Assembly: GCA_037043015.1 (NCBI GenBank)
Contig: CM073321.1
Span: 1,555,001 to 1,619,000, forward strand
Source: Bryum argenteum
Taxonomy: Eukaryota > Streptophyta > Bryopsida > Bryales > Bryaceae
Length of the DNA: 64,000 nt
Reading direction: 5' to 3'
The notes under the pieces were generated by a model, which made no database searches, was not told where the DNA came from, and worked only from the letters and a program-made list of their open reading frames with translations. The position numbers were made by a program, and so were the translations under genes. This document shows positions 1 through 64,000 of this stretch, piece after piece (positions within the stretch are counted from its first letter, which is position 1; each line of letters starts with the position of its first letter).

Positions 1-1270
1 CTAACATGTCAATACTTCCAAAGGCCTTTTGCAACTATTCTAACATGTCTGAAAAAAACTGTGAACAAAAAACAATGACATTCAAATCAAAAGCATTCAC
101 AATCAAAACACACATTTTCAAAGACAATGGTTCCTATTTGTACCTTAGGTGATATGTGATCCGCTTCCAAAAACAGTAAATGATCACCTGCAAAACACGC
201 ACACAAGTTCATCACATTCATCTCCAAACAACATCATACTTCAATGTTCTTCTACAAACGTGCAATGTAAAACCTCAAATGCAATGCAAACTAAAACTTG
301 CTGGATTCTACAAAACTAAATAACATCACAAAATAAACTGCAATACACAAAACTGTGCAAACTAATCACAATATTCTACAAAAGTAGAAAACGGCAATTC
401 CAATCACAGAATTCTACAGAATTAGACAACAGCAATCCAAGTATTGAGGAATTCTACAGAAATAGGAAAAGCAGAGGACAGAGCTCTTCACCTCGAAATT
501 ATATCGAGGCAGCGATGACCTCGCTGCAGCGTCAACCACAGAGCTCTGAAAAACGTAAAAACAGCGACCTCCTCGGCGATGACCTCCTCGTCGAGGACCT
601 CCTCGCCGATGACCTCCTCGCTGCAGCGTCAACGGCAGGGGTCCGGAAAAAAAAAAGCGACCAATGTGACGGCTATGGCGCGCAAACTTCTCAGGAAATG
701 CAGACTGAGTTGTGCAGATGGGACGTAGAGCGACACACACACACAAACCGCGAGAATCAGACGCAAACGGGCGCGAATCACACACACAAACCACACAAAC
801 AAACGGCGAGAATCAACAAACGGCGAGAATCTCACAGAAACGGCCGTGCGAGCTGCGGTGCCAGCGAAGGCGCGACCTGCTGTGCGAGCGAAGGCGCCAG
901 CTGCGGCGCCAAACAAAACGACGACAAAAAAAAACAAAAGAGCGGAGACACAGCGCGCGAATCGAGGCGAAAGAGTGAGAATGAGCAGTGGCGAGGGGGG
1001 TGGCGCAGGGAGGAAGACGGGCAGCCGCCAAAACGCGGTACTTGATGTCCAATCATCATGTCATATCCGTGCGGGCCCATCATCACTTTTCATCATTGCA
1101 CGGTGATAGGCCCTCAAGCGCTCGGTCATGGGGCCTCGACCAATTTCATTATAATTTTTAAAAGAACAATTCGCGGTCATAGGCCTTGCGCAATGGTTTT
1201 TTTTTTAAATAAAAATTCATTTGCTTTTTGGGCAATTTATGTATACTATATAATAAAAAAAATTTTAAAA
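1..1270. other. No convincing gene; AT-rich flank with GC-rich block
   Basis: I see no gene. Positions 1-480 are AT-rich single-copy-looking DNA. Positions 480-1050 are GC-rich and purine-skewed, with short direct repeats of gatgacctcctcg at 560-635 and CA- and GCGAG-rich runs. Open frames here run through these low-complexity repeats on several frames of both strands at once, so I treat them as compositional. The block resembles the GC-rich promoter/leader segments at the centres of the transposons further right and may be a leader of another element reading leftward; that is inference. Confidence 0.5.
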
Positions 1271-2265
1271 AAATTCAAAGTTTAGAACTAGCATATTTTA
1301 ATTTAGTATTCAAGAATTGAAATTAGAATTCACAATAATTTATTCGCAATTTTTTTGTTTATAACATATTTAAAAAAAAACGAAAAGTTTAGAACTAGCA
1401 TATTTTTATTTAGTATTCAAGAAGTGAAGTTAGAATTCACAAAAAAAAATTTGCAATTTTCTTATTTATAACATATCTAAAAAAAACTAAAAGTTTAGAA
1501 CTAGCATATTTTTATTTAGTATTCAAGAAGTGAAATTAGAAATCACAAAAATTTATTCGCAATTTTTTTATTTTTATAACATATTTAAAACGAACTAAAA
1601 GTTTAGAACTAGCATATTTTAATTTGGTATTGAAGAAGTGAAATTAGAATTCATAAATATTTATTTGCAATTTTTTTATTTATAACATATTTTTAAAAAA
1701 ATCAAAGTTTAGAACTAGCATATTTTAATTTAGTATTCAAGAAGTGAACTTAGAATTCACAAAAATTTATTCGCAAGTTTATTATTTATAACATATTTAA
1801 AAAAACTAAAAGTTTAGAACTAGCATATTTTAATTTGGTATTGAAGAAGTGAAATTAGAATTCAAAAATATTTATTTGCAATCTTTTTATTTATAACATA
1901 TTTTAAAAAAATTCAAAGTTTAGAACTAGCATATTTTAATTTAGTATTCAAGAATTGAAATTAGAATTCACAATAATTTATTCGCAATTTTTTTATTTAT
2001 AACATATTTAAAAAAAACTAAAAGTTTAGAACTAGCATATTTTTATTTAGTATTCAAGAAGTGAAGTTAGAATTCACAAAAAAAAATTTGCAATTTTTTT
2101 ATTTATAACATATCTAAAACAAACTAAAAGTTTAGAACTAGCATATTATAATTTAGTAATCAAGAAGTGAAATTAGAATTCACAAATATTTATTCGCAAT
2201 TCTTTTATTTATAACATATTTTAAAAAAAACTAGAAGTTTAGAACTAGCATATTCATTCTTCTGT
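1270..2265. repeat. Satellite: about 107-bp tandem repeat, about 10 copies
   Basis: The motif agtttagaactagcatat recurs at about 1279, 1386, 1492, 1600, 1706, 1811, 1916, 2023, 2126 and 2235, a period of 105-109 bp. Each unit also contains a gaattcacaa stretch and a poly-T/A segment ending ataacatat. Units differ by a few substitutions and poly-A length changes. The array is non-coding. Confidence 0.95.
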
Positions 2266-2499
2266 TATTTAGAACAAATTCAAAACGAAATTAGATTATT
2301 CGCTAATAATACGTCAAGGACATGAAATGAAAGGATAATAAGAACTCAAACTTAAATAAACTAAGATTAACAAAAGAAGGGAACACAAACAACGCGAACA
2401 AAGAAGACTCAGTTAGAACATCAAGATATAAGTTAAGACTCTTATATATACCACCAGATACGAAGCTACTACCGAGACTTCTTAAGCGACTTCTGAGAC

Positions 2500-5300
2500 T
2501 TGTTCAAAGACTTTCGAGCCTTTTTTAGCGTCTTCCAAGGTAGGAATTAGGGTTTAAGGTTTTGTTTTTAGTCGTTTATGGGTTTGGTTCTACGGTATGT
2601 GGTAAAATATCCTATAATATCTCAATATTGCAACCTTCGTAAAGATATTTTTGGTTTGAAGCCCAGAACATACAACTATTATTAGTTCTTAAATGAAACT
2701 ACAAACAAGAAGTTGAATTTAAAGATTGCGTTACAAACCGAGATGCAATTAACTTCAAGATTTGCTAATAATATGTGAAGTTACGTTTTGAAGTCATAAT
2801 TCACAAAAATTTATTCCCAACTTTGTTATTTTGAACGTAGACTAAACTAAATTTGAGTTCACGGTAATAATTTTTTTTTGGTTACCTTAAATATGGGTTT
2901 GGGTACGAATAAGGGTTTAAGGTTTTTGTTTTAGTTGTTTACGATTTAGTAAGTACGGGTTTGGTTCTAAGGTATGTGGTTTAATATCCTAAGTCATATC
3001 TCAATAATGCAACCTTCGTGAAGATATTTTTGGTTTGAAGCCCAAATCAAACAACTATCATTACTTCTTAAATGAAACTACAAACAAGAAGTTGAATTTA
3101 AAGATTGCGTTACAAACGGAGATGCAATGAACTTCAAGATTTGCTAATAATATGTGAAGTTACATTTTGAAATCATAATTCACATTAACTTATTTCAACT
3201 TTTTTCTTTTGAACGTAGACTGAACCAAATTTGAATTCACGGAAAAAAAAATTTCTTAGTTACCTTAAATGTGGGTTTGGGTACGAATTAGGGTTTAAGA
3301 TTTTCGTGTTTGTTGTTTAGGGTTTAGTATTTACGGGTTTGGCTCTAGGGTATGTGGTAAAATATCCTAAGCCATATCTCAATAATGCAACATTAATGAA
3401 GGTATTTTTGGTTTGAAGTCCTAATTAAGCAACTATTATTTGACGCCATGAATTGGCCAATCCCTATTATTTTGGCAGCTTGAAATAATGTATATAGCAC
3501 AAATGAAAACAATGCCATGTAGATAATTGCATTGAAATCAACATGCCTTGAGTGGGCAAAAATAAATTATTAATATATTTTCCCATCTTAAAACTGGTTT
3601 GTTTCTTTTCACTCTACTTATTTCAATAGTGTGCGGCCAAATATAAAAGGGATGGGGCCAATTTAACGAATATGGCGTATTACTTCTTAAATGAAACTAG
3701 AATAAATAGTTGAATTTAAAGATGGCCATACAATCAGAGGTTGATTTTACTTCAAAAGTCGCTAATATTATGTACAGGTACATTTTTAAATCATAATTCA
3801 CATAATCTTATTCCCAATTCTATTAGTGATAACATATACAAAACCAAATTAGAAAAAATTTGCAATACATGCTAAATTACATATCGTAAATGTTTTCTCC
3901 ACGCTGTACATTCAAAATCACTTCATAACACATGATTCAAATGTTTCTGAAGGTATTAAATGATGTTCATGTAAAAGTATGTCAAAATTTGAGTTCACGA
4001 TAATATTTCTTTTATATTTACCTTACATGTGGTTTACGGTAGGGATTAGGACTTAGGGTTTTCGTTTGAGTCGTTTAGGGTTTAGGGTTTACGGGTTTCG
4101 CTCTATGCTATGTGGTAAAATGCCCTAAGCAATATATCAATTATGCAACATTTGTAAAGATATATTTGGTTTCAAGCCCAAAACAAGCAACTATTATTCG
4201 TTCTTAAATTAAAAGACGAAAAACAAGTTGGACTTAAAGACTGCAATACAAACCGAGGTAGATTTAACTACAGAATTTGTTAGTTATATGTGAAGGAACG
4301 CCTCAAAATCATAATTCACATAAATTCTTTCTCACTTTTGTTATTTTGAACATATACACAACCGAATATGTGAAAGTATATCAAAAATTGAGTTCACGAT
4401 ACAATATCTTTTACATTTAATATTAATGTGGTCTAGAGTAGAGATTAGGGTGTAGGGGTTTGATTCTAGTCGTGTAGGGTTTAGGATTTACGGGCTTCGC
4501 TCTTGGGTATTTGGTAAAATATCCTAAGCAAAATCTCAATAATGCATCTATCGTGAAGATATGATTGGTTTGGAGCCCAATACAATCAACTATTATCCGT
4601 TCTTAAATGAAACTTGAAAAAAAAGTTGAATATAAAGATTGCCATACAAACCAAGGTAGATTTTAATCTAAATTTCCTAATTATACATTAAGGTACGTTT
4701 TGAAATCCTAATTCACATAAATTTAATCCTAATTCTATTCTTTAGAACAAATACACAACCAAATAAGAACAAATTTGCAACACATGCTAAATTACATATC
4801 GTAAACGTTATCTCGAGGCCATCCACTCAAAATGACTATTTTGCACAAGATTCACATGTTTGTGAAGGTATGTCAAAATTAAAGTTCAGGATACAATTTG
4901 TTTTAGATCTATCATAAATGAGGATTAGGGGAGAGACTAGTAAGGGTTTACGGTTTTGGTTTTAGTTGTTTAGGGATTAGGGTTTACAGGTTTGGCTCTA
5001 GGATATGTGGTAAAATGTCCTAAGCAATATCTCAATCATGCATCTGTCGTAAAGATATGGTTGGGTTGAAGCCCAAAAACAAGCAACTATTATATGTTCT
5101 TAAATTAAACTAGGAAAAAAGTTGAATTTAAAGATTGCCATACTAACCGAGGTAGAATTAACTTTTAAATTTCCTAATTATATGTGAAGGTAGGTTTTAA
5201 AATTACAATTGACATAAATATATTCCCAATATTGTTATTTAGGAAAATCATATACAATACCAAATTACAACAAATTTGCAACACATGCTAAAATAAGAAA
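2500..5300. repeat. Diverged long tandem repeat, 380-490 bp unit, about 6 copies
   Basis: A block containing a ggtatgtggtaaaatatcc-like segment, then atttttggtttgaagccc, then cttaaatgaaact and a gaacgtagac or gaacatata segment recurs at roughly 2575, 2958, 3335, 4095, 4498 and 4990. Short TTTAGGG-like pieces (gggtttagggttt) occur inside the units. The units are clearly more diverged than the 107-bp array next to them. The copy at about 3.44-3.68 kb is interrupted by a small inverted-repeat element. Confidence 0.85.
3442..3680. mobile_element. MITE-like inverted-repeat element inside the satellite
   Basis: The left end ACGCCATGAATTGGCCAATC matches the reverse complement of the right end (ACGCCATATTCGTTAAATTGGCC) with small gaps, giving imperfect terminal inverted repeats of about 40 bp. 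The flanking satellite reads ctattatt before and attacttcttaaatg after; other satellite units have these joined with one copy of att, so a duplication of about 3 bp is likely. It has no coding capacity. The right 60-80 bp recur at about 33020-33096, so this is a dispersed family. Confidence 0.75.
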
Positions 5301-5980
5301 TTATTTTAGATATTGTACTTCAATGTTCAATAAAAATTGAATAAATCAAGTAACACTTAACGAGCTCAATAAATATACCACATCAAATATTCTATTTTGG
5401 TTTATTTCCGAATATGTGGATCTTCGCCATACCAAAATCTAGTTTTTTGCACACATTTATGGTAGAAGTACCTAAAACCACTAGCACCGCCACTATCAAC
5501 ACGTAGGTCTCCCAATAACCGCACCTAGCCTAAACTAGAATTGTTAGAACACTCAATTTAAATTGACCTATCAAAACAGTAAAGAAGCTATTGATTTTGG
5601 GTCGAATCATGAATGGAAATTTATAACAGCTACGGTGGTGTTTGCAGAATTACCCCATAGGTTGATTACGGGTCCTCCACTACTTTACTGTTTGAAGATT
5701 TGTAATAATTCGTGTGTTTCACAAAAAAATATGAAAAAGTTGTAAACCTTCTTAAAAAGTATCTTGATACCCAAAAAATATTACCCATTATAAATAGACC
5801 AGCTATAAATGGGCAAATTTCCTTATGTTGGTGGTTATGGGTACAACGACCATATTTAACCCGTTGTATGTGGGGGCCGCACAATAATTTATGACCCGAT
5901 TGAATGCCGCGCGCGGCTCATCATTGCGGGCAGTTCAATGAAAGTTTATATTCGGGCAGGGCAGCCTCCTCCAAAATTCG
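5300..5980. other. AT-rich spacer, no gene seen
   Basis: There is no gene with codon structure or splice support. The stretch contains some short inverted repeats, such as acccatt..aatgggc around 5784-5815. It lies just upstream of the presumed promoter of element E and may contain the unrecognised left end of that element. Confidence 0.4.
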
Positions 5981-5987
5981 GGGGGAA

Positions 5988-6070
5988 TATAAAGGCCCGC
6001 CCCTCACAATGAGCTCCCATTTCATGAGTTTTTTTCCGCTCACTTCGTCGTTCTCTCTTGGAGGGTTGAG
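5988..6070 (+). promoter_or_regulatory. Probable promoter and 5' leader of the element E transposase
   Basis: A TATAAA box at 5988-5993 sits in a GC-rich context (gggggaatataaaggcccg). About 30 bp downstream a pyrimidine-rich leader begins, and a good splice donor (GAG/GTTAGT) lies near 6071. The palindrome-bearing intron would then run to the acceptor at 7012. This matches the arrangement in element B, where a short first exon precedes a palindrome-rich intron. The start site is not provable from sequence. Confidence 0.5.
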
Positions 6071-6188
6071 GTTAGTATTTTCGTGACGTCATCACTTTAA
6101 TGACGTCATTATGATTAGCTGTCAGTGTCAGGTTACTTTGCTGACGTGTCAGTGTCAGACTGTCGTCAGCAGCTGACGTCATCTCGAC

Positions 6189-6822
6189 TTACGAACTGCC
6201 GTTCGTAAGTTGACGAACTGCAGTTCGTTAACTTACGAACTGCAGTTCGTTGAATTAAGATCTGGAGTTCGTCTTTTTTATATGAAGGGATCCGCAAATA
6301 CTGTGTCACGTCAGACCGGAACAACACACTTACATTTCAATGTAACCGACAGTTCACGATATACGAACTACCGTTCGTAAAGTATAGCACGCTTGAAATG
6401 CAACAATAGTTTTCGCTTCTCTGTTAAGTGTTGAAGTGCTTTTGCTCCGAATTTTGAATCCTTGCGGAGTAGCACTTGCCGCGTTTGGCAGTAGTAAAAG
6501 TTTTACGACCTCTCCTTTGTAATCACAATTTGAATGTTGTTGTCACGCACCTTTCTAATACTAGAGGGAGCTTCGCTGTGTTGATGGCCGGTATCAATTT
6601 TACCTGAATCATTGTGGAGGCCAAAGCAATTTGGATTTACGAACTGTAGTTCGCTAATGGCAGCTTTGAGGTTGAGGCGATCGATATGAAATTCTGGGTA
6701 TAGGTCAAGTTGGTGGATGATCGATGGAGTTTTTCTTTAGCGATGCACTGGACGCAATGCATTGATTGTGAATGCAATGTCTGCTTCCTATGATAACGAA
6801 CTTATGAACTGTGCTTCGTACC
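6189..6822. repeat. Palindrome family E, about 7 dispersed copies
   Basis: The consensus is TTACGAACTGCAGTTCGTAA. Good copies lie at 6189-6208, 6213-6228 and 6235-6250; weaker ones at about 6261, 6362-6380, 6637-6656 and 6803-6820. Flanking DNA between copies is unrelated, so the palindrome itself is the repeated unit. All copies fall in the presumed first intron of the element E transposase gene. I found none in the part of E right of 27415. Confidence 0.85.
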
Positions 6823-7012
6823 GCCTGCATCAATTTTAGTGTCGTCCGAGCACCTTCAATGTTTGCATCCTTAGCGGTCCGCACATGCAGTAGTGTCAAA
6901 TTTAGATTGAGTAGGAGAGCGCTGGTCTGGATGCGATTACGTGCAGGATAGCGTCGGTAATTAAGATTACGAATAACTAATGGAAGCAGAGGCATTGTTG
7001 TGTGTTGTGTAG

Positions 7013-7031
7013 GTCCTGGTGTTCAAGGTAT
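7013..7031 (+). pseudogene. Left part of the element E transposase exon cut by element A
   Basis: These 19 bases after a tgtgttgtgtag acceptor are the left fragment of an exon that continues at 27415. In the frame beginning CCT-GGT-GTT-CAA the reading passes through the GTAT duplication and stays open to the donor after 27494. The open junction shows that the insertion hit a coding exon and dates element A as younger than element E. Confidence 0.7.
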
Positions 7032-7055
7032 AACCTCGTATTCGTTATAATGGGA
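7032..7055 (+). repeat. Left terminal inverted repeat of element A
   Basis: It reads AACCTCGTATTCGTTATA followed by ATGGGA. It matches the reverse complement of 27391-27414 at 23 of 24 positions. The preceding four bases GTAT (7028-7031) are repeated after the right terminus. Confidence 0.9.
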
Positions 7056-7454
7056 GAAGAACAATCTCCCAAATTAATACATGGAGTTCAATGGAGCTAA
7101 AATTCACTCAGTTATTGGCCACACCGTAAGCATATGTATTATGAAAATAAAATTTCCATTAAATTGGGAGGTCCACTTAGATCAAAACATTATGTAGAAA
7201 GCATGACATGAGATGAAGAAAATAAAACAGAGTGATTAAGACCCTTGTGTTAGCAATATGATAAGCACTTATCGTAGATTGGATCAACATCGTAATATGA
7301 AGAATTGGATTGCATCAACCCATAATTTGAATATATAATAGGAAATGAACAAAATACAGTATAATATGTAATTCACTTACGACTATATATTAGAATACAA
7401 ACTAAAGGGTCTAAGAGTCGGCTATCGGATGCGTAGAGCATCATTGATGGAATA

Positions 7455-10361
7455 CTACTCTTCTGAAGATGTGGCAAGTTCTCCCAAAGAGGCCTTTATG
7501 ATATTGATTTGAATTTCAGGTATTGAAATAGTCATATCTTGCCCCATTCCGTCGTCCCCCCTAGGTTGCCTTGTTCTAGATTTCCATGCTGTGAAAATGG
7601 CATCCGTACTTTGAGATGAAACGTCGACGCCTCTCTCCACCGTCCAACGTAGCTTTTTGTTTACATCCCAACCTGTATAATACTTTTGAACATCCCTATC
7701 CCGTGATATGGGACGAAAAAACTGGATTTCTACGGTATTAGGTAAGTCTGGGTTTGAATTTGGATCAGACATAGCACGCCCTATCCAAAATGGACGGCCA
7801 TCTGTGCCACATGGACGTAGTGCAACAAAATATCCCTTGTAAAGGTCACGTCCAACTCGGAATGACGGAGCTGGTCGATTACGTCTTTGACCTACAAAGT
7901 GGTCGTCCTCGCCGTACTCTTCACAAAGTGTCCCCTCCAATGTAAACTCATCTTCTACAGCATGCGCGAGACGAGTTGATGGCCAAAACTCATGTTCCAA
8001 CTCCGGAGCTTCTTCAAGAGTTGACGGGATACCAGGCTGCTCGGATATTAGTGTATCCATAGGTATTCAAAGAGCTTCCTTTACGTTGCTCCAATAGTAT
8101 GAGAGAGGCTCATACAGTCGCCTTGATTCGATTGACTCACGTGATGATCGCTCCCAATGGTCAACAAATCCTGAAACTCCTTTCACAATCTCCGGCAAAT
8201 GACGATCCGCATTGGTCGCATGACTTGTGGTACCCCCCTAGGCCATAGCGATCTACCCTCTGAATCCTCCTTCCATAACTTAATGCCCCCCTCATCACCT
8301 CTAGGAAGCCATTCATCGTCATGGCAAAGAATTTTGTACTTCATAACCGGGCACCCACGTGCATCGAGGAAGAACTTGAACTGATGCGCTTTTGTATGTC
8401 CAACCAATGCTTCATCACCCTCCAAAGAACCACTCTTGAATGAAAGATTTGAAGTTAGGAACCTCTTGAACGAGGTGAGGAATGACAGAAGTGACTCTAG
8501 CTTCATGAAAGATTTCATGAGAAGAGGGATAGTAGGATAATCCTCCTTATGCAAAGCCATGCTCCAACGACCAAATAATGCATCTATGTCATCATGAGTG
8601 TGACCAACTAGCATAAAATTAACATATACTTCTCGAAATACCCGTTTGGCTACGAGAAAGGACCAGAAACTGAAGACAAACCTATTTTTGTTGTCACTAA
8701 CAGCATTGTCCATTTGTACATTTAATATAGGGGGCAATGGCCTAGGTGGAACCAAAATGTTTGGAATCGGGCCAAGTGGATCCAAACACATCTCTGAACC
8801 ATGAAGAAGAGCTGCGTAAAGAGGATGCAAAGATGCCTCTGTAAAAAGTTGTCTGGAGGAGGATTTCGGCGGAGCCTCCCGGATCGCGTGGCGACTTTCG
8901 CAAATGACCCCACAAAGTGTAATTTGCATCATGTGAGAAAATATCTAATCCAAAATGCGCATAGCGCTGATCTACATGTCCATGAGCTAAAATGCACATT
9001 CTTTGCTAGAGGCAATTTCATAAGACCATCTAAGTTCTTCACCTTGTGGGATAAGGCAGGGGAGGCTGTCTTCGAGTGGTCCATCTTGTCATGCATAATA
9101 GTAAGAACCTCATGAGGCATTGTCTTCGACCTAAAACGATTGAGGTAATACAAATCCCTATGAGCAAACGCCGAGTCCAAGTGCGCACTTAGTTTCCTCG
9201 ACCATAAAAGTGCAGATTGACTTCCTGGTAAGGTGAGCTTCATCAAGGAGTCAAATTCATGACACTTTGAGCACCGTGCGAAATTTTCTCCTGCCCTCTT
9301 CGCGTAGTACTCAGGATAGCTTAGTCGGCGGATTTTGCTAATGCTTGAAGCTGACACTGGTGGAAGCCCGCATTCAGCAAGATGTTCGCATATAGGCGGA
9401 ATCTGATTTTTCCACTTAAAACTTGCAGGAAGTATCTTCGTTACAACCTTCTCCCCTGAGGAGAGGCTATGAGACTTGTGAGGCATGTGGTCAGCATGCC
9501 TAGCAAGTAATGCGCCCAAGACAAAGAGGCTACAACAAGATGACCCCGGCTTTCGTTTTCCAAAGATTCCCATGATGTTGGGCTTGAACCCAAAGAACAA
9601 GCGTTCAAAGCGTTGCGATAAAAGACGCTAGAACTAACACCCATAATTTGCATCCACGCTAACGGACATACGTCTATGCCTTCAAGTGTCACCACATTCC
9701 GCCCATTAGCGTTGGTATGAAATTGTCGATGAACATCTAATTTGATGTGATTTACGAACCGCATCATTGTGTGTTTTCATACATGCGAGACCTAAGAATC
9801 TTTATCTTGTCTCTAGGGTAGTGTTGGACACGATTTTCGGCTACAACAAGTATTCGATGCGACTTCGTTGATTGACTCGCCGAGTCAACAAGTTTTTGCT
9901 CTGAGGTGTCTTTGGAGTAGGAACATTCCTTTTGGAATTGTCATACGTCGAGTCGTCTACCATTGACCCGACCTGTTCTTTAACCCATCGGTTGTACACA
10001 TCCCACCCGGGTATGGTGCAATGAGACTTACACCGTCCAAAAGAACTCGATCAATGGGCCACGACTTGAAGGAGTAAATCCAGTCGTCAGGATTGTCCAC
10101 AGGCACAAACAAAGTTGAAATTTGCACAACAATAACCGATTCACCAAGGGGTCCAGAAGTATCAGTAAGGGCACTGGATCGTAAATTCCGAGGTAAACCT
10201 TCAGCAATTTTGAGACCATCACTGTCAAGTAACGCCACAGTTCTTCCCGACCAGAGCCGAGGTGGAACAACCTCAAACTCTGGAATATCCGGATTCTCTG
10301 GTGGAACAACGGACTCCTCCTCAGCGGATGAGGTGTCCATGCTGCAGATGCACAAGAACAT
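7455..10361 (-). pseudogene. Element A transposase (DUF7869-type), multiply frameshifted
   Basis: From the 5' side (right) it has a DUF8039-like segment at 10361-10028 (VALLDSDGLKIAEG, then YSFKSWPIDRVLLDG), a gap, then the transposase core. Recognisable motifs are IMHDKMDHSKT (about 9090), VQMDNAVSDNKN (about 8700) and LVGHTHDDIDALFGRW (about 8600-8570), the three acidic clusters of the DUF7869 group and presumed RNase-H-like catalytic residues. The C-terminal part (8060-7455) aligns with element E (GRDLYKGYFVALRPCG against GRDILKGFLVFVRPAEG). Compared with E and B, the frame shifts near 9600, 9000, 8920 and 8195, with an in-frame TGA just before 8060, so it is a pseudogene. Transcription would start in the centre of the element and cross the left palindrome array. 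Confidence 0.85.
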
Positions 10362-10639
10362 AGAAACAAGTTATAAGAAAGGCTATTGATCACAGCAAAG
10401 TCCCTGACAATATTGATATAACGACTCCTTGTATAGTATAGCTCCAGTTGATCTAACCAACGCCTTGTAGAAGGCGAGCACATGTAGTTTGAAACGGATT
10501 TATTGAAAATGAATGTCACAAATTGGAGTGTCACAAACTTAACGTCGATTTTTGAAGAAGTGTATGTCATCACATCCACCATAGTTAATAGAGTCCAAGG
10601 TCTTAGCTGAAGACGAGGTAAACCTCAGATATTGACATG

Positions 10640-12050
10640 TAACGCTAATTAGTTCCAATCGAGCTAAACGCCTCGAAGAATTGATTGATAAACAGAATAG
10701 TTGGACTCCAAGTAAACTTCTTAGCGAAAATGAGTTTGACAGTTTAGCTAGAATGGAGCTAACACTTTCAGTATCGATTATGCTGCAATTTAGCTCGAAT
10801 CGAGCTAACCGACGTAGTATCGGATGCCTTAGTTACACTTTAGCTCGACTCGAGCTAAACTTATCAACTACAATATATCTTAGCTTTAGCTCGAGTCGAG
10901 ACGGTAAACCATCTTATACAAATCAAGTCCAAATTTAATTCTTGGACTAGGTAATTTGGATTATTCACCTTGACTCGAGCTTAAGTGTTCGACTTTCAGA
11001 GGTCGTATACTTTAGCTCGAATCGAGCTAAATTGCTCGAGTTTGCTAAGTCTCAGCTTTCAAGAGTCTGTAATGTAATCAGTTAGTTTAGCTCGAATCGA
11101 GCTAAACTTCACAGTCTAAGGATTTAACTAATTACATCAGTTCTCTTTTCTATATCGGTAAATTCTGACTTTCTTAGAGTCACATTTTAGCTTGACTCGA
11201 GCAAAACTGAGTTACATACTGGGAGACTTTGAATCTTTAGATTAGCTCGACTCGAGCTAAACTTACCAGATTTCAAAGGCTTGTAATGAAATCGTTAAGT
11301 TTAGCTCGAATCGAGCTAAACTTCGTACTTGGAGAATTAGAATATATACATTAACTCACTCTTCTTTTTAAGTAAATTCAGACACACTTAGGGTCACAGT
11401 TTAGCTCGAATCGAGCTAAACTCAGTTACATATTGGGCGAGGTTGATACCTCAGTTTAGCTCGACACGAGCTAAACTTACCAGATATCAAATGATTGTAA
11501 TGAAATCGTTAAGTTTAGCTCAACTCGAACTAAACTTCATAGTTTGAGGATTAGAATGTTTTCATTATCTCACTCTTCTATTTAGGTAAATTCAGACATA
11601 CTTAGGGGCACAGTTTAGCTCGAGTCGAGCTAAACTGAGTTACATATTGGGCGAGTGGGGTGCCTTAGTTTAGCTCGACTCGAGCTAAACTGAATGGGTT
11701 TCAATTTTCTCAAAAGTAAACGTCTAATTTACCTCGAGTCGAGCTAAACTGAGGCACAGTTTGCGCCAGCTGGATTATGTAGTTTAGCTCGACTCGAGCT
11801 AAACTGGTTAGCTTTCAACAAACTCTATTGAACGTGTAGTTTAGCTCGAATCGAGCTAAACATTTATGTCTACAATTAGTCATAGTTTAGCTCGAGTCGA
11901 GCTAAATCGCTCAACTTTGCAAATTCCTATAGTTTAGCTCGAGTCGAGCTAAATTACTCGACTATACAAGCCCCGCAATTTAGCTCGATTCGAGCTAAAT
12001 CAAGGCACACATTGGTAGTTACGGTATTTAGCTCGACTCGAGCTAAATGT
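10640..12050. repeat. Palindrome family A, left array (about 23 copies)
   Basis: Each copy is half-site TTTAGCTCGA, one free base, and the reverse complement of the half-site. Clean copies occur at about 10841, 11011, 11086, 11243, 11300, 11400, 11613, 11669, 11781, 11840, 11886, 11934, 11979 and 12028; others carry one to three changes. Spacing alternates about 55, 58 and 100 bp, forming a higher-order unit near 210 bp. The array is the reverse complement of the right array (18566-20240), spacers included. It lies upstream of the minus-strand transposase coding part, probably in its leader or first intron. Confidence 0.97.
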
Positions 12051-12755
12051 CTTCACTCTTTCTCTCCGATAATCACAAATAGCATATTTCGAGTACCGCT
12101 TCTCCTAATTCTCTCAAAAGCAATAGGTTTGCACTCGAGACGGATGCATTGAAAATGAAGGCTTGCATGCACTTACATTGAAAACACACAATCTTAAGCA
12201 TCACAAAGAAAGGCGTCCCACGACGCATGTGGAACGCTTCTCAGGTTTAGGGTTTATGACGCCGAAATTGAATTGTAAAATGCAAGAAGCACGTCACGAT
12301 ACCGAGACACACAATTCAATAAACGCCATATGCGTGGAGTCTTACCTTGACGCTTGTGTGGAGCACATCTTGATCCCTACGTGCAGCGTGCTGGAATCTG
12401 AAACGCCGACGGAGCCCGAAACCGCGAAGGAGGAGCATCACCTTCAGAAAATGAGGAAAAAGGAATCAACATGGCCACGTTCTCAGAGGTCATTCAGATT
12501 CGTCTGGCCTTTCCCGCGCTCCACCTTATCTCGAGATGAGGCGGGAAATACAAATGCGATTTGTCAGGAAAATCGGTGGTGAGATTCCGGCGGGAAAATT
12601 TCTTCTCCCTATATTTCTACATAGAAGTAGCATCCGCGAATTCAAGCGGGAATCCACCCGCCATTCCTGCCTACTGCGACAAATTCTGTACATTCCTGCT
12701 ACAAGATCAATCGTAATATTACACTCATTGGCCGAAATAGGCTTCCAATGAAAGT
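12050..12755. other. Palindrome-free, GC-richer flank of the element A centre
   Basis: The palindromes stop abruptly at 12048. This segment has mixed composition with no gene I can support; an open frame at 12163-12582 has no recognisable motif or splice support and is probably chance. By analogy with B, the divergent promoter of the minus-strand transposase should be here. I see no clear TATA box. Confidence 0.4.
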
Positions 12756-13560
12756 ATGCATTTCAAAGTTATCATGCCATTATTGACCATGCAATTAAAA
12801 GTTAGGCATACTCAAATACTCTAAGTTTGAAAGTTATAATATTCTAAGTTAGTAATACTCATTTTCACCGTAGTTAGGAAATAAATTTGTAATGTTCTAT
12901 TAAATGAATAGAGAAACGAGTAATTTAATTGTTTTTATGGACATTGAGGATGATGTGTATTGCTTAATGTGATTGGATTCTTTATTAGTCTCACTACATG
13001 GGGTTTTATTGCATGTAGATATAGTATGTTTCACATGTCAAATTGAATGGATATATTGTATATAATGGATTGTAATTATTCATCTTTAGTCTTCACATGG
13101 GTGTTTTTTAAGCGTTTTGTGGCATTCCAAAGTCCCTCATATTGAATACATTTAATATGAGTATTAATCATAGTGTGTCATGTTTCGTAAAAAATTTGGT
13201 TTTATATATGATTCATTGTCAATATGAAAGAGTTTCCTCAAAAACATAGAAATATTGAATTCTCAAAAATAACAAACTGAAACAATTTGACTACCAATCT
13301 CAACGCAATATTAACTTAAGTGCATAAAAAATTGTATCAAAATGTAAAACTCCAAATAAATATGCTACTTCATAAAAGGCCTTCAACTTGCTTTGCAACA
13401 AATAATATAAATCATATATTAATACATCAAAATCAAGGTATGAATGTATGGAATATAATGTATTCAACGGGTAATATTCTGAAAACTATATACAGAATTT
13501 TAGCAAAATTGTTAGCTTAAGGTATAACAACATGGAAAAATAACTAAATTGCACCATTCT
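12755..13560. other. AT-rich centre of element A, no gene seen
   Basis: This is low-complexity AT-rich DNA with no open frame of note, no repeats of clear period and no palindrome-family members. Confidence 0.5.
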
Positions 13561-13570
13561 GCACACAACA

Positions 13571-13690
13571 TAAACCCTAAACCCTGAATCCTAAACCCTA
13601 AACCCCAAACCCTAAACCCTAAACCCTAAACCCTGAATCCTAAACCCTAAACCCTAAACCCTAAACCCTAAAACCAAACCCCTATATCCT
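13571..13690. repeat. Interstitial telomere-type repeat (CCCTAAA)n
   Basis: About 15 units of CCCTAAA with interruptions such as CCCTGAATC and CCCCAAACC, degrading toward 13740. It lies inside element A, so it is not a chromosome end. A longer TTTAGGG tract in opposite orientation lies at 63.6-63.9 kb. Confidence 0.95.
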
Positions 13691-13740
13691 AAACTCCAAA
13701 ACTCTAAATCCGAAACACTATACTGTGAATCCTCAATACT

Positions 13741-14948
13741 TAACTTGGATTGCTATTGTAAGCATCACATACAACATGTACAGCATTACGAAAACTTTAA
13801 TTTGTACGTTTGCTATCACTCATAATTTTAGGCTTTTGTTCATCTAATCATCTTGCGAGAGCAAGTCTATATTCTTAATTATTTATGCTAGGTTTTATGC
13901 TCCAAGTTAAGTAACTTTGATAGAAAGTCTTAAATTATCTATCAATTTGTGTGCAAATAGTTAGAATACCTTGCTATGTTACATCAAAGCATAAATCAAA
14001 ATATTTGGTCAATTATAGGTGACCTTATGTCAATGATTTCTAATAAAGAAATTGAAACGAAATAATCATCTTAAGTGAAATAGATCCTTACATTTATAAC
14101 GGACATTAATGTACTATGATCACCCTTTAATGTGAAATGTGCTCATTATCCCAAATTAATATTTTAAGTACTTTATCCTCATCTAAGCTATTTAGTTTAA
14201 ATTATATACGAACGTAAATAGTTATTAGTAATAAATAATAATATCATTATAATTGTAGTTAACTATAACCATGCTATAAGATGATAACGTTCAAAATTAT
14301 AATTAAATTTTGCACTATATTCATAATGATGTTAAATAACGTACTATAAATTACTATACATAATGTATTCCTATAATAATGTATTAAATAGGCATAATTA
14401 CCAATATAGGAAATATTATATATTTGTAATAAATCCTATACTTGTACATGTAATTTCTATGTAAAGGTATGTTTGGAATACATGGCATTATTTGGAAATA
14501 TGTAGTGATTACTCATGGACAAAAGTTAGAAACCAATAAAACCTATTATACTTGAATGCAATACTTTTGTACCTTGTGATTTCCAAACATTGGAAAATAA
14601 ACCACGTACGAAGATTTGAATTCAAGAGTGATACTTATGTACATTAAAATGATTGGACAAATCTTGGAAATTAAACACTTAAATCTTTATTAAAGAATAC
14701 TACGTATGTATAGCATATACTAATTAAAAAGTAATAATGATTTCACATATTAAATATTGTGCTAGGGAAAACTAGGCACATGTCAAGGAATAACGAAATT
14801 TAAAATTTAAACCACAACCAATTCTTTAAAATTCGAATCTCAACGTATTTCTTATAGCATTATTTAAAAAATATCCATAAAAAACTTGCTGTGCCTTTAG
14901 CCGACAGTCTACAGTAGCAACTACCTGATTGACTCAATGGAGGAACCA
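13741..14948. other. AT-rich centre of element A, no gene seen
   Basis: Strongly AT-rich with many short A/T runs. I see no gene, tandem repeat or palindrome-family member. Confidence 0.5.
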
Positions 14949-15127
14949 AGTGGGAGCGGAATCACGGTGATCAATCCTACAATGATCTATCGATGAAACG
15001 ATTGTAGCACCAACTCCGCGGAGGGGAGCAGCCTCCAAGTGCTCGATTCGCTACGCAGGGGCCAATTCTAGGTGTGACTCCTGCCTCTTTACGTGTAATT
15101 AGGGTTAAAGTAATTCCGCTCCCACTT
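14949..15127. repeat. Small foldback (MITE-like) with 15-bp perfect inverted repeats
   Basis: AAGTGGGAGCGGAAT at 14949-14963 is matched by its reverse complement at 15113-15127, and the match extends imperfectly inward (AAT-nAC). The 150 bp between them are GC-richer than the surroundings. I cannot define a convincing target-site duplication, so element status is tentative. Confidence 0.5.
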
Positions 15128-15365
15128 AATCAATTGCGGTAACTACATTGCGCACGGTGCTTGAGCAAGCTCGTCATGGATACGGTTTCCCCACGGTGTT
15201 TCACACGGCACTTCGAAGCACTTGGCAAATAGACGCGTCTTAAATTAACATGGTTGAAAATGAACATGGTTGAAATTGGTGACTAGAATCGCAATGTAAA
15301 TTTCACATACTAAAAATAGAGTACACAATATTAAACATCAAATTAGTTCCAACAAATTGACAAGA

Positions 15366-16555
15366 CTAAATAGAAAACTAATATTAATACAAGAATTAGA
15401 ATTAAACTTAGCCTATTTGAATTAGCATTCTAATGTTGTTTCTAAAAAATATGAGTAATAAAAGTGAATGGAAACTAATATTATTACACTTAGAATTAAA
15501 CTTAGCCTATTTGAATTAGCATTCTAATGTTGCTCTAAAAAATATGAGTAATAAAAGTGAATGGAAACTAATATTATTACACTTAGAATTAAACTTAAAC
15601 TATTTGAATTAGCATTCTAATGTTGCTCTAAAAAATGTGAGTAATAAAAGTGAATGGAAACTAATATTATTACACTTAGAATTAAACTTAGCCTATTTGA
15701 ATTGGCATTCTAATGTTGCTCTAAAAAATATGAGTAATAAAAGTGAATGGAAACTAATATTATTACACTTAGAATTAAACTTAGCCTATTTGAATTAGCA
15801 TTCTAATGTTGCTCTAAAAAATATGAGTAATAAAAGTGAATGGAAACTAATATTATTACTCTTAAAATTAAACTTAGCCTATTTGAATTAGCATTCTAAT
15901 GTTGCTCTAAAAAATGTGAGTAATAAAAGTGAATGGAAACTAATATTATTACACTTAGAATTAAACTTAGCCTATTTGAATTGGCATTCTAATGTTGCTC
16001 TAAAAAATGTGAGTAATAAAAGTGAATGGAAACTAATATTATTACACTTAAAATTAAACTTAAACTATTTGAATTAGCATTCTAATGTTGCTCTAAAAAA
16101 TATGAGTAATAAAAGTGAATGGAAACTAATATTATTACACTTAGAATTAAACTTAGCCTATTTGAATTAGCATTCTAATGTTGCTCTAAAAAATATGAGT
16201 AATAAAAGTGAATGGAAACTAATATTATTACACTTAGAATTAAACTTAGCCTATTTGAATTAGCATTCTAATGTTGCTCTAAAAAATATGAGTAATAAAA
16301 GTGAATGGAAACTAATATTATTACTCTTAAAATTAAACTTAAACTATTTGAATTAGCATTCTAATGTTGCTCTAAAAAATGTGAGTAATAAAAGTGAATG
16401 GAAACTAATATTATTACACTTAAAATTTAACTTAGCTTGTTTGAATTAGCATTCTAATGATGCAAAAAAAAAATGCGTTATAAAAGTGAATGGACACTAA
16501 TATTAATACAATCAGAATTAAAAATTAGTGTGTTTGAATTGAGATTCTAATGTAG
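15366..16555. repeat. 93-bp tandem repeat, about 12 copies
   Basis: The marker gtgaatggaaactaatatta recurs every 93 bp (15464, 15557, 15650 and onward) with units about 95 percent alike. Variants alternate (cacttagaa or ctcttaaaa; gcctatttg or aactatttg; atgagtaat or gtgagtaat), implying multi-unit duplications. The terminal units are the most diverged. The array is non-coding and inside element A. Confidence 0.95.
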
Positions 16556-16674
16556 CTCAAAAGAAGACGAGTACTGAAAGATCACGAATGAATTAAAATT
16601 TAGAAGTTAGAAAATATGAATACGAGTACTAAATTCAAGTGGAAAATGGTGGAATAAATCAAATTTTTTAAAAA

Positions 16675-16760
16675 TGATTCCCTCGGCAGTAATGAAAGCC
16701 TCGGCAGTAAAAATGATGGCCTCGGCAGTTAAAATGATGGCCTCGGTAGTAATCATGATG
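16675..16760. repeat. Short direct repeat gcctcggcagtaaaaatgatg, 4 copies
   Basis: Four consecutive units of about 20 bp differ at one to three positions. They lie between the 93-bp array and a CT-rich, GC-rich stretch that may be the leader of one of the divergent element A genes. CTGCCGAGGC-like words also occur in the chromovirus LTR; I cannot show common origin. Confidence 0.75.
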
Positions 16761-18471
16761 ATTGTATACACATCATGAATGTACCACCGCCGCCTTTCAC
16801 CTCCCACTCTCTTTCTCCCACCCTCAGTTTCAGTTCTCACATTTTCACTTCGCACTGTCGCTCCGGCATTTCCGCGCTTCTCCGCTTTTTCGCAGCTGTT
16901 CGCTTCTGCTTTTCGCATTTTCGCGCTTTCCGTAGCTCCTGCGAGTAGCACTTAGAATTGGGTGTGGGGTTTTTTTGAGTGACGTAGAGTAGTTTTGGTA
17001 GTTTCGGGGTTCTGGTGTTTCGGTAGTTTTTGAAGTTTCGGGGTTTCGGTGTTTCGGTAGGAGCTGCAGTGGGGTTTGCAATGCCGTGAGGGAAAAGGCG
17101 CTGTAGGAGGGGAAGTGCGTCAACGTTGCACGCGAAGCGTTGTTGGAGGCGCTGTTGGAGGGGAGGCGCTGTTGGAGGAGCACTTAGTTTAGAGAGTACT
17201 TGCTTTTGAGAGTAGGTGCGCCGACGTTGGAGGGGAGGTGCGTGGACGTTGCACGGGAGGTGCGTCGCAGTCCGAGGGGGAGGTGTGTCGCATCCGAGGG
17301 GAGGTGTGTCGCATTCAGCGGGGAGGAGCGTCGCATTCCGAGGAGAGGAGCGTCGCTGTTCGAGGACAGGCGATTCTGGAGGAGGTTCTGTTTCACGAGG
17401 AGAGTCGCCGTGCGAAGCTTCGAGAGCCTCGACAGGTGCGTTTTTTCGTCCATCTGGGTTCGAATATCAGATTTTTGATTTCAATTCTGTATTTTTGCGA
17501 ATTCATTTTCTGTAATTGTGATTTCATTTTTGTATTTTCGATTTGACTGCATTTATCACCTTTTCGATTTCATGTCATTTTAGTCCTGAGCCTGCAGAAG
17601 TCTTGTATTTCAAATACTAGATTGTGAATCGGTAATTGAGTCTAGAATTTGTAAGGATTAAGTTGAACTAGTTTGCAGAAGATCCAGCAATTGTTCACGC
17701 TTTTTGTAAGTAATCAAAGCAACCAAATTTTGCACTTCTAGGTCAAAGAATGATGAGATTAGAGACTTCAATTCAAACTCAAACAGCTCTAGTAGTTTGC
17801 TTGAAAATGAGGCTGAAATCTCGTTTTGCAAGGTTAGAAATAGTACGAAAGAAGACCTGGTCTAGTTTAGGGTTTATCAACTATGTATATTCTAGTGTTC
17901 AAAGTGCCTCGCTTGTAAAGGATTTGTAGTAGGGTTTGAGGTACATGTGGTTGTGTTTCACCAGTTCTGTAACTCATGCTTACAGGATACGGAATTGCAA
18001 ATTGAATGAGCTGAAAGTATTGACTCTTGTTGCTCGAAGCGCATCGGCATTACGTTTAATTTTTGTGGTAAGATAGCATTTCCAATATCAGTGGACTAGA
18101 TTGCAGTATGCATTTCTTTCCTTTTACCATGTAGCGAGTGTATCATGCATGGGCATTTGTGTGATTCTAGATTGAGTTGATGATCACTACTTTGAATGAT
18201 AAAACATATGAAATGAAGTTTAGAAGGTTTGTAATTTTCTATACAGTAACATCAGAGTTTGTAGTTTGATTTGCCAGCAGAATTTCGAGATTTTGTATTC
18301 ACAAATGATGTTAGTATTGACAAATGAGTATGTAATCACGAAAGGATATTGGAATCGCAGCTTGAGTTTGAACATTGTTATTGCTTTTGTTATTCAACTC
18401 TACGCTCGTATGTTGTGCGAGATATACGACAAGGCGAGAAGAAGATCATCAAAAATTGGACTCTAGCTTAC
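16760..18471. other. Right flank of element A centre; probable leader of the ParB-MTase gene
   Basis: Positions 16780-17000 are CT-rich. Positions 17080-17360 are G-rich with a 20-bp imperfect repeat (ggaggtgtgtcgcatccgag type), which creates long open frames in several phases that I consider artefacts. Positions 17480-18471 are unremarkable mixed sequence. By analogy with element B the plus-strand promoter should lie here, but I cannot place a TATA box or start site with confidence. Confidence 0.4.
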
Positions 18472-18494
18472 ATGAATGGTCGAATGGGAGAAAG
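18472..18494 (+). CDS. Possible start exon of the element A ParB-MTase gene
   Basis: ATG at 18472 opens seven codons plus two bases, ending before a GTGCTA donor. Splicing to the acceptor AG at 20295-20296 gives an in-frame phase-2 junction (AG plus T). In element B a 17-base start exon also ends in AG (phase 2) and joins the first large exon across a palindrome-rich intron. The donor is weak, so this rests mainly on the parallel with B. Confidence 0.35.
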
Positions 18495-18565
18495 GTGCTA
18501 AGTCAAAAACTTGCAAGACCGAAACCACCTCTAACTCTGTAGAAATGGATACGGTGATGCTAAAA

Positions 18566-20240
18566 GTTTAGCTCGAGTCGAGCTAAACTATGGCATCGAA
18601 CAACTGCGTATTGTAACTCAGTTTAGCTCGAATCGAGCTAAACTAAGCTCCTTAGAGTGAGTAGAATGAACCTTGGTGGGAATGAACTAAGAAACATAAC
18701 TATTTTCAACCTTAGACTAAGAAGTTTAGCTCGATTCGAGCTAAACTATACATTCACATGAGAGACTACCTAAGTCCAATCAGTTTAGCTCGAGTCGAGC
18801 TAAACTTAGGCACCCAACTTGCACCGGTTGTTAGTAAGTTTAGCTCGACTCGAGCTAAATTGTGACCCTAAATTATTTATAATATACCTAATCAATACTA
18901 ACAGAACTTAGACTCTGACTAACCTTAAGGAATAAACGTTTAGCTCGAATGGAGCTAAACTACACGTTACAAAAATATTAAAGAAACCTAACCAGTTTAG
19001 CTCGAGTCGAGCTAAACTTGGGAATCCAACTGGTGCAAAATGTGCCTCAGTTTAGCTCGACTCGAGCTAAACTAGACTTATAGATTGGAGAGATATAATA
19101 TCCATTCAGTTTAGCTCGATTCGAGCTAAATTTAGAGTCTAAGTAAGACTGAATTTACTAAAATTTAGAGTGAGGTAATGAAAACAATCAAGTCCTCAAA
19201 CTCTAAAGTTTAGCTCGAATCGAGCTAAAATAAACGATTTCAATAAAATCATCTAAAATCTAGAAAGTTCAGCTCGAGTCGAGCTAAACAAAGGTATCAA
19301 ACTCGCCCAATATGTAGATCCGTTTAGCTCGATTCGAGCTAAACTAGGACCCTACGTAAGTCTGAATGTAAGATAGCTAATGTAAATATTCTAGTCCTCA
19401 AAGTCTAATGTTTAGCTCGATTCGAGCTAAACTAAACAATTTCATTACGGTTATTTGAAATCTGGTAAGTTTAGCTCGAGTCGAGCTAAACTGAGGCATC
19501 CAACTCGCCCATTATGAAACTCAGTTTAGCTCGAGTCGAGCTAAACTAAGACCCTGAGTAAGTCTGAATGAACCTAAAAAACGTGAGCTAATGTTCTTTT
19601 TCTAATCCTAAAACTCTGAAGTTTAGCTCGATTCGAGCTAAACTAAACGATATCATTACAATCATTTCAAATCTAATTCGTTTAGCTCGAGTCGAGCTAA
19701 ACTGATGAATAAACCTCGCCCAATATGTAACTCAGTTTAGCTCGATTCGAGCTAAACTGTGACGCTAAGTGTGTCTGCATTTACCCCGAAAGAAGACTGA
19801 GCTAATGTAAATTTTTTGATTGTCAAAGAATAAAGTTTAGCTCGATTCGAGCTAAATAAAACATGTCAATAACAGACTATTGTGATCGAGCTAAACTGAG
19901 GTAACCAACTCACAGTGTATTAAACTAAGTTTAGCTCGACTCGAGCTAAACTTTGACCCTTCGTTTCTAGGATTAAACCTTCAATATTTCTAACTATAAA
20001 TGTTGAAGTTTAGCTCGATTTGAATATGCATACTCCTGTCGAGGTAGTTTAGCTCGACTCGAGCTAAACAAAGCCAAAAAACTCGCCCTAATAGCTCACT
20101 CAGCTTAGCTCGAGTCGAGCTAAACTGCGACCCTAAACAAGTAATCATAAAATATAAAGTTTAGCTCGATTCGAGCTAAACTTCACGATCAAAAAATAGA
20201 CTGATGATTACTAGTCAGTTTAGCTCAAGTCGAGCTAAAC
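18566..20240. repeat. Palindrome family A, right array (about 26 copies)
   Basis: Copies of the TTTAGCTCGA-half-site palindrome lie at about 18566, 18622, 18724, 18783, 18837, 18938, 18995, 19050, 19108 and onward to 20216, with a 55/57/100-bp spacing rhythm. The free central base takes all four values. Spacers match the reverse complement of spacers in the left array; for example 19637-19790 resembles the complement of 11372-11500. The array fills the presumed first intron of the ParB-methyltransferase gene. Confidence 0.97.
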
Positions 20241-20296
20241 TATAACGGTCACATCGAAAACATTCACTGAACTCAAATATTTCTTGATGAATGCAG

Positions 20297-21725
20297 TGAG
20301 CAGAGAGTGAAGGGCTTGCTCGCCCACTTCTTCAAGCCAAGGGCACCGGTGGATCAAGACGATGATGGCGATGATACCTTGAACCTTGATTGCTACGAAT
20401 TCAAAGACGCAACCAAGGTCAAAACCTGGATAAGCGCTTTGGTCACAAGACACACCAAACCTTACGGTCGGTGTAAGCTACCATGTCCGTGGTCGATCAT
20501 ATGACAATCGATGTCGACACGAAAATCACCGAGCTTGATTGCGAGTCGCCGGAGGTGATCAAGATCATTTGCTCTTCTCCAGCATCGACCCCTTACAATT
20601 TCATCCTAGCCATCAACACAGTAGCGACGCCCTTCGATGCTGTAGCAATGGTTGAGAGTTTAGAGGCATCACATTTCGACGAAGTCAAATCCACTCTCAG
20701 AGCTGAAATCCTTGAAGGGAAGTGGAGGTCGAAGAACGATGGGCCGCTCAAAGCTAAAGCTCTGTCCTTCAAGCTCAGGAACGTCGTCAACTCCATCATT
20801 CAGGCATCGGTTGCGGCAAAAGCAAAGCAAGTAGCTCAGCGACCTCTCTTCGAGCGTTCAGGCCTTACCGGGACAGGGAGTCCCATAGATAGCAGGACCA
20901 CCACACGAGTCCAGCCATCAACCCCCAGGGTAACATCCACAGGAGGTAATAGTTCTGGAACCCCTGGATTGTCATCGCCTCAAAAGAGACGGTCAAGGAA
21001 GATAGCTGATGACGCGAGGAAACGCAACAATCTCGTATCAGAAGAAGACTTAGCAAACGCTATCAACGACGCCGTCTCGGAGATCCCTATGATTCTCGAC
21101 AAGGTAGAAGACATTGACTACACTAACTGCAATGTCATATACCAGAAATTCTTCTCGGACTGCCAAGACGCATTCGTCTTCGAAAATAATCTCCAGCGGA
21201 AATTGGAGATAGACACCATGAAGATGAAGGAAGCACCAAATGTCGTGGACAATCCGAGCCTTCGAGAAGAGGGGGCAACCAAACCTCTGAACTATCTCAT
21301 CAATTTGCCGGACCGGTCACACAAGCGGACTCATGCGTCATGCCCGACTTAAAGTTCAAGCCCAAGGACGAACGGGATATGACGGATTGCGAATTCTACA
21401 TCATTAACGGCCAAAGACAAATACCGGCTGCGTCGAAGGAGATGATTCGAGAAAGACACCGTCCCGAGCCTATTAAGAAGGACTTCCGAACTTGGAATGC
21501 GTACATAGTCCGGACTAAAGATGTGGACAAGCTGCGCAAAATTTCAGCTTTTTATAACAGAGTGAATCACTTCGCTCGCTTTAAGCCGACGTGGGCAACA
21601 AATATCCTTGCTTGCTCGGAAAGTGTGGGTAGAGTTCGGTGTCCTCCACCAAAAAGCGATGCAATCGGGGGTGGCGGGGCTTGAATCAAGCCAAAGCGAG
21701 CCAAGCCAAGCAATCGCTTACGATG
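20297..21725 (+). pseudogene. Element A: N-terminal and ParB-like part of the ParB-MTase gene
   Basis: It begins after the acceptor atgcag and ends at a CGAT/GTAAGC donor. Three stretches in different frames line up with the intact gene of element B: QRVKGLLAHFFKP.. (to about 20470), an acidic/basic middle part (20483-21340), and a ParB/sulfiredoxin-like core, CEFYIINGQRQIPAASKEM at about 21385-21441, followed by NAYIVRTKDVDKLRKISAF. The core corresponds to THWYIIGGQHTVTACREL in B; the family hallmark is a G-(E/Q)-(R/H)-R-like turn used by ParB for CTP or DNA-associated functions. Frame changes near 20475, 21340 and in the G-run near 21670 suggest decay, though assembly error is possible. I call ParB-like from motif and pattern only. 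Confidence 0.65.
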
Positions 21726-21747
21726 TAAGCCTTTACGAACTATGCGT

Positions 21748-21945
21748 CAATGTTTAGCTCGATTCGAGCTAAATCGCAGATGCGATCGCTTTAGCTCGAT
21801 TCGAGCTAAATCACAGATGCGTCTTGTTTAGCTCGATTCGAGCTAAACTGCAATGCATTATAGTTTAGCTCGATTCGAGCTAAACTGAACATGTTGTATT
21901 CTGAACGAGGATCCCTTTGGTTTAGCTCGATTCGAGCTAAAATGT
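21748..21945 (+). repeat. Five family-A palindromes in intron 2 of the ParB-MTase gene
   Basis: Clean copies at about 21753, 21790, 21829, 21864 and 21921, all with T as the central base, spaced 35-57 bp. They lie entirely between the donor at 21726 and the acceptor at 21993. Confidence 0.95.
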
Positions 21946-21993
21946 AAGGCCGCTTTCGAATCTAACTCTAATTACCTGTACTCGATTTTGCAG

Positions 21994-24673
21994 AAATTCT
22001 TCGCGGCTGTAAGCGAGAGGTTCTTAATGATCGACGTTGTCAATCATCAAAGGGAACTAAACAAGAAGGGCGGCAAGAAATTGCTTACCCTTACTAACGA
22101 GATCAAGATCATCACTGCACCAGGGAACCTGTATAAGCTCTGGGAATCTGTGATTACTTGCGCCGCCCAAGGAGACCTCCTCGACCCCGAGTCCATGGAC
22201 GGATCCAAGTTCAAGGACAAGGAGGGGTTTCTTCCGGACAGAGATACAACTCTCAATCGAGAGTTTTTTAAATTCCTTGGCAACCTCTCCGAGAGGGACC
22301 ATGAGAAGCTCTGCAGGCACATCTTGAACGAGTCAGGGCCATCGAGGACCCTGAAATACCCGAAGGTTGTTCTCAAGCAACCTAAGTCTCATCTCGAGGA
22401 CTGCTACGTTTGGAAGGATTACGTAGAACGATTGAAGCGCAAAGCTATCGCCCAGCTCCAGCTTCACAAGATCGATCCTACGCTCGGTATTTTCAAGGGC
22501 GACGAACTTGACGTTCAGGCGTGGAAGAAATTTAAGAAGGACTACCACGTCACAAAAGCGTCGAAGCGAGTGCTTCTCGAGTGGGGTGTTCCGGAGTCAT
22601 ACTACGCCAACCAGAAGGCGACTATGCACCGGAATAGCAGCTGCGAGGTTCTCTCGCCATACGCCAAAGAGTTCTTCCGCGTATTCCTTGAAGTCCGAAA
22701 GAAATTCCAACTTACGAGTGGAATTGCTCATACTCGGTTCTTCCAAAGGGAGAACCCGATGAAGCTTCATGACTGGGAAGCAGGTTCCTGGAGTAAAGAA
22801 GGCGAGGACATCAATTTCGGGATCATCGACTTCAGACTCGTTCCTGGAGCTGCTGGAAAGGCGAAATCTACTATCGAGAAACCGTTCTTTGAGATTTTCA
22901 TGAACGTTCTCGGAGGACAAGATAGGCCTTCTCTCAAGGCTGTTCTTGTCTGGCTGTTCATATGTGGGGATGAGAAGGACCTTGAGCATGTACAGCACTT
23001 CGCCAAGACCAGTTCCTTCTTCGATGATGTGAAATACGAGTTGATCCAGTCCATTTACGAGCCTGCCGCCAACGAGCGTCTTGGAGGGTTTGCCGCTAAG
23101 AGTAGGCAGGCAATGGAGCCCGTGCGACTTCTCTTCCTCAAGCACACATCCGTGAGGATCCGTGGGGAAATTAAATCTATCTACACAGCCCCCAAACACA
23201 TTCTGTACAAGAAGCCCCGAAAGTACAATGAGGTGGAGTACAGCATGTTCCCCAACGAGTTGAGAATGGAATTCTACCTTCAAGTCATCAAGCTTTTCTG
23301 CGGCCCCAATGAGTCTATCTGCCTTATCTATTCCGGATCAAAAGCCGTTACAGCAAACATGGTAAGATACAACCCAGTTTAGCTCGACTCGAGCTAAACG
23401 TGGTCAGTACCCTTCCCTTCCCTGAATCACTTCAATTCCTCTAACATCATTGAAATCCGGTCGGTCTGCTCTGCTCGTAATCTAGTTTAGCTCGAGTCGA
23501 GCTAAACTATGTCATTCCATGTCCTTGAAGCCGCATTTCTTCCATACCTTGATTGCTTTCTTGAGAATGAAGTTTAGCTCGAATCGAGCTAAACTCAATC
23601 AGTTGCATGCTTCCAGAAAATGCTTGGATTCCTGCACATGTAGTTTAGCTCGAGTCGAGCTAAACTACGAGATACCTCTAATACTTCTGATTTCCTTCTA
23701 AGTTATGATCTCGTTCATTTCCATCGTAGCGTGTAGTTTAGCTCGAATCGAGCTAAATGCCTTTGTCTGACTTCTCATCGTCGTCCTGCAGATGGTAGCT
23801 TCTGAATCGTTCGTCATAGCCGACAAGAACGACTCCGTTGACATACACCCGGCATATCAGATCGGTGTTAATCTTGATCCGAATGACTTCAGCATCAACG
23901 GATATCCTGTCGATGCTAATACCTTCCCTATCATCGGCAGAGCCCTCCTGAAGGGGAAAGCTAAGGTGGAAGCTGATGACGATAGTATGAAGGGCGATGA
24001 CGGTGAAGGAGAAGAAGATGATGATGATGTGGAAGAAGTTGCCTCTAGCGCCGGGGAAGACGAAGCGGAAGGCAGTGCGCGCCTAGCAGGGTCGGCTGAG
24101 GTAGACGCCTCTCCTGTGCGGATCCGACAGCCCGATTTCCAGAACCTCCCGCAGGACAGCTCCGACAATCTGCGCAATACCCCGGAATCGCGTAGCGGTT
24201 CAGCGCGTAGCAGGGGTTCCGCAAGTCGAAAGCGGAAAGGCTCTGCAATGGCCAAGGAATCGCCGAAGTCAAGGTTCTCCGAAGCTGCGGTGATTTCAGA
24301 ACTGCAGAAGAAACTTGAGGAAGAGCAAGCCGCGATTGTCAGAATGGCTGATGAGTTTCGCGCTCGCGACGCTCAGCGCGAACTGGAGGCTAACAAAAGA
24401 CACCTGGATATAATGGATATGTTTAGTAGAGCACTAAGTGGCTTAAATCCATCTGCACTTCCTCCTCCTCCTCTGCCTTCTGCAATTGCAGTGCCTAGTA
24501 CTCAAAGTTTAGATGCAGGTACTTTCCATGGGGGGCAACGCCCTCTTCCTGACACTGCACCTCCAGCCACTGCTATCGTCGAGCTAGCAGCGCATCCACC
24601 TACGTCAATTCCGCGGAATATTGACTCTGAGGCTGAGGTGCAAGAGAATACCACAGGTCCCACTTCTTCTTAG
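21994..24673 (+). CDS. Element A: methyltransferase-like part of the ParB-MTase gene
   Basis: Two exons, 21994-23361 (456 codons) and 23792-24673, join in phase 0 across an intron with five family-A palindromes. The end of the first exon, NELRMEFYLQVIKLF-CGPNESICLIYSGSKAVTANM, follows the KPxxLxxxLI...GDxVLDPFxGSGTT layout of permuted (beta-class) DNA N6/N4 methyltransferases, where the AdoMet motif I comes last. The glycines are partly lost (YSGSKA), and the expected DPPY catalytic motif reads about INFGIIDFRLVPG, so catalysis is doubtful. The second exon continues with SESFVIADKND (motif II region), then an acidic run, a coiled-coil-like segment (EELQKKLEEEQAAIVRM type, about residues 170-215) and a Pro-rich tail. 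A donor CACAG/GTCCCA at 24656 could skip the stop and splice to the HAD exon. Confidence 0.7.
23376..23760 (+). repeat. Five family-A palindromes in intron 3 of the ParB-MTase gene
   Basis: Copies at about 23378, 23484, 23573, 23642 and 23737, spaced 69-106 bp. They fill the intron between GTAAGA at 23362 and the acceptor at 23791. Another copy at about 24782 sits between the methyltransferase tail and the HAD exon. Confidence 0.95.
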
Positions 24674-24908
24674 ATAATGGGTATACTGTATAGTTATTGA
24701 GTTGTAAAAACCGGTAGAACACTTTTTTTGATACAAACTCTCAAACATTTTTTTGTAATTAATACAGGAGCTACCACGTTCATTTTAGCTCGACTCGAGC
24801 TAAATTGCCCATCAGCCACATAGGCATTCTGTTCGGATTCACACTCCTCCTTCCACCACACTTCATTGTGTTTGCCTGATTTCAATGACCTTGTATTGCG
24901 TTGAACAG

Positions 24909-26045
24909 ATGTAGAGGATGAGCATGAAGATATCGATACTCCGGTCATGGAAGATGTATTTGTTGATCTTGTTCGCCATGACTCGCATCTTCCTGAGGAC
25001 ACTCCCAATTACACTGAAGCATCGCTTCTCGGCAATGATCCTACATTGGGTGATGATGTAGATTGCACCCAACAGTCGCTAGGATCAATGGGCCTTCACG
25101 ATGATGACGAGATGAGCAATGACGATATCCAGGTACTTTTCATCAATCCATTCTTATCTTTAGAGATCATCGAATATTTGTACTAGAAGATGTTGTCTTT
25201 GAATTTATTAAACCTCTCGCAGAGAAACCTCAGTAATGTTGTCCTGCTGCGACGTGCTTGCTATCCAGGTTAGGAACGCCACGGTCTCTGAAAATTCTAG
25301 TGAAGAAATAGGTTTTATTCCAAGAGAGTCAGGCAAAGCTTGGTTAAATGTTGTCATCGACCTCAATGGAATCCTCTGTTATTGTTCCCCCACATGGGAA
25401 GCTAAGGGATCCAGAAACCGTGACATCCAAGTACACTCGGCCGCGGTGCCAACTGAGGTGGGGAAGAAACTTGTGTGGGTAAGGCCCGGTTGTAAAGACT
25501 TCCTCTCCGGGTTGGCAGCATTCGCCACTATCACGGTTTGGAGTTCTATGATGACAACAACGACTGAAGCAATTTGTGATTATCTCTTTGGTCCGATAAA
25601 ACCTATTAAGCCATTACGAATTCTTGGTCAAGAAGACTGTGATCGAGTGCCCGTGCGGAATGTTGGGGGCCGAACTATCTTCATGAAGGAACCAGGAACC
25701 CAAAAAGATATTTTCCTTAAGACCATGTCAGCCCACCTTTTTAATAGCTATGATGGTCTATATACAGAGGCCAATACTCTCTTTATTGACGATAGTCCGA
25801 TTAAGCACATGTTAAATCTTAGTGAGAATGTTCTTTTACTGCCTTCGTGGACTTCCAAGGTCAATAGGGCTGAAGAGGACTCCGTTTTACTAGACGAGAT
25901 TTTGCCATATCTCATAGAGCTACACGAGTTCCTAGGATCACTCAAGGAGTACCGCACTTCCCATCTTTTTGGGCGACCTATGTTTTACGTTGATAGAACA
26001 ACTTGTTCTATATATGCTGACATCCTAAGGGCCATGTCAGATTAG
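24909..26045 (+). CDS. Element A: FCP1/NIF-type HAD phosphatase-like domain
   Basis: Exon 24909-25132 encodes an acidic stretch; a phase-0 intron (GTACTT..CCAG) leads to exon 25269-26045. HAD motifs are visible: motif I VVIDLNGIL (about 25350), where the second Asp of the usual DxDG is Asn; motif II ITVWSSM (about 25535); motif IV TLFIDDSP (about 25785). This layout is that of the FCP1/SCP small CTD phosphatase (NIF) family. The first Asp is kept but DxN could impair phosphotransfer. The exon starts in phase 1 and fits the donor at 24656 of the methyltransferase tail (G plus AT gives Asp), so the HAD may be the C-terminal domain of a ParB-MTase-HAD fusion or an alternative product. The frame is intact to the TAG after LRAMSD. 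Confidence 0.8.
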
Positions 26046-26408
26046 CAACGATTCTATTCTTCTTGTCTACTGAGTGCTGTACATCCAGTTTTGTTTTAGT
26101 TCTGTTTTTTTTCACCCTGGTTTCGTTTTTCCTACATTGTAATTAACAAGTTTTGTTAACTGTATAGATCAGAGTGAAGTGTAATTAGGAGTCTAATTTT
26201 GAATATTGGATGTTCTGAATGAGCTCAACTAACAACTGTTTATCTGTCGATTATCGTGTCGATCATTTATAATAGGTTCCGCAGGGGGGTTGTCGTGCTT
26301 CGGTAGATTCGTTTATCAATGGGGAGGGAGTAGGGCCAACACTCCGGAGTAGAGGTCTATTAATGCAGTCAGCTGCAACGGCTCAGTCAACCATGGATTT
26401 TCTCCACC
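26046..26408. other. Spacer downstream of the HAD exon
   Basis: T-rich 3' flank of the HAD gene followed by mixed sequence. There is no coding sequence I can support and no palindrome. It may contain a terminator/polyadenylation region and the promoter of the small gene at 26409. Confidence 0.4.
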
Positions 26409-27080
26409 ATGGCTGTGGACGATGGAGTGGTAAACAGTCCCGTGGCGACCTGCCAAGTACGTGACTTGGATAAGTCCCCTTCGCCCGTGAGGTCACTTTC
26501 AGTAGGTCATAATGTTAAACAGATCGAGAATAGATGTGGGCGAACCAATCGCGTGTTGTATGACGAGGTGGACGTTACTCAAGATTTGTCACCAAAGGTT
26601 AGTTTTCTTCTCTCTTTCGAAGCATTGTTTCCGATTTCGCTGTAATCTGTGCTATAAAAATGGTTTTAGGTTCCTAAAGTATGAAGTACAATGCTTTCGT
26701 TACAAGAGCTTATTTTAGCTCGAGTCGAGCTAACTTCGATGTCCGCGCAAGATACATGAATAGGTATGTTACACGCTTGTAATCTCCTTAATTTGCGGAA
26801 TTGATATCTAAGACGGAGTTGAATTCATTATGTGCAGGAAGGACCTTCAGAGCCCCAGTCCCCTCTTGGTTTCTCGACTGATGTAAAAGAAGCGACTAGG
26901 AGTCTTTCCGAAACGCGCCGCCACTCACTTCCTAAATCAAGCATCGACGATAATCGAAGACGACGGTTGCAACGACTGCTGGATAGCCCTATGATGCAAG
27001 ATAATGATTACGGATGGACACGTCGGCGTCAACGTGCGTTCATAAAGTCTCGTATCATCGCATATGGTGGAACGCCTTAG
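26409..27080 (+). CDS. Element A: small two-exon gene, basic 143-aa protein
   Basis: Exon 26409-26597 (63 codons from ATG) ends at AAG/GTTAGT; exon 26838-27080 starts after a tgtgcag acceptor in the same phase, giving 143 residues and a TAG stop. A family-A palindrome (one arm imperfect) sits in the intron at about 26713. The C-terminal half is Arg-rich (RRRRLQRLL, then TRRRQRAFIKSR), compatible with nucleic-acid binding or a nuclear localisation signal. I do not recognise a family. It lies 310 bp from the right terminus. No counterpart was seen in element B. The intact frame over two exons argues for a real gene. Confidence 0.6.
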
Positions 27081-27390
27081 GTTGTTATAGCTGGATTACT
27101 TTTGAATACAATGAATAAACTATGTATTAATTACTCTTTGAGTAATTTATCATATATAAAGTTCGGAGATTTCAATAATATTCTCAAACTCCCCTCTTAT
27201 ACTATGGCTTTTGTGTCGATTTGCACTTTTCAACAACACCTCGCATTCAATACATGTGCGAAACCCACGTTTATAGCATCTCCCTATCATATTTTGGTTA
27301 TCAAGTCATTTAAATTGTACAATTTACGCGCCAATTGTACAGCTTTTAGGCCTCATAAATCCCTTTCAATCTCCCAAAATCCTGCATATT
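27081..27390. other. Subterminal region of element A
   Basis: AT-rich DNA between the small gene and the right terminal repeat. Open frames here have no recognisable content. It may contain transposase-binding subterminal motifs, but I could not define any. Confidence 0.4.
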
Positions 27391-27414
27391 TCCCAATATA
27401 ACGAATACGAGGTT
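27391..27414 (-). repeat. Right terminal inverted repeat of element A
   Basis: Read on the minus strand from 27414 it is AACCTCGTATTCGTTATA then TTGGGA, one mismatch from the left copy. It is followed on the plus strand by GTAT (27415-27418), the target-site duplication. Confidence 0.9.
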
Positions 27415-30400
27415 GTATGGAATCTGCTTCAGTATGGGAGGATGAGGAGTTGAACGGGTCTGGCCCTTGCATCGCAGATGATGTGAGCGAATGGGTACGC
27501 TTGTAATATCAATACCTTTCTCTTTATAGTATATACTACTCATCGGATTCAACTAAGTAGGAACCGATTTGGTAGGAATAAGAAAGCTTTATCAACTAGC
27601 ATGTATAAATGATTGAACTTAATAACAAGATTGGGTGAACCGAAAGTTTTCCCGTTTCAAAGGTTTTATAATGTTAGTACATGGTGTGTGTTAGCCGCAA
27701 TGATCTATACGTTGATCAGAATGGTGCGATATACTGAGACAGTCACGTAAATTGTTGTGTATAGGGTACTGCATCAACCGCAGATGTGGGACAAGATGAT
27801 CTCAATGTGGAGGATGTCAGTGATAATTCTCCCATCCCTGATTGTGATGGTATTAGTAGGGATGAGTGGAAGGGTCTAATGGTAGAGGTCATGCGCAAAG
27901 AACGGGCGAAAATTTGCCGATGTCCTTGTTTACGCTACAAATCCCATCTTGTCTCGGGATGGTGAGAATGAACTAGGTAACATGAACTTTGGCATTGTGG
28001 TGTGTGCAATATTTGATGGGGACTCGGCACTCCGCAACATGTGTATCTGTTGGCCCATTCGGTCTCTATTTCTAAAGAGTGTGAGTGTTTATGACCATCT
28101 TAGAAAGCACGCTTATATCGTACACGAGGATGAGATGAGAAAGTTGGACCGTAAAGGAAAGCGCCGCTATGACACCACTAATAGGGCGTACAAAACTAAG
28201 AAAACACAAGATTGGAGGATATCCGAAGACGAGATTGCTAAGGTGTACATGGAAGAATGTTGCGACCGTCATTGCATTAGAATGTTCCCTCCGAGTATAA
28301 TCCGAGTGGCACGTCAAGAAATGTTCTTAAGGGATACTGAAGAGAGACGTTCGAAGAACCTCGACATTCATCGTACAAAGTTTCGTTCAGTTGATGGCAA
28401 TGAGGATCTTGTGATGTTTCAATTCAAAGAAGTGTGTGTGAAAGGTTGGAAGCTCATCCATGGAGTATCGAATAGGACATTCCGGCGGTATGAGAAACAG
28501 GCTAAAGAGGGGGCCAGGGCACGTCCGCATGGCAATACGGGGAAATCTAAACCGAGGGCATCTACGGCACATGCGGCTTTTGTTTTGGAGAGTATGATCA
28601 TGAACCTTGCTGACCAAATGCCTTATCCATGTACATTACCATCCGGCGAACGTGTTGCGCAAAAGATTCTTCCAACTGGAATACGATGGAATCAATTTCT
28701 TCCCCGAGTGAATGAGGTATGCATTACTTGCATGTTTCAAAAGAGTACGTTAGTCATATACTTTGCAAATCAACCCTCGATTTTTTAGTGACTCAATAAG
28801 TGCAAAACTGTTGTTAGGTGAATACCGAATTCGGACTAAGACCTATCTCAGCAACTCTTCTAAGTCGAATACGCATATCAAGATTTGCTGAGTACCGGAT
28901 CAAGCGAAGGGGAGACTCATTCTCAAGATGTTCCAAGTGCGATACATATAACACGTTGAAACAATCAGCAGTACCTGGATCGGAAGAACACAAAGAGTAT
29001 GCATTGAAGTACACCAAGCATACAAATGCTCAAACGGCGGACCGCGTTGCATATTGGTCGGATCGAACACATTCGAAGAAGAAACCGCTGGAATTTGTGA
29101 GCATTTTGCACGATAAGATGGACCACTCCAAAACTGCACTTCCATGTCTTAGATCTCGGACAAAAGATTTGGATGCCCTGATGAAGCTACCCATTTCCGT
29201 GACGGGCATGTATGCTCATGGACATGGGGATTCAAGGTACGCTCACTATACAGTGGATATGTTTCCTAATGATAGTAACTTCACAATTGGGTCTGTTGCC
29301 AAATTGTTGCGTGATATAGAAGACACGCCGGCAACATCATCGAGAGCATTATTTCCACAAAGTGAAAGCACCGCATTGTATAGAGCCATTTTGCAGGGGA
29401 AAGAAATGTGTTTAGCATCTCTCAAGGAACCAACTGAGAGTTCAAGAGTAGCACGACCGCTTGCACCAGTATTGCATATCCAATTGGATAATTGTTGGAG
29501 GGAGAATAAATATAGATACTCTTTTTGTTTTTGGTCGTTCATAGTGGCGAAGAGGATTGTGAGAGAAGTGGTAGTATCATTCATGATGGTGGGACATACG
29601 CATGAAGACATCGATGCTTCATTTGGGAGGTGGAGTGCGGTTTTGAAAGAGAAGAATCATCCAACACTTCCCATGCTAATGAAATCTTACATGGATCTAG
29701 ACAAGGATGGCCCCATGATTCCGCACCTTATTGAGGAAGTTCCGGATTTCAAGAAGTTCATTGCTCCATACATGGCAAAGGCTTGAAGGACGAGGCTAAA
29801 AGGCCATAGCAAGGGAAGTCAATTCAGATTCTTTATCCATGAGGACGGATGGCCTTTAATGCAATACAAATTAGCATGTACAGAAAAAAAATGGAAACCA
29901 ACACATTCAGCTGGGATCAAATTGTGGAAGGCTGACGAAACAGGTAGGCCTATATTACCTCCAGAGGATGCTGAGCCGTTTGCTGTGAAATCAAAAGGAT
30001 TGAAGCATGAAGATGAGATACTGAAGGGTATTGATGGATTCATTGCACATTACAATATGCTGCTGAATGCGAACGTGACTCCCGCATTCAGAGGAGAGCA
30101 TTCTCATTACGTGGAGTACTGGACAGGGGTACGAGATGCAATTAGGTCAATGACAAGTGTTGTTGGTATTGAAGGTGATGTGCCATTGAAATGTGGATTT
30201 TGGCCGACAAGCCGACTTTGCATAGACGATGTACAATCAATAAATCGAATAGCAGAAGGACACGAAGCGGAGGTGGTCTTTGGAGAGGACGACGTGGAGG
30301 AAGAAGAAGACCATTATATTGGAACAATAGAGGATAGACCATCGCCGTCTTTCACTACAGGACGAGATATTTTGAAGGGATTCTTGGTTTTTGTAAGACC

Positions 30401-30647
30401 AGCAGAAGGTTGCGAGGAACCAATATGGCTAGGGAAGGTTATGAACCAACCACACATGGATCCAACGCAACCAAATTTCAAGACATTCAAAGTGCGTTGG
30501 TGGGTGCCAGACAACAATGACAACCCTATTGCGGAGTTGTACCGAGGATGGGATACAGTTCACGAATTTCCATACAAGTTAGATATTTCAACAAAAACAG
30601 AAGATACGATATCTACAGATAGCGTTGTTGCTTCTTGGAGGCCTTAA
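27415..30647 (+). pseudogene. Element E transposase (DUF7869-type), cut by element A
   Basis: Exons: continuation to 27494; 27765 to about 27940 (contains ICRCPCLRYKSHL, like the CPC zinc segment of plant transposase-associated domains); about 28078-28716 (SVYDHLRKHAY, then ECCDRHCIRMFP, a conserved Cys cluster); 28818-30647. The core has ILHDKMDHSKTALP (about 29105), IQLDNCWRENKYRY (about 29480) and MVGHTHEDIDASFGRW (about 29586-29633), the three acidic motifs. The intron at 28717-28817 is at the same place as in element B (VNE/VN against VND/VN). An in-frame TGA at 29784-29786 breaks the last exon, and the insertion of A separates the 5' part, so it is inactive as it stands. It is closest to the element A transposase (shared GRDxxKG and YxGWD segments). 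Confidence 0.85.
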
Positions 30648-30649
30648 AA

Positions 30650-30950
30650 AGGCTTGATACAATTTGCCTCGGCATCGCAGATCCAATTTGCTCTTAACAA
30701 TCTACGTCGCATCATAGAGTTTGAAGAATCCTAGTGAGAATGAGACACACTTCATACAACATGTGCGCTTGAGCTCTCTTTAAGGCTCGATTGTTGCAAG
30801 TAGGATATTGTGAGCCATCTAAATGACTCATTAACATAGATTTGCTTAACTTCGCAAATTTTGAGTAAATGTTTTATAAAAAACTTCTAAAAACTCTAAT
30901 TCATTTTACTTATGTTCTTTGATTATTTGAGCGACTCTAAATTCTAATCC
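30650..30950. other. 3' flank of element E, no gene seen
   Basis: Non-coding. It may contain the right end of element E; I looked for a match to the element A terminus and found none. Confidence 0.4.
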
Positions 30951-31400
30951 TAGTTTCCATTTTAATTTAATTCCCCATACTAATTCTCTAATTTTAGTAT
31001 TTGGTTATATAGCCATTTCAATTCAATTTCCATACTAATTTTCTAATCTTATTATTTGGGTAAAAGCCATTTTAATTTAATTTCCCATACTAATTTTTTT
31101 TTTATCGTAGTATTCGGTTAAATAACCATTTCATTTTTATAGCCTCTACTAATTTTCTAAACATATAATTAGTCTAATAGCCCATTTCCGTTTATTCGCC
31201 CATACTAATTTCTACTCGCAGTAATTACTTAATAGCCATTTCCCATGTTCCGCCCATACTAATTTCTTAACGCAGTAATTAGTTAATAGCCATTTTCTCA
31301 TAACCTCAACCCACACTAATTTCTGGCTACACTAATTAACTGCCGCCCACACTAATTTCAGCGGAGGCCACACTAATTATTAATGGAGGAATCTTGAACC
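30950..31400. repeat. Diverged tandem repeat, about 60-80 bp unit
   Basis: Units of the type ccatactaattt-ctaa-...-atagccattt recur at about 30950, 31010, 31085, 31150, 31205, 31260 and 31320, with decreasing similarity. The sequence is AT-rich and non-coding. Confidence 0.75.
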
Positions 31401-32600
31401 GTTCATCAACTCTCTTATTGAGTTGAAAATTTCTTCTTTGTAGGTGTATATAACAAGAAGAGTGTCTCTTCAAAAAACATCTTTTAGTTTTCTTTTAGTT
31501 CTTGTGTGTCTTTTCTGCTTCTTCCTGCTCTCGGTGGTTGCTACTTCCAGTTCGTGGCTCTAGTTCCTGGAGTGTGCTCTCGGTGGTTGCTCATACTCGG
31601 TGGTTGCTACTTCCTGTTCGTGGTGTTTGCTGCACTGGCCTCGGTAGTTTCTTATATTTGGTGCTGCTGCTGCTTCCTGTTCGTTTGCTGGAGTAGCCTC
31701 GGTGGTTGCGCACATTCGGTGGTTGCTGTTGCTGGTTGCCTGGAGTTGCTGCTTGCGTTCCGCCGGCAACGACTGCCTGTTGTAGTACAACATCTCCTTC
31801 AACCCGAATCCTTTCAGACGCTGCATCAGCTCCTGCCCAATACCATTCCGCTCACTCATCTCTCTTGTGTTCATTCCGCATCAAGAGTGTACTAGACGCT
31901 AAAACCTTGCAGCAGTAGCGATCACAGCATTGTGTAGAAGCTGTGATCGATCAATGCTCATGACTGTCTGTGCACATTCCCCCGTGGAGCTTTTTCAGCT
32001 CATATCACGGCTTTCAAATGTGAGAGCGAGTATGCTATCTATGGTGAATTTTGAAGCTGTGATTGGAAAAGTGTAGTACTGGCTGCTGTCTGTAAAAATC
32101 TGAGTCCACTTAGAGCATGCTAGCTCATCAATCGAGTGTAGAAGCTACGGACTCTCAGTAGTCAGATTATTGGATGCTTCTCTTGTTGAAGCATAGTACA
32201 AGCTGCTGTCGAGCTACTTCAAGCTAGCTATGAGTTTCATGATTTAAGGTTGGAACTCCAGGGCTGTTCCGACTTCCGAAGTCACGTTCTCTGAAGGCCA
32301 AGTTGGAGTCAAAAGAAGGCGTCGAGGTCAAATATTGACATTTTGTAGCTAGTTAGCTCTGACATCTCATGTTGCTGTTGACAGAACCTCGACTCTGCAA
32401 CTGGAGTTCGTATTTGATTCTATTTGACAATGTTTTGGGTTACTTGTGTGTAATGCGAAGAGGTTTGGCTGCTTAAAGCTAGCTTCTCGTGGTAGCTCGT
32501 GTACGAAAGGTGGAATGTAGAGAGCCTGTCCGTTACTTAGCGACATGGATAGTGGACTGCACCGCTAGGTTGTGTGCAAATCATTTGTGTGGTTGTGGGT
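31400..32600 (+). other. Leader-like region with CT/TG-rich direct repeats; no ORF supported
   Basis: A TATA-like gtatataac lies at about 31446, followed by a CT-rich leader in which ctcggtggttgctacttcc recurs five or six times (31530-31740). It resembles the leader of element C at 35.1-35.4 kb in composition. The near-perfect inverted repeat CGATCACAGC..GCTGTGATCG lies at about 31918-31949. Open frames here follow the simple repeat and are not credible proteins. It may be the 5' remnant of another element. Confidence 0.4.
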
Positions 32601-33010
32601 TCATATTTTGCGCTCACAGATATCTATTTGAATATGTTCACTTTAACGTACCAATTTGAAATATCTCTATGCCTTAGAGTTCTCATTCCATTTCTTTTTC
32701 ATTTTATGTGCTTCTTTTTCTATATTATTTTTCTTTTTCTTTACTAGTTTTCTTTTTCTTTATCTTTCGGTGTCTTTATCTTTTACTTCCGCTTCTTTTC
32801 TTTCCAATATGTTCCTTTTACAAATACAGACATATCTTTTGCCTATACCGTATTTCTTTACCTCTTTTCTTTACTGAAAAAAATCTTTATCTTCTCCATA
32901 TTTTATCGCGCATTGTATTTGCATTTGCAACATATTATCGCCACATCACACAACCATCACATTTAGCAATCAATAATATTACTATTTTCCATACCCATAG
33001 TATTTAAGAC
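32600..33010. other. T-rich low-complexity stretch
   Basis: Dominated by tttctttttc runs (32690-32880). Open frames encode Phe/Leu/Ser-rich nonsense and are compositional. Confidence 0.6.
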
Positions 33011-33014
33011 CCCC

Positions 33015-33096
33015 TCTATGTTACACTTTACTCTATTTATTTGAATAGTGCGCGGCCAAATATAACGGGGATTGGGCCAATTTAACGAATATGGTG
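33015..33096. mobile_element. Fragment of the MITE seen at 3442-3680
   Basis: The stretch with gcggccaaatataacgggg and gggccaatttaacgaatatgg matches 3600-3680 closely. The opposite terminal repeat is not found to the left, so this is a truncated copy or a solo end. Confidence 0.65.
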
Positions 33097-33099
33097 TTC

Positions 33100-34450
33100 A
33101 TGGTGTATAACCAATTGAAAACATTATGCTAGAATTCATGACAATACTCTGATATATCTTTGTACGGATTCCAAGCGTTGTTAGCAAATTGGTATTTGCA
33201 ACTTGTAGATTCTACTTTTACCGTGTAACTCGTTTTAGATTTGCAGAATTTACGTAAAAACTTGAACTAGTCGTGCAGTATTTACCTAGTAACTCGTACT
33301 AGTCATGCAGTATTTACCTAGTAACTCGTATTAATCATGCACTATATACCTGGTAACGCTTATATATCACGCAGTATTTACCTAGTAACTCGTTTTAATC
33401 ATGCACGATGTACCTAGTATTTCGTATTAGTCATGGTGTATAACCAATCGAAAACATTATGCTAGAATTCAGAAGAATATTCTCATATGTTTTTGTACGG
33501 ATTGCATGCGTTGTGAGCAAATTAGTATTTGCAACTTGTAGATTCTATTTATACTGTGTAACTCGTTTTAAATATACACGATTTACGTAATAATTCGTAC
33601 TGTCTAGTCATGGAGTATTTACCTAGTACCTCGTATTAATCATGCAGTATGCCACTATTTACCTAGTAACTCGTATTAATCAAGCAGTATATATCTGGTA
33701 ACTCTTATTAATCATGGAGTATATACCTGGTCACTCGTAAATATCATGCAGTAGGGACCTAGTAACTCGTACTAGGCATGCACTATTGACCTAGAAACTC
33801 GTATTAATCATGCACTATATACCTGGTAACTCGTATATAACATGCAGTATTTACCTAGTAACGCGTTTTAATCATGCACTATGTACCTAGTTGTTCGTAT
33901 TAGTCATAGTGTATAACCAATCGAAAACATTATGCTAGAATTCATGAGAATATTCTCATATATTTTTGTACGGATTGCATGCGTTGTGAGCAAATTAGTA
34001 TTTGCAACTTGTAGATTCTATTTTTACTGTGTAACTCGTTTTAAATATGCAGGATTTACGTAATAATTTGTACTAACTCGTATATATCATGCAGTATTTA
34101 CCTAGTAACGCGTTCTAATCATGCTCTATGTACCTAGTTGTTCGTATAAGTCATGCTGTATGACCAATCGAAAACATTATGCTAGAATTCATGACAATAC
34201 TCTTCCATATTTTTGTACGGATTGCAAGCGTTGTAAGCAAATTGGTATTTGCAACTTGTAGATTCTATTTTTACCGTGTATCTCGTTTTAAATATGCAGG
34301 ATTTACGTAATAACTCGTATATATCATGCAGAATTTACCTAGTAACTCGTTGTAATTATGCAGTATTTACCTAGTAACTCGTATTAATTATGCATTATTA
34401 TCTTGTAACTTTTATTAGGTATGCTGTATAACTAAATGAAAACATCATTT
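33100..34450. repeat. Nested satellite: about 33-bp units inside 250-475-bp units
   Basis: The short unit (catgcagtatttacctagta followed by actcgtattaat) recurs dozens of times. A longer block starting gtgtataaccaatcgaaaac and containing gttgtgagcaaattagtatt recurs at about 33103, 33434, 33909, 34158 and partly 34420. This indicates duplication at two scales. Non-coding. Confidence 0.9.
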
Positions 34451-35070
34451 TATGATTCTTGACAATATTCTTATATATTTTTGTACGTAAATATTTTTTT
34501 TATTAGGTAACCATTGAAACATAATTTTAGGTGGAATTTGGAAGCATAAATGGTATTTCCAAAAATTCATTTTTAAGTTCTCAACGTTTGATTTTCACGC
34601 AATCTAATTGTGGTAAAGTAGAGGCTGATCAATCATTTTTCTGCACAAAACGACATTGCTTAGAGAAAGTTCGATTGTTAGATTTGTTTCTTGACATACT
34701 TAGCTAAATGAATTAATTCATAGAATGGACGTTAGAGCATTTCCCGCGGCCCATTTGAGAGTCTTCCTCCTCCTCGGAATTCCCCTTGGAGAGGAGGCTA
34801 CTACCTAGCTGCAATGAATTTGAGGAGTTGACATATGAGTCATGGTACTAGACGTACTCGTGCATGACACTCATGAACTGAACCGAAGTGCATTTGACCG
34901 CGACCGCTATGTTTCGTAAATATGCTTTTTTAATGTATCTCTCAATGTCCTAGCCAATAACAACGGCTCCCTCCTTTTCTGAAGACATCCTCTCTCCCGC
35001 TAGAATTCGCATCACTCTTTCAAAACTTCAGCTTGTCTTCTTCATGCACTTCAGTTTCTGAATCAAGTTT
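34450..35070. other. Unique AT-rich spacer, then probable upstream region of element C
   Basis: No gene seen. The right part (34940-35060) becomes CT-rich and leads into the presumed C leader. Confidence 0.4.
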
Positions 35071-35073
35071 CTA

Positions 35074-35436
35074 GTGATAGTCGCTCTTACATTTTGCCAC
35101 CATCGAGGTGATAGTCGCAATCATCGTCATTTGCTCGTGCTGCTCGTGTTGGAGTTGCTCCTCCTGCTCGTCGTGGTGTTGCTCTTGCTGCTCGTGTTGG
35201 TGTTGCTCCTGCTACTCGAATTGGCACTGCCGCTCTTGCTGCTGTTGATGCTCTTCCTACTGTTGTTGCGGTTTCTGCGCTTGCTACTCGTGTTGTTCTT
35301 CACGGTGCTACTCGTGCTCTTCTTCCTCACGGTGCTGCTGGACGTTAGTTCCTCTTCCTCCTCGCCTCCTGCTACTTCTGCAATCCTCGTTGGTCCTATT
35401 GTCGCCGCTGAGTTTCGACATTCATATACAACAAGG
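35074..35436 (+). other. Probable 5' leader of element C (simple repeats)
   Basis: A run of gctgctcgtgttg-type repeats encodes Leu/Val/Leu in one frame and Ser/Asn in the antisense frame; both are artefacts of the repeat. It ends at ACAAG/GTAAGA (about 35437), a good donor. The next 500 bp carry family-C palindromes and lead to a ttctttgcag acceptor, so I read this as exon 1 (leader) and intron 1 of the C transposase gene. Confidence 0.45.
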
Positions 35437-35760
35437 TAAGAATAACTCCTTCATCCCATTAAATCGGTTTCAAATTCTTGAATACTGCAGTGAAATTAAC
35501 AGTGTTCTAGCCGCGCCGCTAAATGAATTTGATAGCTTTCCACCGTATTGCAAATCTCTGGATTTGGAGCGCTAGTAGTAGTCCAATTGTATTCAACTTA
35601 TTATAGGCCTCCTAATCCAACAGCCTCAATTATCATGGTAGGATTTATCGATTTATAATACATCCTCCTCAGTATGGGAATAGTCAATCAACAACAAATT
35701 GTAATGCTCCTGCATGTTTTCATAGATAAAGTGTTCGCAACGTCAACAGTAGAGAGGGGT

Positions 35761-35804
35761 GATGACGTGTACTTGTACGGATCCGTACTAAAGTACACGT
35801 CATC
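35761..35804. repeat. 44-bp near-perfect hairpin next to the first family-C palindrome
   Basis: The arm GATGACGTGTACTT-GTACGGATCC pairs with GGATCCGTAC-(TA)-AAGTACACGTCATC; only the two-base bulge breaks symmetry. Its right end (gtcatc) overlaps the start of the first family-C palindrome at 35801. It could be a fold-back insertion or a cruciform/RNA hairpin. Confidence 0.85.
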
Positions 35805-35979
35805 GGGCGATCGCCCGATAGTAATTCTGTAAGTACTTAAGAAACAGAACATTATGAGAAAGCCTCTAAGGCATGGGGCGGTCGCCCCATGCAATGTCCT
35901 AGTCTTTAGAAACTCTGAATTCGCATGGGGCGATCGCCCGATGAAGTAATCGAAGTGAAATAATCATTAGATAATTCTT

Positions 35980-36115
35980 TGCAGACTACTGAAACAATGG
36001 AGGCTTATAATTGAGTATATTCAAACTAAGACATCGTGCGACCCGTCTATTCAAATCGTGCAGGAAGAGAAGGTTCTTTGCAGACTACTGAAACAATGGA
36101 GGCTTATCAAACCAG
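35980..36115 (+). repeat. 34-bp direct duplication at the C transposase acceptor
   Basis: ttctttgcagactactgaaa followed by caatggaggcttat occurs at about 35980 and again at about 36074. The second copy is in frame with the transposase; the first leads quickly to a stop. The duplication provides two equivalent splice acceptors. Confidence 0.85.
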
Positions 36116-37951
36116 TAGGAAGCAGTTTCGCCAAATGTACCGAATGCGACACACTACAGCAATTTCTTCTGAGGTGTCCAAAGGGCAGCCCCGAGTATGT
36201 GTCATTCCTGAAGCAACAAACTTCGCATTTGAATCATCAAGCGTCATGCCGTCGACTCTACGCATCTTGGCGAGAAGAATCAAAGCGAAATCCGCAAGAA
36301 TATCTTTACGTTATTCACGACAAAATGGATACAGCGAAGACAGCTCTTCCAAGGATGCGGACTACAACAAAGGCGACCTCAGGTTTGAGACAGCTTCCCA
36401 TGAACGTTACTGGGATGGTTGCTCATGGCCATTGCGATGGCGCGTATGCGCATTACTCGCCGGATTGCTAGCCGTGCGATTCCAATGCCACCATTTCTTC
36501 TCTTGCGAGATTATTCAGGCAGCTTTTGGAGCCACCGCTCCGAGAGTCACAGGAGCTTTTTCCCCATCCCCCAGCAAACTCCCTGTTCGAAGCTTTGCTA
36601 CGCGGAAAGTCCAGGTGCATTGATGCTTTGACGGTGATGGAACCAAACAAATGTACTGGCTGTTCTCCGCTACCCCCCAACTTGTATCTTCAATTGGATA
36701 ATTCCGCAAAGGACAACAAGAACCAGTTCCTGATGGCCTTCCTATCTTTGCTTACGGCAAAGGGGGTGTTCAAGGAAATCCAGGTGGGATTTCTTCTTGT
36801 GGGACATACTCATGAGGATATCGATGCGTATTTCAGCCATCTATCAAAGGCACTCAAAAACAGGAATACTTTCGTACTGGCGGACTTGATGAAGGCATTT
36901 ATGCAGTCCCAGGAATTGTCTTTCATGCCAGAGTTTGTGCAGGAGATTGCAGACTTCAAGTCCTACATCAAGGGCTACCAATGCGATGGGACAACTCGAT
37001 TAATTGGCCTTGGGGAAATGCACCTCTTCAAATTCTTTGTTGACTCTGATGGTTGGCCGGTCATGAGATGGAAGAAATCAGCGGTGGATACGGAGTGGCA
37101 ACCGCAAAACAAGCCAGCAATTCCACTTTGGAAAGAGGACGAATACGGGCGTCCATCACTACCGACCAGTCCGTTAAATCCAAATTTTTCAAGCATATGT
37201 GGGGCGGCGAAGTTCCATCCGCAACGGGAATCGGGAGAAGGCAAGAGAGTCTCAAAAGAAAAGCTACGAAAAGGCGGACTTTCATGGTACTCGGAATCCG
37301 TAAGTACATTGAGTACTGGGAGAGTGGTCGTAGAAGGTGCTCGACGTTTGCTGCTGCATTCGAACCGTATGTGGAATACTGGTCTCGAGTTCTCCATGAG
37401 CTTCAGATGCCTCTCCCTCCAACACTGTCTCGTCTTGTGGAGGGCTTTTGGCCCCTACATGATTGGCGCGGGCCGTTGGTCACCATCCCACGCTTGACTC
37501 TATTACCATTCGACTCAACTCCTGAAGACGAAGAACCCGAGGCATACTGCGGCCAGCAAACGAACGGCCCGAAGAGCGATTTAATCCTTGGCGCCAGATT
37601 GCCCCTCTCTGGTGGGTCCTTCTCAGACCTGAAAACCCTATAGTATGTCCAGTATGGCTGGGAAGGGCTGTGACTTCAGTGTGTAGGGATGAAGGGGATG
37701 AGAACTTTGGAAAGTTCCTTATCCAGTATTGGGAGCCCCAGAATGCTGCACAAGACATGGCTAAGAAGTATGAGAATTGTTGGTCAGCTAAGTGGGTTGT
37801 CGAGAACCGCCGTCCCAAATGGATCGATGTTGGTGCTGTTTTGTACGCTTCGTTTTCAAGGATAGCCAATCCGAAGTCACGTACTATTCCCACAAGGGAT
37901 AAAGCGCGGGCGTTGGTCAACTTGACGGGAGCGAATATTGCTGATCCGTAA
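36058..37951 (+). pseudogene. Element C transposase (DUF7869-type), decayed and N-terminally truncated
   Basis: It starts near VGSSFAKCTECD, equivalent to a point deep inside the element B protein; the upstream Cys cluster is missing. Motifs: VIHDKMDTAKTALPRM (about 36310), LQLDNSAKDNKNQF (about 36690), LVGHTHEDIDAYFSHL (about 36800-36845). An in-frame TAG lies at 36469-36471, and the frame shifts near 37270 and near 37570; the C-terminal ECWS..W-like segment (NCWSAKWVVENRR) ends at 37951. It is closest to element B (shared SSFxKCxECD, MKAFM-SQ, FKSY-K). Confidence 0.88.
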
Positions 37952-38760
37952 AGCGGATTTTCATGACACGGCAAGTGACTGGTGTATCATCGGGGGATCG
38001 CCCGATGGGCATTTTTCAATCTTAGTACGACTTCAGACGTCAAGATGTTGTGGACTTCGGTTCACTTTGGGAGGTTCCTAGTGGTTTTAGTTTTGATTTT
38101 GCTGCTTTGCGTAAAGAAGATGTTTGGGGTCCTCTACTTTGTCATCCTACCATATTACATTCTTTGGAGAATGTAAATTTTTATGAGATTTTATTTTATG
38201 GAATATTATATGTCTCACTCGTACGTGCTGAGGTGTGCATGTGTCGCTAGGAAATGTTCTGTGAGATGTTATAGACGAAATGAATTTTCTTTGAGGTGCT
38301 TCTATTTCTAGGATAGCAAATCCAAAAGTCACGTTCTCTGCCCAAAAGCGATAATGCTCGTTCGTTGATCAACTTGACGACTGCGATCATTGTTCATCCG
38401 TATATCGGATTTTCCATGACAGCGCAAGTGAGTGGTGCATCATCGGGGGATCGCCCGATGGGCAGTTTTTATTTTTACAACGACTTCAGACCCTGAGATG
38501 TTGTGGACTTCGGTTCATTCTGGGAGGTTCATATTGGTTTTAGTTTGGGTTTTTCCAATTTGCTTAAACAAGATGTTCGGTGTCCTCATCTTTTTTGGCG
38601 TACCATATTACATACTTTGGGGCATGTAAATTTATCTGAACGATTTATTGATGAAATTTTATATTATTCATTTCAATGTTCTCTAGCTTGTTCGAGCTCA
38701 TGTGTATTTGTTTTCGCCAGAAAATGTAATGTGAGATGTTTTAGTCAAATGGAGTTTTCT
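37846..38760 (+). repeat. Tandem duplication (about 450 bp x2) of the C transposase 3' end
   Basis: The block starting gcttcgttttcaaggatagcc (end of coding region) through the palindrome at 37988 and about 270 bp beyond is repeated from about 38298 with roughly 75-80 percent identity, including a second clean palindrome at 38441. The second copy of the coding end is out of frame and non-functional. Confidence 0.85.
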
Positions 38761-39141
38761 TCGAGGTGTTGCGGCTGGATCGTGTGTGTGCGATACTACA
38801 CTATCTTTGGGATTTAAATTGGGCCATAGGATCGGGCGGTCGCCCGATAATAATTGGATGATGCAAGAATTTTTTTCTCTGCAAAGGCTTGGAGAGCGGC
38901 GCTACGAGTCATCAAGAGACCTAAAGTGCTCTTGGATCGGTCTATCGCCCGATATTTCTTCTTGCTGCTCGATCTAATAATCCTGATAGTTTACTTACAA
39001 TTGACAAATGATGAAATTATAGGACAATTTCCCCATGAGCACAGAAGTGCCTCTGAGATGTAGCATTTAGCTGTCCTCCTCTTTCTACTATGAGTTCAGC
39101 TCAACTAAATGTTTAAGTTTGTTTTGTTTTGACTTTGACAG

Positions 39142-39562
39142 GAGTTCGTTCATGGATCTCTCCTGGGCCTTCCCGTTTGTGGATTTTGTTTTGCAACCAG
39201 TGTACATAGATTGTGCCTGGGATGAGGGGTTCGTATCGGACCTCGACTTTGACTCCTTGCAGCTCATCATGATTGTGGCCAAGGCATGCTCCCATCTTCG
39301 GTGGTACCTACACAGCCGAGTGGAATATTTCGCTGTGAAGTTGGCATTCTGGCATGCAGCACAATTGCCGCCGAACTCGTGGGTTTTGCCATCAGAGGAA
39401 GTCGTCACACAACTGCGACCCATATGGTGTGACATGAAGAAGCTGCAGTGTGGGCCACACGCAGCTTTTCATCGATATTTATACCTTTACAAGCCGTTGA
39501 GGGAGATGACCCCACATGAGCTCATGTGTCTCCGGGAGAAGTTACAGCGGTCACAGTTCTGA
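39142..39562 (+). CDS. Possible exon of an unrecognised gene in element C
   Basis: A pyrimidine-rich tract and acceptor tttgacag precede an open frame of about 139 codons ending in TGA, with non-repetitive, codon-like composition (for example SWAFPFVDFVLQPVYIDC and CGPHAAFHRYLYLYKPL). It sits among family-C palindromes downstream of the C transposase on the same strand. I do not recognise a domain. An upstream exon is required if the acceptor is used; otherwise ATG at 39152 could start it. It may be a relic of an accessory gene. Confidence 0.35.
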
Positions 39563-41318
39563 TTCTTGTGGTTTATGGAATTATCTTAAGTTACAGTTAT
39601 TTTGTCGTGCATCTCATGTTTCAACCAGTATCGGTGGATCGCCCGATGTTAATTGCTTACTGCACTATTGTATCGATAATGGACTAAATTTCCATTTCGG
39701 GTCGGAAGATTGACTCATGATGGGATTTTCCGATTTCCTGTAGCGGTTGTTTTATTAATTTGGTATTGTTATACATAGTTAATATTTCGTATAGTATTGG
39801 TTCTCTTGATCGGGGCATCGCCCCATGTTTAAGCTGAACTTTTTGTTCTTATTCTGAGCAATTTTTTTATGTTCCTCAATCTAATCCTCTAGAAAGGCTG
39901 AGTGGATGCCCCCATGTTAAATTTTGTCTTCTTTGCTCTAGGTATCCCGTGATGTTTTGTTGGCGACGTAGAGCTCCACAGATGTTTTGAGGCATTTATT
40001 TCTGAATCCTGCTATTAGAATTGACTCTTTGCAGTAAGCATTAAGTGAAAATTAATGTTAAGGTATGGTCAACAACCGAACAAGTGAAATAAGCAGACAC
40101 GTACCTATATAATGTCACACGAACTTCATAGCGAAGTCCTAGATGAAATCAGCCTGACTGACCAATACCCATTCCCATCGGGGGATCGCCCCATAGACGT
40201 CCGTGTCCATTCTAACTGAGGTTCTAAAGTTTGAAGATTGAAAGGCAAGTAACGTTACTTAAATTTAGAAAAGCATCCTTTTATTTATTAATACCTTTGC
40301 ACTAAGCATTGCATGAAAATTAATGTAATGGAATGGCCAACAACCTAACATGTGTAATTAGAAGTAACGTACTTATTTACTGTCACAACAACTTATAAAA
40401 CTACTATTCCACAACAGAGACTACTGATCTTATCGGGGGATCGCCCGATGTCCGGCCGTTGACATTTGCGGCCTCGCCTCATTGTCGTTCGTGGCCGTTG
40501 TAGCTCAGGCTTTGTTAATTGTGCATAATCATAATAAAGAGACTAAAACATAAATCAAAAACTGCAAAAGAGGCCAATGACTGTATTCAAATCACAACAC
40601 TACCTACTTACAGATTTCAAAATCCTCATAATATCCTTGTCTGATGGCATCTCCTGGCAAGGAAAAGTCACGTACTAAGTTATTTTCCACTTTCACACGA
40701 ACGATAAGCAACCTCACTTCATTACCGTCTCGCTCTTTTAGACTATCTCTTCCCCGCGACACTGTCTCCCCGTAGCATCAATCATCGGTGGATCAACCCA
40801 TGAGTCTCACAATGTTACATGATTACCTTTATGATATTTTCTCACATTTCTTCAAGTATTTGAGAGATCAATGTTTGTGCTAGGAGATCTTCGTGTCCAT
40901 ACTGCATATATAAATTTCAGATATGGACAAATTGTGATTTAGAGTTCCAAGGTTCGGTGAGCACAAAGTCGTTCAATCCCATTACATGGGGTGATCACCC
41001 GGTTCGTTATTTTAGCTCTTCGTTATTCCTGGACTTTGGATTGTCCATATTTAGTTAAATAACGCATCCTATAAGAACTTGTATATGTTTTAAAATTTTA
41101 AATGTCATTTGAAATAGTTGGGTGTGACAAGTTAACCCAACATATAGATCGAGTACAGAATTGGACATTGAAATTGTTCGGTACAGTTGAAGGTTTCGAT
41201 ACTGGCAAACACACATATATGTAAACGTAAATCATATCAAAGTAACAACTAGTAGGGTAAGGCAACTCATGAGAATTGGCCCTGTATAGTCAACTTGACC
41301 ATAGTAAAAAAAAACACA
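39563..41318. other. Element C 3' region with scattered palindromes; no gene seen
   Basis: AT-rich sequence with six family-C palindromes and some imperfect internal repeats (for example aagcattgcatgaaaattaatg and related words at 40036 and 40300). No coding sequence supported. The right end of C should lie between about 41003 and 41318. Confidence 0.5.
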
Positions 41319-43841
41319 CTACGATGAAGGTGAAGCACCATTAAAATGATGGTCACACTGATCTACCTCTAAGTCAATGTCCCTAAGCACACCAGCTCTA
41401 AAGTGTCGGCGTGACGAATTTGGTACAGGAGGAGTTGGAGCCTCGACGAAGGCCCAAGCAACATGCTCCGCATATGAGGGTAGAACAAGTGTGTGAGGTG
41501 GGCTATTGAAGAGATGAGCGTTTCGGGTCAAGTGTCTTGAGATGCGTGCATATCTAAAAATTCATAACCAGTCAATGCTCTGAATGTAGTACGGACTTTG
41601 AATTCACAAAAAGTCATGGAATTGAATTGACTACATACCAATATAAGTGCGTAGCTTCATTAGATACGGTTCATCCGAGTCGTAATCGTCACCAAAGGCT
41701 GATTCCCCACTTTCTTCTTCCAACGGTTTAGGGTGTTTGAAGGTGGCTAGGAGTCCTCAAAAGTCTCCTCATCTGCCTCAAAAGCAATGAGGTAATGATT
41801 AGAGCGTGCACATGCAATGATTGAAGCACCTGAACATTTGGAAATTCACATGAGTATTGAAAATATAAATTTGCAAACTACTTATAATTGGGAACTTGAA
41901 GGTTTACCTATACAAGCGCTAAAGTCAAACACGATTCCCCCATCGTCCGTGAGGCAATCCACAAAACACTGCAAAAACAATGAATCCTTCTCACGTGAGG
42001 CGCGCCATGGCTTCCCGTTAGTGCGGTAGGTAATGGAACGTGCGTCAGAAAAGTTACTGACCATGTCATTCTCGTCAGGTATAATGGCAACTCCTGCATA
42101 TGCTTGCGCCACCTGTCGTATATTGAACATCTTCATGAAGTCCTTACGAGCATAGACCTTGATGGTAAAGTTATGGGTCTGCAATAAGCAATTCAAATTA
42201 AGAAAACGTAATGCTGAAATGAGACAAAGATTAAATCAAGTGCAATATTCGAAGTATACCTCTCTTGCAGAAGCGCCAAGTTTAACCAAAGGAAGGGGGT
42301 TATAGGCCTACCACTCTCGCACAATCCGGAAATTGTAAGTAATAGCATGGTTGTGCAGGATGCGGTCAATTTTGACGTCTTTGGGGTGCATAATAAGGAT
42401 AGTCCCAAGGTCAGTCAAATGGTATGAGGCGAAGACAAACACAGACTCGAAGTAATACGAAACACGTTTGTTCCAGACAGGAACTGCATCCGGCGAGACA
42501 CCAAGCACGGGCAAATTCTCGGGAACGTCTGCAAAGATAAGGTCAATCCCGGGGTGTTTGGGCTTGTACTCCATCTTATCGCAAGGGTAGTCCCTACCCT
42601 TTCCAATCTGTGGATTAGACACAAAGTAATTAGAAACAAATATACATGATTGGGTAACTTCAGTAAGAAAGCAATCCATAGTTAGAGAGGGATTTACCTT
42701 CTTGATGTGTTGAACCATAGCCTGAATAGCGTCTACCCAGCTTGCACCCTTTGTAGACTCCTCAACCAAGGCGGTTGTGTCTCCTTTCTCAAGGAACATA
42801 GGGAGCGTCACGGTGGTAGGAGGAAAGGAAGTACTACCTACATTTTTGGAAATGACTATGGGACGCATGGGTCCATTAGATTGTGTCGGTCCATGTGACT
42901 GAGGAGATTCACGAGGGGCTAACGATGATGGAGGAGTAGATCTTACATTCAAAACCCTGCCCTCAGATGCTTGTGTCAACCCCCGTGCATGCCTTTGTGG
43001 CACAAGTGCCTGTCTTTCAGAGGAAGCGGGACCTCTTACACCACGCCCACCGTTGTTGACAACCATCCCTTGGGAAGCTTGTGTAATATCAACTTCTCTT
43101 CGAACTGCAATATATACACAAGCGTACATGTTAGATAAATAACAAAGTACACGGGAAAAACGTAACTTATATACATTTCAATCTGCATCACGTGCAAGTT
43201 TATCGGGAATGAGAACATCTCCATGCTCTCCCTCTTCGTCTTTGGCATTCTCTTCGTGCTCCTCCACCTCCTCTTCTTGCTCCTCCTCCGCCTCAAGGGT
43301 AGGCTCCTTTTTGCGACGTTTGCGGCTACCACCTGCATTACATCTACCTATCGGTGCAGCGGGGGGGTGGTGGTGGTGGAGCGCCTGGAAGCAAGCAGAA
43401 GTTGTCGTCATCATTATCCACTTGTAGTGCTACAGGAGCGGCATCGACCAATTCCGCTATCTACACAAGATGATTCTAATTCATGTGAACATGGTGGGTT
43501 TGAGACTCTAGAAACCAACCACTACTCAATAATAAAGCTATCTTGAACCGCTGCCTTTGATCATGGGAAAAAATCAACAGCGGATTCTTGTTCAAGTTCG
43601 GGACTTGGAACTCAGAAGGAATGCCGAGTGTAGTGAGACCACCCTTAGCAACGAGCTCTTGTTTGAGATATCTACAAGGAGTAAATTCACTTAGAAATAC
43701 TTGAAAAAATTTGATGTTAACAAGAAAAACAATACGAAATGGCGTGGTCGAACCTGAACATCAATTGTTTTTTGGTTTGAACACCCCCGCCAATCTTGAC
43801 GATGTGGAAGCCTTTAATGAACTTAGGGCTGGCTTTGGGCC
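41319..43841 (-). pseudogene. Element D: methyltransferase-like gene, downstream part
   Basis: Minus strand; the upstream part is beyond the chromovirus at 49362-49514. Exons include 43841-43754 and one starting at 43671, then an acidic/Lys-rich stretch near 43.2-43.4 kb, then the methyltransferase-like core at about 43.1-42.3 kb. The catalytic-loop candidate GIDLIFADVPENL (42512-42545) corresponds to DPPY-type motif IV, with P and Y replaced; LTDLGTILIMHP follows as motif V-like. AdoMet motif I comes last, VFDFSACIG at an exon end (41908), continuing after a phase-1 intron as ASIIACARSNHYLIAFEAD. This is the best-preserved methyltransferase signature in the window and fixes the permuted beta-class order. 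A TAG at 41757-41759 and the insertion suggest it is inactive. Confidence 0.72.
43837..43841. other. Target-site duplication GGGCC of the chromovirus (left)
   Basis: The five bases before the left LTR equal 49362-49366 after the right LTR. Confidence 0.9.
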
Positions 43842-44075
43842 TGTAAGAGTCTAGCTGTCAAAACAAGCAAAAACTACAAAAGAAATATATTGATCCAAGA
43901 CTTAGGTTTACAATGAATAAGAGTCCCTTATATACTAATCTCTTGGCTCAACTGCCGAGGCTATACTTTAGCTCTACTGCCGAGGCTATACTTAAGCTCT
44001 ACTGCCGAAGTTCTATTTATAAAATTAATAGCGAGTGAACATCTGAGTTTATCAACGAGGCCTTGGCCCATGACA
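43842..44075 (-). repeat. 3' LTR of the chromovirus (234 bp)
   Basis: It begins TG and ends CA in either orientation. It matches the 5' LTR (49153-49361) almost exactly, except for an internal 25-bp duplication (gaggctatacttaagctcta type) and one C/T difference. A purine-rich tract (GAGGAGGAGGAGGAGG on the minus strand, 44081-44100) directly precedes it as polypurine tract. Confidence 0.95.
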
Positions 44076-44121
44076 AATGCCTCCTCCTCCTCCTCCTCAT
44101 GTGCTGATGAATTAACAAGTG

Positions 44122-44787
44122 TCATACAAGAGAATGTGCCCAAGGAATATCAGTACCAGACGCGCGCAACAAGCGCTCGTAATCGTCTAAGGCCATGACA
44201 TTTTGTAATTGGCAAACAGGTTCCCAAGTAGGCTCCGGCCATCCTGTCCACTTTACAAGTAGTTGCCAACCGCGCCCACGACGTCGATGTTGCAACACTC
44301 TTTCAACAGCATACTCGTCCTCGCTAGTGGATGCCTCGAAAGCGGGATTGCTCAAAACAACACCGGGCTCATTATCATGAGGTAGTTGGGAAGGCAACGG
44401 ATCCTCAGCTGCCTTCTTCACTAAACTCACATGAAAAACAGGATGAATACCTGACGGCGTATTCAAACGAACCGCATGTGTACCTACGCACTCCAATACA
44501 CGATAAGGAAGAGCAATCCAATCAAGCTTCTTGATTGGCCGGGACGTGTTGATGTTCTTCAACTTCAACCGCACGATCACCCGGACGAAAATCCTCGGCC
44601 ACCGAGCGTCGTGTATTTGACTGACGTTCTTGAGTCTCTTGCGCAATGGCCATTGCCGTTGTTGCCAGTTCACTTGAATTACGCCAGTGCTCAACAAGCT
44701 TGCGTCCTTTTTCCGCCGGTGACAACGAAGAACCTGCTCCTCGGGTATAGTAATATTCATGACCGAATGATGATAACCGTGAGTCAT
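44122..44787 (-). pseudogene. Chromovirus integrase C-terminus and chromodomain
   Basis: The frame includes the Ty3 integrase C-terminal GPY/F-like region (KKLDWIALPYRVLECVG, HPVFHVSLVKKA) and a chromodomain (EYAVERVLQHRRRGRGWQ, then VKWTGWPEPTWEP), whose aromatic and WxxxW-like pattern matches H3K9me-reading chromodomains of chromoviruses that target heterochromatin. It is separated from the integrase core (45004-45684) by frame changes and stops at 44790-45004. Confidence 0.88.
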
Positions 44788-45003
44788 AAAAATGCGGATA
44801 TACCTATAGATCGCGACACACGATTATTCAATGCCATCATCGCGATCGGCAAATCGAAAAGCCCAATCTTCTTGCTCAAATGTCGTGAAAATACGAAGAT
44901 ATGTTTCAAGCTCTTGATTCGCCCTCTCTCTGCTTGCACCATCTGTCTCCGGATGGAAAGTCGTCCGACAACCGACGCGCGTAATCTTCATCAATCTGCA
45001 TAC

Positions 45004-45684
45004 TTACGGCCCAAAGCGACTAACAAATTGACTACCACGATCCGACACAATTGCTGCAGGCAATCCGTGATGCTGAAAAACTTGCTCTAAAAGTTTGTGA
45101 GCCACATCAAGTGCACGAATTGTCTTCATAGGCACAGCAATGATAGATTTGGACAAACGGTCTGTCACAACCATGATATTTGTACAGTCGCTGCTTGGTG
45201 CCAATCCGGTAATAAAATCAATGGAGAGCTCAGTCCAAATCCGTGCCGGAATTGGCAAAGGTTTTAGCAACCCTTGCTTCTGCTCCCGCCAAATCTTCGA
45301 TTTCCCACACACGTTGCAATTCCGTACAAATCTCCGAACATCTTGTGTCAACCCAGGCCACGTATATTCACGTGCAATCAAGTCACGCGTACCCTCACGA
45401 CCTGGATGTCCTGCTAGTGGTGAATCATGAGTAGATTGGATCAAACGCGTCCGAAGAGGTTCGTGCGCCGGAATCCATATTCGTCCACGCCAACGCAATC
45501 GATGACCTGAATCTACAGAACACTCACTAATCGTGATAGGTAAGCCCCATTCTTTAGGTAGTCGGCGCTCACCATCCATAACCGCCTTTCGCATCTTCCA
45601 ATAACGATGATTTGTTTGCAGGGCAACATCCCATAATGCAATCATCTCTGCGTCAATAAATGGACATATGGGACGCGGGGTCAT
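45004..45684 (-). pseudogene. Chromovirus integrase core
   Basis: It has the zinc-binding HHCC module (HDSPLAGHPG.. to CNVCGKSK) and the first part of the DDE core (TELSIDFITGLAPSS; later SDRGSQFVS). The frame stops at RFGP, before the catalytic Glu region, so no intact integrase is encoded. Confidence 0.9.
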
Positions 45685-46796
45685 TATCGACTCAGAGCGA
45701 GAGCCTCTTTCTCTGAATCTGCATCACCATCTCTGATCCATGCGGATTTAGCGACAACCTTCAAAGCGCCATTATCTCCATCCAAAAGCTGATGATATCG
45801 ATTCATGATTCGATCATCATCTGCGTGTTGGGGAAGATCATGTTCCCGACGAGAAAGTGCATCCGATTGAACTTGATCCTTGCCAGGCTTGTGCACGATC
45901 TCAAAGTCAAAATCATTCAACTCGTAGGCCCAACGCATTTGCCTCTCGCTCAAATGTTGCTTCTTCTGAAAATAAGCCAAATTGCGATGATCTGAACTCA
46001 CTTCAAAATGTTGGCCAACAAGTAATGTACGCCACTCGCGGATGCAATGTACAACTGCTAGCATTTCCTTGTCATGGATCGGATAATTGGACTCCGCTGG
46101 ACTGTGTTTCTTCGAGAAATAAGCAACCGCATGCCAAAGTCCGTCCACCTTTTGCATTAAGGTGCCACCAACAGCATAACCAGAGGAATCACATTCAATG
46201 GTTGTTTCCAAACCTGGAGTCCATTTAACGAGCACCGGCGCATGAATTAATGCCTCCTTCAATCGATCAAAGGCATGTTGACATTTCGATGTCCAATGGA
46301 AAGGTTGATCTTTCCGCGTTAGTCGAGTAAGAGGTTCTGCAATGTTAGAATATCCATCTATGAATTGTCGATAATAATTGCAGAAACCTAAAAATCCACG
46401 AACTCCTTTCACTTTTGTTGGCGGCTCCCATTGACGAATTGCCTCAAGTTTTGCTGGATCAGCCTGCAAACCCCAACCGGTCTTCACCAAATATCCAAGA
46501 TACTTAATAGTGTCTGCTTCAAACTCGCTCTTATCAAAATCAAGTTGAAGCCCTGCGTTAGCAAGCTTACGGATGATCCTAAGAACTGCATCACGATGTT
46601 CTTTTTGAGTATCACTATCGATCACCACGTCATCAATATATGCGGAGCAGCATATATCCAATTCGTCGCGAAGTATCCAATTGATATATCGCTGAAAAGT
46701 TGCAGGTGCGCCCGTCAGTCCAAACGGTGTGACCAACCACTCATATAAGCCAAAGCGTGTTTTGAACGCCGTCTTCCACTCGTCACCTTCTTTCAC
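45684..46796 (-). pseudogene. Chromovirus reverse transcriptase (C-terminal part) and RNase H
   Basis: RT motif YIDDVVIDS is intact (about 46620), preceded by LTPFGLTGAPATFQ-like finger/palm sequence; RNase H begins TTIECDSSGYAVGGTL and contains HDKEMLAVV and SDHRNL. It terminates at ALALSR. The upstream RT portion is in a separate frame segment ending at a TGA (about 46937), so translation would be interrupted. Confidence 0.92.
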
Positions 46797-46936
46797 ACGT
46801 ATCCGATGAAACGCAGAGATTACATCAACCTTGGAGATATATTTGGTCGCAAAATGGATCTTAACGTCTCATCAATGCGCGGAATCGGATAGCTGTCCTT
46901 CCGACTCATCTCGTTCAATCGCCGATAGTCAACACA

Positions 46937-47989
46937 GAATCACAATCCTCCGCCAGGTTTCTTCACAAATATGACCGGAGCTGCTGCAGGTGAATTACTT
47001 ACGCGAATAAATCCATTATCCAACAACTCCGTAAGGGTCTTGCGCAAAACTAATAATTGATCCTTGGACATCTGATACAGCGGCATGGCAGGGATGTCAT
47101 CATTAGTCTTCCCTTCAATAAGATTGATCTCGTGATCAACCCCTTTCCTATGCGGGGGCAACGACTTTGCAACTTGTCGATTAAAAGCGTCAATAACTGG
47201 CATGGGCCAGTCAGGAGCATGTTGTGCCGGGTCCCTATACACCTTCTGTTGTAGTGCCTTCTGGATGTCAACCAAGCTGGCACTAAAAACCTCTACTGGT
47301 TCACCGCTTCTCTGCAAAGTTTGAATCACTGATGCACGTATCTCTTGCATTGGCTCCAACGTAATCGGTCGAGTCTTCACAATCATCTTGAAAGGTTTTC
47401 GAATGCAAACCTCTTCTTCAGCAGGTCGAACACTTGCATCATGTCGCTCCATCCAACCTTTTCTCAAGATTATATCATCTATTTGTCCTGGAATAACATA
47501 GGCAACAATCTTCTCCTCCATACCATCAATATCGGCCATAAAATTTGCAATTTGACAAATCATAGGCCGCTTCTTCATTGTCGTAACTTGCTCCAAAGAT
47601 CTAGGTTGAATAGATGACGTATCCACCCCTCTCCGTCGAACAAATTGCTCGCATACGCTTTTCAAGCATTGGCATCCAGAATCACACAAAGCACGAGCAG
47701 ATATAGTTGAGTTTATTAAAACATCAACATACATACCACCCGTGTCTAAGCTGTCTCCTAGATTCTTCAACTTTGACAACCTGCCTCCACGCCTCCGACT
47801 GAGTCTTATGCCGGAAGCTGCTCGTTTTTCCGACTCTACATCAGAGTCACAACTCTCCATCTCTTTGACCTCCTCTATCTTGACATTGCTCTTCTTTCTC
47901 ACTGCGCGCACTATCGAAGTTTTGTCCGCGCTCTCTTTCTTCTTCTTCTCATTGCCTTCACCTTGCTTGGATGAATAAATCATTTGCAC
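46937..47989 (-). pseudogene. Chromovirus protease and N-terminal reverse transcriptase
   Basis: Retropepsin-like active site ALCDSGCQC (about 47690) and an ILRKGWMERHDA segment, then a linker, then the RT start HEINLIEG to SPAAAPVIFVKKPGGGL. It ends in TGA where Ty3 elements normally have Arg-Phe (GGL-R-FCVDYR), consistent with a CGA-to-TGA transition. Sequence style in this region is close to fungal/chromoviral Ty3 elements. Confidence 0.9.
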
Positions 47990-48930
47990 GGTGGCCTCGC
48001 TTCAAACATAAAAAAACAGCGTCCCTCTTGGCGACACCGTTGTTGTTCCTCCAAAGTCAGACGTCTCCGAAGCTTGCTTATTTGGACTGTAGGCATCCAA
48101 TCCATCTCATCTCCATCTGACCATACGCGATTTGATGTCGCGATCGGAGCTGCACGACCCTTCTGATATTGCAAGCAATCAAGTTGAGAGCCGACCGCCA
48201 ACAAAGCTTGGACAAACATACCATAATCGATGTACGTCATAGGTCCAATCATCGCGCGTTGCATCTCTGAGTTGAGAGCACCGCGAAGATATCCTATCTT
48301 CACCATATCCGGAACCATGGTAAGTTGACTCTCACCAAGCTCCTTCTCAAACTTGGGCAAGAATGTTGCGAATGACTCCCTACCCTACTTCATTGCTTGA
48401 AGCCGATTCAATGCCCACACACACCGCATTCGGTCGATGTAAACGCTTTGTCAAGATGTTGAATAAAAGTCGTCGCATTGCAACCACGTTGATTTTGGTA
48501 GAAAGATACTACCATCATCTGCGCCTTCGCGTCCATCCTCGAAAACAAGTATGCGGCTTGATCTTGAGGTGTACCAAGTACAGCTCCATCAATTCGAAGC
48601 TTGTTATCTGCTTCGACCTTCCATATCGGGTAGCCCTTGCGACTCCCGTCAAACTTTGAAATATCTGGCAATCGCTTGCGCAATGCGACGGCAGTTCCTC
48701 CATATTGTTGCTGCATCGATTGCGGCATCATCTGCGATGAAGACGGACCTCCTAAACTCGTGAATTGTCCAAATACCGGAGCCACTGCGACGATCAAGTG
48801 CAACCAATCGCTCAATAGCCAACTTCTCGACTGGCGAGAAGCTTGAAGTTGTGTGCGCAACCTCACGATCTCTGTTGATAGTCTTTCGCCGTAATTTCTC
48901 CTTGCGCTTTCTTCTTCTTCTGCAAGATCT
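47980..48930 (-). pseudogene. Chromovirus gag, frameshifted
   Basis: Two frame segments (48866-48408 and 48360-47980) carry LPDISKFDGSRKGYPIW and later LPKFEKELGESQLTMVPD with ALNSEMQRAMIG, a typical Ty3 gag layout. A frameshift near 48430 and an in-frame TAG near 48390 separate them. The C-terminal RCRQEGRCFFMFEARPPCK looks like a damaged CCHC zinc knuckle. Confidence 0.8.
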
Positions 48931-49152
48931 CATCATCGATCATCTGGGCGTTCTCCATCTCAAAAAGCAACACCTCTCAATCAACTCTTCAGGCTTCGCA
49001 AAGCCTTCAAATGCGTCCCGGTTCTGTGGCTATCTTCAATCACTACCACGAGGGTGGATAAGTTCCTCAATCTAATCAATGTCCTACTTTTGTCGTTTGA
49101 AAAAACAAGGGAGGATGAAGCCCTTCAGAAAATCAAGAGAAGTTTTGGATTA

Positions 49153-49361
49153 TGTAAGAGTCTAGCTGTCAAAACAAGCAAAAACTACAAAAGAAATATA
49201 TTGATCCAAGACTTAGGTTTACAATGAATAAGAGTCCCTTATATACTAATCTCTTGGCTCAACTGCCGAGGCTATACTTTAGCTCTACTGCCGAAGTTCT
49301 ATTTATAAAATTAATAGCGAGTGAACATCCGAGTTTATCAACGAGGCCTTGGCCCATGACA
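49153..49361 (-). repeat. 5' LTR of the chromovirus (209 bp)
   Basis: Matches the 3' LTR but lacks its internal 25-bp duplication. On the minus strand it starts TGTCATGGGCC and ends CTCTTACA. Confidence 0.95.
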
Positions 49362-49514
49362 GGGCCCTACCTAAGCATTAAAAGCCTTATCCCATAAAAG
49401 AAGACGCCATTTTTTGATGTACTCTTCGGGCATTAAAACCGCGTCAAGGTTCGGGATGTGGGGATTCTCTTGTTTGAAGAACTTGTCCACCTCCTCCTTA
49501 AGATACGTCGCTAT
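49362..49514 (-). pseudogene. Element D exon fragment upstream of the chromovirus
   Basis: It begins after a CCACAG acceptor (49515-49516) and reads ATYLKEEVDKFFKQENP to LLLWDKAFNA, then TAG, then VGP at the insertion point. The same frame resumes at 43841 as KASPKFIKGFHIVKIGGG. The position corresponds to the region between the ParB-like and methyltransferase-like parts of A and B. No exon of D is visible further right, because element B begins within the next 170 bp. Confidence 0.7.
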
Positions 49515-49925
49515 CTGTGGTCAACGATTGAAATTAGAAAAAAACAGTATATACTGTTATGGACATAATGTGTAACAAATTTGATTGAGTAGAGAATAAG
49601 TACTTGCGACCACAGTGCTGCACGAGCAAGTCATAACGGGTATTTAACTAATTATGGACATATTCGTAGTCTTGAAATAATATCGGCCGCAGGCCGACAC
49701 ATGGCGAAGATGCATAATTAGAAATCATAACACAATGTGTAAAAGTAAATATATATATAAGTTAGAAAAGAAGTACAGTTTGAAAGGGAGTCGGCGTCCA
49801 GCCGATACTCGATATATAGATGATTACAAGTTTTGATAAACAGGTTTCCCGTACTTCAAGGCATGTGCAACTTCAAAGTGTATTTGACCAGGCCTATGCG
49901 AGTGCTTCCTATACTCGGGAACAGA

Positions 49926-50490
49926 TCAAAACTTATGTAAGGGATAAATGAAGGGGAGAATATCGGTAACTATATTAGGAATAGTCCTAGTTGGCGATGT
50001 TAACTCACCTTGAAAAGGCCAAGGCATGTAGCAAGCAGCATCCGGAGTTCTACGGAGAGAGAGAGGACTAACGTCAACTAGAAGAACTTGGTCCGGGTGG
50101 CACACATCCCGAGATTGGGGCTTACAGTAGAGAGTATTGAGAAGCTTGTAACACCAAGGGTTATTCTGAGGACGTTCACACTGCTCTCTTCCGAAGACGA
50201 ATGATAACCTACCAGAAACACCCTCTGGAAGAATGACTTTGAGGAGTGGCTTCAAATCCCTCAGAGGCATTTTCGACCACAAGCCAACATTGAATCGCTC
50301 CAGCAAAACTTGAAACAACTTCTTCAGAGCAGGCCTCTTTACAATGTTCCGATGAGGGTCCCAACGGTCAACCGCAACATTAGGATCAATGAAGCACAGC
50401 AATCCCGACACGCAAAGGACAATGCACTTCTTGATGGAATGGGGTCGATCGAAGATGGAATCAATGTGGAGAAGACCCTGCATGAAAAAA
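49926..50490 (-). CDS. Element B HAD-2: NIF-type HAD domain without catalytic Asp
   Basis: It opens after a catgcag acceptor (about 50480) with GLLHIDSIFDRP. HAD motif I reads KKCIVLCVSGLLCF (about 50425-50390), so both Asp of DxDG are replaced (C and S) and the protein cannot form the phospho-Asp intermediate. Later motifs follow the FCP1/NIF fold: VKRPALKKLFQVL, VGLWSKM (motif II), RLSFVFGREQCE, and VLLVDVSP (motif IV, DD to DV). A donor (CAAG/GTGAGT) near 50008 suggests another short 3' exon; a candidate lies at about 49915-49830. It is probably a pseudoenzyme that binds rather than hydrolyses. Confidence 0.65.
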
Positions 50491-50519
50491 ACATGCAACA
50501 CAGAAACAATTAGGTGTGA

Positions 50520-50978
50520 GGAATAACAAGACGATACAGGACTCATATCGGCCGGCGGCCGATATGGAAAGAGGAGGTGGAGTACAAAGAGCAAGAGGGC
50601 CATAAAAAGAATCAGCACAAAGATATACATATCAAGCAAAACAGAGAGCAAACAAATACTACATGAATGGAATAATAAATCGAGACAACCCAGAGAATCA
50701 AAAAATGAAGTAAAGGCAGATGAAGAAAATTAATAAAGTCGATTGTCATATACCATGATGAAAAGTTTGTGAACAAAAAGGCGGACCTTAAAATGTACAG
50801 TTACTAGAAAAGGCCGACCTAAGTTCAATAAAAAAGTGCTACAGAATATCCAGATGGACGCCTATATATATATTCTATGAATGTCCAGGACTATATAATC
50901 CTAAAAAGAAACAAAGCAGAAGTATCGGCCGGCAGCCGATAAAAAATCCGAGGCCGATCTCCACGGCGTTGCGGAAGA
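50520..50978. other. Spacer between HAD-1 and HAD-2 with family-B palindromes
   Basis: Non-coding, AT-rich, with palindromes at about 50543 and 50922. Probably introns or intergenic sequence of the HAD gene pair. Confidence 0.5.
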
Positions 50979-51718
50979 CTACGACGTCCTAGCAAGTTTG
51001 GACAACTCCGCGTGCAGACGATCAGAAGGTAAAATCCTCGACTTCCCAAACTGGGAGTTGGCCTGAAAAAAATCGGGAACAGGAAGCTGACTCTCTTTCA
51101 GCTGATGCAGCAAGGGCTGCAGAACAGTAAGGAGGACTGGAAATGAGGAGGATGACTTCTCCGAATCCTTCGTAAACGTCTCAGGGTGAAAAGCGCTGTA
51201 AGGATTATTGAGAACGTTTTTGTACGGGGAGTCATCAATGAGAAGCATATTCTCTTCAATGGCTCCACGCGCAACTAACTCAGGGCAACGAGAAAGAAGG
51301 TGCCTTATGCACTTGAGAAAAACAGGAACACCTGGCCTCAGGGAGTCCTCGAAAGCACTTATCAAGCACATGGATTGCCCATAAGCGAAAAGGGGGTCCG
51401 GGAATGAAGGAACCCTGTCCCGGATATACTCGAGACGAGATGTCAGGTTTTTCTCCTGAACGGAGGACCAGAAGACCACCTCAAACTCGTTTGCCAAACA
51501 CCAAGAAAGAAGCTCCTTGAGACCAGGCCTAATCCGAGCCTCGGCCTTCTACTGAACTTTCTGCTGAATGATCTTCCCAGGACGAAAGTGCATAATGGTC
51601 CCATTGATGTCGAAAAGAAGAAAGTATTTTCGAGGTACCTTAGGTGCGGGAGGTACAGAAGAAACAGACGCGAGGGGAGCAGACCGCTGCGGAGAGGTCC
51701 CCGCAGATCCATCTTGCT
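50979..51718 (-). pseudogene. Element B HAD-1: FCP1/NIF-type HAD domain with one stop
   Basis: It opens after a TTGCAG acceptor (51719-51720), Pro/Ser-rich linker, then motif I KYFLLFDINGTIMHF (about 51620-51590), motif II EVVFWSSV, motif IV NMLLIDDSPYKNVL (about 51240), ending at LARTS. Motif I is DxN, as in element A. An in-frame TAG lies at 51549-51551, between motif I and the IRPGLKELL segment. The exon starts in phase 1 and matches a donor GGAG/GTTTGT (52037) in the methyltransferase tail, the same phase as in A. Family-B palindromes lie in the flanking non-coding parts (50543, 50922, 51790). Confidence 0.75.
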
Positions 51719-52014
51719 CTGCAATGCGATAATAAGAAATTCAAAGACCAACATCAGAACATAGAGAGTAAAACTAGGTGGACAGAGACATGTCGGCCGG
51801 CGGCCGATACATTGTATGAACAGAACGGAGAACTAGAAATATGTACACCAAGCAGTACGCAAAATGAGAATTTCAGAAACTGTATCGGTAGACAACCGAC
51901 GAACTATAGGTGTCGGCTGGCGGCCGATACAATCTGAACTTCTCAGACGGAGCGTATTGCTCGGGAGACTGCGGCTAATTCTAATGTACTGAAGGTATAG
52001 ATAAAAAGCTAAAT

Positions 52015-55000
52015 CTACACCGACGTCTGGAACAAACCTCCAGTTTGCCGGGTCCGCTTCGGAGAAGCCTGCGCACATCGAATAGGAGACAACTCCTCGT
52101 TCGGCGAGTCCAACGCAGCCGCATTGGGCGGGAAAAGCTCAGCATTGGGGTCTGCATCGACAATGCGCTTGCGGGCTTGCGTGCGGCCACCACTTCCTGC
52201 TGCATGTGTGGAAGATGTCGGCTGGCAGCCGACAGGTAAACGGCCGGCTGAGGACCTCGAGGCCGAACGCCTCCCATCGTGAGGGCCGGAAGATCGAGCG
52301 CTCCTGGACTGTGAGTTCAAGTCGAGAGTGATAACCTCGTCAACAGGCTCACTCCGCAAGTCAACTTCCATAGACGCTCCTCCCGCATCACGCACAGCAA
52401 GGTCCCGTTCCGCCGAAGCATCGGTTTCCCGGGCGAACGAATGGTCGACATGGACAGAGTCACCACGAGAGCCGGAACTCGCGGTAGAGGCGCTAAGGTT
52501 CTTCCCTGGCGTGATCGGACATCCAGCCGGCTGCATCGGTGAAGGAGATCGGGTCTCATCGTCCTGTCGGCCGCCGGCCGATACATCGAATCCGGACGCA
52601 GCAGTCGCTTGAGGGGCGGAGTCCAAATCAGCCGCCTCATCCATGTGAACGTCCCCATCATCCTGTCGGCCACCGGCCGATATAGCTCTTCTCTGCATGG
52701 GTGCGTGGTCAGGGCTACCTTCAGAAGACGAAATAGGGAATACGACTCGGTCTAGATTCATTCCCCGAACCCGATCCTCCGCCATCCTAACATCCTCTTC
52801 AGATCGAACGAACTCCAGAACTGGTCTGCCATTCCTCTGCGATTCACAAAAAACAGAAAGTTAGAGATGTATCGGCCGGCAGCCGATAAGTACAGACACT
52901 CCAAAAGAGAGGAAAAAAATTAACGGAATGAAATGTATCGGCCGGCAGCCGATAACTCCAGACACTCAAAGGAGAAGGAAAAAAGCAACGGAATGAAATG
53001 TATCGGCCGGCAGCCGATACATACAGAAAACCAAACAAAATAGGCGAGAAGCTTACCAATGCAATCTCGGTGATGTTCCCACCACCCCAGATATTGATGA
53101 GGGTCGTCCGCTTCGAGCGGAGAACTGGTTTCAGGAACTTCTCCAGCGTCACGTGATCAACTCCGCAGCAACCACGGTTCCAGTCGACAGCTCCTTCCGG
53201 GCACTCCTGGAACCACTCGATCGGCTTTTGAATCCCTGTGAATTTCTTGAAGACCCTCAAGATGCTGTCGTCTGACCCAGTCTTCGGATAGGTGATCGAC
53301 AACGTGACGAGCGGAGAAGCGTCGAGCTCAAACCTCTTGAAGCCAGCGCGCGCGGAGGGCTTGTAGTCGACTGAATGCGCAGCCCAAGTCGCCGTAGCAC
53401 AGCGCCAGATGGAAGCAAGTAGATCCCGCTGCTTCGAGGTGCCGATAAAGAACATCGGCACAGGAATGTCCGGCTTAATCGGGGCGACATCCTCATCATC
53501 ATCCTCGAAAAGATCCAATGCGTCGCTCCCAGTGTCGACGGTTGCGGCCTTCACGATAGCAAACAGCTCGGTCCGGTTGACCACAACGGGCTCCCCAGAG
53601 GGCGTGTAGCAAAAAAGAACAAAAACCTTGGGGTCCCTTGTGATAACGGCATTGCGGGTTGCGTCCTCGACCATAGCAAGGACGTCGTCGATGGCGTCAG
53701 CACTCTTGCAGACGTAAGTGAGGCAATCCCTGGTTGACGCCACCCCGCCCGCAACGTGAACGGTGGTGTAGGTCTCCAAAATCTCGGAGAAGATGGCCGG
53801 CGCAATCCCGTTTTTCGACTTATCGGTGGTGGGATTCATGGGATTCACACGACCATTTAGCCACTCGTTCCCTGCCGTGACCTTCTTCAGGTCCGTCCAT
53901 ATATTCCTGACGAGATCTAGTGTCAGGTTCTTCTCGCGGGCTAGCTCGTCCCACATGTCATCAGTGTAAGGGACCCAGTTTGCATCCTTGCAGGGTAGAG
54001 GGTGGCCCTTCAACTTCCACATGAGCTCATTCATGATTACTCGGTCGAGCTTCTTGTCGCGACACCAGTCCTGCAGCGTAAGCATCTCCTTCGTCTTGCT
54101 GTTTGACTTGATGCAGACCTTCTTCGCGATAATCTCCTTCGCGAGGCTGATGAGGTCGGAGTCCCGTAGCCCAAGCGTCGGAACGAGGTCCGACTTCGTG
54201 ATCTCCGTCAGTGGCAGGCGGGGAACGACACCAGGCTCAATGCCGTCATCGGCGATCAGCTCTCCGGCCTCCCAGGCGTTGAAAACTTCAATCCAGCTAT
54301 TCCACGCCTCGTCACCGGCGAAGACGAGAGGCAGCTTACTGGTTGACTTCTCGGAGACGAAGTGCGCCATCACTTGTGCCTTGGCAAGCTGCAGCGAACA
54401 AGGAATATAAGAGCAGTAACAGATGAAATATTACTGTATCGGCCGGTGGCCGATACCAACAAAACTTCAATTAAGTCAAGGAATAAATATATTAGCAAGA
54501 AGGTATCGGCCACCGGCCGATACCAACAAAACTTCAATTAAGACAAAGAAAAAATATCATAGCAAGAAAGTATCGGCCGCCGGCCGATACCGAGAAGAAG
54601 ACATACCTCGTACTCCTTGGACCTCTTTCCACCTCCACGGTGGGGTTGCGGACGACCCGCTCGGATCCATGCCCCACGCCCGAGCTCAGCGCAAGAACAA
54701 AAATTCTCCCTCGCAACCTTCTCCGCAATGTTCAGGTTAAGCGCGTTGGAGACGCGAACTAGCTGCCGCGGATCCTTGTTGTAGACAGGGATCACTTCAA
54801 ACTCCAGAAGCTCCTTATAAGCATCCGAGTCTTTCGGAAATGTGTCCGCGAGCTCCCGGCAAGCAGTGACGGTGTGCTGCCCCCCAATGATGTACCAGTG
54901 AGTAGACGGGTTCTCCCACCACGGAACTTTTGTCCCGTCAGGCATGGTAAACATCTCGGTCTCCGCGGGCATGTAGTCCATGACCGCATCCATACCAGAA

Positions 55001-56945
55001 TCCGTGGCGAGGGGTTTCCGCTTTAGAGGGATCCCGTGAATCTCTGGCTTCTTCCGGATAGCCCCGTAGCCTTTGTATATGGCCTTCACCTAATAACAAA
55101 GAAGGGAGACATCAGAACAACAGCATAATCTGTATCGGCCGGCGGCCGATAGAAAAGGAAAGATAGGGAGTAGCAAAATATCACAGATAATGAGAAGAGC
55201 ACAATGTATCAGCTGGCGGCCGATACAGAAATACGGAGAGCAAAAGGAAATTCGGATCGTACGTGACCCAGACGCTCCTTCGCTATCCTCTGGTACTTTA
55301 ATTCGTCCGGTGCGATGTGCAGCCTCTCCGACGGAATTACCCCTGGAAGCCGCCTTTTCTTGTAAGGGAATGATGCCAACAAGCCCTTCTCCAACGCCTT
55401 GTAGATGGCGTCGATTTCGGCATCACATGTCTTCGTAGACATGCGATTCCCTCTCTCCAGCGCCTCGTCCAGATCGAGCTCCAAAACCTTGGTCGCTGAC
55501 TTCTTCTTCGAGCGACTGCTCTCCCCAGCCAAGACGGAACGATCCCCGACGCTGACAACCGCGTTGTCAGCGGCACCCGACTCCTTCCTCTTTCGAGCAG
55601 AAGGGACCTTCTTCTTCTGCTTGTCCGCGGCCGCCGCAGCTGCATCGAGGTACTTATTCACCTCGTGCAACGCCCCCCTGAGCATCTCCCAAGAATCCAT
55701 AAAATCATCAACACTCGCTGGAGATGACGTACCAAAGAACATCCCCAGCTTCACAGAGGTCTCTCCGCAGAGTGCCTCCGTGCACTTACTCCACGGCAAG
55801 GATATGGCGATAAAATCTTCCTCCCCTTCAGGTTGGCCGGGCGGCCTAAGGCTGATGAGTAGGTCGACATTCTCCGGAATATTAACGGCCTTCTCAATCG
55901 CCAAGACGGACCCGTGTCCCGGCATGATGTTCCCCTTGACGAGCACGGAGCAGACGACTTCAACCCTCCCCGTCGGCAGATCCTTCCAGTGGAGGCCCCA
56001 AGCATCAATGACCGGAGACCCCAGCCACGCAGCACGAGGAACGACTCCGCCAATTGAAACGTCAGTGACATTGAGGCTGTCCCCGAGAATCTTCTTCAGA
56101 AGTCCCGGCTTCCTGTATCAACAAACGCAAGTAAGAGCGTGTCGGCCGCCGGCCGATACATACCAGTACAGCTGAAAAGAAGTTTAGACCACAACCAGGA
56201 AAGTAAACATGCAAGATGGGATAACATATATCGGCTGCCGGCCGATATGCTGATACATATCGGCTGGCGGCCGATATGCTTATACATATCGGCTGCCGGC
56301 CGATATGCTTATACATATCGGCTGCCGGCCGATATGCTTATACATATCGGCTGCCGGCCGATATGTCAATGCAGTACACAGTGATTTCAATTATCAATAC
56401 ATCCAGCATGAAGATGCCGATACAATGGCATGTATCGGCTGCCAGCCGATAAAACACATATATCGGCTGGCGGCCGATACACATACATAACATGCAGAAG
56501 TACAAATAAATTAAAATGTGGCCTAAAGATTGAGCAAACATATCGGGAGGCATTACAAACGACATATATAACAACATCAATGCATCAACAAATAACCAGG
56601 CAAATACGGCATCTATCGGCTGCCAGCCGATACAACACTTGTATCGGATGGCAGCCGATACACACAAATGTATCGGCTGGCGGCCGATACACACTAATGT
56701 ATCGGCTGGCGGCCGATACACACAAATGTATCGGCTGGCGGCCGATACACACAGATGTATCGGCTGGCGGCCGATACGCACAAACGGGGGATCAATACAG
56801 CAGATAAACACACAGAACACACATATCGGACAGCAGCCGATAGAAAGGATTGTATCGGCTGGCAGCCGATAAAACACTTCTATCGGCTGGCGGCCGATAG
56901 AAATAACTAAGAAGAGCAGAGGGCTTACCTTGCGGATTCTGCCAT
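52015..56945 (-). CDS. Element B ParB-like / methyltransferase-like gene, intact over 5 exons
   Basis: Exons 56945-56929 (ATG start), 56112-55263, 55089-54607, 54388-53057 and 52836-52015 join at GT-AG sites without breaking the frame: 1167 codons plus TAG. Exon 2: N-terminal domain and Ala/Lys-rich linker (AAAAAADKQKKK). Exon 3: ParB/sulfiredoxin-like core, HWYIIGGQHTVTACREL (about 54910-54855), then LEFEVIPVYNKDP and RVSNALNLN. Exon 4: methyltransferase-like domain with no recognisable DPPY, ending LINIWGGGNITEIAL, a motif I-like Gly loop; exon 5 continues RNGRPVLEFVRSEED (motif II region), then a long disordered tail. The order (motif I last) is that of permuted beta-class N6/N4 methyltransferases. 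Missing motif IV suggests DNA binding without methylation. Introns, the 5' region and the tail exon all carry family-B palindromes. Confidence 0.8.
52210..52690 (-). repeat. Family-B palindromes inside the coding tail of the ParB-MTase gene
   Basis: Copies at about 52218, 52566 and 52666 lie within the open tail exon. On the coding strand two of them encode ISAGGRQDD and VSAGGRQDD, and the third encodes LPVGCQPT. The palindrome therefore entered (or arose in) coding sequence without breaking the frame. Confidence 0.9.
52860..55225. repeat. Family-B palindromes in introns of the ParB-MTase gene
   Basis: Copies at about 52869, 52937 and 53000 (intron 4), 54438, 54504 and 54570 (intron 3), and 55133 and 55207 (intron 2). 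Consensus TATCGGCYGSCRGCCGATA. In introns 3 and 4 they come with short shared flanks, giving units of about 65 bp. Confidence 0.95.
56139..56900. repeat. Family-B palindrome array in the first intron of the ParB-MTase gene
   Basis: About 17 copies. Five at 56229-56363 repeat every 29 bp (19-bp palindrome plus a 10-bp spacer such as tgcttataca), and six at 56642-56800 again every 29 bp with another spacer (cacacaaatg). Others lie at 56139, 56434, 56461, 56613, 56825, 56853 and 56881. All lie between donor 56928 and acceptor 56113. Confidence 0.97.
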
Positions 56946-57870
56946 TGCTGTCAAGTTGTATCGGCTGCTCTGACGCGGATGTCGGCCGATTAGGGTTTCG
57001 CTCCCACCACGTATCGGCTGCTCCACTCCAAGTATCGACTGCTACGCTCCACGTATCGGCTGCTACGCTCCACGTATCGGCTGCTGCTACTTCACTCCGC
57101 GTCGGCTGGCTGCAAAATTCCGTGTCGGCTGCCGTCGGAGAGAAAAAACAGGAGACAAGAATAGAAGAGAGGATGCGCGGAAAAGAGGGGAGCGGAGAGG
57201 TGCGCGGAGGAGGGAGAGAGAAGTGGAGAGGAAGAGTGGAAATGAGAGAGAAATGGGGGGGGGAAGGGGGTATTACCCCCCCCTCTTGAAATGACGGGTC
57301 GCGTCGCTTTCAATGAGGCGGCGTGCCTGCCCGCGATCGTGTCCGTCTGCCCGCGCCTGCCCGCTCCTGCCCGTCTTCTGCGCGACTGCTGCCCGCGGAA
57401 AGATTCGGCTGCCCGCCGCCAAAACGTCACGAATCATTGCTTGCTCCTCCCCTGCTCTCCATTCAAATTTCTAATTTCTTGATTTTTGAAATCTTCTTGA
57501 TTTTTGAAATTTTCTTGATTTGGGCGCCATTTCCTGAGTGGAGTAGGCTTAGGGTACCCATTCACTCCCATTTTTCACATTTCTCTCTCCCTCTCTCCCT
57601 CTCTCTCCTCATCTTTGTCCGTCCCGTCCCCTCGCTCTCCTCTTCATCTTCACTTACATTTGCTAATTGTCTAGAGGCCGTGGCATCAACTCTAATTTCT
57701 CTGTTTTAGATATTTCGACATTGTTTTTGCGTCGAATATTCGAGAATATTCACAGATTAGTTTTGGATCCCCAAGCTGTAGCTTTTACAATAACGCCGGC
57801 CGATATCGTGCTCTCATCAGCCGATATAATTTAGGTCATAATTACCAGAATTCTAGGCCTTTGTCTGACC
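56946..57870. promoter_or_regulatory. Element B centre: probable divergent promoter region
   Basis: Half-palindromes (tatcggctgc words) fade out by 57130. The stretch 57150-57470 is G-rich then CCCGC-rich, and 57470-57720 is CT-rich with leader-like character; no full family-B palindrome occurs from 57130 to 57870. The start codons of the two units (56945 minus, 58496 plus) face away from it. No TATA box is clear. Open frames here are compositional. Confidence 0.55.
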
Positions 57871-57874
57871 AGCC

Positions 57875-58460
57875 GATATAATTTTCTGTCCAGCCGATAT
57901 AATTTCATTGATCTATTGTATCGGCTGCCGGCCGATACATTGCTCTTGATCCCCAAACCCAGTCGTGGAAGCTGTATCGGCTGCCGGCCGATACATTGTT
58001 CTCGATCCCCAATCCCAGTCATGGAAGCTATATCGGCTGCCGGCCGATACAGTGTTCTCGGTCCCCAATCCCAATCGTGAAAAGTCAGACGGGTGGCCCG
58101 ATACATTTGTTCTCCATCCCCAATCCCGATCGTGGAAGTCGTCGGCGGGCGCGGCCCGATCGGTGTTCTCTTTCACCCACACCAAGACTAGAAGTCAGAC
58201 GGCGGCCGGCCGATCTGATGTTAGCGATCGGCCGTCCAACTCAGCTCTTATCTGTATCGGCTGCCAGCCGATATTACTTCCTCACCCTCTCTGTCCGTAG
58301 CCGTATCGGCTGCCGGCCGATACTTTTGTTTCACCTTTGGTCTGCTCTTCGCGGTATAACTGTTCAGTAATTGTAGCTGTGTCGGCCGCCGGCCGATACT
58401 ATTTTAGGAAATCCACATTCTAGCTCTTCTAACTGTATCGGCTGCCGGCCGATACTCTCC
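57875..58460. repeat. Family-B palindrome array upstream of the transposase start
   Basis: About 10 copies (57920, 57976, 58031, 58200, 58255, 58303, 58380, 58437 and degenerate ones), partly as 55-60-bp tandem units with the spacer word gatccccaatcccagtc. The array ends 36 bp before the ATG at 58496, so it lies in the transposase leader or first intron. Confidence 0.95.
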
Positions 58461-58495
58461 TACTTTCGGACTAGGATAACTTGTAGATCACGGAA

Positions 58496-60429
58496 ATGAA
58501 GCGTCTGCTCCCATCAGTTCTGGAAACTGAACCGATTGACTCTTTCACTAGGAATGGTGGGTCGGGTAGATGGATGATAGCTAAGGACGTCGTTGTCGCG
58601 TTAACCCACGCCGGATCAGATACGCCCCGTCGCGCTGCTATCAAGAAGAATGCGCGTCGAGACCCCTCCCTGCTAGAGGTCCTTGTTCTGGATGTAGCAA
58701 GTAATATCGAGATGATTATACCATTTCCCACGGACGATTTGAAGCTTCTTAGTCAGTGCGTTGGTAAGAGAATCATCTGGGAGGAGCGATATGTGAGGCC
58801 TCTAATTGATGAATTAGATTCTGTCCCAAAACCTATCGGCTGGCGGCCGATACCTGAGAGTATTGAAGAGAAGCCCATCGAGGAGTTCCTAACTCTTACC
58901 GTGAACATGGAGGTTGCGCTTCTGCACATCGATCAGTCTGCACATCACTGCGCTGGAGTTGGACTGATAGTCGAGTGCTCCCCGAAAGGAACATGGGAGG
59001 GGTTCCGTGTCCCGCACAGCTTTTTTGTCGTTGTTCAGCTTCTGAAGATATGTAAGGACTTTGAAGGAATTACCGCTTACTGTGAGGAGCCAGCTTTCAC
59101 TACCCTAGGTGACTGTCTTGGGCTCAACATCCTCTGGAGTGGATACAAGGTCCGACCTGTTCAACTGATGACTGCTCCTGTCACACCTATCGGCTGCCAG
59201 CCCATACCCCCTGCTTTGAAGAAGGTCAAGCTCGAGGATCACGGTGCTGAGCTTTCCGACTCCCCGCCCTCTACCGATTTTTGTGGCGCCCGCCACCCGT
59301 TTCTGGCGAAAGCAGGTTTTTCGAGCGCAATGATGATGGTGGGTCCTCCACCAACTCTCATGTAGGGAATCAGGATCCTCCTCTCCCTACATGTCCCGAC
59401 GTCAACCACAGCCCTGTACCAACCCAGCATCGCTCACCTTGTCCCAGCGTTGGATCGGAAGGACATGGAGCGTCGGAGGGTGTTGGGTACACATCCCCAC
59501 CGTCTAATGCCAGTGATGTCGACGCGGGTCTTGAATCGGGTCTTCCTTGTCTTGACCGACCGCTCTGGCGAAACAAGTGTTGTGACTTGTTGAATGAAGA
59601 TCTATCCTTCTTTGGTAGGGCAATGATTCAGGTCTGCCTTCCAGACGAAGCATGCGATGAGAATGTTCTCGGAGATACTGATGTTGGTGTCATGTTTCTG
59701 TCGGACGACGCTGCCCTTCAAATGACAATACTGCGTTGGCCCCTATCGCGGACAAGGCTTGACTGCGGCCAACTTCTCTCTGATATTGTTATTTCCTGCT
59801 CAGCTGCTGGTCAGAAGGAGACCCCTGACCGCCCTGGTCTCCAAGGCGTCCCTCGAAACCCTTACAGGTCTGTGCGTCGAAAGATCTTATCCAAGGATCC
59901 GAAGGCGGGGTCCAGATCCAAACTTAAGACCTCCGACGACGAGGTTCGAAAGGTTAGTTCTCAGAAATGCTGCAAGGATCGATGCTGTCAAACGTTCCCG
60001 TGGGAGTCCACGAGAACCCTCCGACGCAAATTCTATGCTTGCTCTTTTGAGGCCAGAAGGGAGATCGCTTATGCAGTCCAGAAGCAGCTTAATGTTCGCA
60101 CCCCCGGAGGCAGGAGGTTCATTACTCTCGAATGCGTGGATGTCTGCGAGAATGCCTGGTACATCATTCACGGTGTCTCCCGGTCTGCTTACCACGTCTA
60201 CAAAGCAGCCGCTATCTCAGGGTCCGTTAGCGGTTCTCATGGTAATGCAGGAACGCTTCGACCGCGGCCGCGAACCATTCAAGCTCGTGCGACATTGAAG
60301 AAGATCATTGACGAGAACGCTGACCAGATGCCGAATGAGTTCAGACTCGTCGGGAACAAGCGTGTCGATAACCTCAAAGTTGTCCCCTCCACGATGAGCT
60401 GGGACCACATGCGCGGCCAAGTCAACGAT
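58496..60429 (+). CDS. Element B transposase, N-terminal exon (one apparent frameshift)
   Basis: From ATG 58496 it encodes two related blocks resembling DUF8039-type modules: one around DDLKLLSQCVGKRIIW-YVRPL and one around TLGDCLGLNILWSGYKVRP. Each is followed by a family-B palindrome in frame (PIGWRPIP at 58833; PIGCQPIP at 59190). The frame changes between 59281 and 59365; the next frame holds SQKCCKDRCCQTFPWE (about 59955), a Cys cluster shared with element E. The exon ends VND at a GAT/GTAAGC donor (60430). The frameshift may be real or an assembly error; a 17-base intron would be needed to explain it by splicing and is implausible. Confidence 0.75.
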
Positions 60430-60661
60430 GTAAGCTACAACATTCGCACTTTCCTTCACCCTGTTTCTTCGTCATTTCCCGAATTTCATTCCTAGAGTCG
60501 ACAAAGTTTAGATGCATTCTGTGTATCGGCCGCCGGCCGATACAATCAGTATTCAGTACTACATGCGTTCTCGAACTTATCATCCGCTATGCCTATCGGC
60601 TGCCGGCCGATATGTTTTCCTTCCCCCTGTTCTAACTGCAGTTTTGCATCATGATCTGTAG
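60430..60661 (+). other. Intron of the element B transposase with two family-B palindromes
   Basis: It runs GTAAGC..CTGTAG with palindromes at about 60525 and 60595. Its position in the protein equals the intron at 28717-28817 of element E. Confidence 0.85.
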
Positions 60662-62671
60662 GTTAATCTGAAGTGTAACATGGCGCCTGTCTCTCAGTCC
60701 ACGATTAGTCAGCTCCGGAAGTCTCACTTTAAGAATGTGGACGTCAAGGCCGTTGGATCTAGCTTCTCCAAGTGCATCGAGTGTGACTTTCTTGTTGAAT
60801 GCATAGCCAAATATCCGAGAGGCTCCGATGAGTGGCAATCACTTGTCGACGACAGGGAGCGGCATCTTAATTATCAACGTGCTTGTCGGAATATCTACGC
60901 GGGTTGGAGTACGCAGTCTATGCAGAATCCATCTGAGTTCTTGTGCATTATTCACGACAAGATGGACACGACGAAGACCGCCATTCCGAGGATGCAGAGG
61001 ATCACGAAGGCTACCGCAGGCCTTGGTCAGATACCCATTTCGATCACGGGGATGCTAACTCACTGCCACGGTGACGGTGCCTATGCACACTATTCTACTG
61101 CTCTCTGGCCAGGTGATTCCAATTTTACTATATCCTCGCTCTGTCGGGTCCTCCGCGCCCTCGAGCGACCGCCTGTTCGCGACTCGAAGGTGCTCTTTCC
61201 GACACCCCCGCAGAATAGTTTCTTCGAGGCGCTGCTCCATGGCAAATCGAGATGTTTCTCTTCAATTCCGCCCTCCACCGGGGTCGCCATGGACCCACCA
61301 CTCCCTGGTCGCCCTGCTGTTCCTCTTCCTAGGAAGCTTTTCTTACAGCTTGATAACTCTGCCAAAGACAACAAGAACAGATTCGTGATGGCCTTCTGTT
61401 CCTTGCTTACTGCGAGGCGCATATTCAAGGAAGTCACTGTTGGATTCCTAATAGTTGGACATACTCACGAGGACATTGATGCTCATTTCAGCTACTTGTC
61501 CAAGCTTATCAAGAGGAAGAACACCTACGTGGTTGCAGATCTCATGAAGGCTTTTATGGACTCCCAGAAGACCGTCGCTTTTATTCCTGAATTTGTCCAG
61601 GAGGTGGCAGATTTCAAATCCTATGTCAAGGACTTCCATCACGATGGTGTCAACAAGATTGTCGGACTCGGTGATATGCATCTCTTCAAGTTCTTTGTTG
61701 AGGAGGAGGGACCGGATCGTGGTTGGCCGGTCATGAGGTACAAGAAGCAATCTACTGATTCGTCTTGGCTCCCTCCGGGTCCTCCTATCAGGATGTGGAC
61801 TCAGGACTCACACGGCAGACCACGGCTTCCTTCTGGTGATCCACGTCCTGTACCATTCAAGCCTTTATGGGGGGTTACGGACGTTAATCCTCGAAAGCTG
61901 AATTCAGAGAAGGAGCAAGCTCGCGCTTCAGAGTGCAAGGAGAAGCAGGGTTTCATCAGAAATGGTATTGCAAAGTTCATCGAGTTCTGGAAGATGGGCA
62001 TGGCTCGAAATAGAAAATACTGTGAGGAGATGGCTGGCTCCGTTGGGTACTGGGAGCGAATCAACGCGGAGATCAACTCACCACTTCCGGTTGCGTCCGC
62101 GTCGCCCGTCGAGGGGTTCTGGCCGCTTTCTGACTGGTCCCGTGATCATGCTCGTCTTGAATCTCAATCTGGTTCTCCTCTGTCATCTTCGCCAGATGTT
62201 ACACCTGAGGATGATCCCGACCCTTACCCATATTGTGGTCCAGCAAAGGGCAGACCACGGATGAATTTTAATCCGTTCAGGGACGTTCTTCTTGGTGACT
62301 TTGTTCTCTGTCGTCCTTGCGATAACCACTACCTTCCTGTGTGGCTTGGTCGTGTTCTAGAATGTGTCGAGCTTTCGCCGGGAGTTAACTACGGGAACTT
62401 TAAGGTGGAATGGTGGACTCCAATGCGATCAAAGAAGGAGGCCAAGTCTCTGGTTGCGAGGGAGTGCTGGTCGCGCCGTTGGCACAGGGAGCCCTGTCTC
62501 CCCCAAGTTGTCAACGTCAGCATCGTTTTATTCTCGCATCGAATGCCCTCCCATGCCAGGAATGGGCCACCTGCTACTCACGTCATTCCTGATGCATCCG
62601 CCGCTGCTGCACTTGCAAACCTTGAAGCCGCAGGTGCTGTTATGGTGTGCGAGGATGATGCCGAGAACTGA
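60662..62671 (+). CDS. Element B transposase, DUF7869-type catalytic exon, intact
   Basis: 670 codons open to TGA. Motifs: VGSSFSKCIECDF (Zn-like), IIHDKMDTTKTAIPRM (60950-60997), ITGMLTHCHGDGAYAHY, LQLDNSAKDNKNRF (about 61341), VGHTHEDIDAHFS (61454-61492), then HLFKFFVEE and RGWPVMRY, and VEGFWPLSDW. The three acidic clusters fit the RNase-H-like DDD/E layout proposed for this group; I infer that they catalyse strand transfer. The C-terminal half (FRDVLLGDFVLCRPC, YLPVWLGRVLE, FKVEWWTP) is shared with A, C and E and looks like a separate beta-rich domain. It is the best candidate active transposase in the window. Confidence 0.88.
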   Translation, partial: VNLKCNMAPVSQSTISQLRKSHFKNVDVKAVGSSFSKCIECDFLVECIAKYPRGSDEWQSLVDDRERHLNYQRACRNIYAGWSTQSMQNPSEFLCIIHDKMDTTKTAIPRMQRITKATAGLGQIPISITGMLTHCHGDGAYAHYSTALWPGDSNFTISSLCRVLRALERPPVRDSKVLFPTPPQNSFFEALLHGKSRCFSSIPPSTGVAMDPPLPGRPAVPLPRKLFLQLDNSAKDNKNRFVMAFCSLLTARRIFKEVTVGFLIVGHTHEDIDAHFSYLSKLIKRKNTYVVADLMKAFMDSQKTVAFIPEFVQEVADFKSYVKDFHHDGVNKIVGLGDMHLFKFFVEEEGPDRGWPVMRYKKQSTDSSWLPPGPPIRMWTQDSHGRPRLPSGDPRPVPFKPLWGVTDVNPRKLNSEKEQARASECKEKQGFIRNGIAKFIEFWKMGMARNRKYCEEMAGSVGYWERINAEINSPLPVASASPVEGFWPLSDWSRDHARLESQSGSPLSSSPDVTPEDDPDPYPYCGPAKGRPRMNFNPFRDVLLGDFVLCRPCDNHYLPVWLGRVLECVELSPGVNYGNFKVEWWTPMRSKKEAKSLVARECWSRRWHREPCLPQVVNVSIVLFSHRMPSHARNGPPATHVIPDASAAAALANLEAAGAVMVCEDDAEN

Positions 62672-62689
62672 TATGCACTGTACCTGGTT

Positions 62690-63570
62690 ATATCGGCTGT
62701 CGGCCGACATATTTTCGTAGTGCTGCATGGGGATTCTTGTGATTTGTACTTCGACATGCCAATGGTGATCTGGACGTGATGATGCTTTCGCCGGTATCGG
62801 CTGCCGGCCGACATGTCTATGTAGTGCTGTATGAGATGTGCTGATTCTGTATCGGCTGCCGGCCGACATGTCTTCGAAGTGCTGGAATTCGCTGGTATCG
62901 GCTGCCGGCCGACATATCTTTGTAGTGCTGTATGTCGCCGGTATCGGCTGCCGGCCGACATGTCTTTCGCCGGTATCGGCTGCCGGCTGACATGTTTTCA
63001 GTGAACATCTCAGGATGGTTCCTGTTCCTTGGTCTTAGTACAGCGTCAGTCTTATGATGCTGGAGGCTCGCCCTCATATTCTTAGTCCCATGCAACAAGG
63101 AGATACAGATAAGGATCACTACTGCGTTGCAGCAATCATCGGCCGCCGGCCGACGTACTCTGCACAGGCATTCTTTTAGATTAGTTTCTAGCTACCATGA
63201 CAACTAACCGTTGTTGGAATAGCCGGCTGTGTATTGGGTTCTTATCGGCTGCCAGCCGATACGCCACTCACTTAGCATGCTAGTATCTTTGGTCATATTG
63301 AATTTTTTAAACTTGTACGTTTTTACTCTATACTAATTTCGTATGATTACATTCATCAATTTTTTTTGCCTCACTCTGTTCGATATGCTTTTGGGCACCC
63401 GCCGCATTTGCAATTTACCTCGCTTCTTACATGTGTGTTTCTTATGTCATGGTCTCATCATATCGGCTGCCCTCCGATACCACATGATAACCATGAGGTT
63501 TCATGATATCGGCTGCCCTCCGATACCACATGATATCCATTAGGTGGCATCATATCGGCTGCCATCCGAT
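62690..63570. repeat. Family-B palindromes in the transposase 3' flank
   Basis: About 12 copies: 62691, 62794, 62849, 62894, 62941, 62975, 63139, 63243, 63461, 63505 and 63553, plus a degenerate one at 63910. Many here read ..GGCCGACATG at the right end, a local variant, and are embedded in 45-60-bp units with tagtgctgtatg spacers. Later ones (gctgccctccgatac) are decayed in one arm. Confidence 0.95.
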
Positions 63571-63584
63571 ACATTCTATGAGAC

Positions 63585-63885
63585 ATCGGTCTAGGGTTTT
63601 GGGTCTAGGGTCTACTGTCTAGGGTCTAGGATTTAGAGTTTCAGGTTTAGGGTCTTAGTGTCTTCGGGTTTTAGGGCTCACGGTTAAAATTTAGGGTTAG
63701 AGTTTAGGGTTTTAGGGTTTAGGGTTTAGGGTTTAGGGTTTAGGGTTTAGGGTTTAGAGTTTAGGGTTTAGGGTTTAAGGTTTAGGGCATAGGGTTTAGA
63801 GTGTAGGGTTTAGGGTATAAGGCTTAGGGTTTAGGGTTTAGGGTCTAGGGTTTAGGGTATAGGGTTTTGGGTTTAGGGTGTATTG
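63585..63885. repeat. Interstitial telomere-type repeat (TTTAGGG)n, degenerate
   Basis: About 35 units of TTTAGGG with many variants (TCTAGGG, TTTAGAG, TATAGGG), best between 63700 and 63780. Element-B-like sequence with a decayed palindrome continues after it, so it is internal and not a chromosome end at this point. Confidence 0.95.
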
Positions 63886-64000
63886 TTACTTGTGGAGCAT
63901 TTTTTGGTATCGGCTTGTAGCCCATATTTTATTTTATTTTCTTGTTTAGTCTTCGTTGTTACTAATTTTGTATTGGTTTGTTGTATTATGAATGCTTTTA
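63886..64000. other. Right edge of the window, AT-rich
   Basis: A decayed family-B palindrome (tatcggcttgtagcccatat) at about 63908 suggests element B is still continuing. Nothing else recognised. Confidence 0.5.

Follow-up and report, generated by a model that had tools for sequence, protein, structure and literature searches.

Private palindromes in DUF7869 transposons of the moss Bryum argenteum: putative sites of element self-recognition

Why does one stretch of moss DNA hold several families of short palindromes, each in many copies and each confined to its own element? We addressed this question in a window of 64,000 nucleotides (contig CM073321.1, positions 1,555,001 to 1,619,000) from Bryum argenteum, whose 258.8-Mb genome is the basis of all genome-wide counts below. 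A sequence-only reading had distinguished four families, A, B, C and E, and had suggested that each is recognised by a ParB-methyltransferase encoded by the element itself.

The palindromes are real and element-specific, as this reading had stated. Perfect palindromes (arm of at least 8, gap of 0-3) number 140 in the window against 1-12 in each of 20 shuffles; the tally runs per gap size, so that an odd-length palindrome may score twice, in window and shuffles alike. Family A (TTTAGCTCGANTCGAGCTAAA) occurs in 44 exact copies and in 58 with at most 4 mismatches, all within 10648-26734; the earlier figure was about 60. Family B (TATCGGCYGSCRGCCGATA) has 31 exact copies and likewise 58 with at most 4 mismatches, and the former estimate of about 70 was somewhat too high. 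At this threshold, neither A nor B had any match in three Markov shuffles. Family E was also absent from Markov shuffles, and family C gave 0, 1 and 4 matches at 4 mismatches in the three; in the window itself, C had 2 stray matches, each with 4 mismatches, around 58.2 and 61.2 kb. Exact sites genome-wide amount to 5878 for A, 538 for B, 158 for E and, for C, 139 forward and 143 reverse. De novo clustering recovered A, B and two further families, F (82 exact sites genome-wide) and G, and missed C and E. The reversed-pattern control was 0 for each of A, B, C, E and F.

Elements A and B (Table 1) are transposons whose limits are set by inverted ends and by target duplications of 4 bp. Such ends, with a duplication on both sides, were found in three elements, namely A, B and the copy W1 (CTAT), and similarity between A and another copy, W5, stops at 27415. 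These boundaries differ from those drawn before and leave the E sites outside A. Both A and B carry three genes: a DUF7869 gene, one resembling CTD phosphatases, and a divergent accessory gene that has a ParB-like GQH motif. Element A is nested inside an E element. Indeed, exact E sites are found 2.18 kb from a 98% identical copy of the E DUF7869 gene (C4:5540679), and this equals the distance in the window minus element A. Because of this nesting, the DUF7869 gene at 7.5-9.9 kb, which adjoins the E sites and had been assigned to E, actually belongs to A; it can be ruled out as the E gene, since it lies within the inverted ends of A and its main matches are to the DUF7869 genes in the A-site copies W1, W2 and W7 (66-76% identity). 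A second cluster of E palindromes is found at C1:1551770-1551833, left of the window, and the accessory partner of E would be expected on that side. For C, we looked for a ParB-like partner within the window and found none.

Table 1. Features of the window (TIR, terminal inverted repeat; TSD, target site duplication)
Feature	Position	Strand	Details
E palindromes	6190-6820		7 sites
Element A	7032-27414		TIR AACCTCGTATTCGTTATA at 7032-7049, inverted at 27397-27414; TSD GTAT
DUF7869 gene of A (putative transposase)	7458-9878	-	several ORF pieces; PF25273 E 4e-33
A palindrome array	10648-12047		upstream of DUF7869 gene
Telomere-like CCCTAAA array	13571-13720		spacer separating two A arrays
A palindrome array	18567-20239		upstream of accessory gene
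Accessory gene of A	20477-24670	+	limits approximate; from alignments
Exon pieces of A accessory gene	20477-21330, 21340-21640, 21960-23370, 23771-24670		second piece GQH/ParB-like
A palindromes, accessory-gene intron	21753-21941		5 copies
A palindromes, following accessory-gene intron	23378-23757		5 copies
A palindrome	24784-24804		single; between accessory and phosphatase-like genes
NIF/FCP1-type CTD phosphatase-like gene of A	25212-26042	+	PF03031 E 2.7e-14
A palindrome	26714-26734		one further copy
DUF7869 gene of E element	27949-30644	+	PF25273 E 9.7e-39; A inserted between gene and its palindromes
C palindromes	35802-41003		12 sites
DUF7869 gene of C	35971-37948	+	matches across several frames; PF25273 E 1.5e-37
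Element B	49635-64150		TIR AACGGGTATTTAACTAATTATGGACAT at 49635; TSD TCAT; right end 150 bases past window
B palindromes	49681-63926		58 sites at <=4 mismatches
NIF/FCP1-type phosphatase-like gene of B	49929-51548	-	two pieces; PF03031 E 1.2e-6, 7e-6
Accessory gene of B	52018-56117	-	GQH/ParB-like piece 54541-55089; downstream domain 53030-54373; outer limits approximate
DUF7869 gene of B	58496-62668	+	PF25273 E 5.8e-42
Telomere-like GGTTTAG array	63588-63879		right side of B

The palindrome itself is under selection, as had been proposed. In the A site, the half-site columns are conserved, partly because sites were picked by match, and the centre base is free (0.0 bits), with a sharp drop into the flanks; centre and flanks were not so picked. 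When two A copies were compared, 4 of 14 centre bases differed versus 3 of the 280 remaining site positions, and other noncoding DNA of the same copies differed at 221 of 2659 positions (Fisher p 7e-5, whole sites). Within a 214-bp array, differences were seen in 17 of 189 palindrome comparisons versus 117 of 453 outside palindromes. One could imagine a neutral process, in which a chance palindrome was amplified with its tandem repeat: many A sites do sit in tandem units of 202-214 bp with related flanks, so that part of their spread is tandem duplication. Across arrays, by contrast, the flanks are unrelated. However, palindromes diverge less than their flanks both within the array and between copies, and the same core is found in unrelated contexts, which makes neutral amplification hardly credible.

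We compared palindrome types with the subtypes of the element genes, using exact sites only and including the window's own elements. The sites listed, taken from the start in contig order, were 100 of 5878 for A, 50 of 538 for B, 100 of 282 for C, 50 of 158 for E and 50 of 82 for F, together with the best 101-152 protein matches, and all counts in this paragraph are among the matches listed. With DUF7869 genes classed on C1 by identity to the C query (B-type 51-61%, C-type at least 74%), 14 of 18 C-type genes had C sites within 12 kb (chance 3.2%), and a C-type gene was missing from 12 of 26 C clusters; B-type genes were near C sites in 0 of 13 cases and near B sites in 4 of 4 in the listed range, 29 of the 50 listed B sites being used. 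Seven of the 12 E-type DUF7869 genes were within 25 kb of E sites (four within 10 kb), five were without E sites, and 5 of 12 E clusters were without an E-type gene. Association with the accessory gene itself covers A, B and F. Accessory genes of B-type were found within 2.4 kb of B sites in five of six cases, and the locus C1:1484830 had no exact B site within 120 kb. For F-type accessory genes (at least 70%), 10 of 14 lay within 15 kb of F sites (chance 2.9%) and 4 had no exact F site in that range; at a limit of at least 60%, the figures were 10 and 7 of 17. Of the relatives at 44-59%, 3 of 17 were near F sites, and of the A-like accessory genes, 0 of 20. Finally, accessory relatives occurred in 7 of 7 A clusters, a one-directional figure since clusters were picked for holding palindromes (7 examined of the ten listed at C1:0-1.31 Mb, three with 1-2 sites being left out).

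Altogether, each element type has one palindrome family, and this type tracks the subtypes of the element genes. The one-to-one pairing with the ParB-like gene that had been predicted holds as an association and is not strict: the A core is common to accessory genes that share just 31-37% identity (W3, W6), and W10, which carries the same two genes, showed no repeated motif within the 18 kb examined. A host factor, for instance a transcription factor or replication protein, is a very improbable binder, since sister elements in one genome differ in their palindrome and do so in step with their gene subtype.

Which of the element's proteins would then be the binder? The DUF7869 and accessory genes are one unit: a B-type accessory gene lies within 12 kb of 40 of 59 B-like DUF7869 genes versus 2 of 47 C-type ones among the matches listed (identity to the C query 49-65% and at least 70%, respectively). 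As the two subtypes travel together, association cannot tell which one binds. Binding by the DUF7869 protein would be in line with its subtype predicting the palindrome type, and the outermost B sites lie at 46 bp (left) and 224 bp (right) from the ends of their element. The palindromes would then compare with the subterminal arrays of CACTA or hAT elements: in En/Spm (TNPA) and Ac, too, short element-specific sites form arrays to which the transposase binds, there near the element ends. In contrast, the A sites nearest the ends of their element are 3.6 kb and 0.7 kb away, most B sites are internal with some near the ends, and the arrays lie at gene starts and in introns; we therefore regard this explanation as unlikely.

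Placement bears on function as well. By approximate gene models, with introns deduced from breaks between conserved reading frames, coding sites number 0 of 58 for A and 2 of 56 for B (3 B sites in ORF 52018-52860, whose status is uncertain, and 4 in ORF tails do not count as coding here), and sites lie upstream of genes and in introns. Family F shows the same placement, and G sites lie between two divergent genes. In element A, sites stand upstream of all three genes (10.6-12.0, 18.6-20.2 and 24.8 kb), as expected if they were simply operators by which the accessory protein represses or activates these genes, silencing being unaffected. Still, some 58 sites including intron arrays would seem to exceed the needs of simple operators, and we give this idea a limited chance.

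The accessory proteins themselves only partly fit their former description. As to the ParB-like label, a ParB_N (PF02195) profile search of the genome gave no match at E<=1, and the best direct matches of the accessory genes to ParB-named profiles had E 0.08 and 0.52. On the other hand, their conserved II-x-GQH motif is shared with phage-contig proteins, which score E 5e-5 against PF02195, short of the curated cut-off, and hhalign gave 74% and E 2.9e-5 across 22 columns. The accessory domains had no significant match in PDB, Pfam, PHROGs or NCBIfam, DNA-binding families included; the GQH domain of W3 gave 110 pattern matches and no confirmed relative in bacterial and archaeal genomes. Structure predictions were unusable (mean pLDDT 41 for DUF7869, 31 for the A downstream domain), DUF7869 relatives were not matched in viral contigs, and literature searches found no paper on DUF7869 and nothing related to palindromic self-recognition. 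The A accessory gene has dN/dS-like values of 0.28, 0.76 and 0.37 in its first, third and fourth pieces, and the B downstream domain has at least 101 matches genome-wide.

The methyltransferase label, for its part, is unsupported for A and B. Self-methylation of the palindromes by a ParB-methyltransferase has a precedent in the suggestion made for the Ectocarpus Sola1 element, as far as the parts of PMC12477816 on this element go, and the motif I region of N4/N6 DNA methyltransferases is found in other genes of the moss genome (L035, L036). Against this, the A, B and F domains have no methyltransferase match and display, by eye, DFRLVP, DVRNIP or LFCYTP where DPPY is expected, so that self-methylation appears quite unlikely. 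A eukaryotic kin recognition by a ParB-derived protein is a doubtful option: the protein would load at parS-like palindromes dispersed through promoters and introns of the element, coat the element chromatin and shield it from silencing, with a private "address" per lineage preventing cross-activation.

We find it somewhat probable that the palindromes are symmetric binding sites of the element's own accessory protein, in a VANC-like self-recognition that would keep the element genes expressed. The binder would be encoded by the element, most likely as the accessory product with its GQH/ParB-like domain, and would sit as a dimer on two 10-bp half-sites flanking the free centre base. The many sites in introns and ahead of the three genes (DUF7869, accessory, phosphatase-like) would draw it to noncoding DNA of the element, and there it would most likely counter host silencing, as VANC does on VANDAL. 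Each lineage would alter protein and palindrome jointly and so recognise its own kin. The private palindrome is selected and tends to shift in concert with the element genes, so that each element family appears to carry a tag by which its own protein would recognise it.

Parallels can be drawn with several known systems. The parS sites of bacterial ParABS are short palindromes grouped around the gene that encodes their binder, and the moss palindromes are also short and clustered near the presumed binder's gene; unlike parS, they come in dozens per element and without a ParB_N match, and no ParA-type ATPase gene was matched among 40 window ORFs scanned. The Sola superfamily is marked by a 4-bp target duplication and a Sola transposase; the length of the duplication in the moss elements would fit. 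In Ectocarpus, the parts of PMC12477816 on Sola1-1_Ec32 describe a giant DNA transposon with a ParB-methyltransferase accessory gene opposite to the transposase, propose self-binding and cite comparable genes from green and red algae; "palindrom" is absent from its main text. The moss elements resemble this transposon, as described there, in size class, opposite gene orientation, putative ParB-like domain and proposed self-binding, and differ in that a methyltransferase domain is unsupported for the A, B and F accessory genes. Should each accessory protein prove to bind the palindrome of its own element, the ParB-like accessory genes of giant transposons, so far a puzzle, would have a function.

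The closest parallel is VANC, from the Mutator-like VANDAL elements of Arabidopsis. According to parts of two papers (PMC5735166, PMC10398659), short family-specific motifs have multiplied there, often in tandem, in noncoding DNA, including accessory-gene introns and the region upstream of VANA21; related VANC proteins have different targets, and binding and hypomethylation have been demonstrated. In the moss, family-specific motifs have likewise accumulated in noncoding DNA, and those of A and F lie in introns of the accessory gene and ahead of the putative transposase gene. The systems differ in that VANC21 recognises a 9-bp motif, YAGTATTAY, arrayed in a single orientation according to those parts, whereas the moss palindromes are about 16-25 bp long; the candidate transposase is DUF7869 rather than of Mutator type, the VANC-type domains DUF1985 and DUF287 had no Pfam match among the 40 window ORFs scanned, and binding and hypomethylation, demonstrated for VANC, are predictions for the moss elements. 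If our reading is correct, a single genome would hold six or more natural palindrome types (A, B, C, E, F, G), of which A, B and F are linked here to subtypes of the accessory gene, and would thus provide ready material for studying how DNA specificity evolves and how transposons selectively evade silencing. VANC-like self-recognition would also seem to have more than one origin, the moss version relying on different proteins and on sites that are long and symmetric.

The window spans C1:1555001-1619000 of the host genome, and its TTTAGGG-type arrays and a chromovirus hint at a host of the plant lineage. The four palindrome families that the sequence-only reading had placed in the window are present there, with 58 (A), 58 (B), 12 (C) and 7 (E) sites at ≤4 mismatches, far more than in shuffles. 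All 58 A sites fall within the limits of element A, and all 56 B sites with ≤3 mismatches within those of element B. Both elements are bounded by target duplications, and the ends of the copy W1 are related to those of A (see table); in the A-site clusters W4, W5 and W7, a clear end was seen only beyond the phosphatase-like gene. Element A does not include the E sites, which are at 6.19-6.82 kb, and a gene for a DUF7869 protein, a putative transposase, stands at 27.95-30.64 kb, directly past the right end of A. The E sites and this gene are 22.57 kb apart, or 2.19 kb once A (20,383 bases) is subtracted. In the host genome (258.8 Mb, 25 contigs), a 98% copy of the gene at C4:5540679 has exact E sites 2.18 kb away. 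Because the two distances match, the most likely reading is that element A landed within an E element, from which it would follow that the DUF7869 gene at 7.5-9.9 kb belongs to A. On this reading the latter gene is not that of E, to which it had been assigned earlier; by distance to the E sites, the gene of E would be that at 27.95-30.64 kb.

Features of the window and of related loci (C1, C3: contigs; L-numbers: other stretches of the genome, in their own coordinates)
Feature	Location	Strand	Sequence	Remarks
Element A	window 7032-27414		AACCTCGTATTCGTTATA (inverted ends)	target duplication GTAT
Element B	window 49635-64150		AACGGGTATTTAACTAATTATGGACAT (ends)	target duplication TCAT
Copy W1	C1:201626-220197			ends related to those of A; target duplication CTAT
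Family F	C1:222-237 kb		TTATCGTCGRNYCGACGATAA	25 sites, ≤5 mismatches
Family G	C3:4168-4188 kb		GGGTGRGCACATGCYCACCC	16 sites, ≤3 mismatches
DUF7869 gene of A		-		divergent from accessory gene; A array just upstream, 10.65-12.05 kb
Accessory gene of A		+		A array just upstream, 18.57-20.24 kb
NIF/FCP1 CTD-phosphatase-like genes	window 25212-26042, 49929-51548			recurrent third gene
Chromovirus-type Ty3/Gypsy retroelement	window 42300-48400	-		RT, RNase H, integrase, chromodomain
Same-direction repeat pair	window 43842-44075, 49153-49361			with the chromovirus-type element
Tandem array, 32-bp unit	window 33217-34429
Tandem array, 106-bp unit	window 1262-2254			presumed spacer of E
Tandem array, 93-bp unit	window 15375-16580			presumed spacer of A
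Telomere-like TTTAGGG arrays	window 13571-13720, 63588-63879; L009 5958-5994; L011 7352-7532; L017 8554-8595			adjoin palindrome arrays in several elements
DNA methyltransferase motif	L035 1248-1697, 4170-5072; L036 7202-7753			other host genes; L035 also with DGNHR motif

Between the two A arrays lies a spacer of 6.5 kb that contains telomere-like repeats and 93-bp repeats. Ten further A sites occupy breaks between reading frames of the accessory gene, which we read as introns, and single sites lie ahead of the phosphatase-like gene and close to the right end of A. All seven other A-site clusters examined hold a related accessory gene, 31-97% identical over the long exon; stops break it in several copies, and the matched pieces in W5 and W7 are free of them. 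A divergent DUF7869 gene with palindromes at both gene starts accompanies it in five (W1, W2, W3, W6, W7); in W4 and W5 no DUF7869 gene was found within the stretch read. Matches to the phosphatase-like gene occur in six of the clusters (W1, W3-W7) and, at 33%, in W2. Element B has the same three genes as A in a compact arrangement. The layout of A is also that of the family F region, including sites in presumed introns, and the G sites are flanked by a DUF7869 gene and, in divergent orientation, a gene containing the GQH motif. The element W10 (L033/L034, C9:10788001-10806000) carries both genes, and no non-simple 12-mer occurs at least three times in the 18 kb read.

For the A family (58 sites), the information content of the 20 half-site columns is 1.7-2.0 bits, values inflated in part by the selection of sites on match; free of that choice, the centre holds 0.0 bits, the two bases on each side 0.8-1.0 and the farther flanks ≤0.5. 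Between the window's A and W5, differences affect 7 of 294 site positions, and 4 of these 7 are among the 14 centre bases; the corresponding counts are 221 of 2659 for the remaining noncoding positions and 144 of 4264 for coding ones. The dN/dS-like values, based on few changes, are 0.28, 0.76 and 0.37 for pieces of the accessory gene and 0.24 for the phosphatase-like gene.

The association of palindromes with gene subtypes was counted on exact sites, and apparent misses may conceal inexact ones. Among the matches listed, C-type DUF7869 genes on C1 below 22.64 Mb have a C site within 12 kb in 14/18 cases (expected 3.2%, binomial 4e-18), and 14/26 C clusters have a C-type gene. B-type DUF7869 genes are near C sites in 0/13 cases and near B sites in 4/4 in the listed range. 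E-type genes, again among the matches listed, have E sites within 25 kb in 7/12 cases and within 10 kb in 4/12, and 7/12 E clusters have an E-type gene. As for accessory genes among the matches listed, five of six B-type ones on C1 up to 5.33 Mb have B sites within 2.4 kb, and F-type ones (≥70% identity) have an F site within 15 kb in 10/14 cases (chance 2.9%), as do 3/17 of their 44-59% relatives and 0/20 A-like genes. The one-to-one pairing proposed earlier holds as an association but is not strict, since the A core, with a different outer extension (CCATTTAGC), is also present in W3 and W6, where protein identity is 31-37%. Also among the matches listed, 40/59 B-like DUF7869 genes and 2/47 C-type ones are accompanied within 12 kb by a B-type accessory gene. 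The DUF7869 gene and the accessory gene form one unit, and the main rival for the role of palindrome binder is the putative transposase, whose subtypes are counted here beside those of the accessory protein.

The sites of some families are crowded on C1. On this contig, 50 of 82 F sites fall within the first 23.65 Mb of its 44 Mb (9% of the genome), and 4 of the first 50 E sites listed are on this contig. C1 may be a special chromosome, for example a sex or repeat-rich one.

A II-x-GQH block is common to the accessory proteins encoded by A, W3, F and B, the window's own A copy reading GQR, and hhalign matched the W10 protein to the profile at 86% (E 5e-6). Kinship with ParB, as the likeness put forward earlier would imply, is plausible rather than proven. 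Domain searches gave no identity for the downstream domain, and the methyltransferase reading of the A and B proteins, made by eye, is tentative. The genes in L035 and L036 could possibly be of the ParB-methyltransferase type.

The structure, selection, placement and subtype association of the palindromes are traces that a self-encoded dimeric binder would be expected to leave. Because of this fit, and of the likeness in placement to the targets of the VANC proteins of VANDAL elements, we lean towards self-recognition of the VANC kind, with the accessory protein as the putative binder. As a dimer, it would bind the palindromes of its own element, and this binding could lift silencing as with VANC. 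Published work places VANC21 targets upstream of VANA21 and within introns of both VANC21 and VANB21 (PMC5735166), and silencing is lost upon VANC binding (PMC5735166; PMC10398659); the palindromes described here occupy the same kinds of place, introns and the regions upstream of genes.
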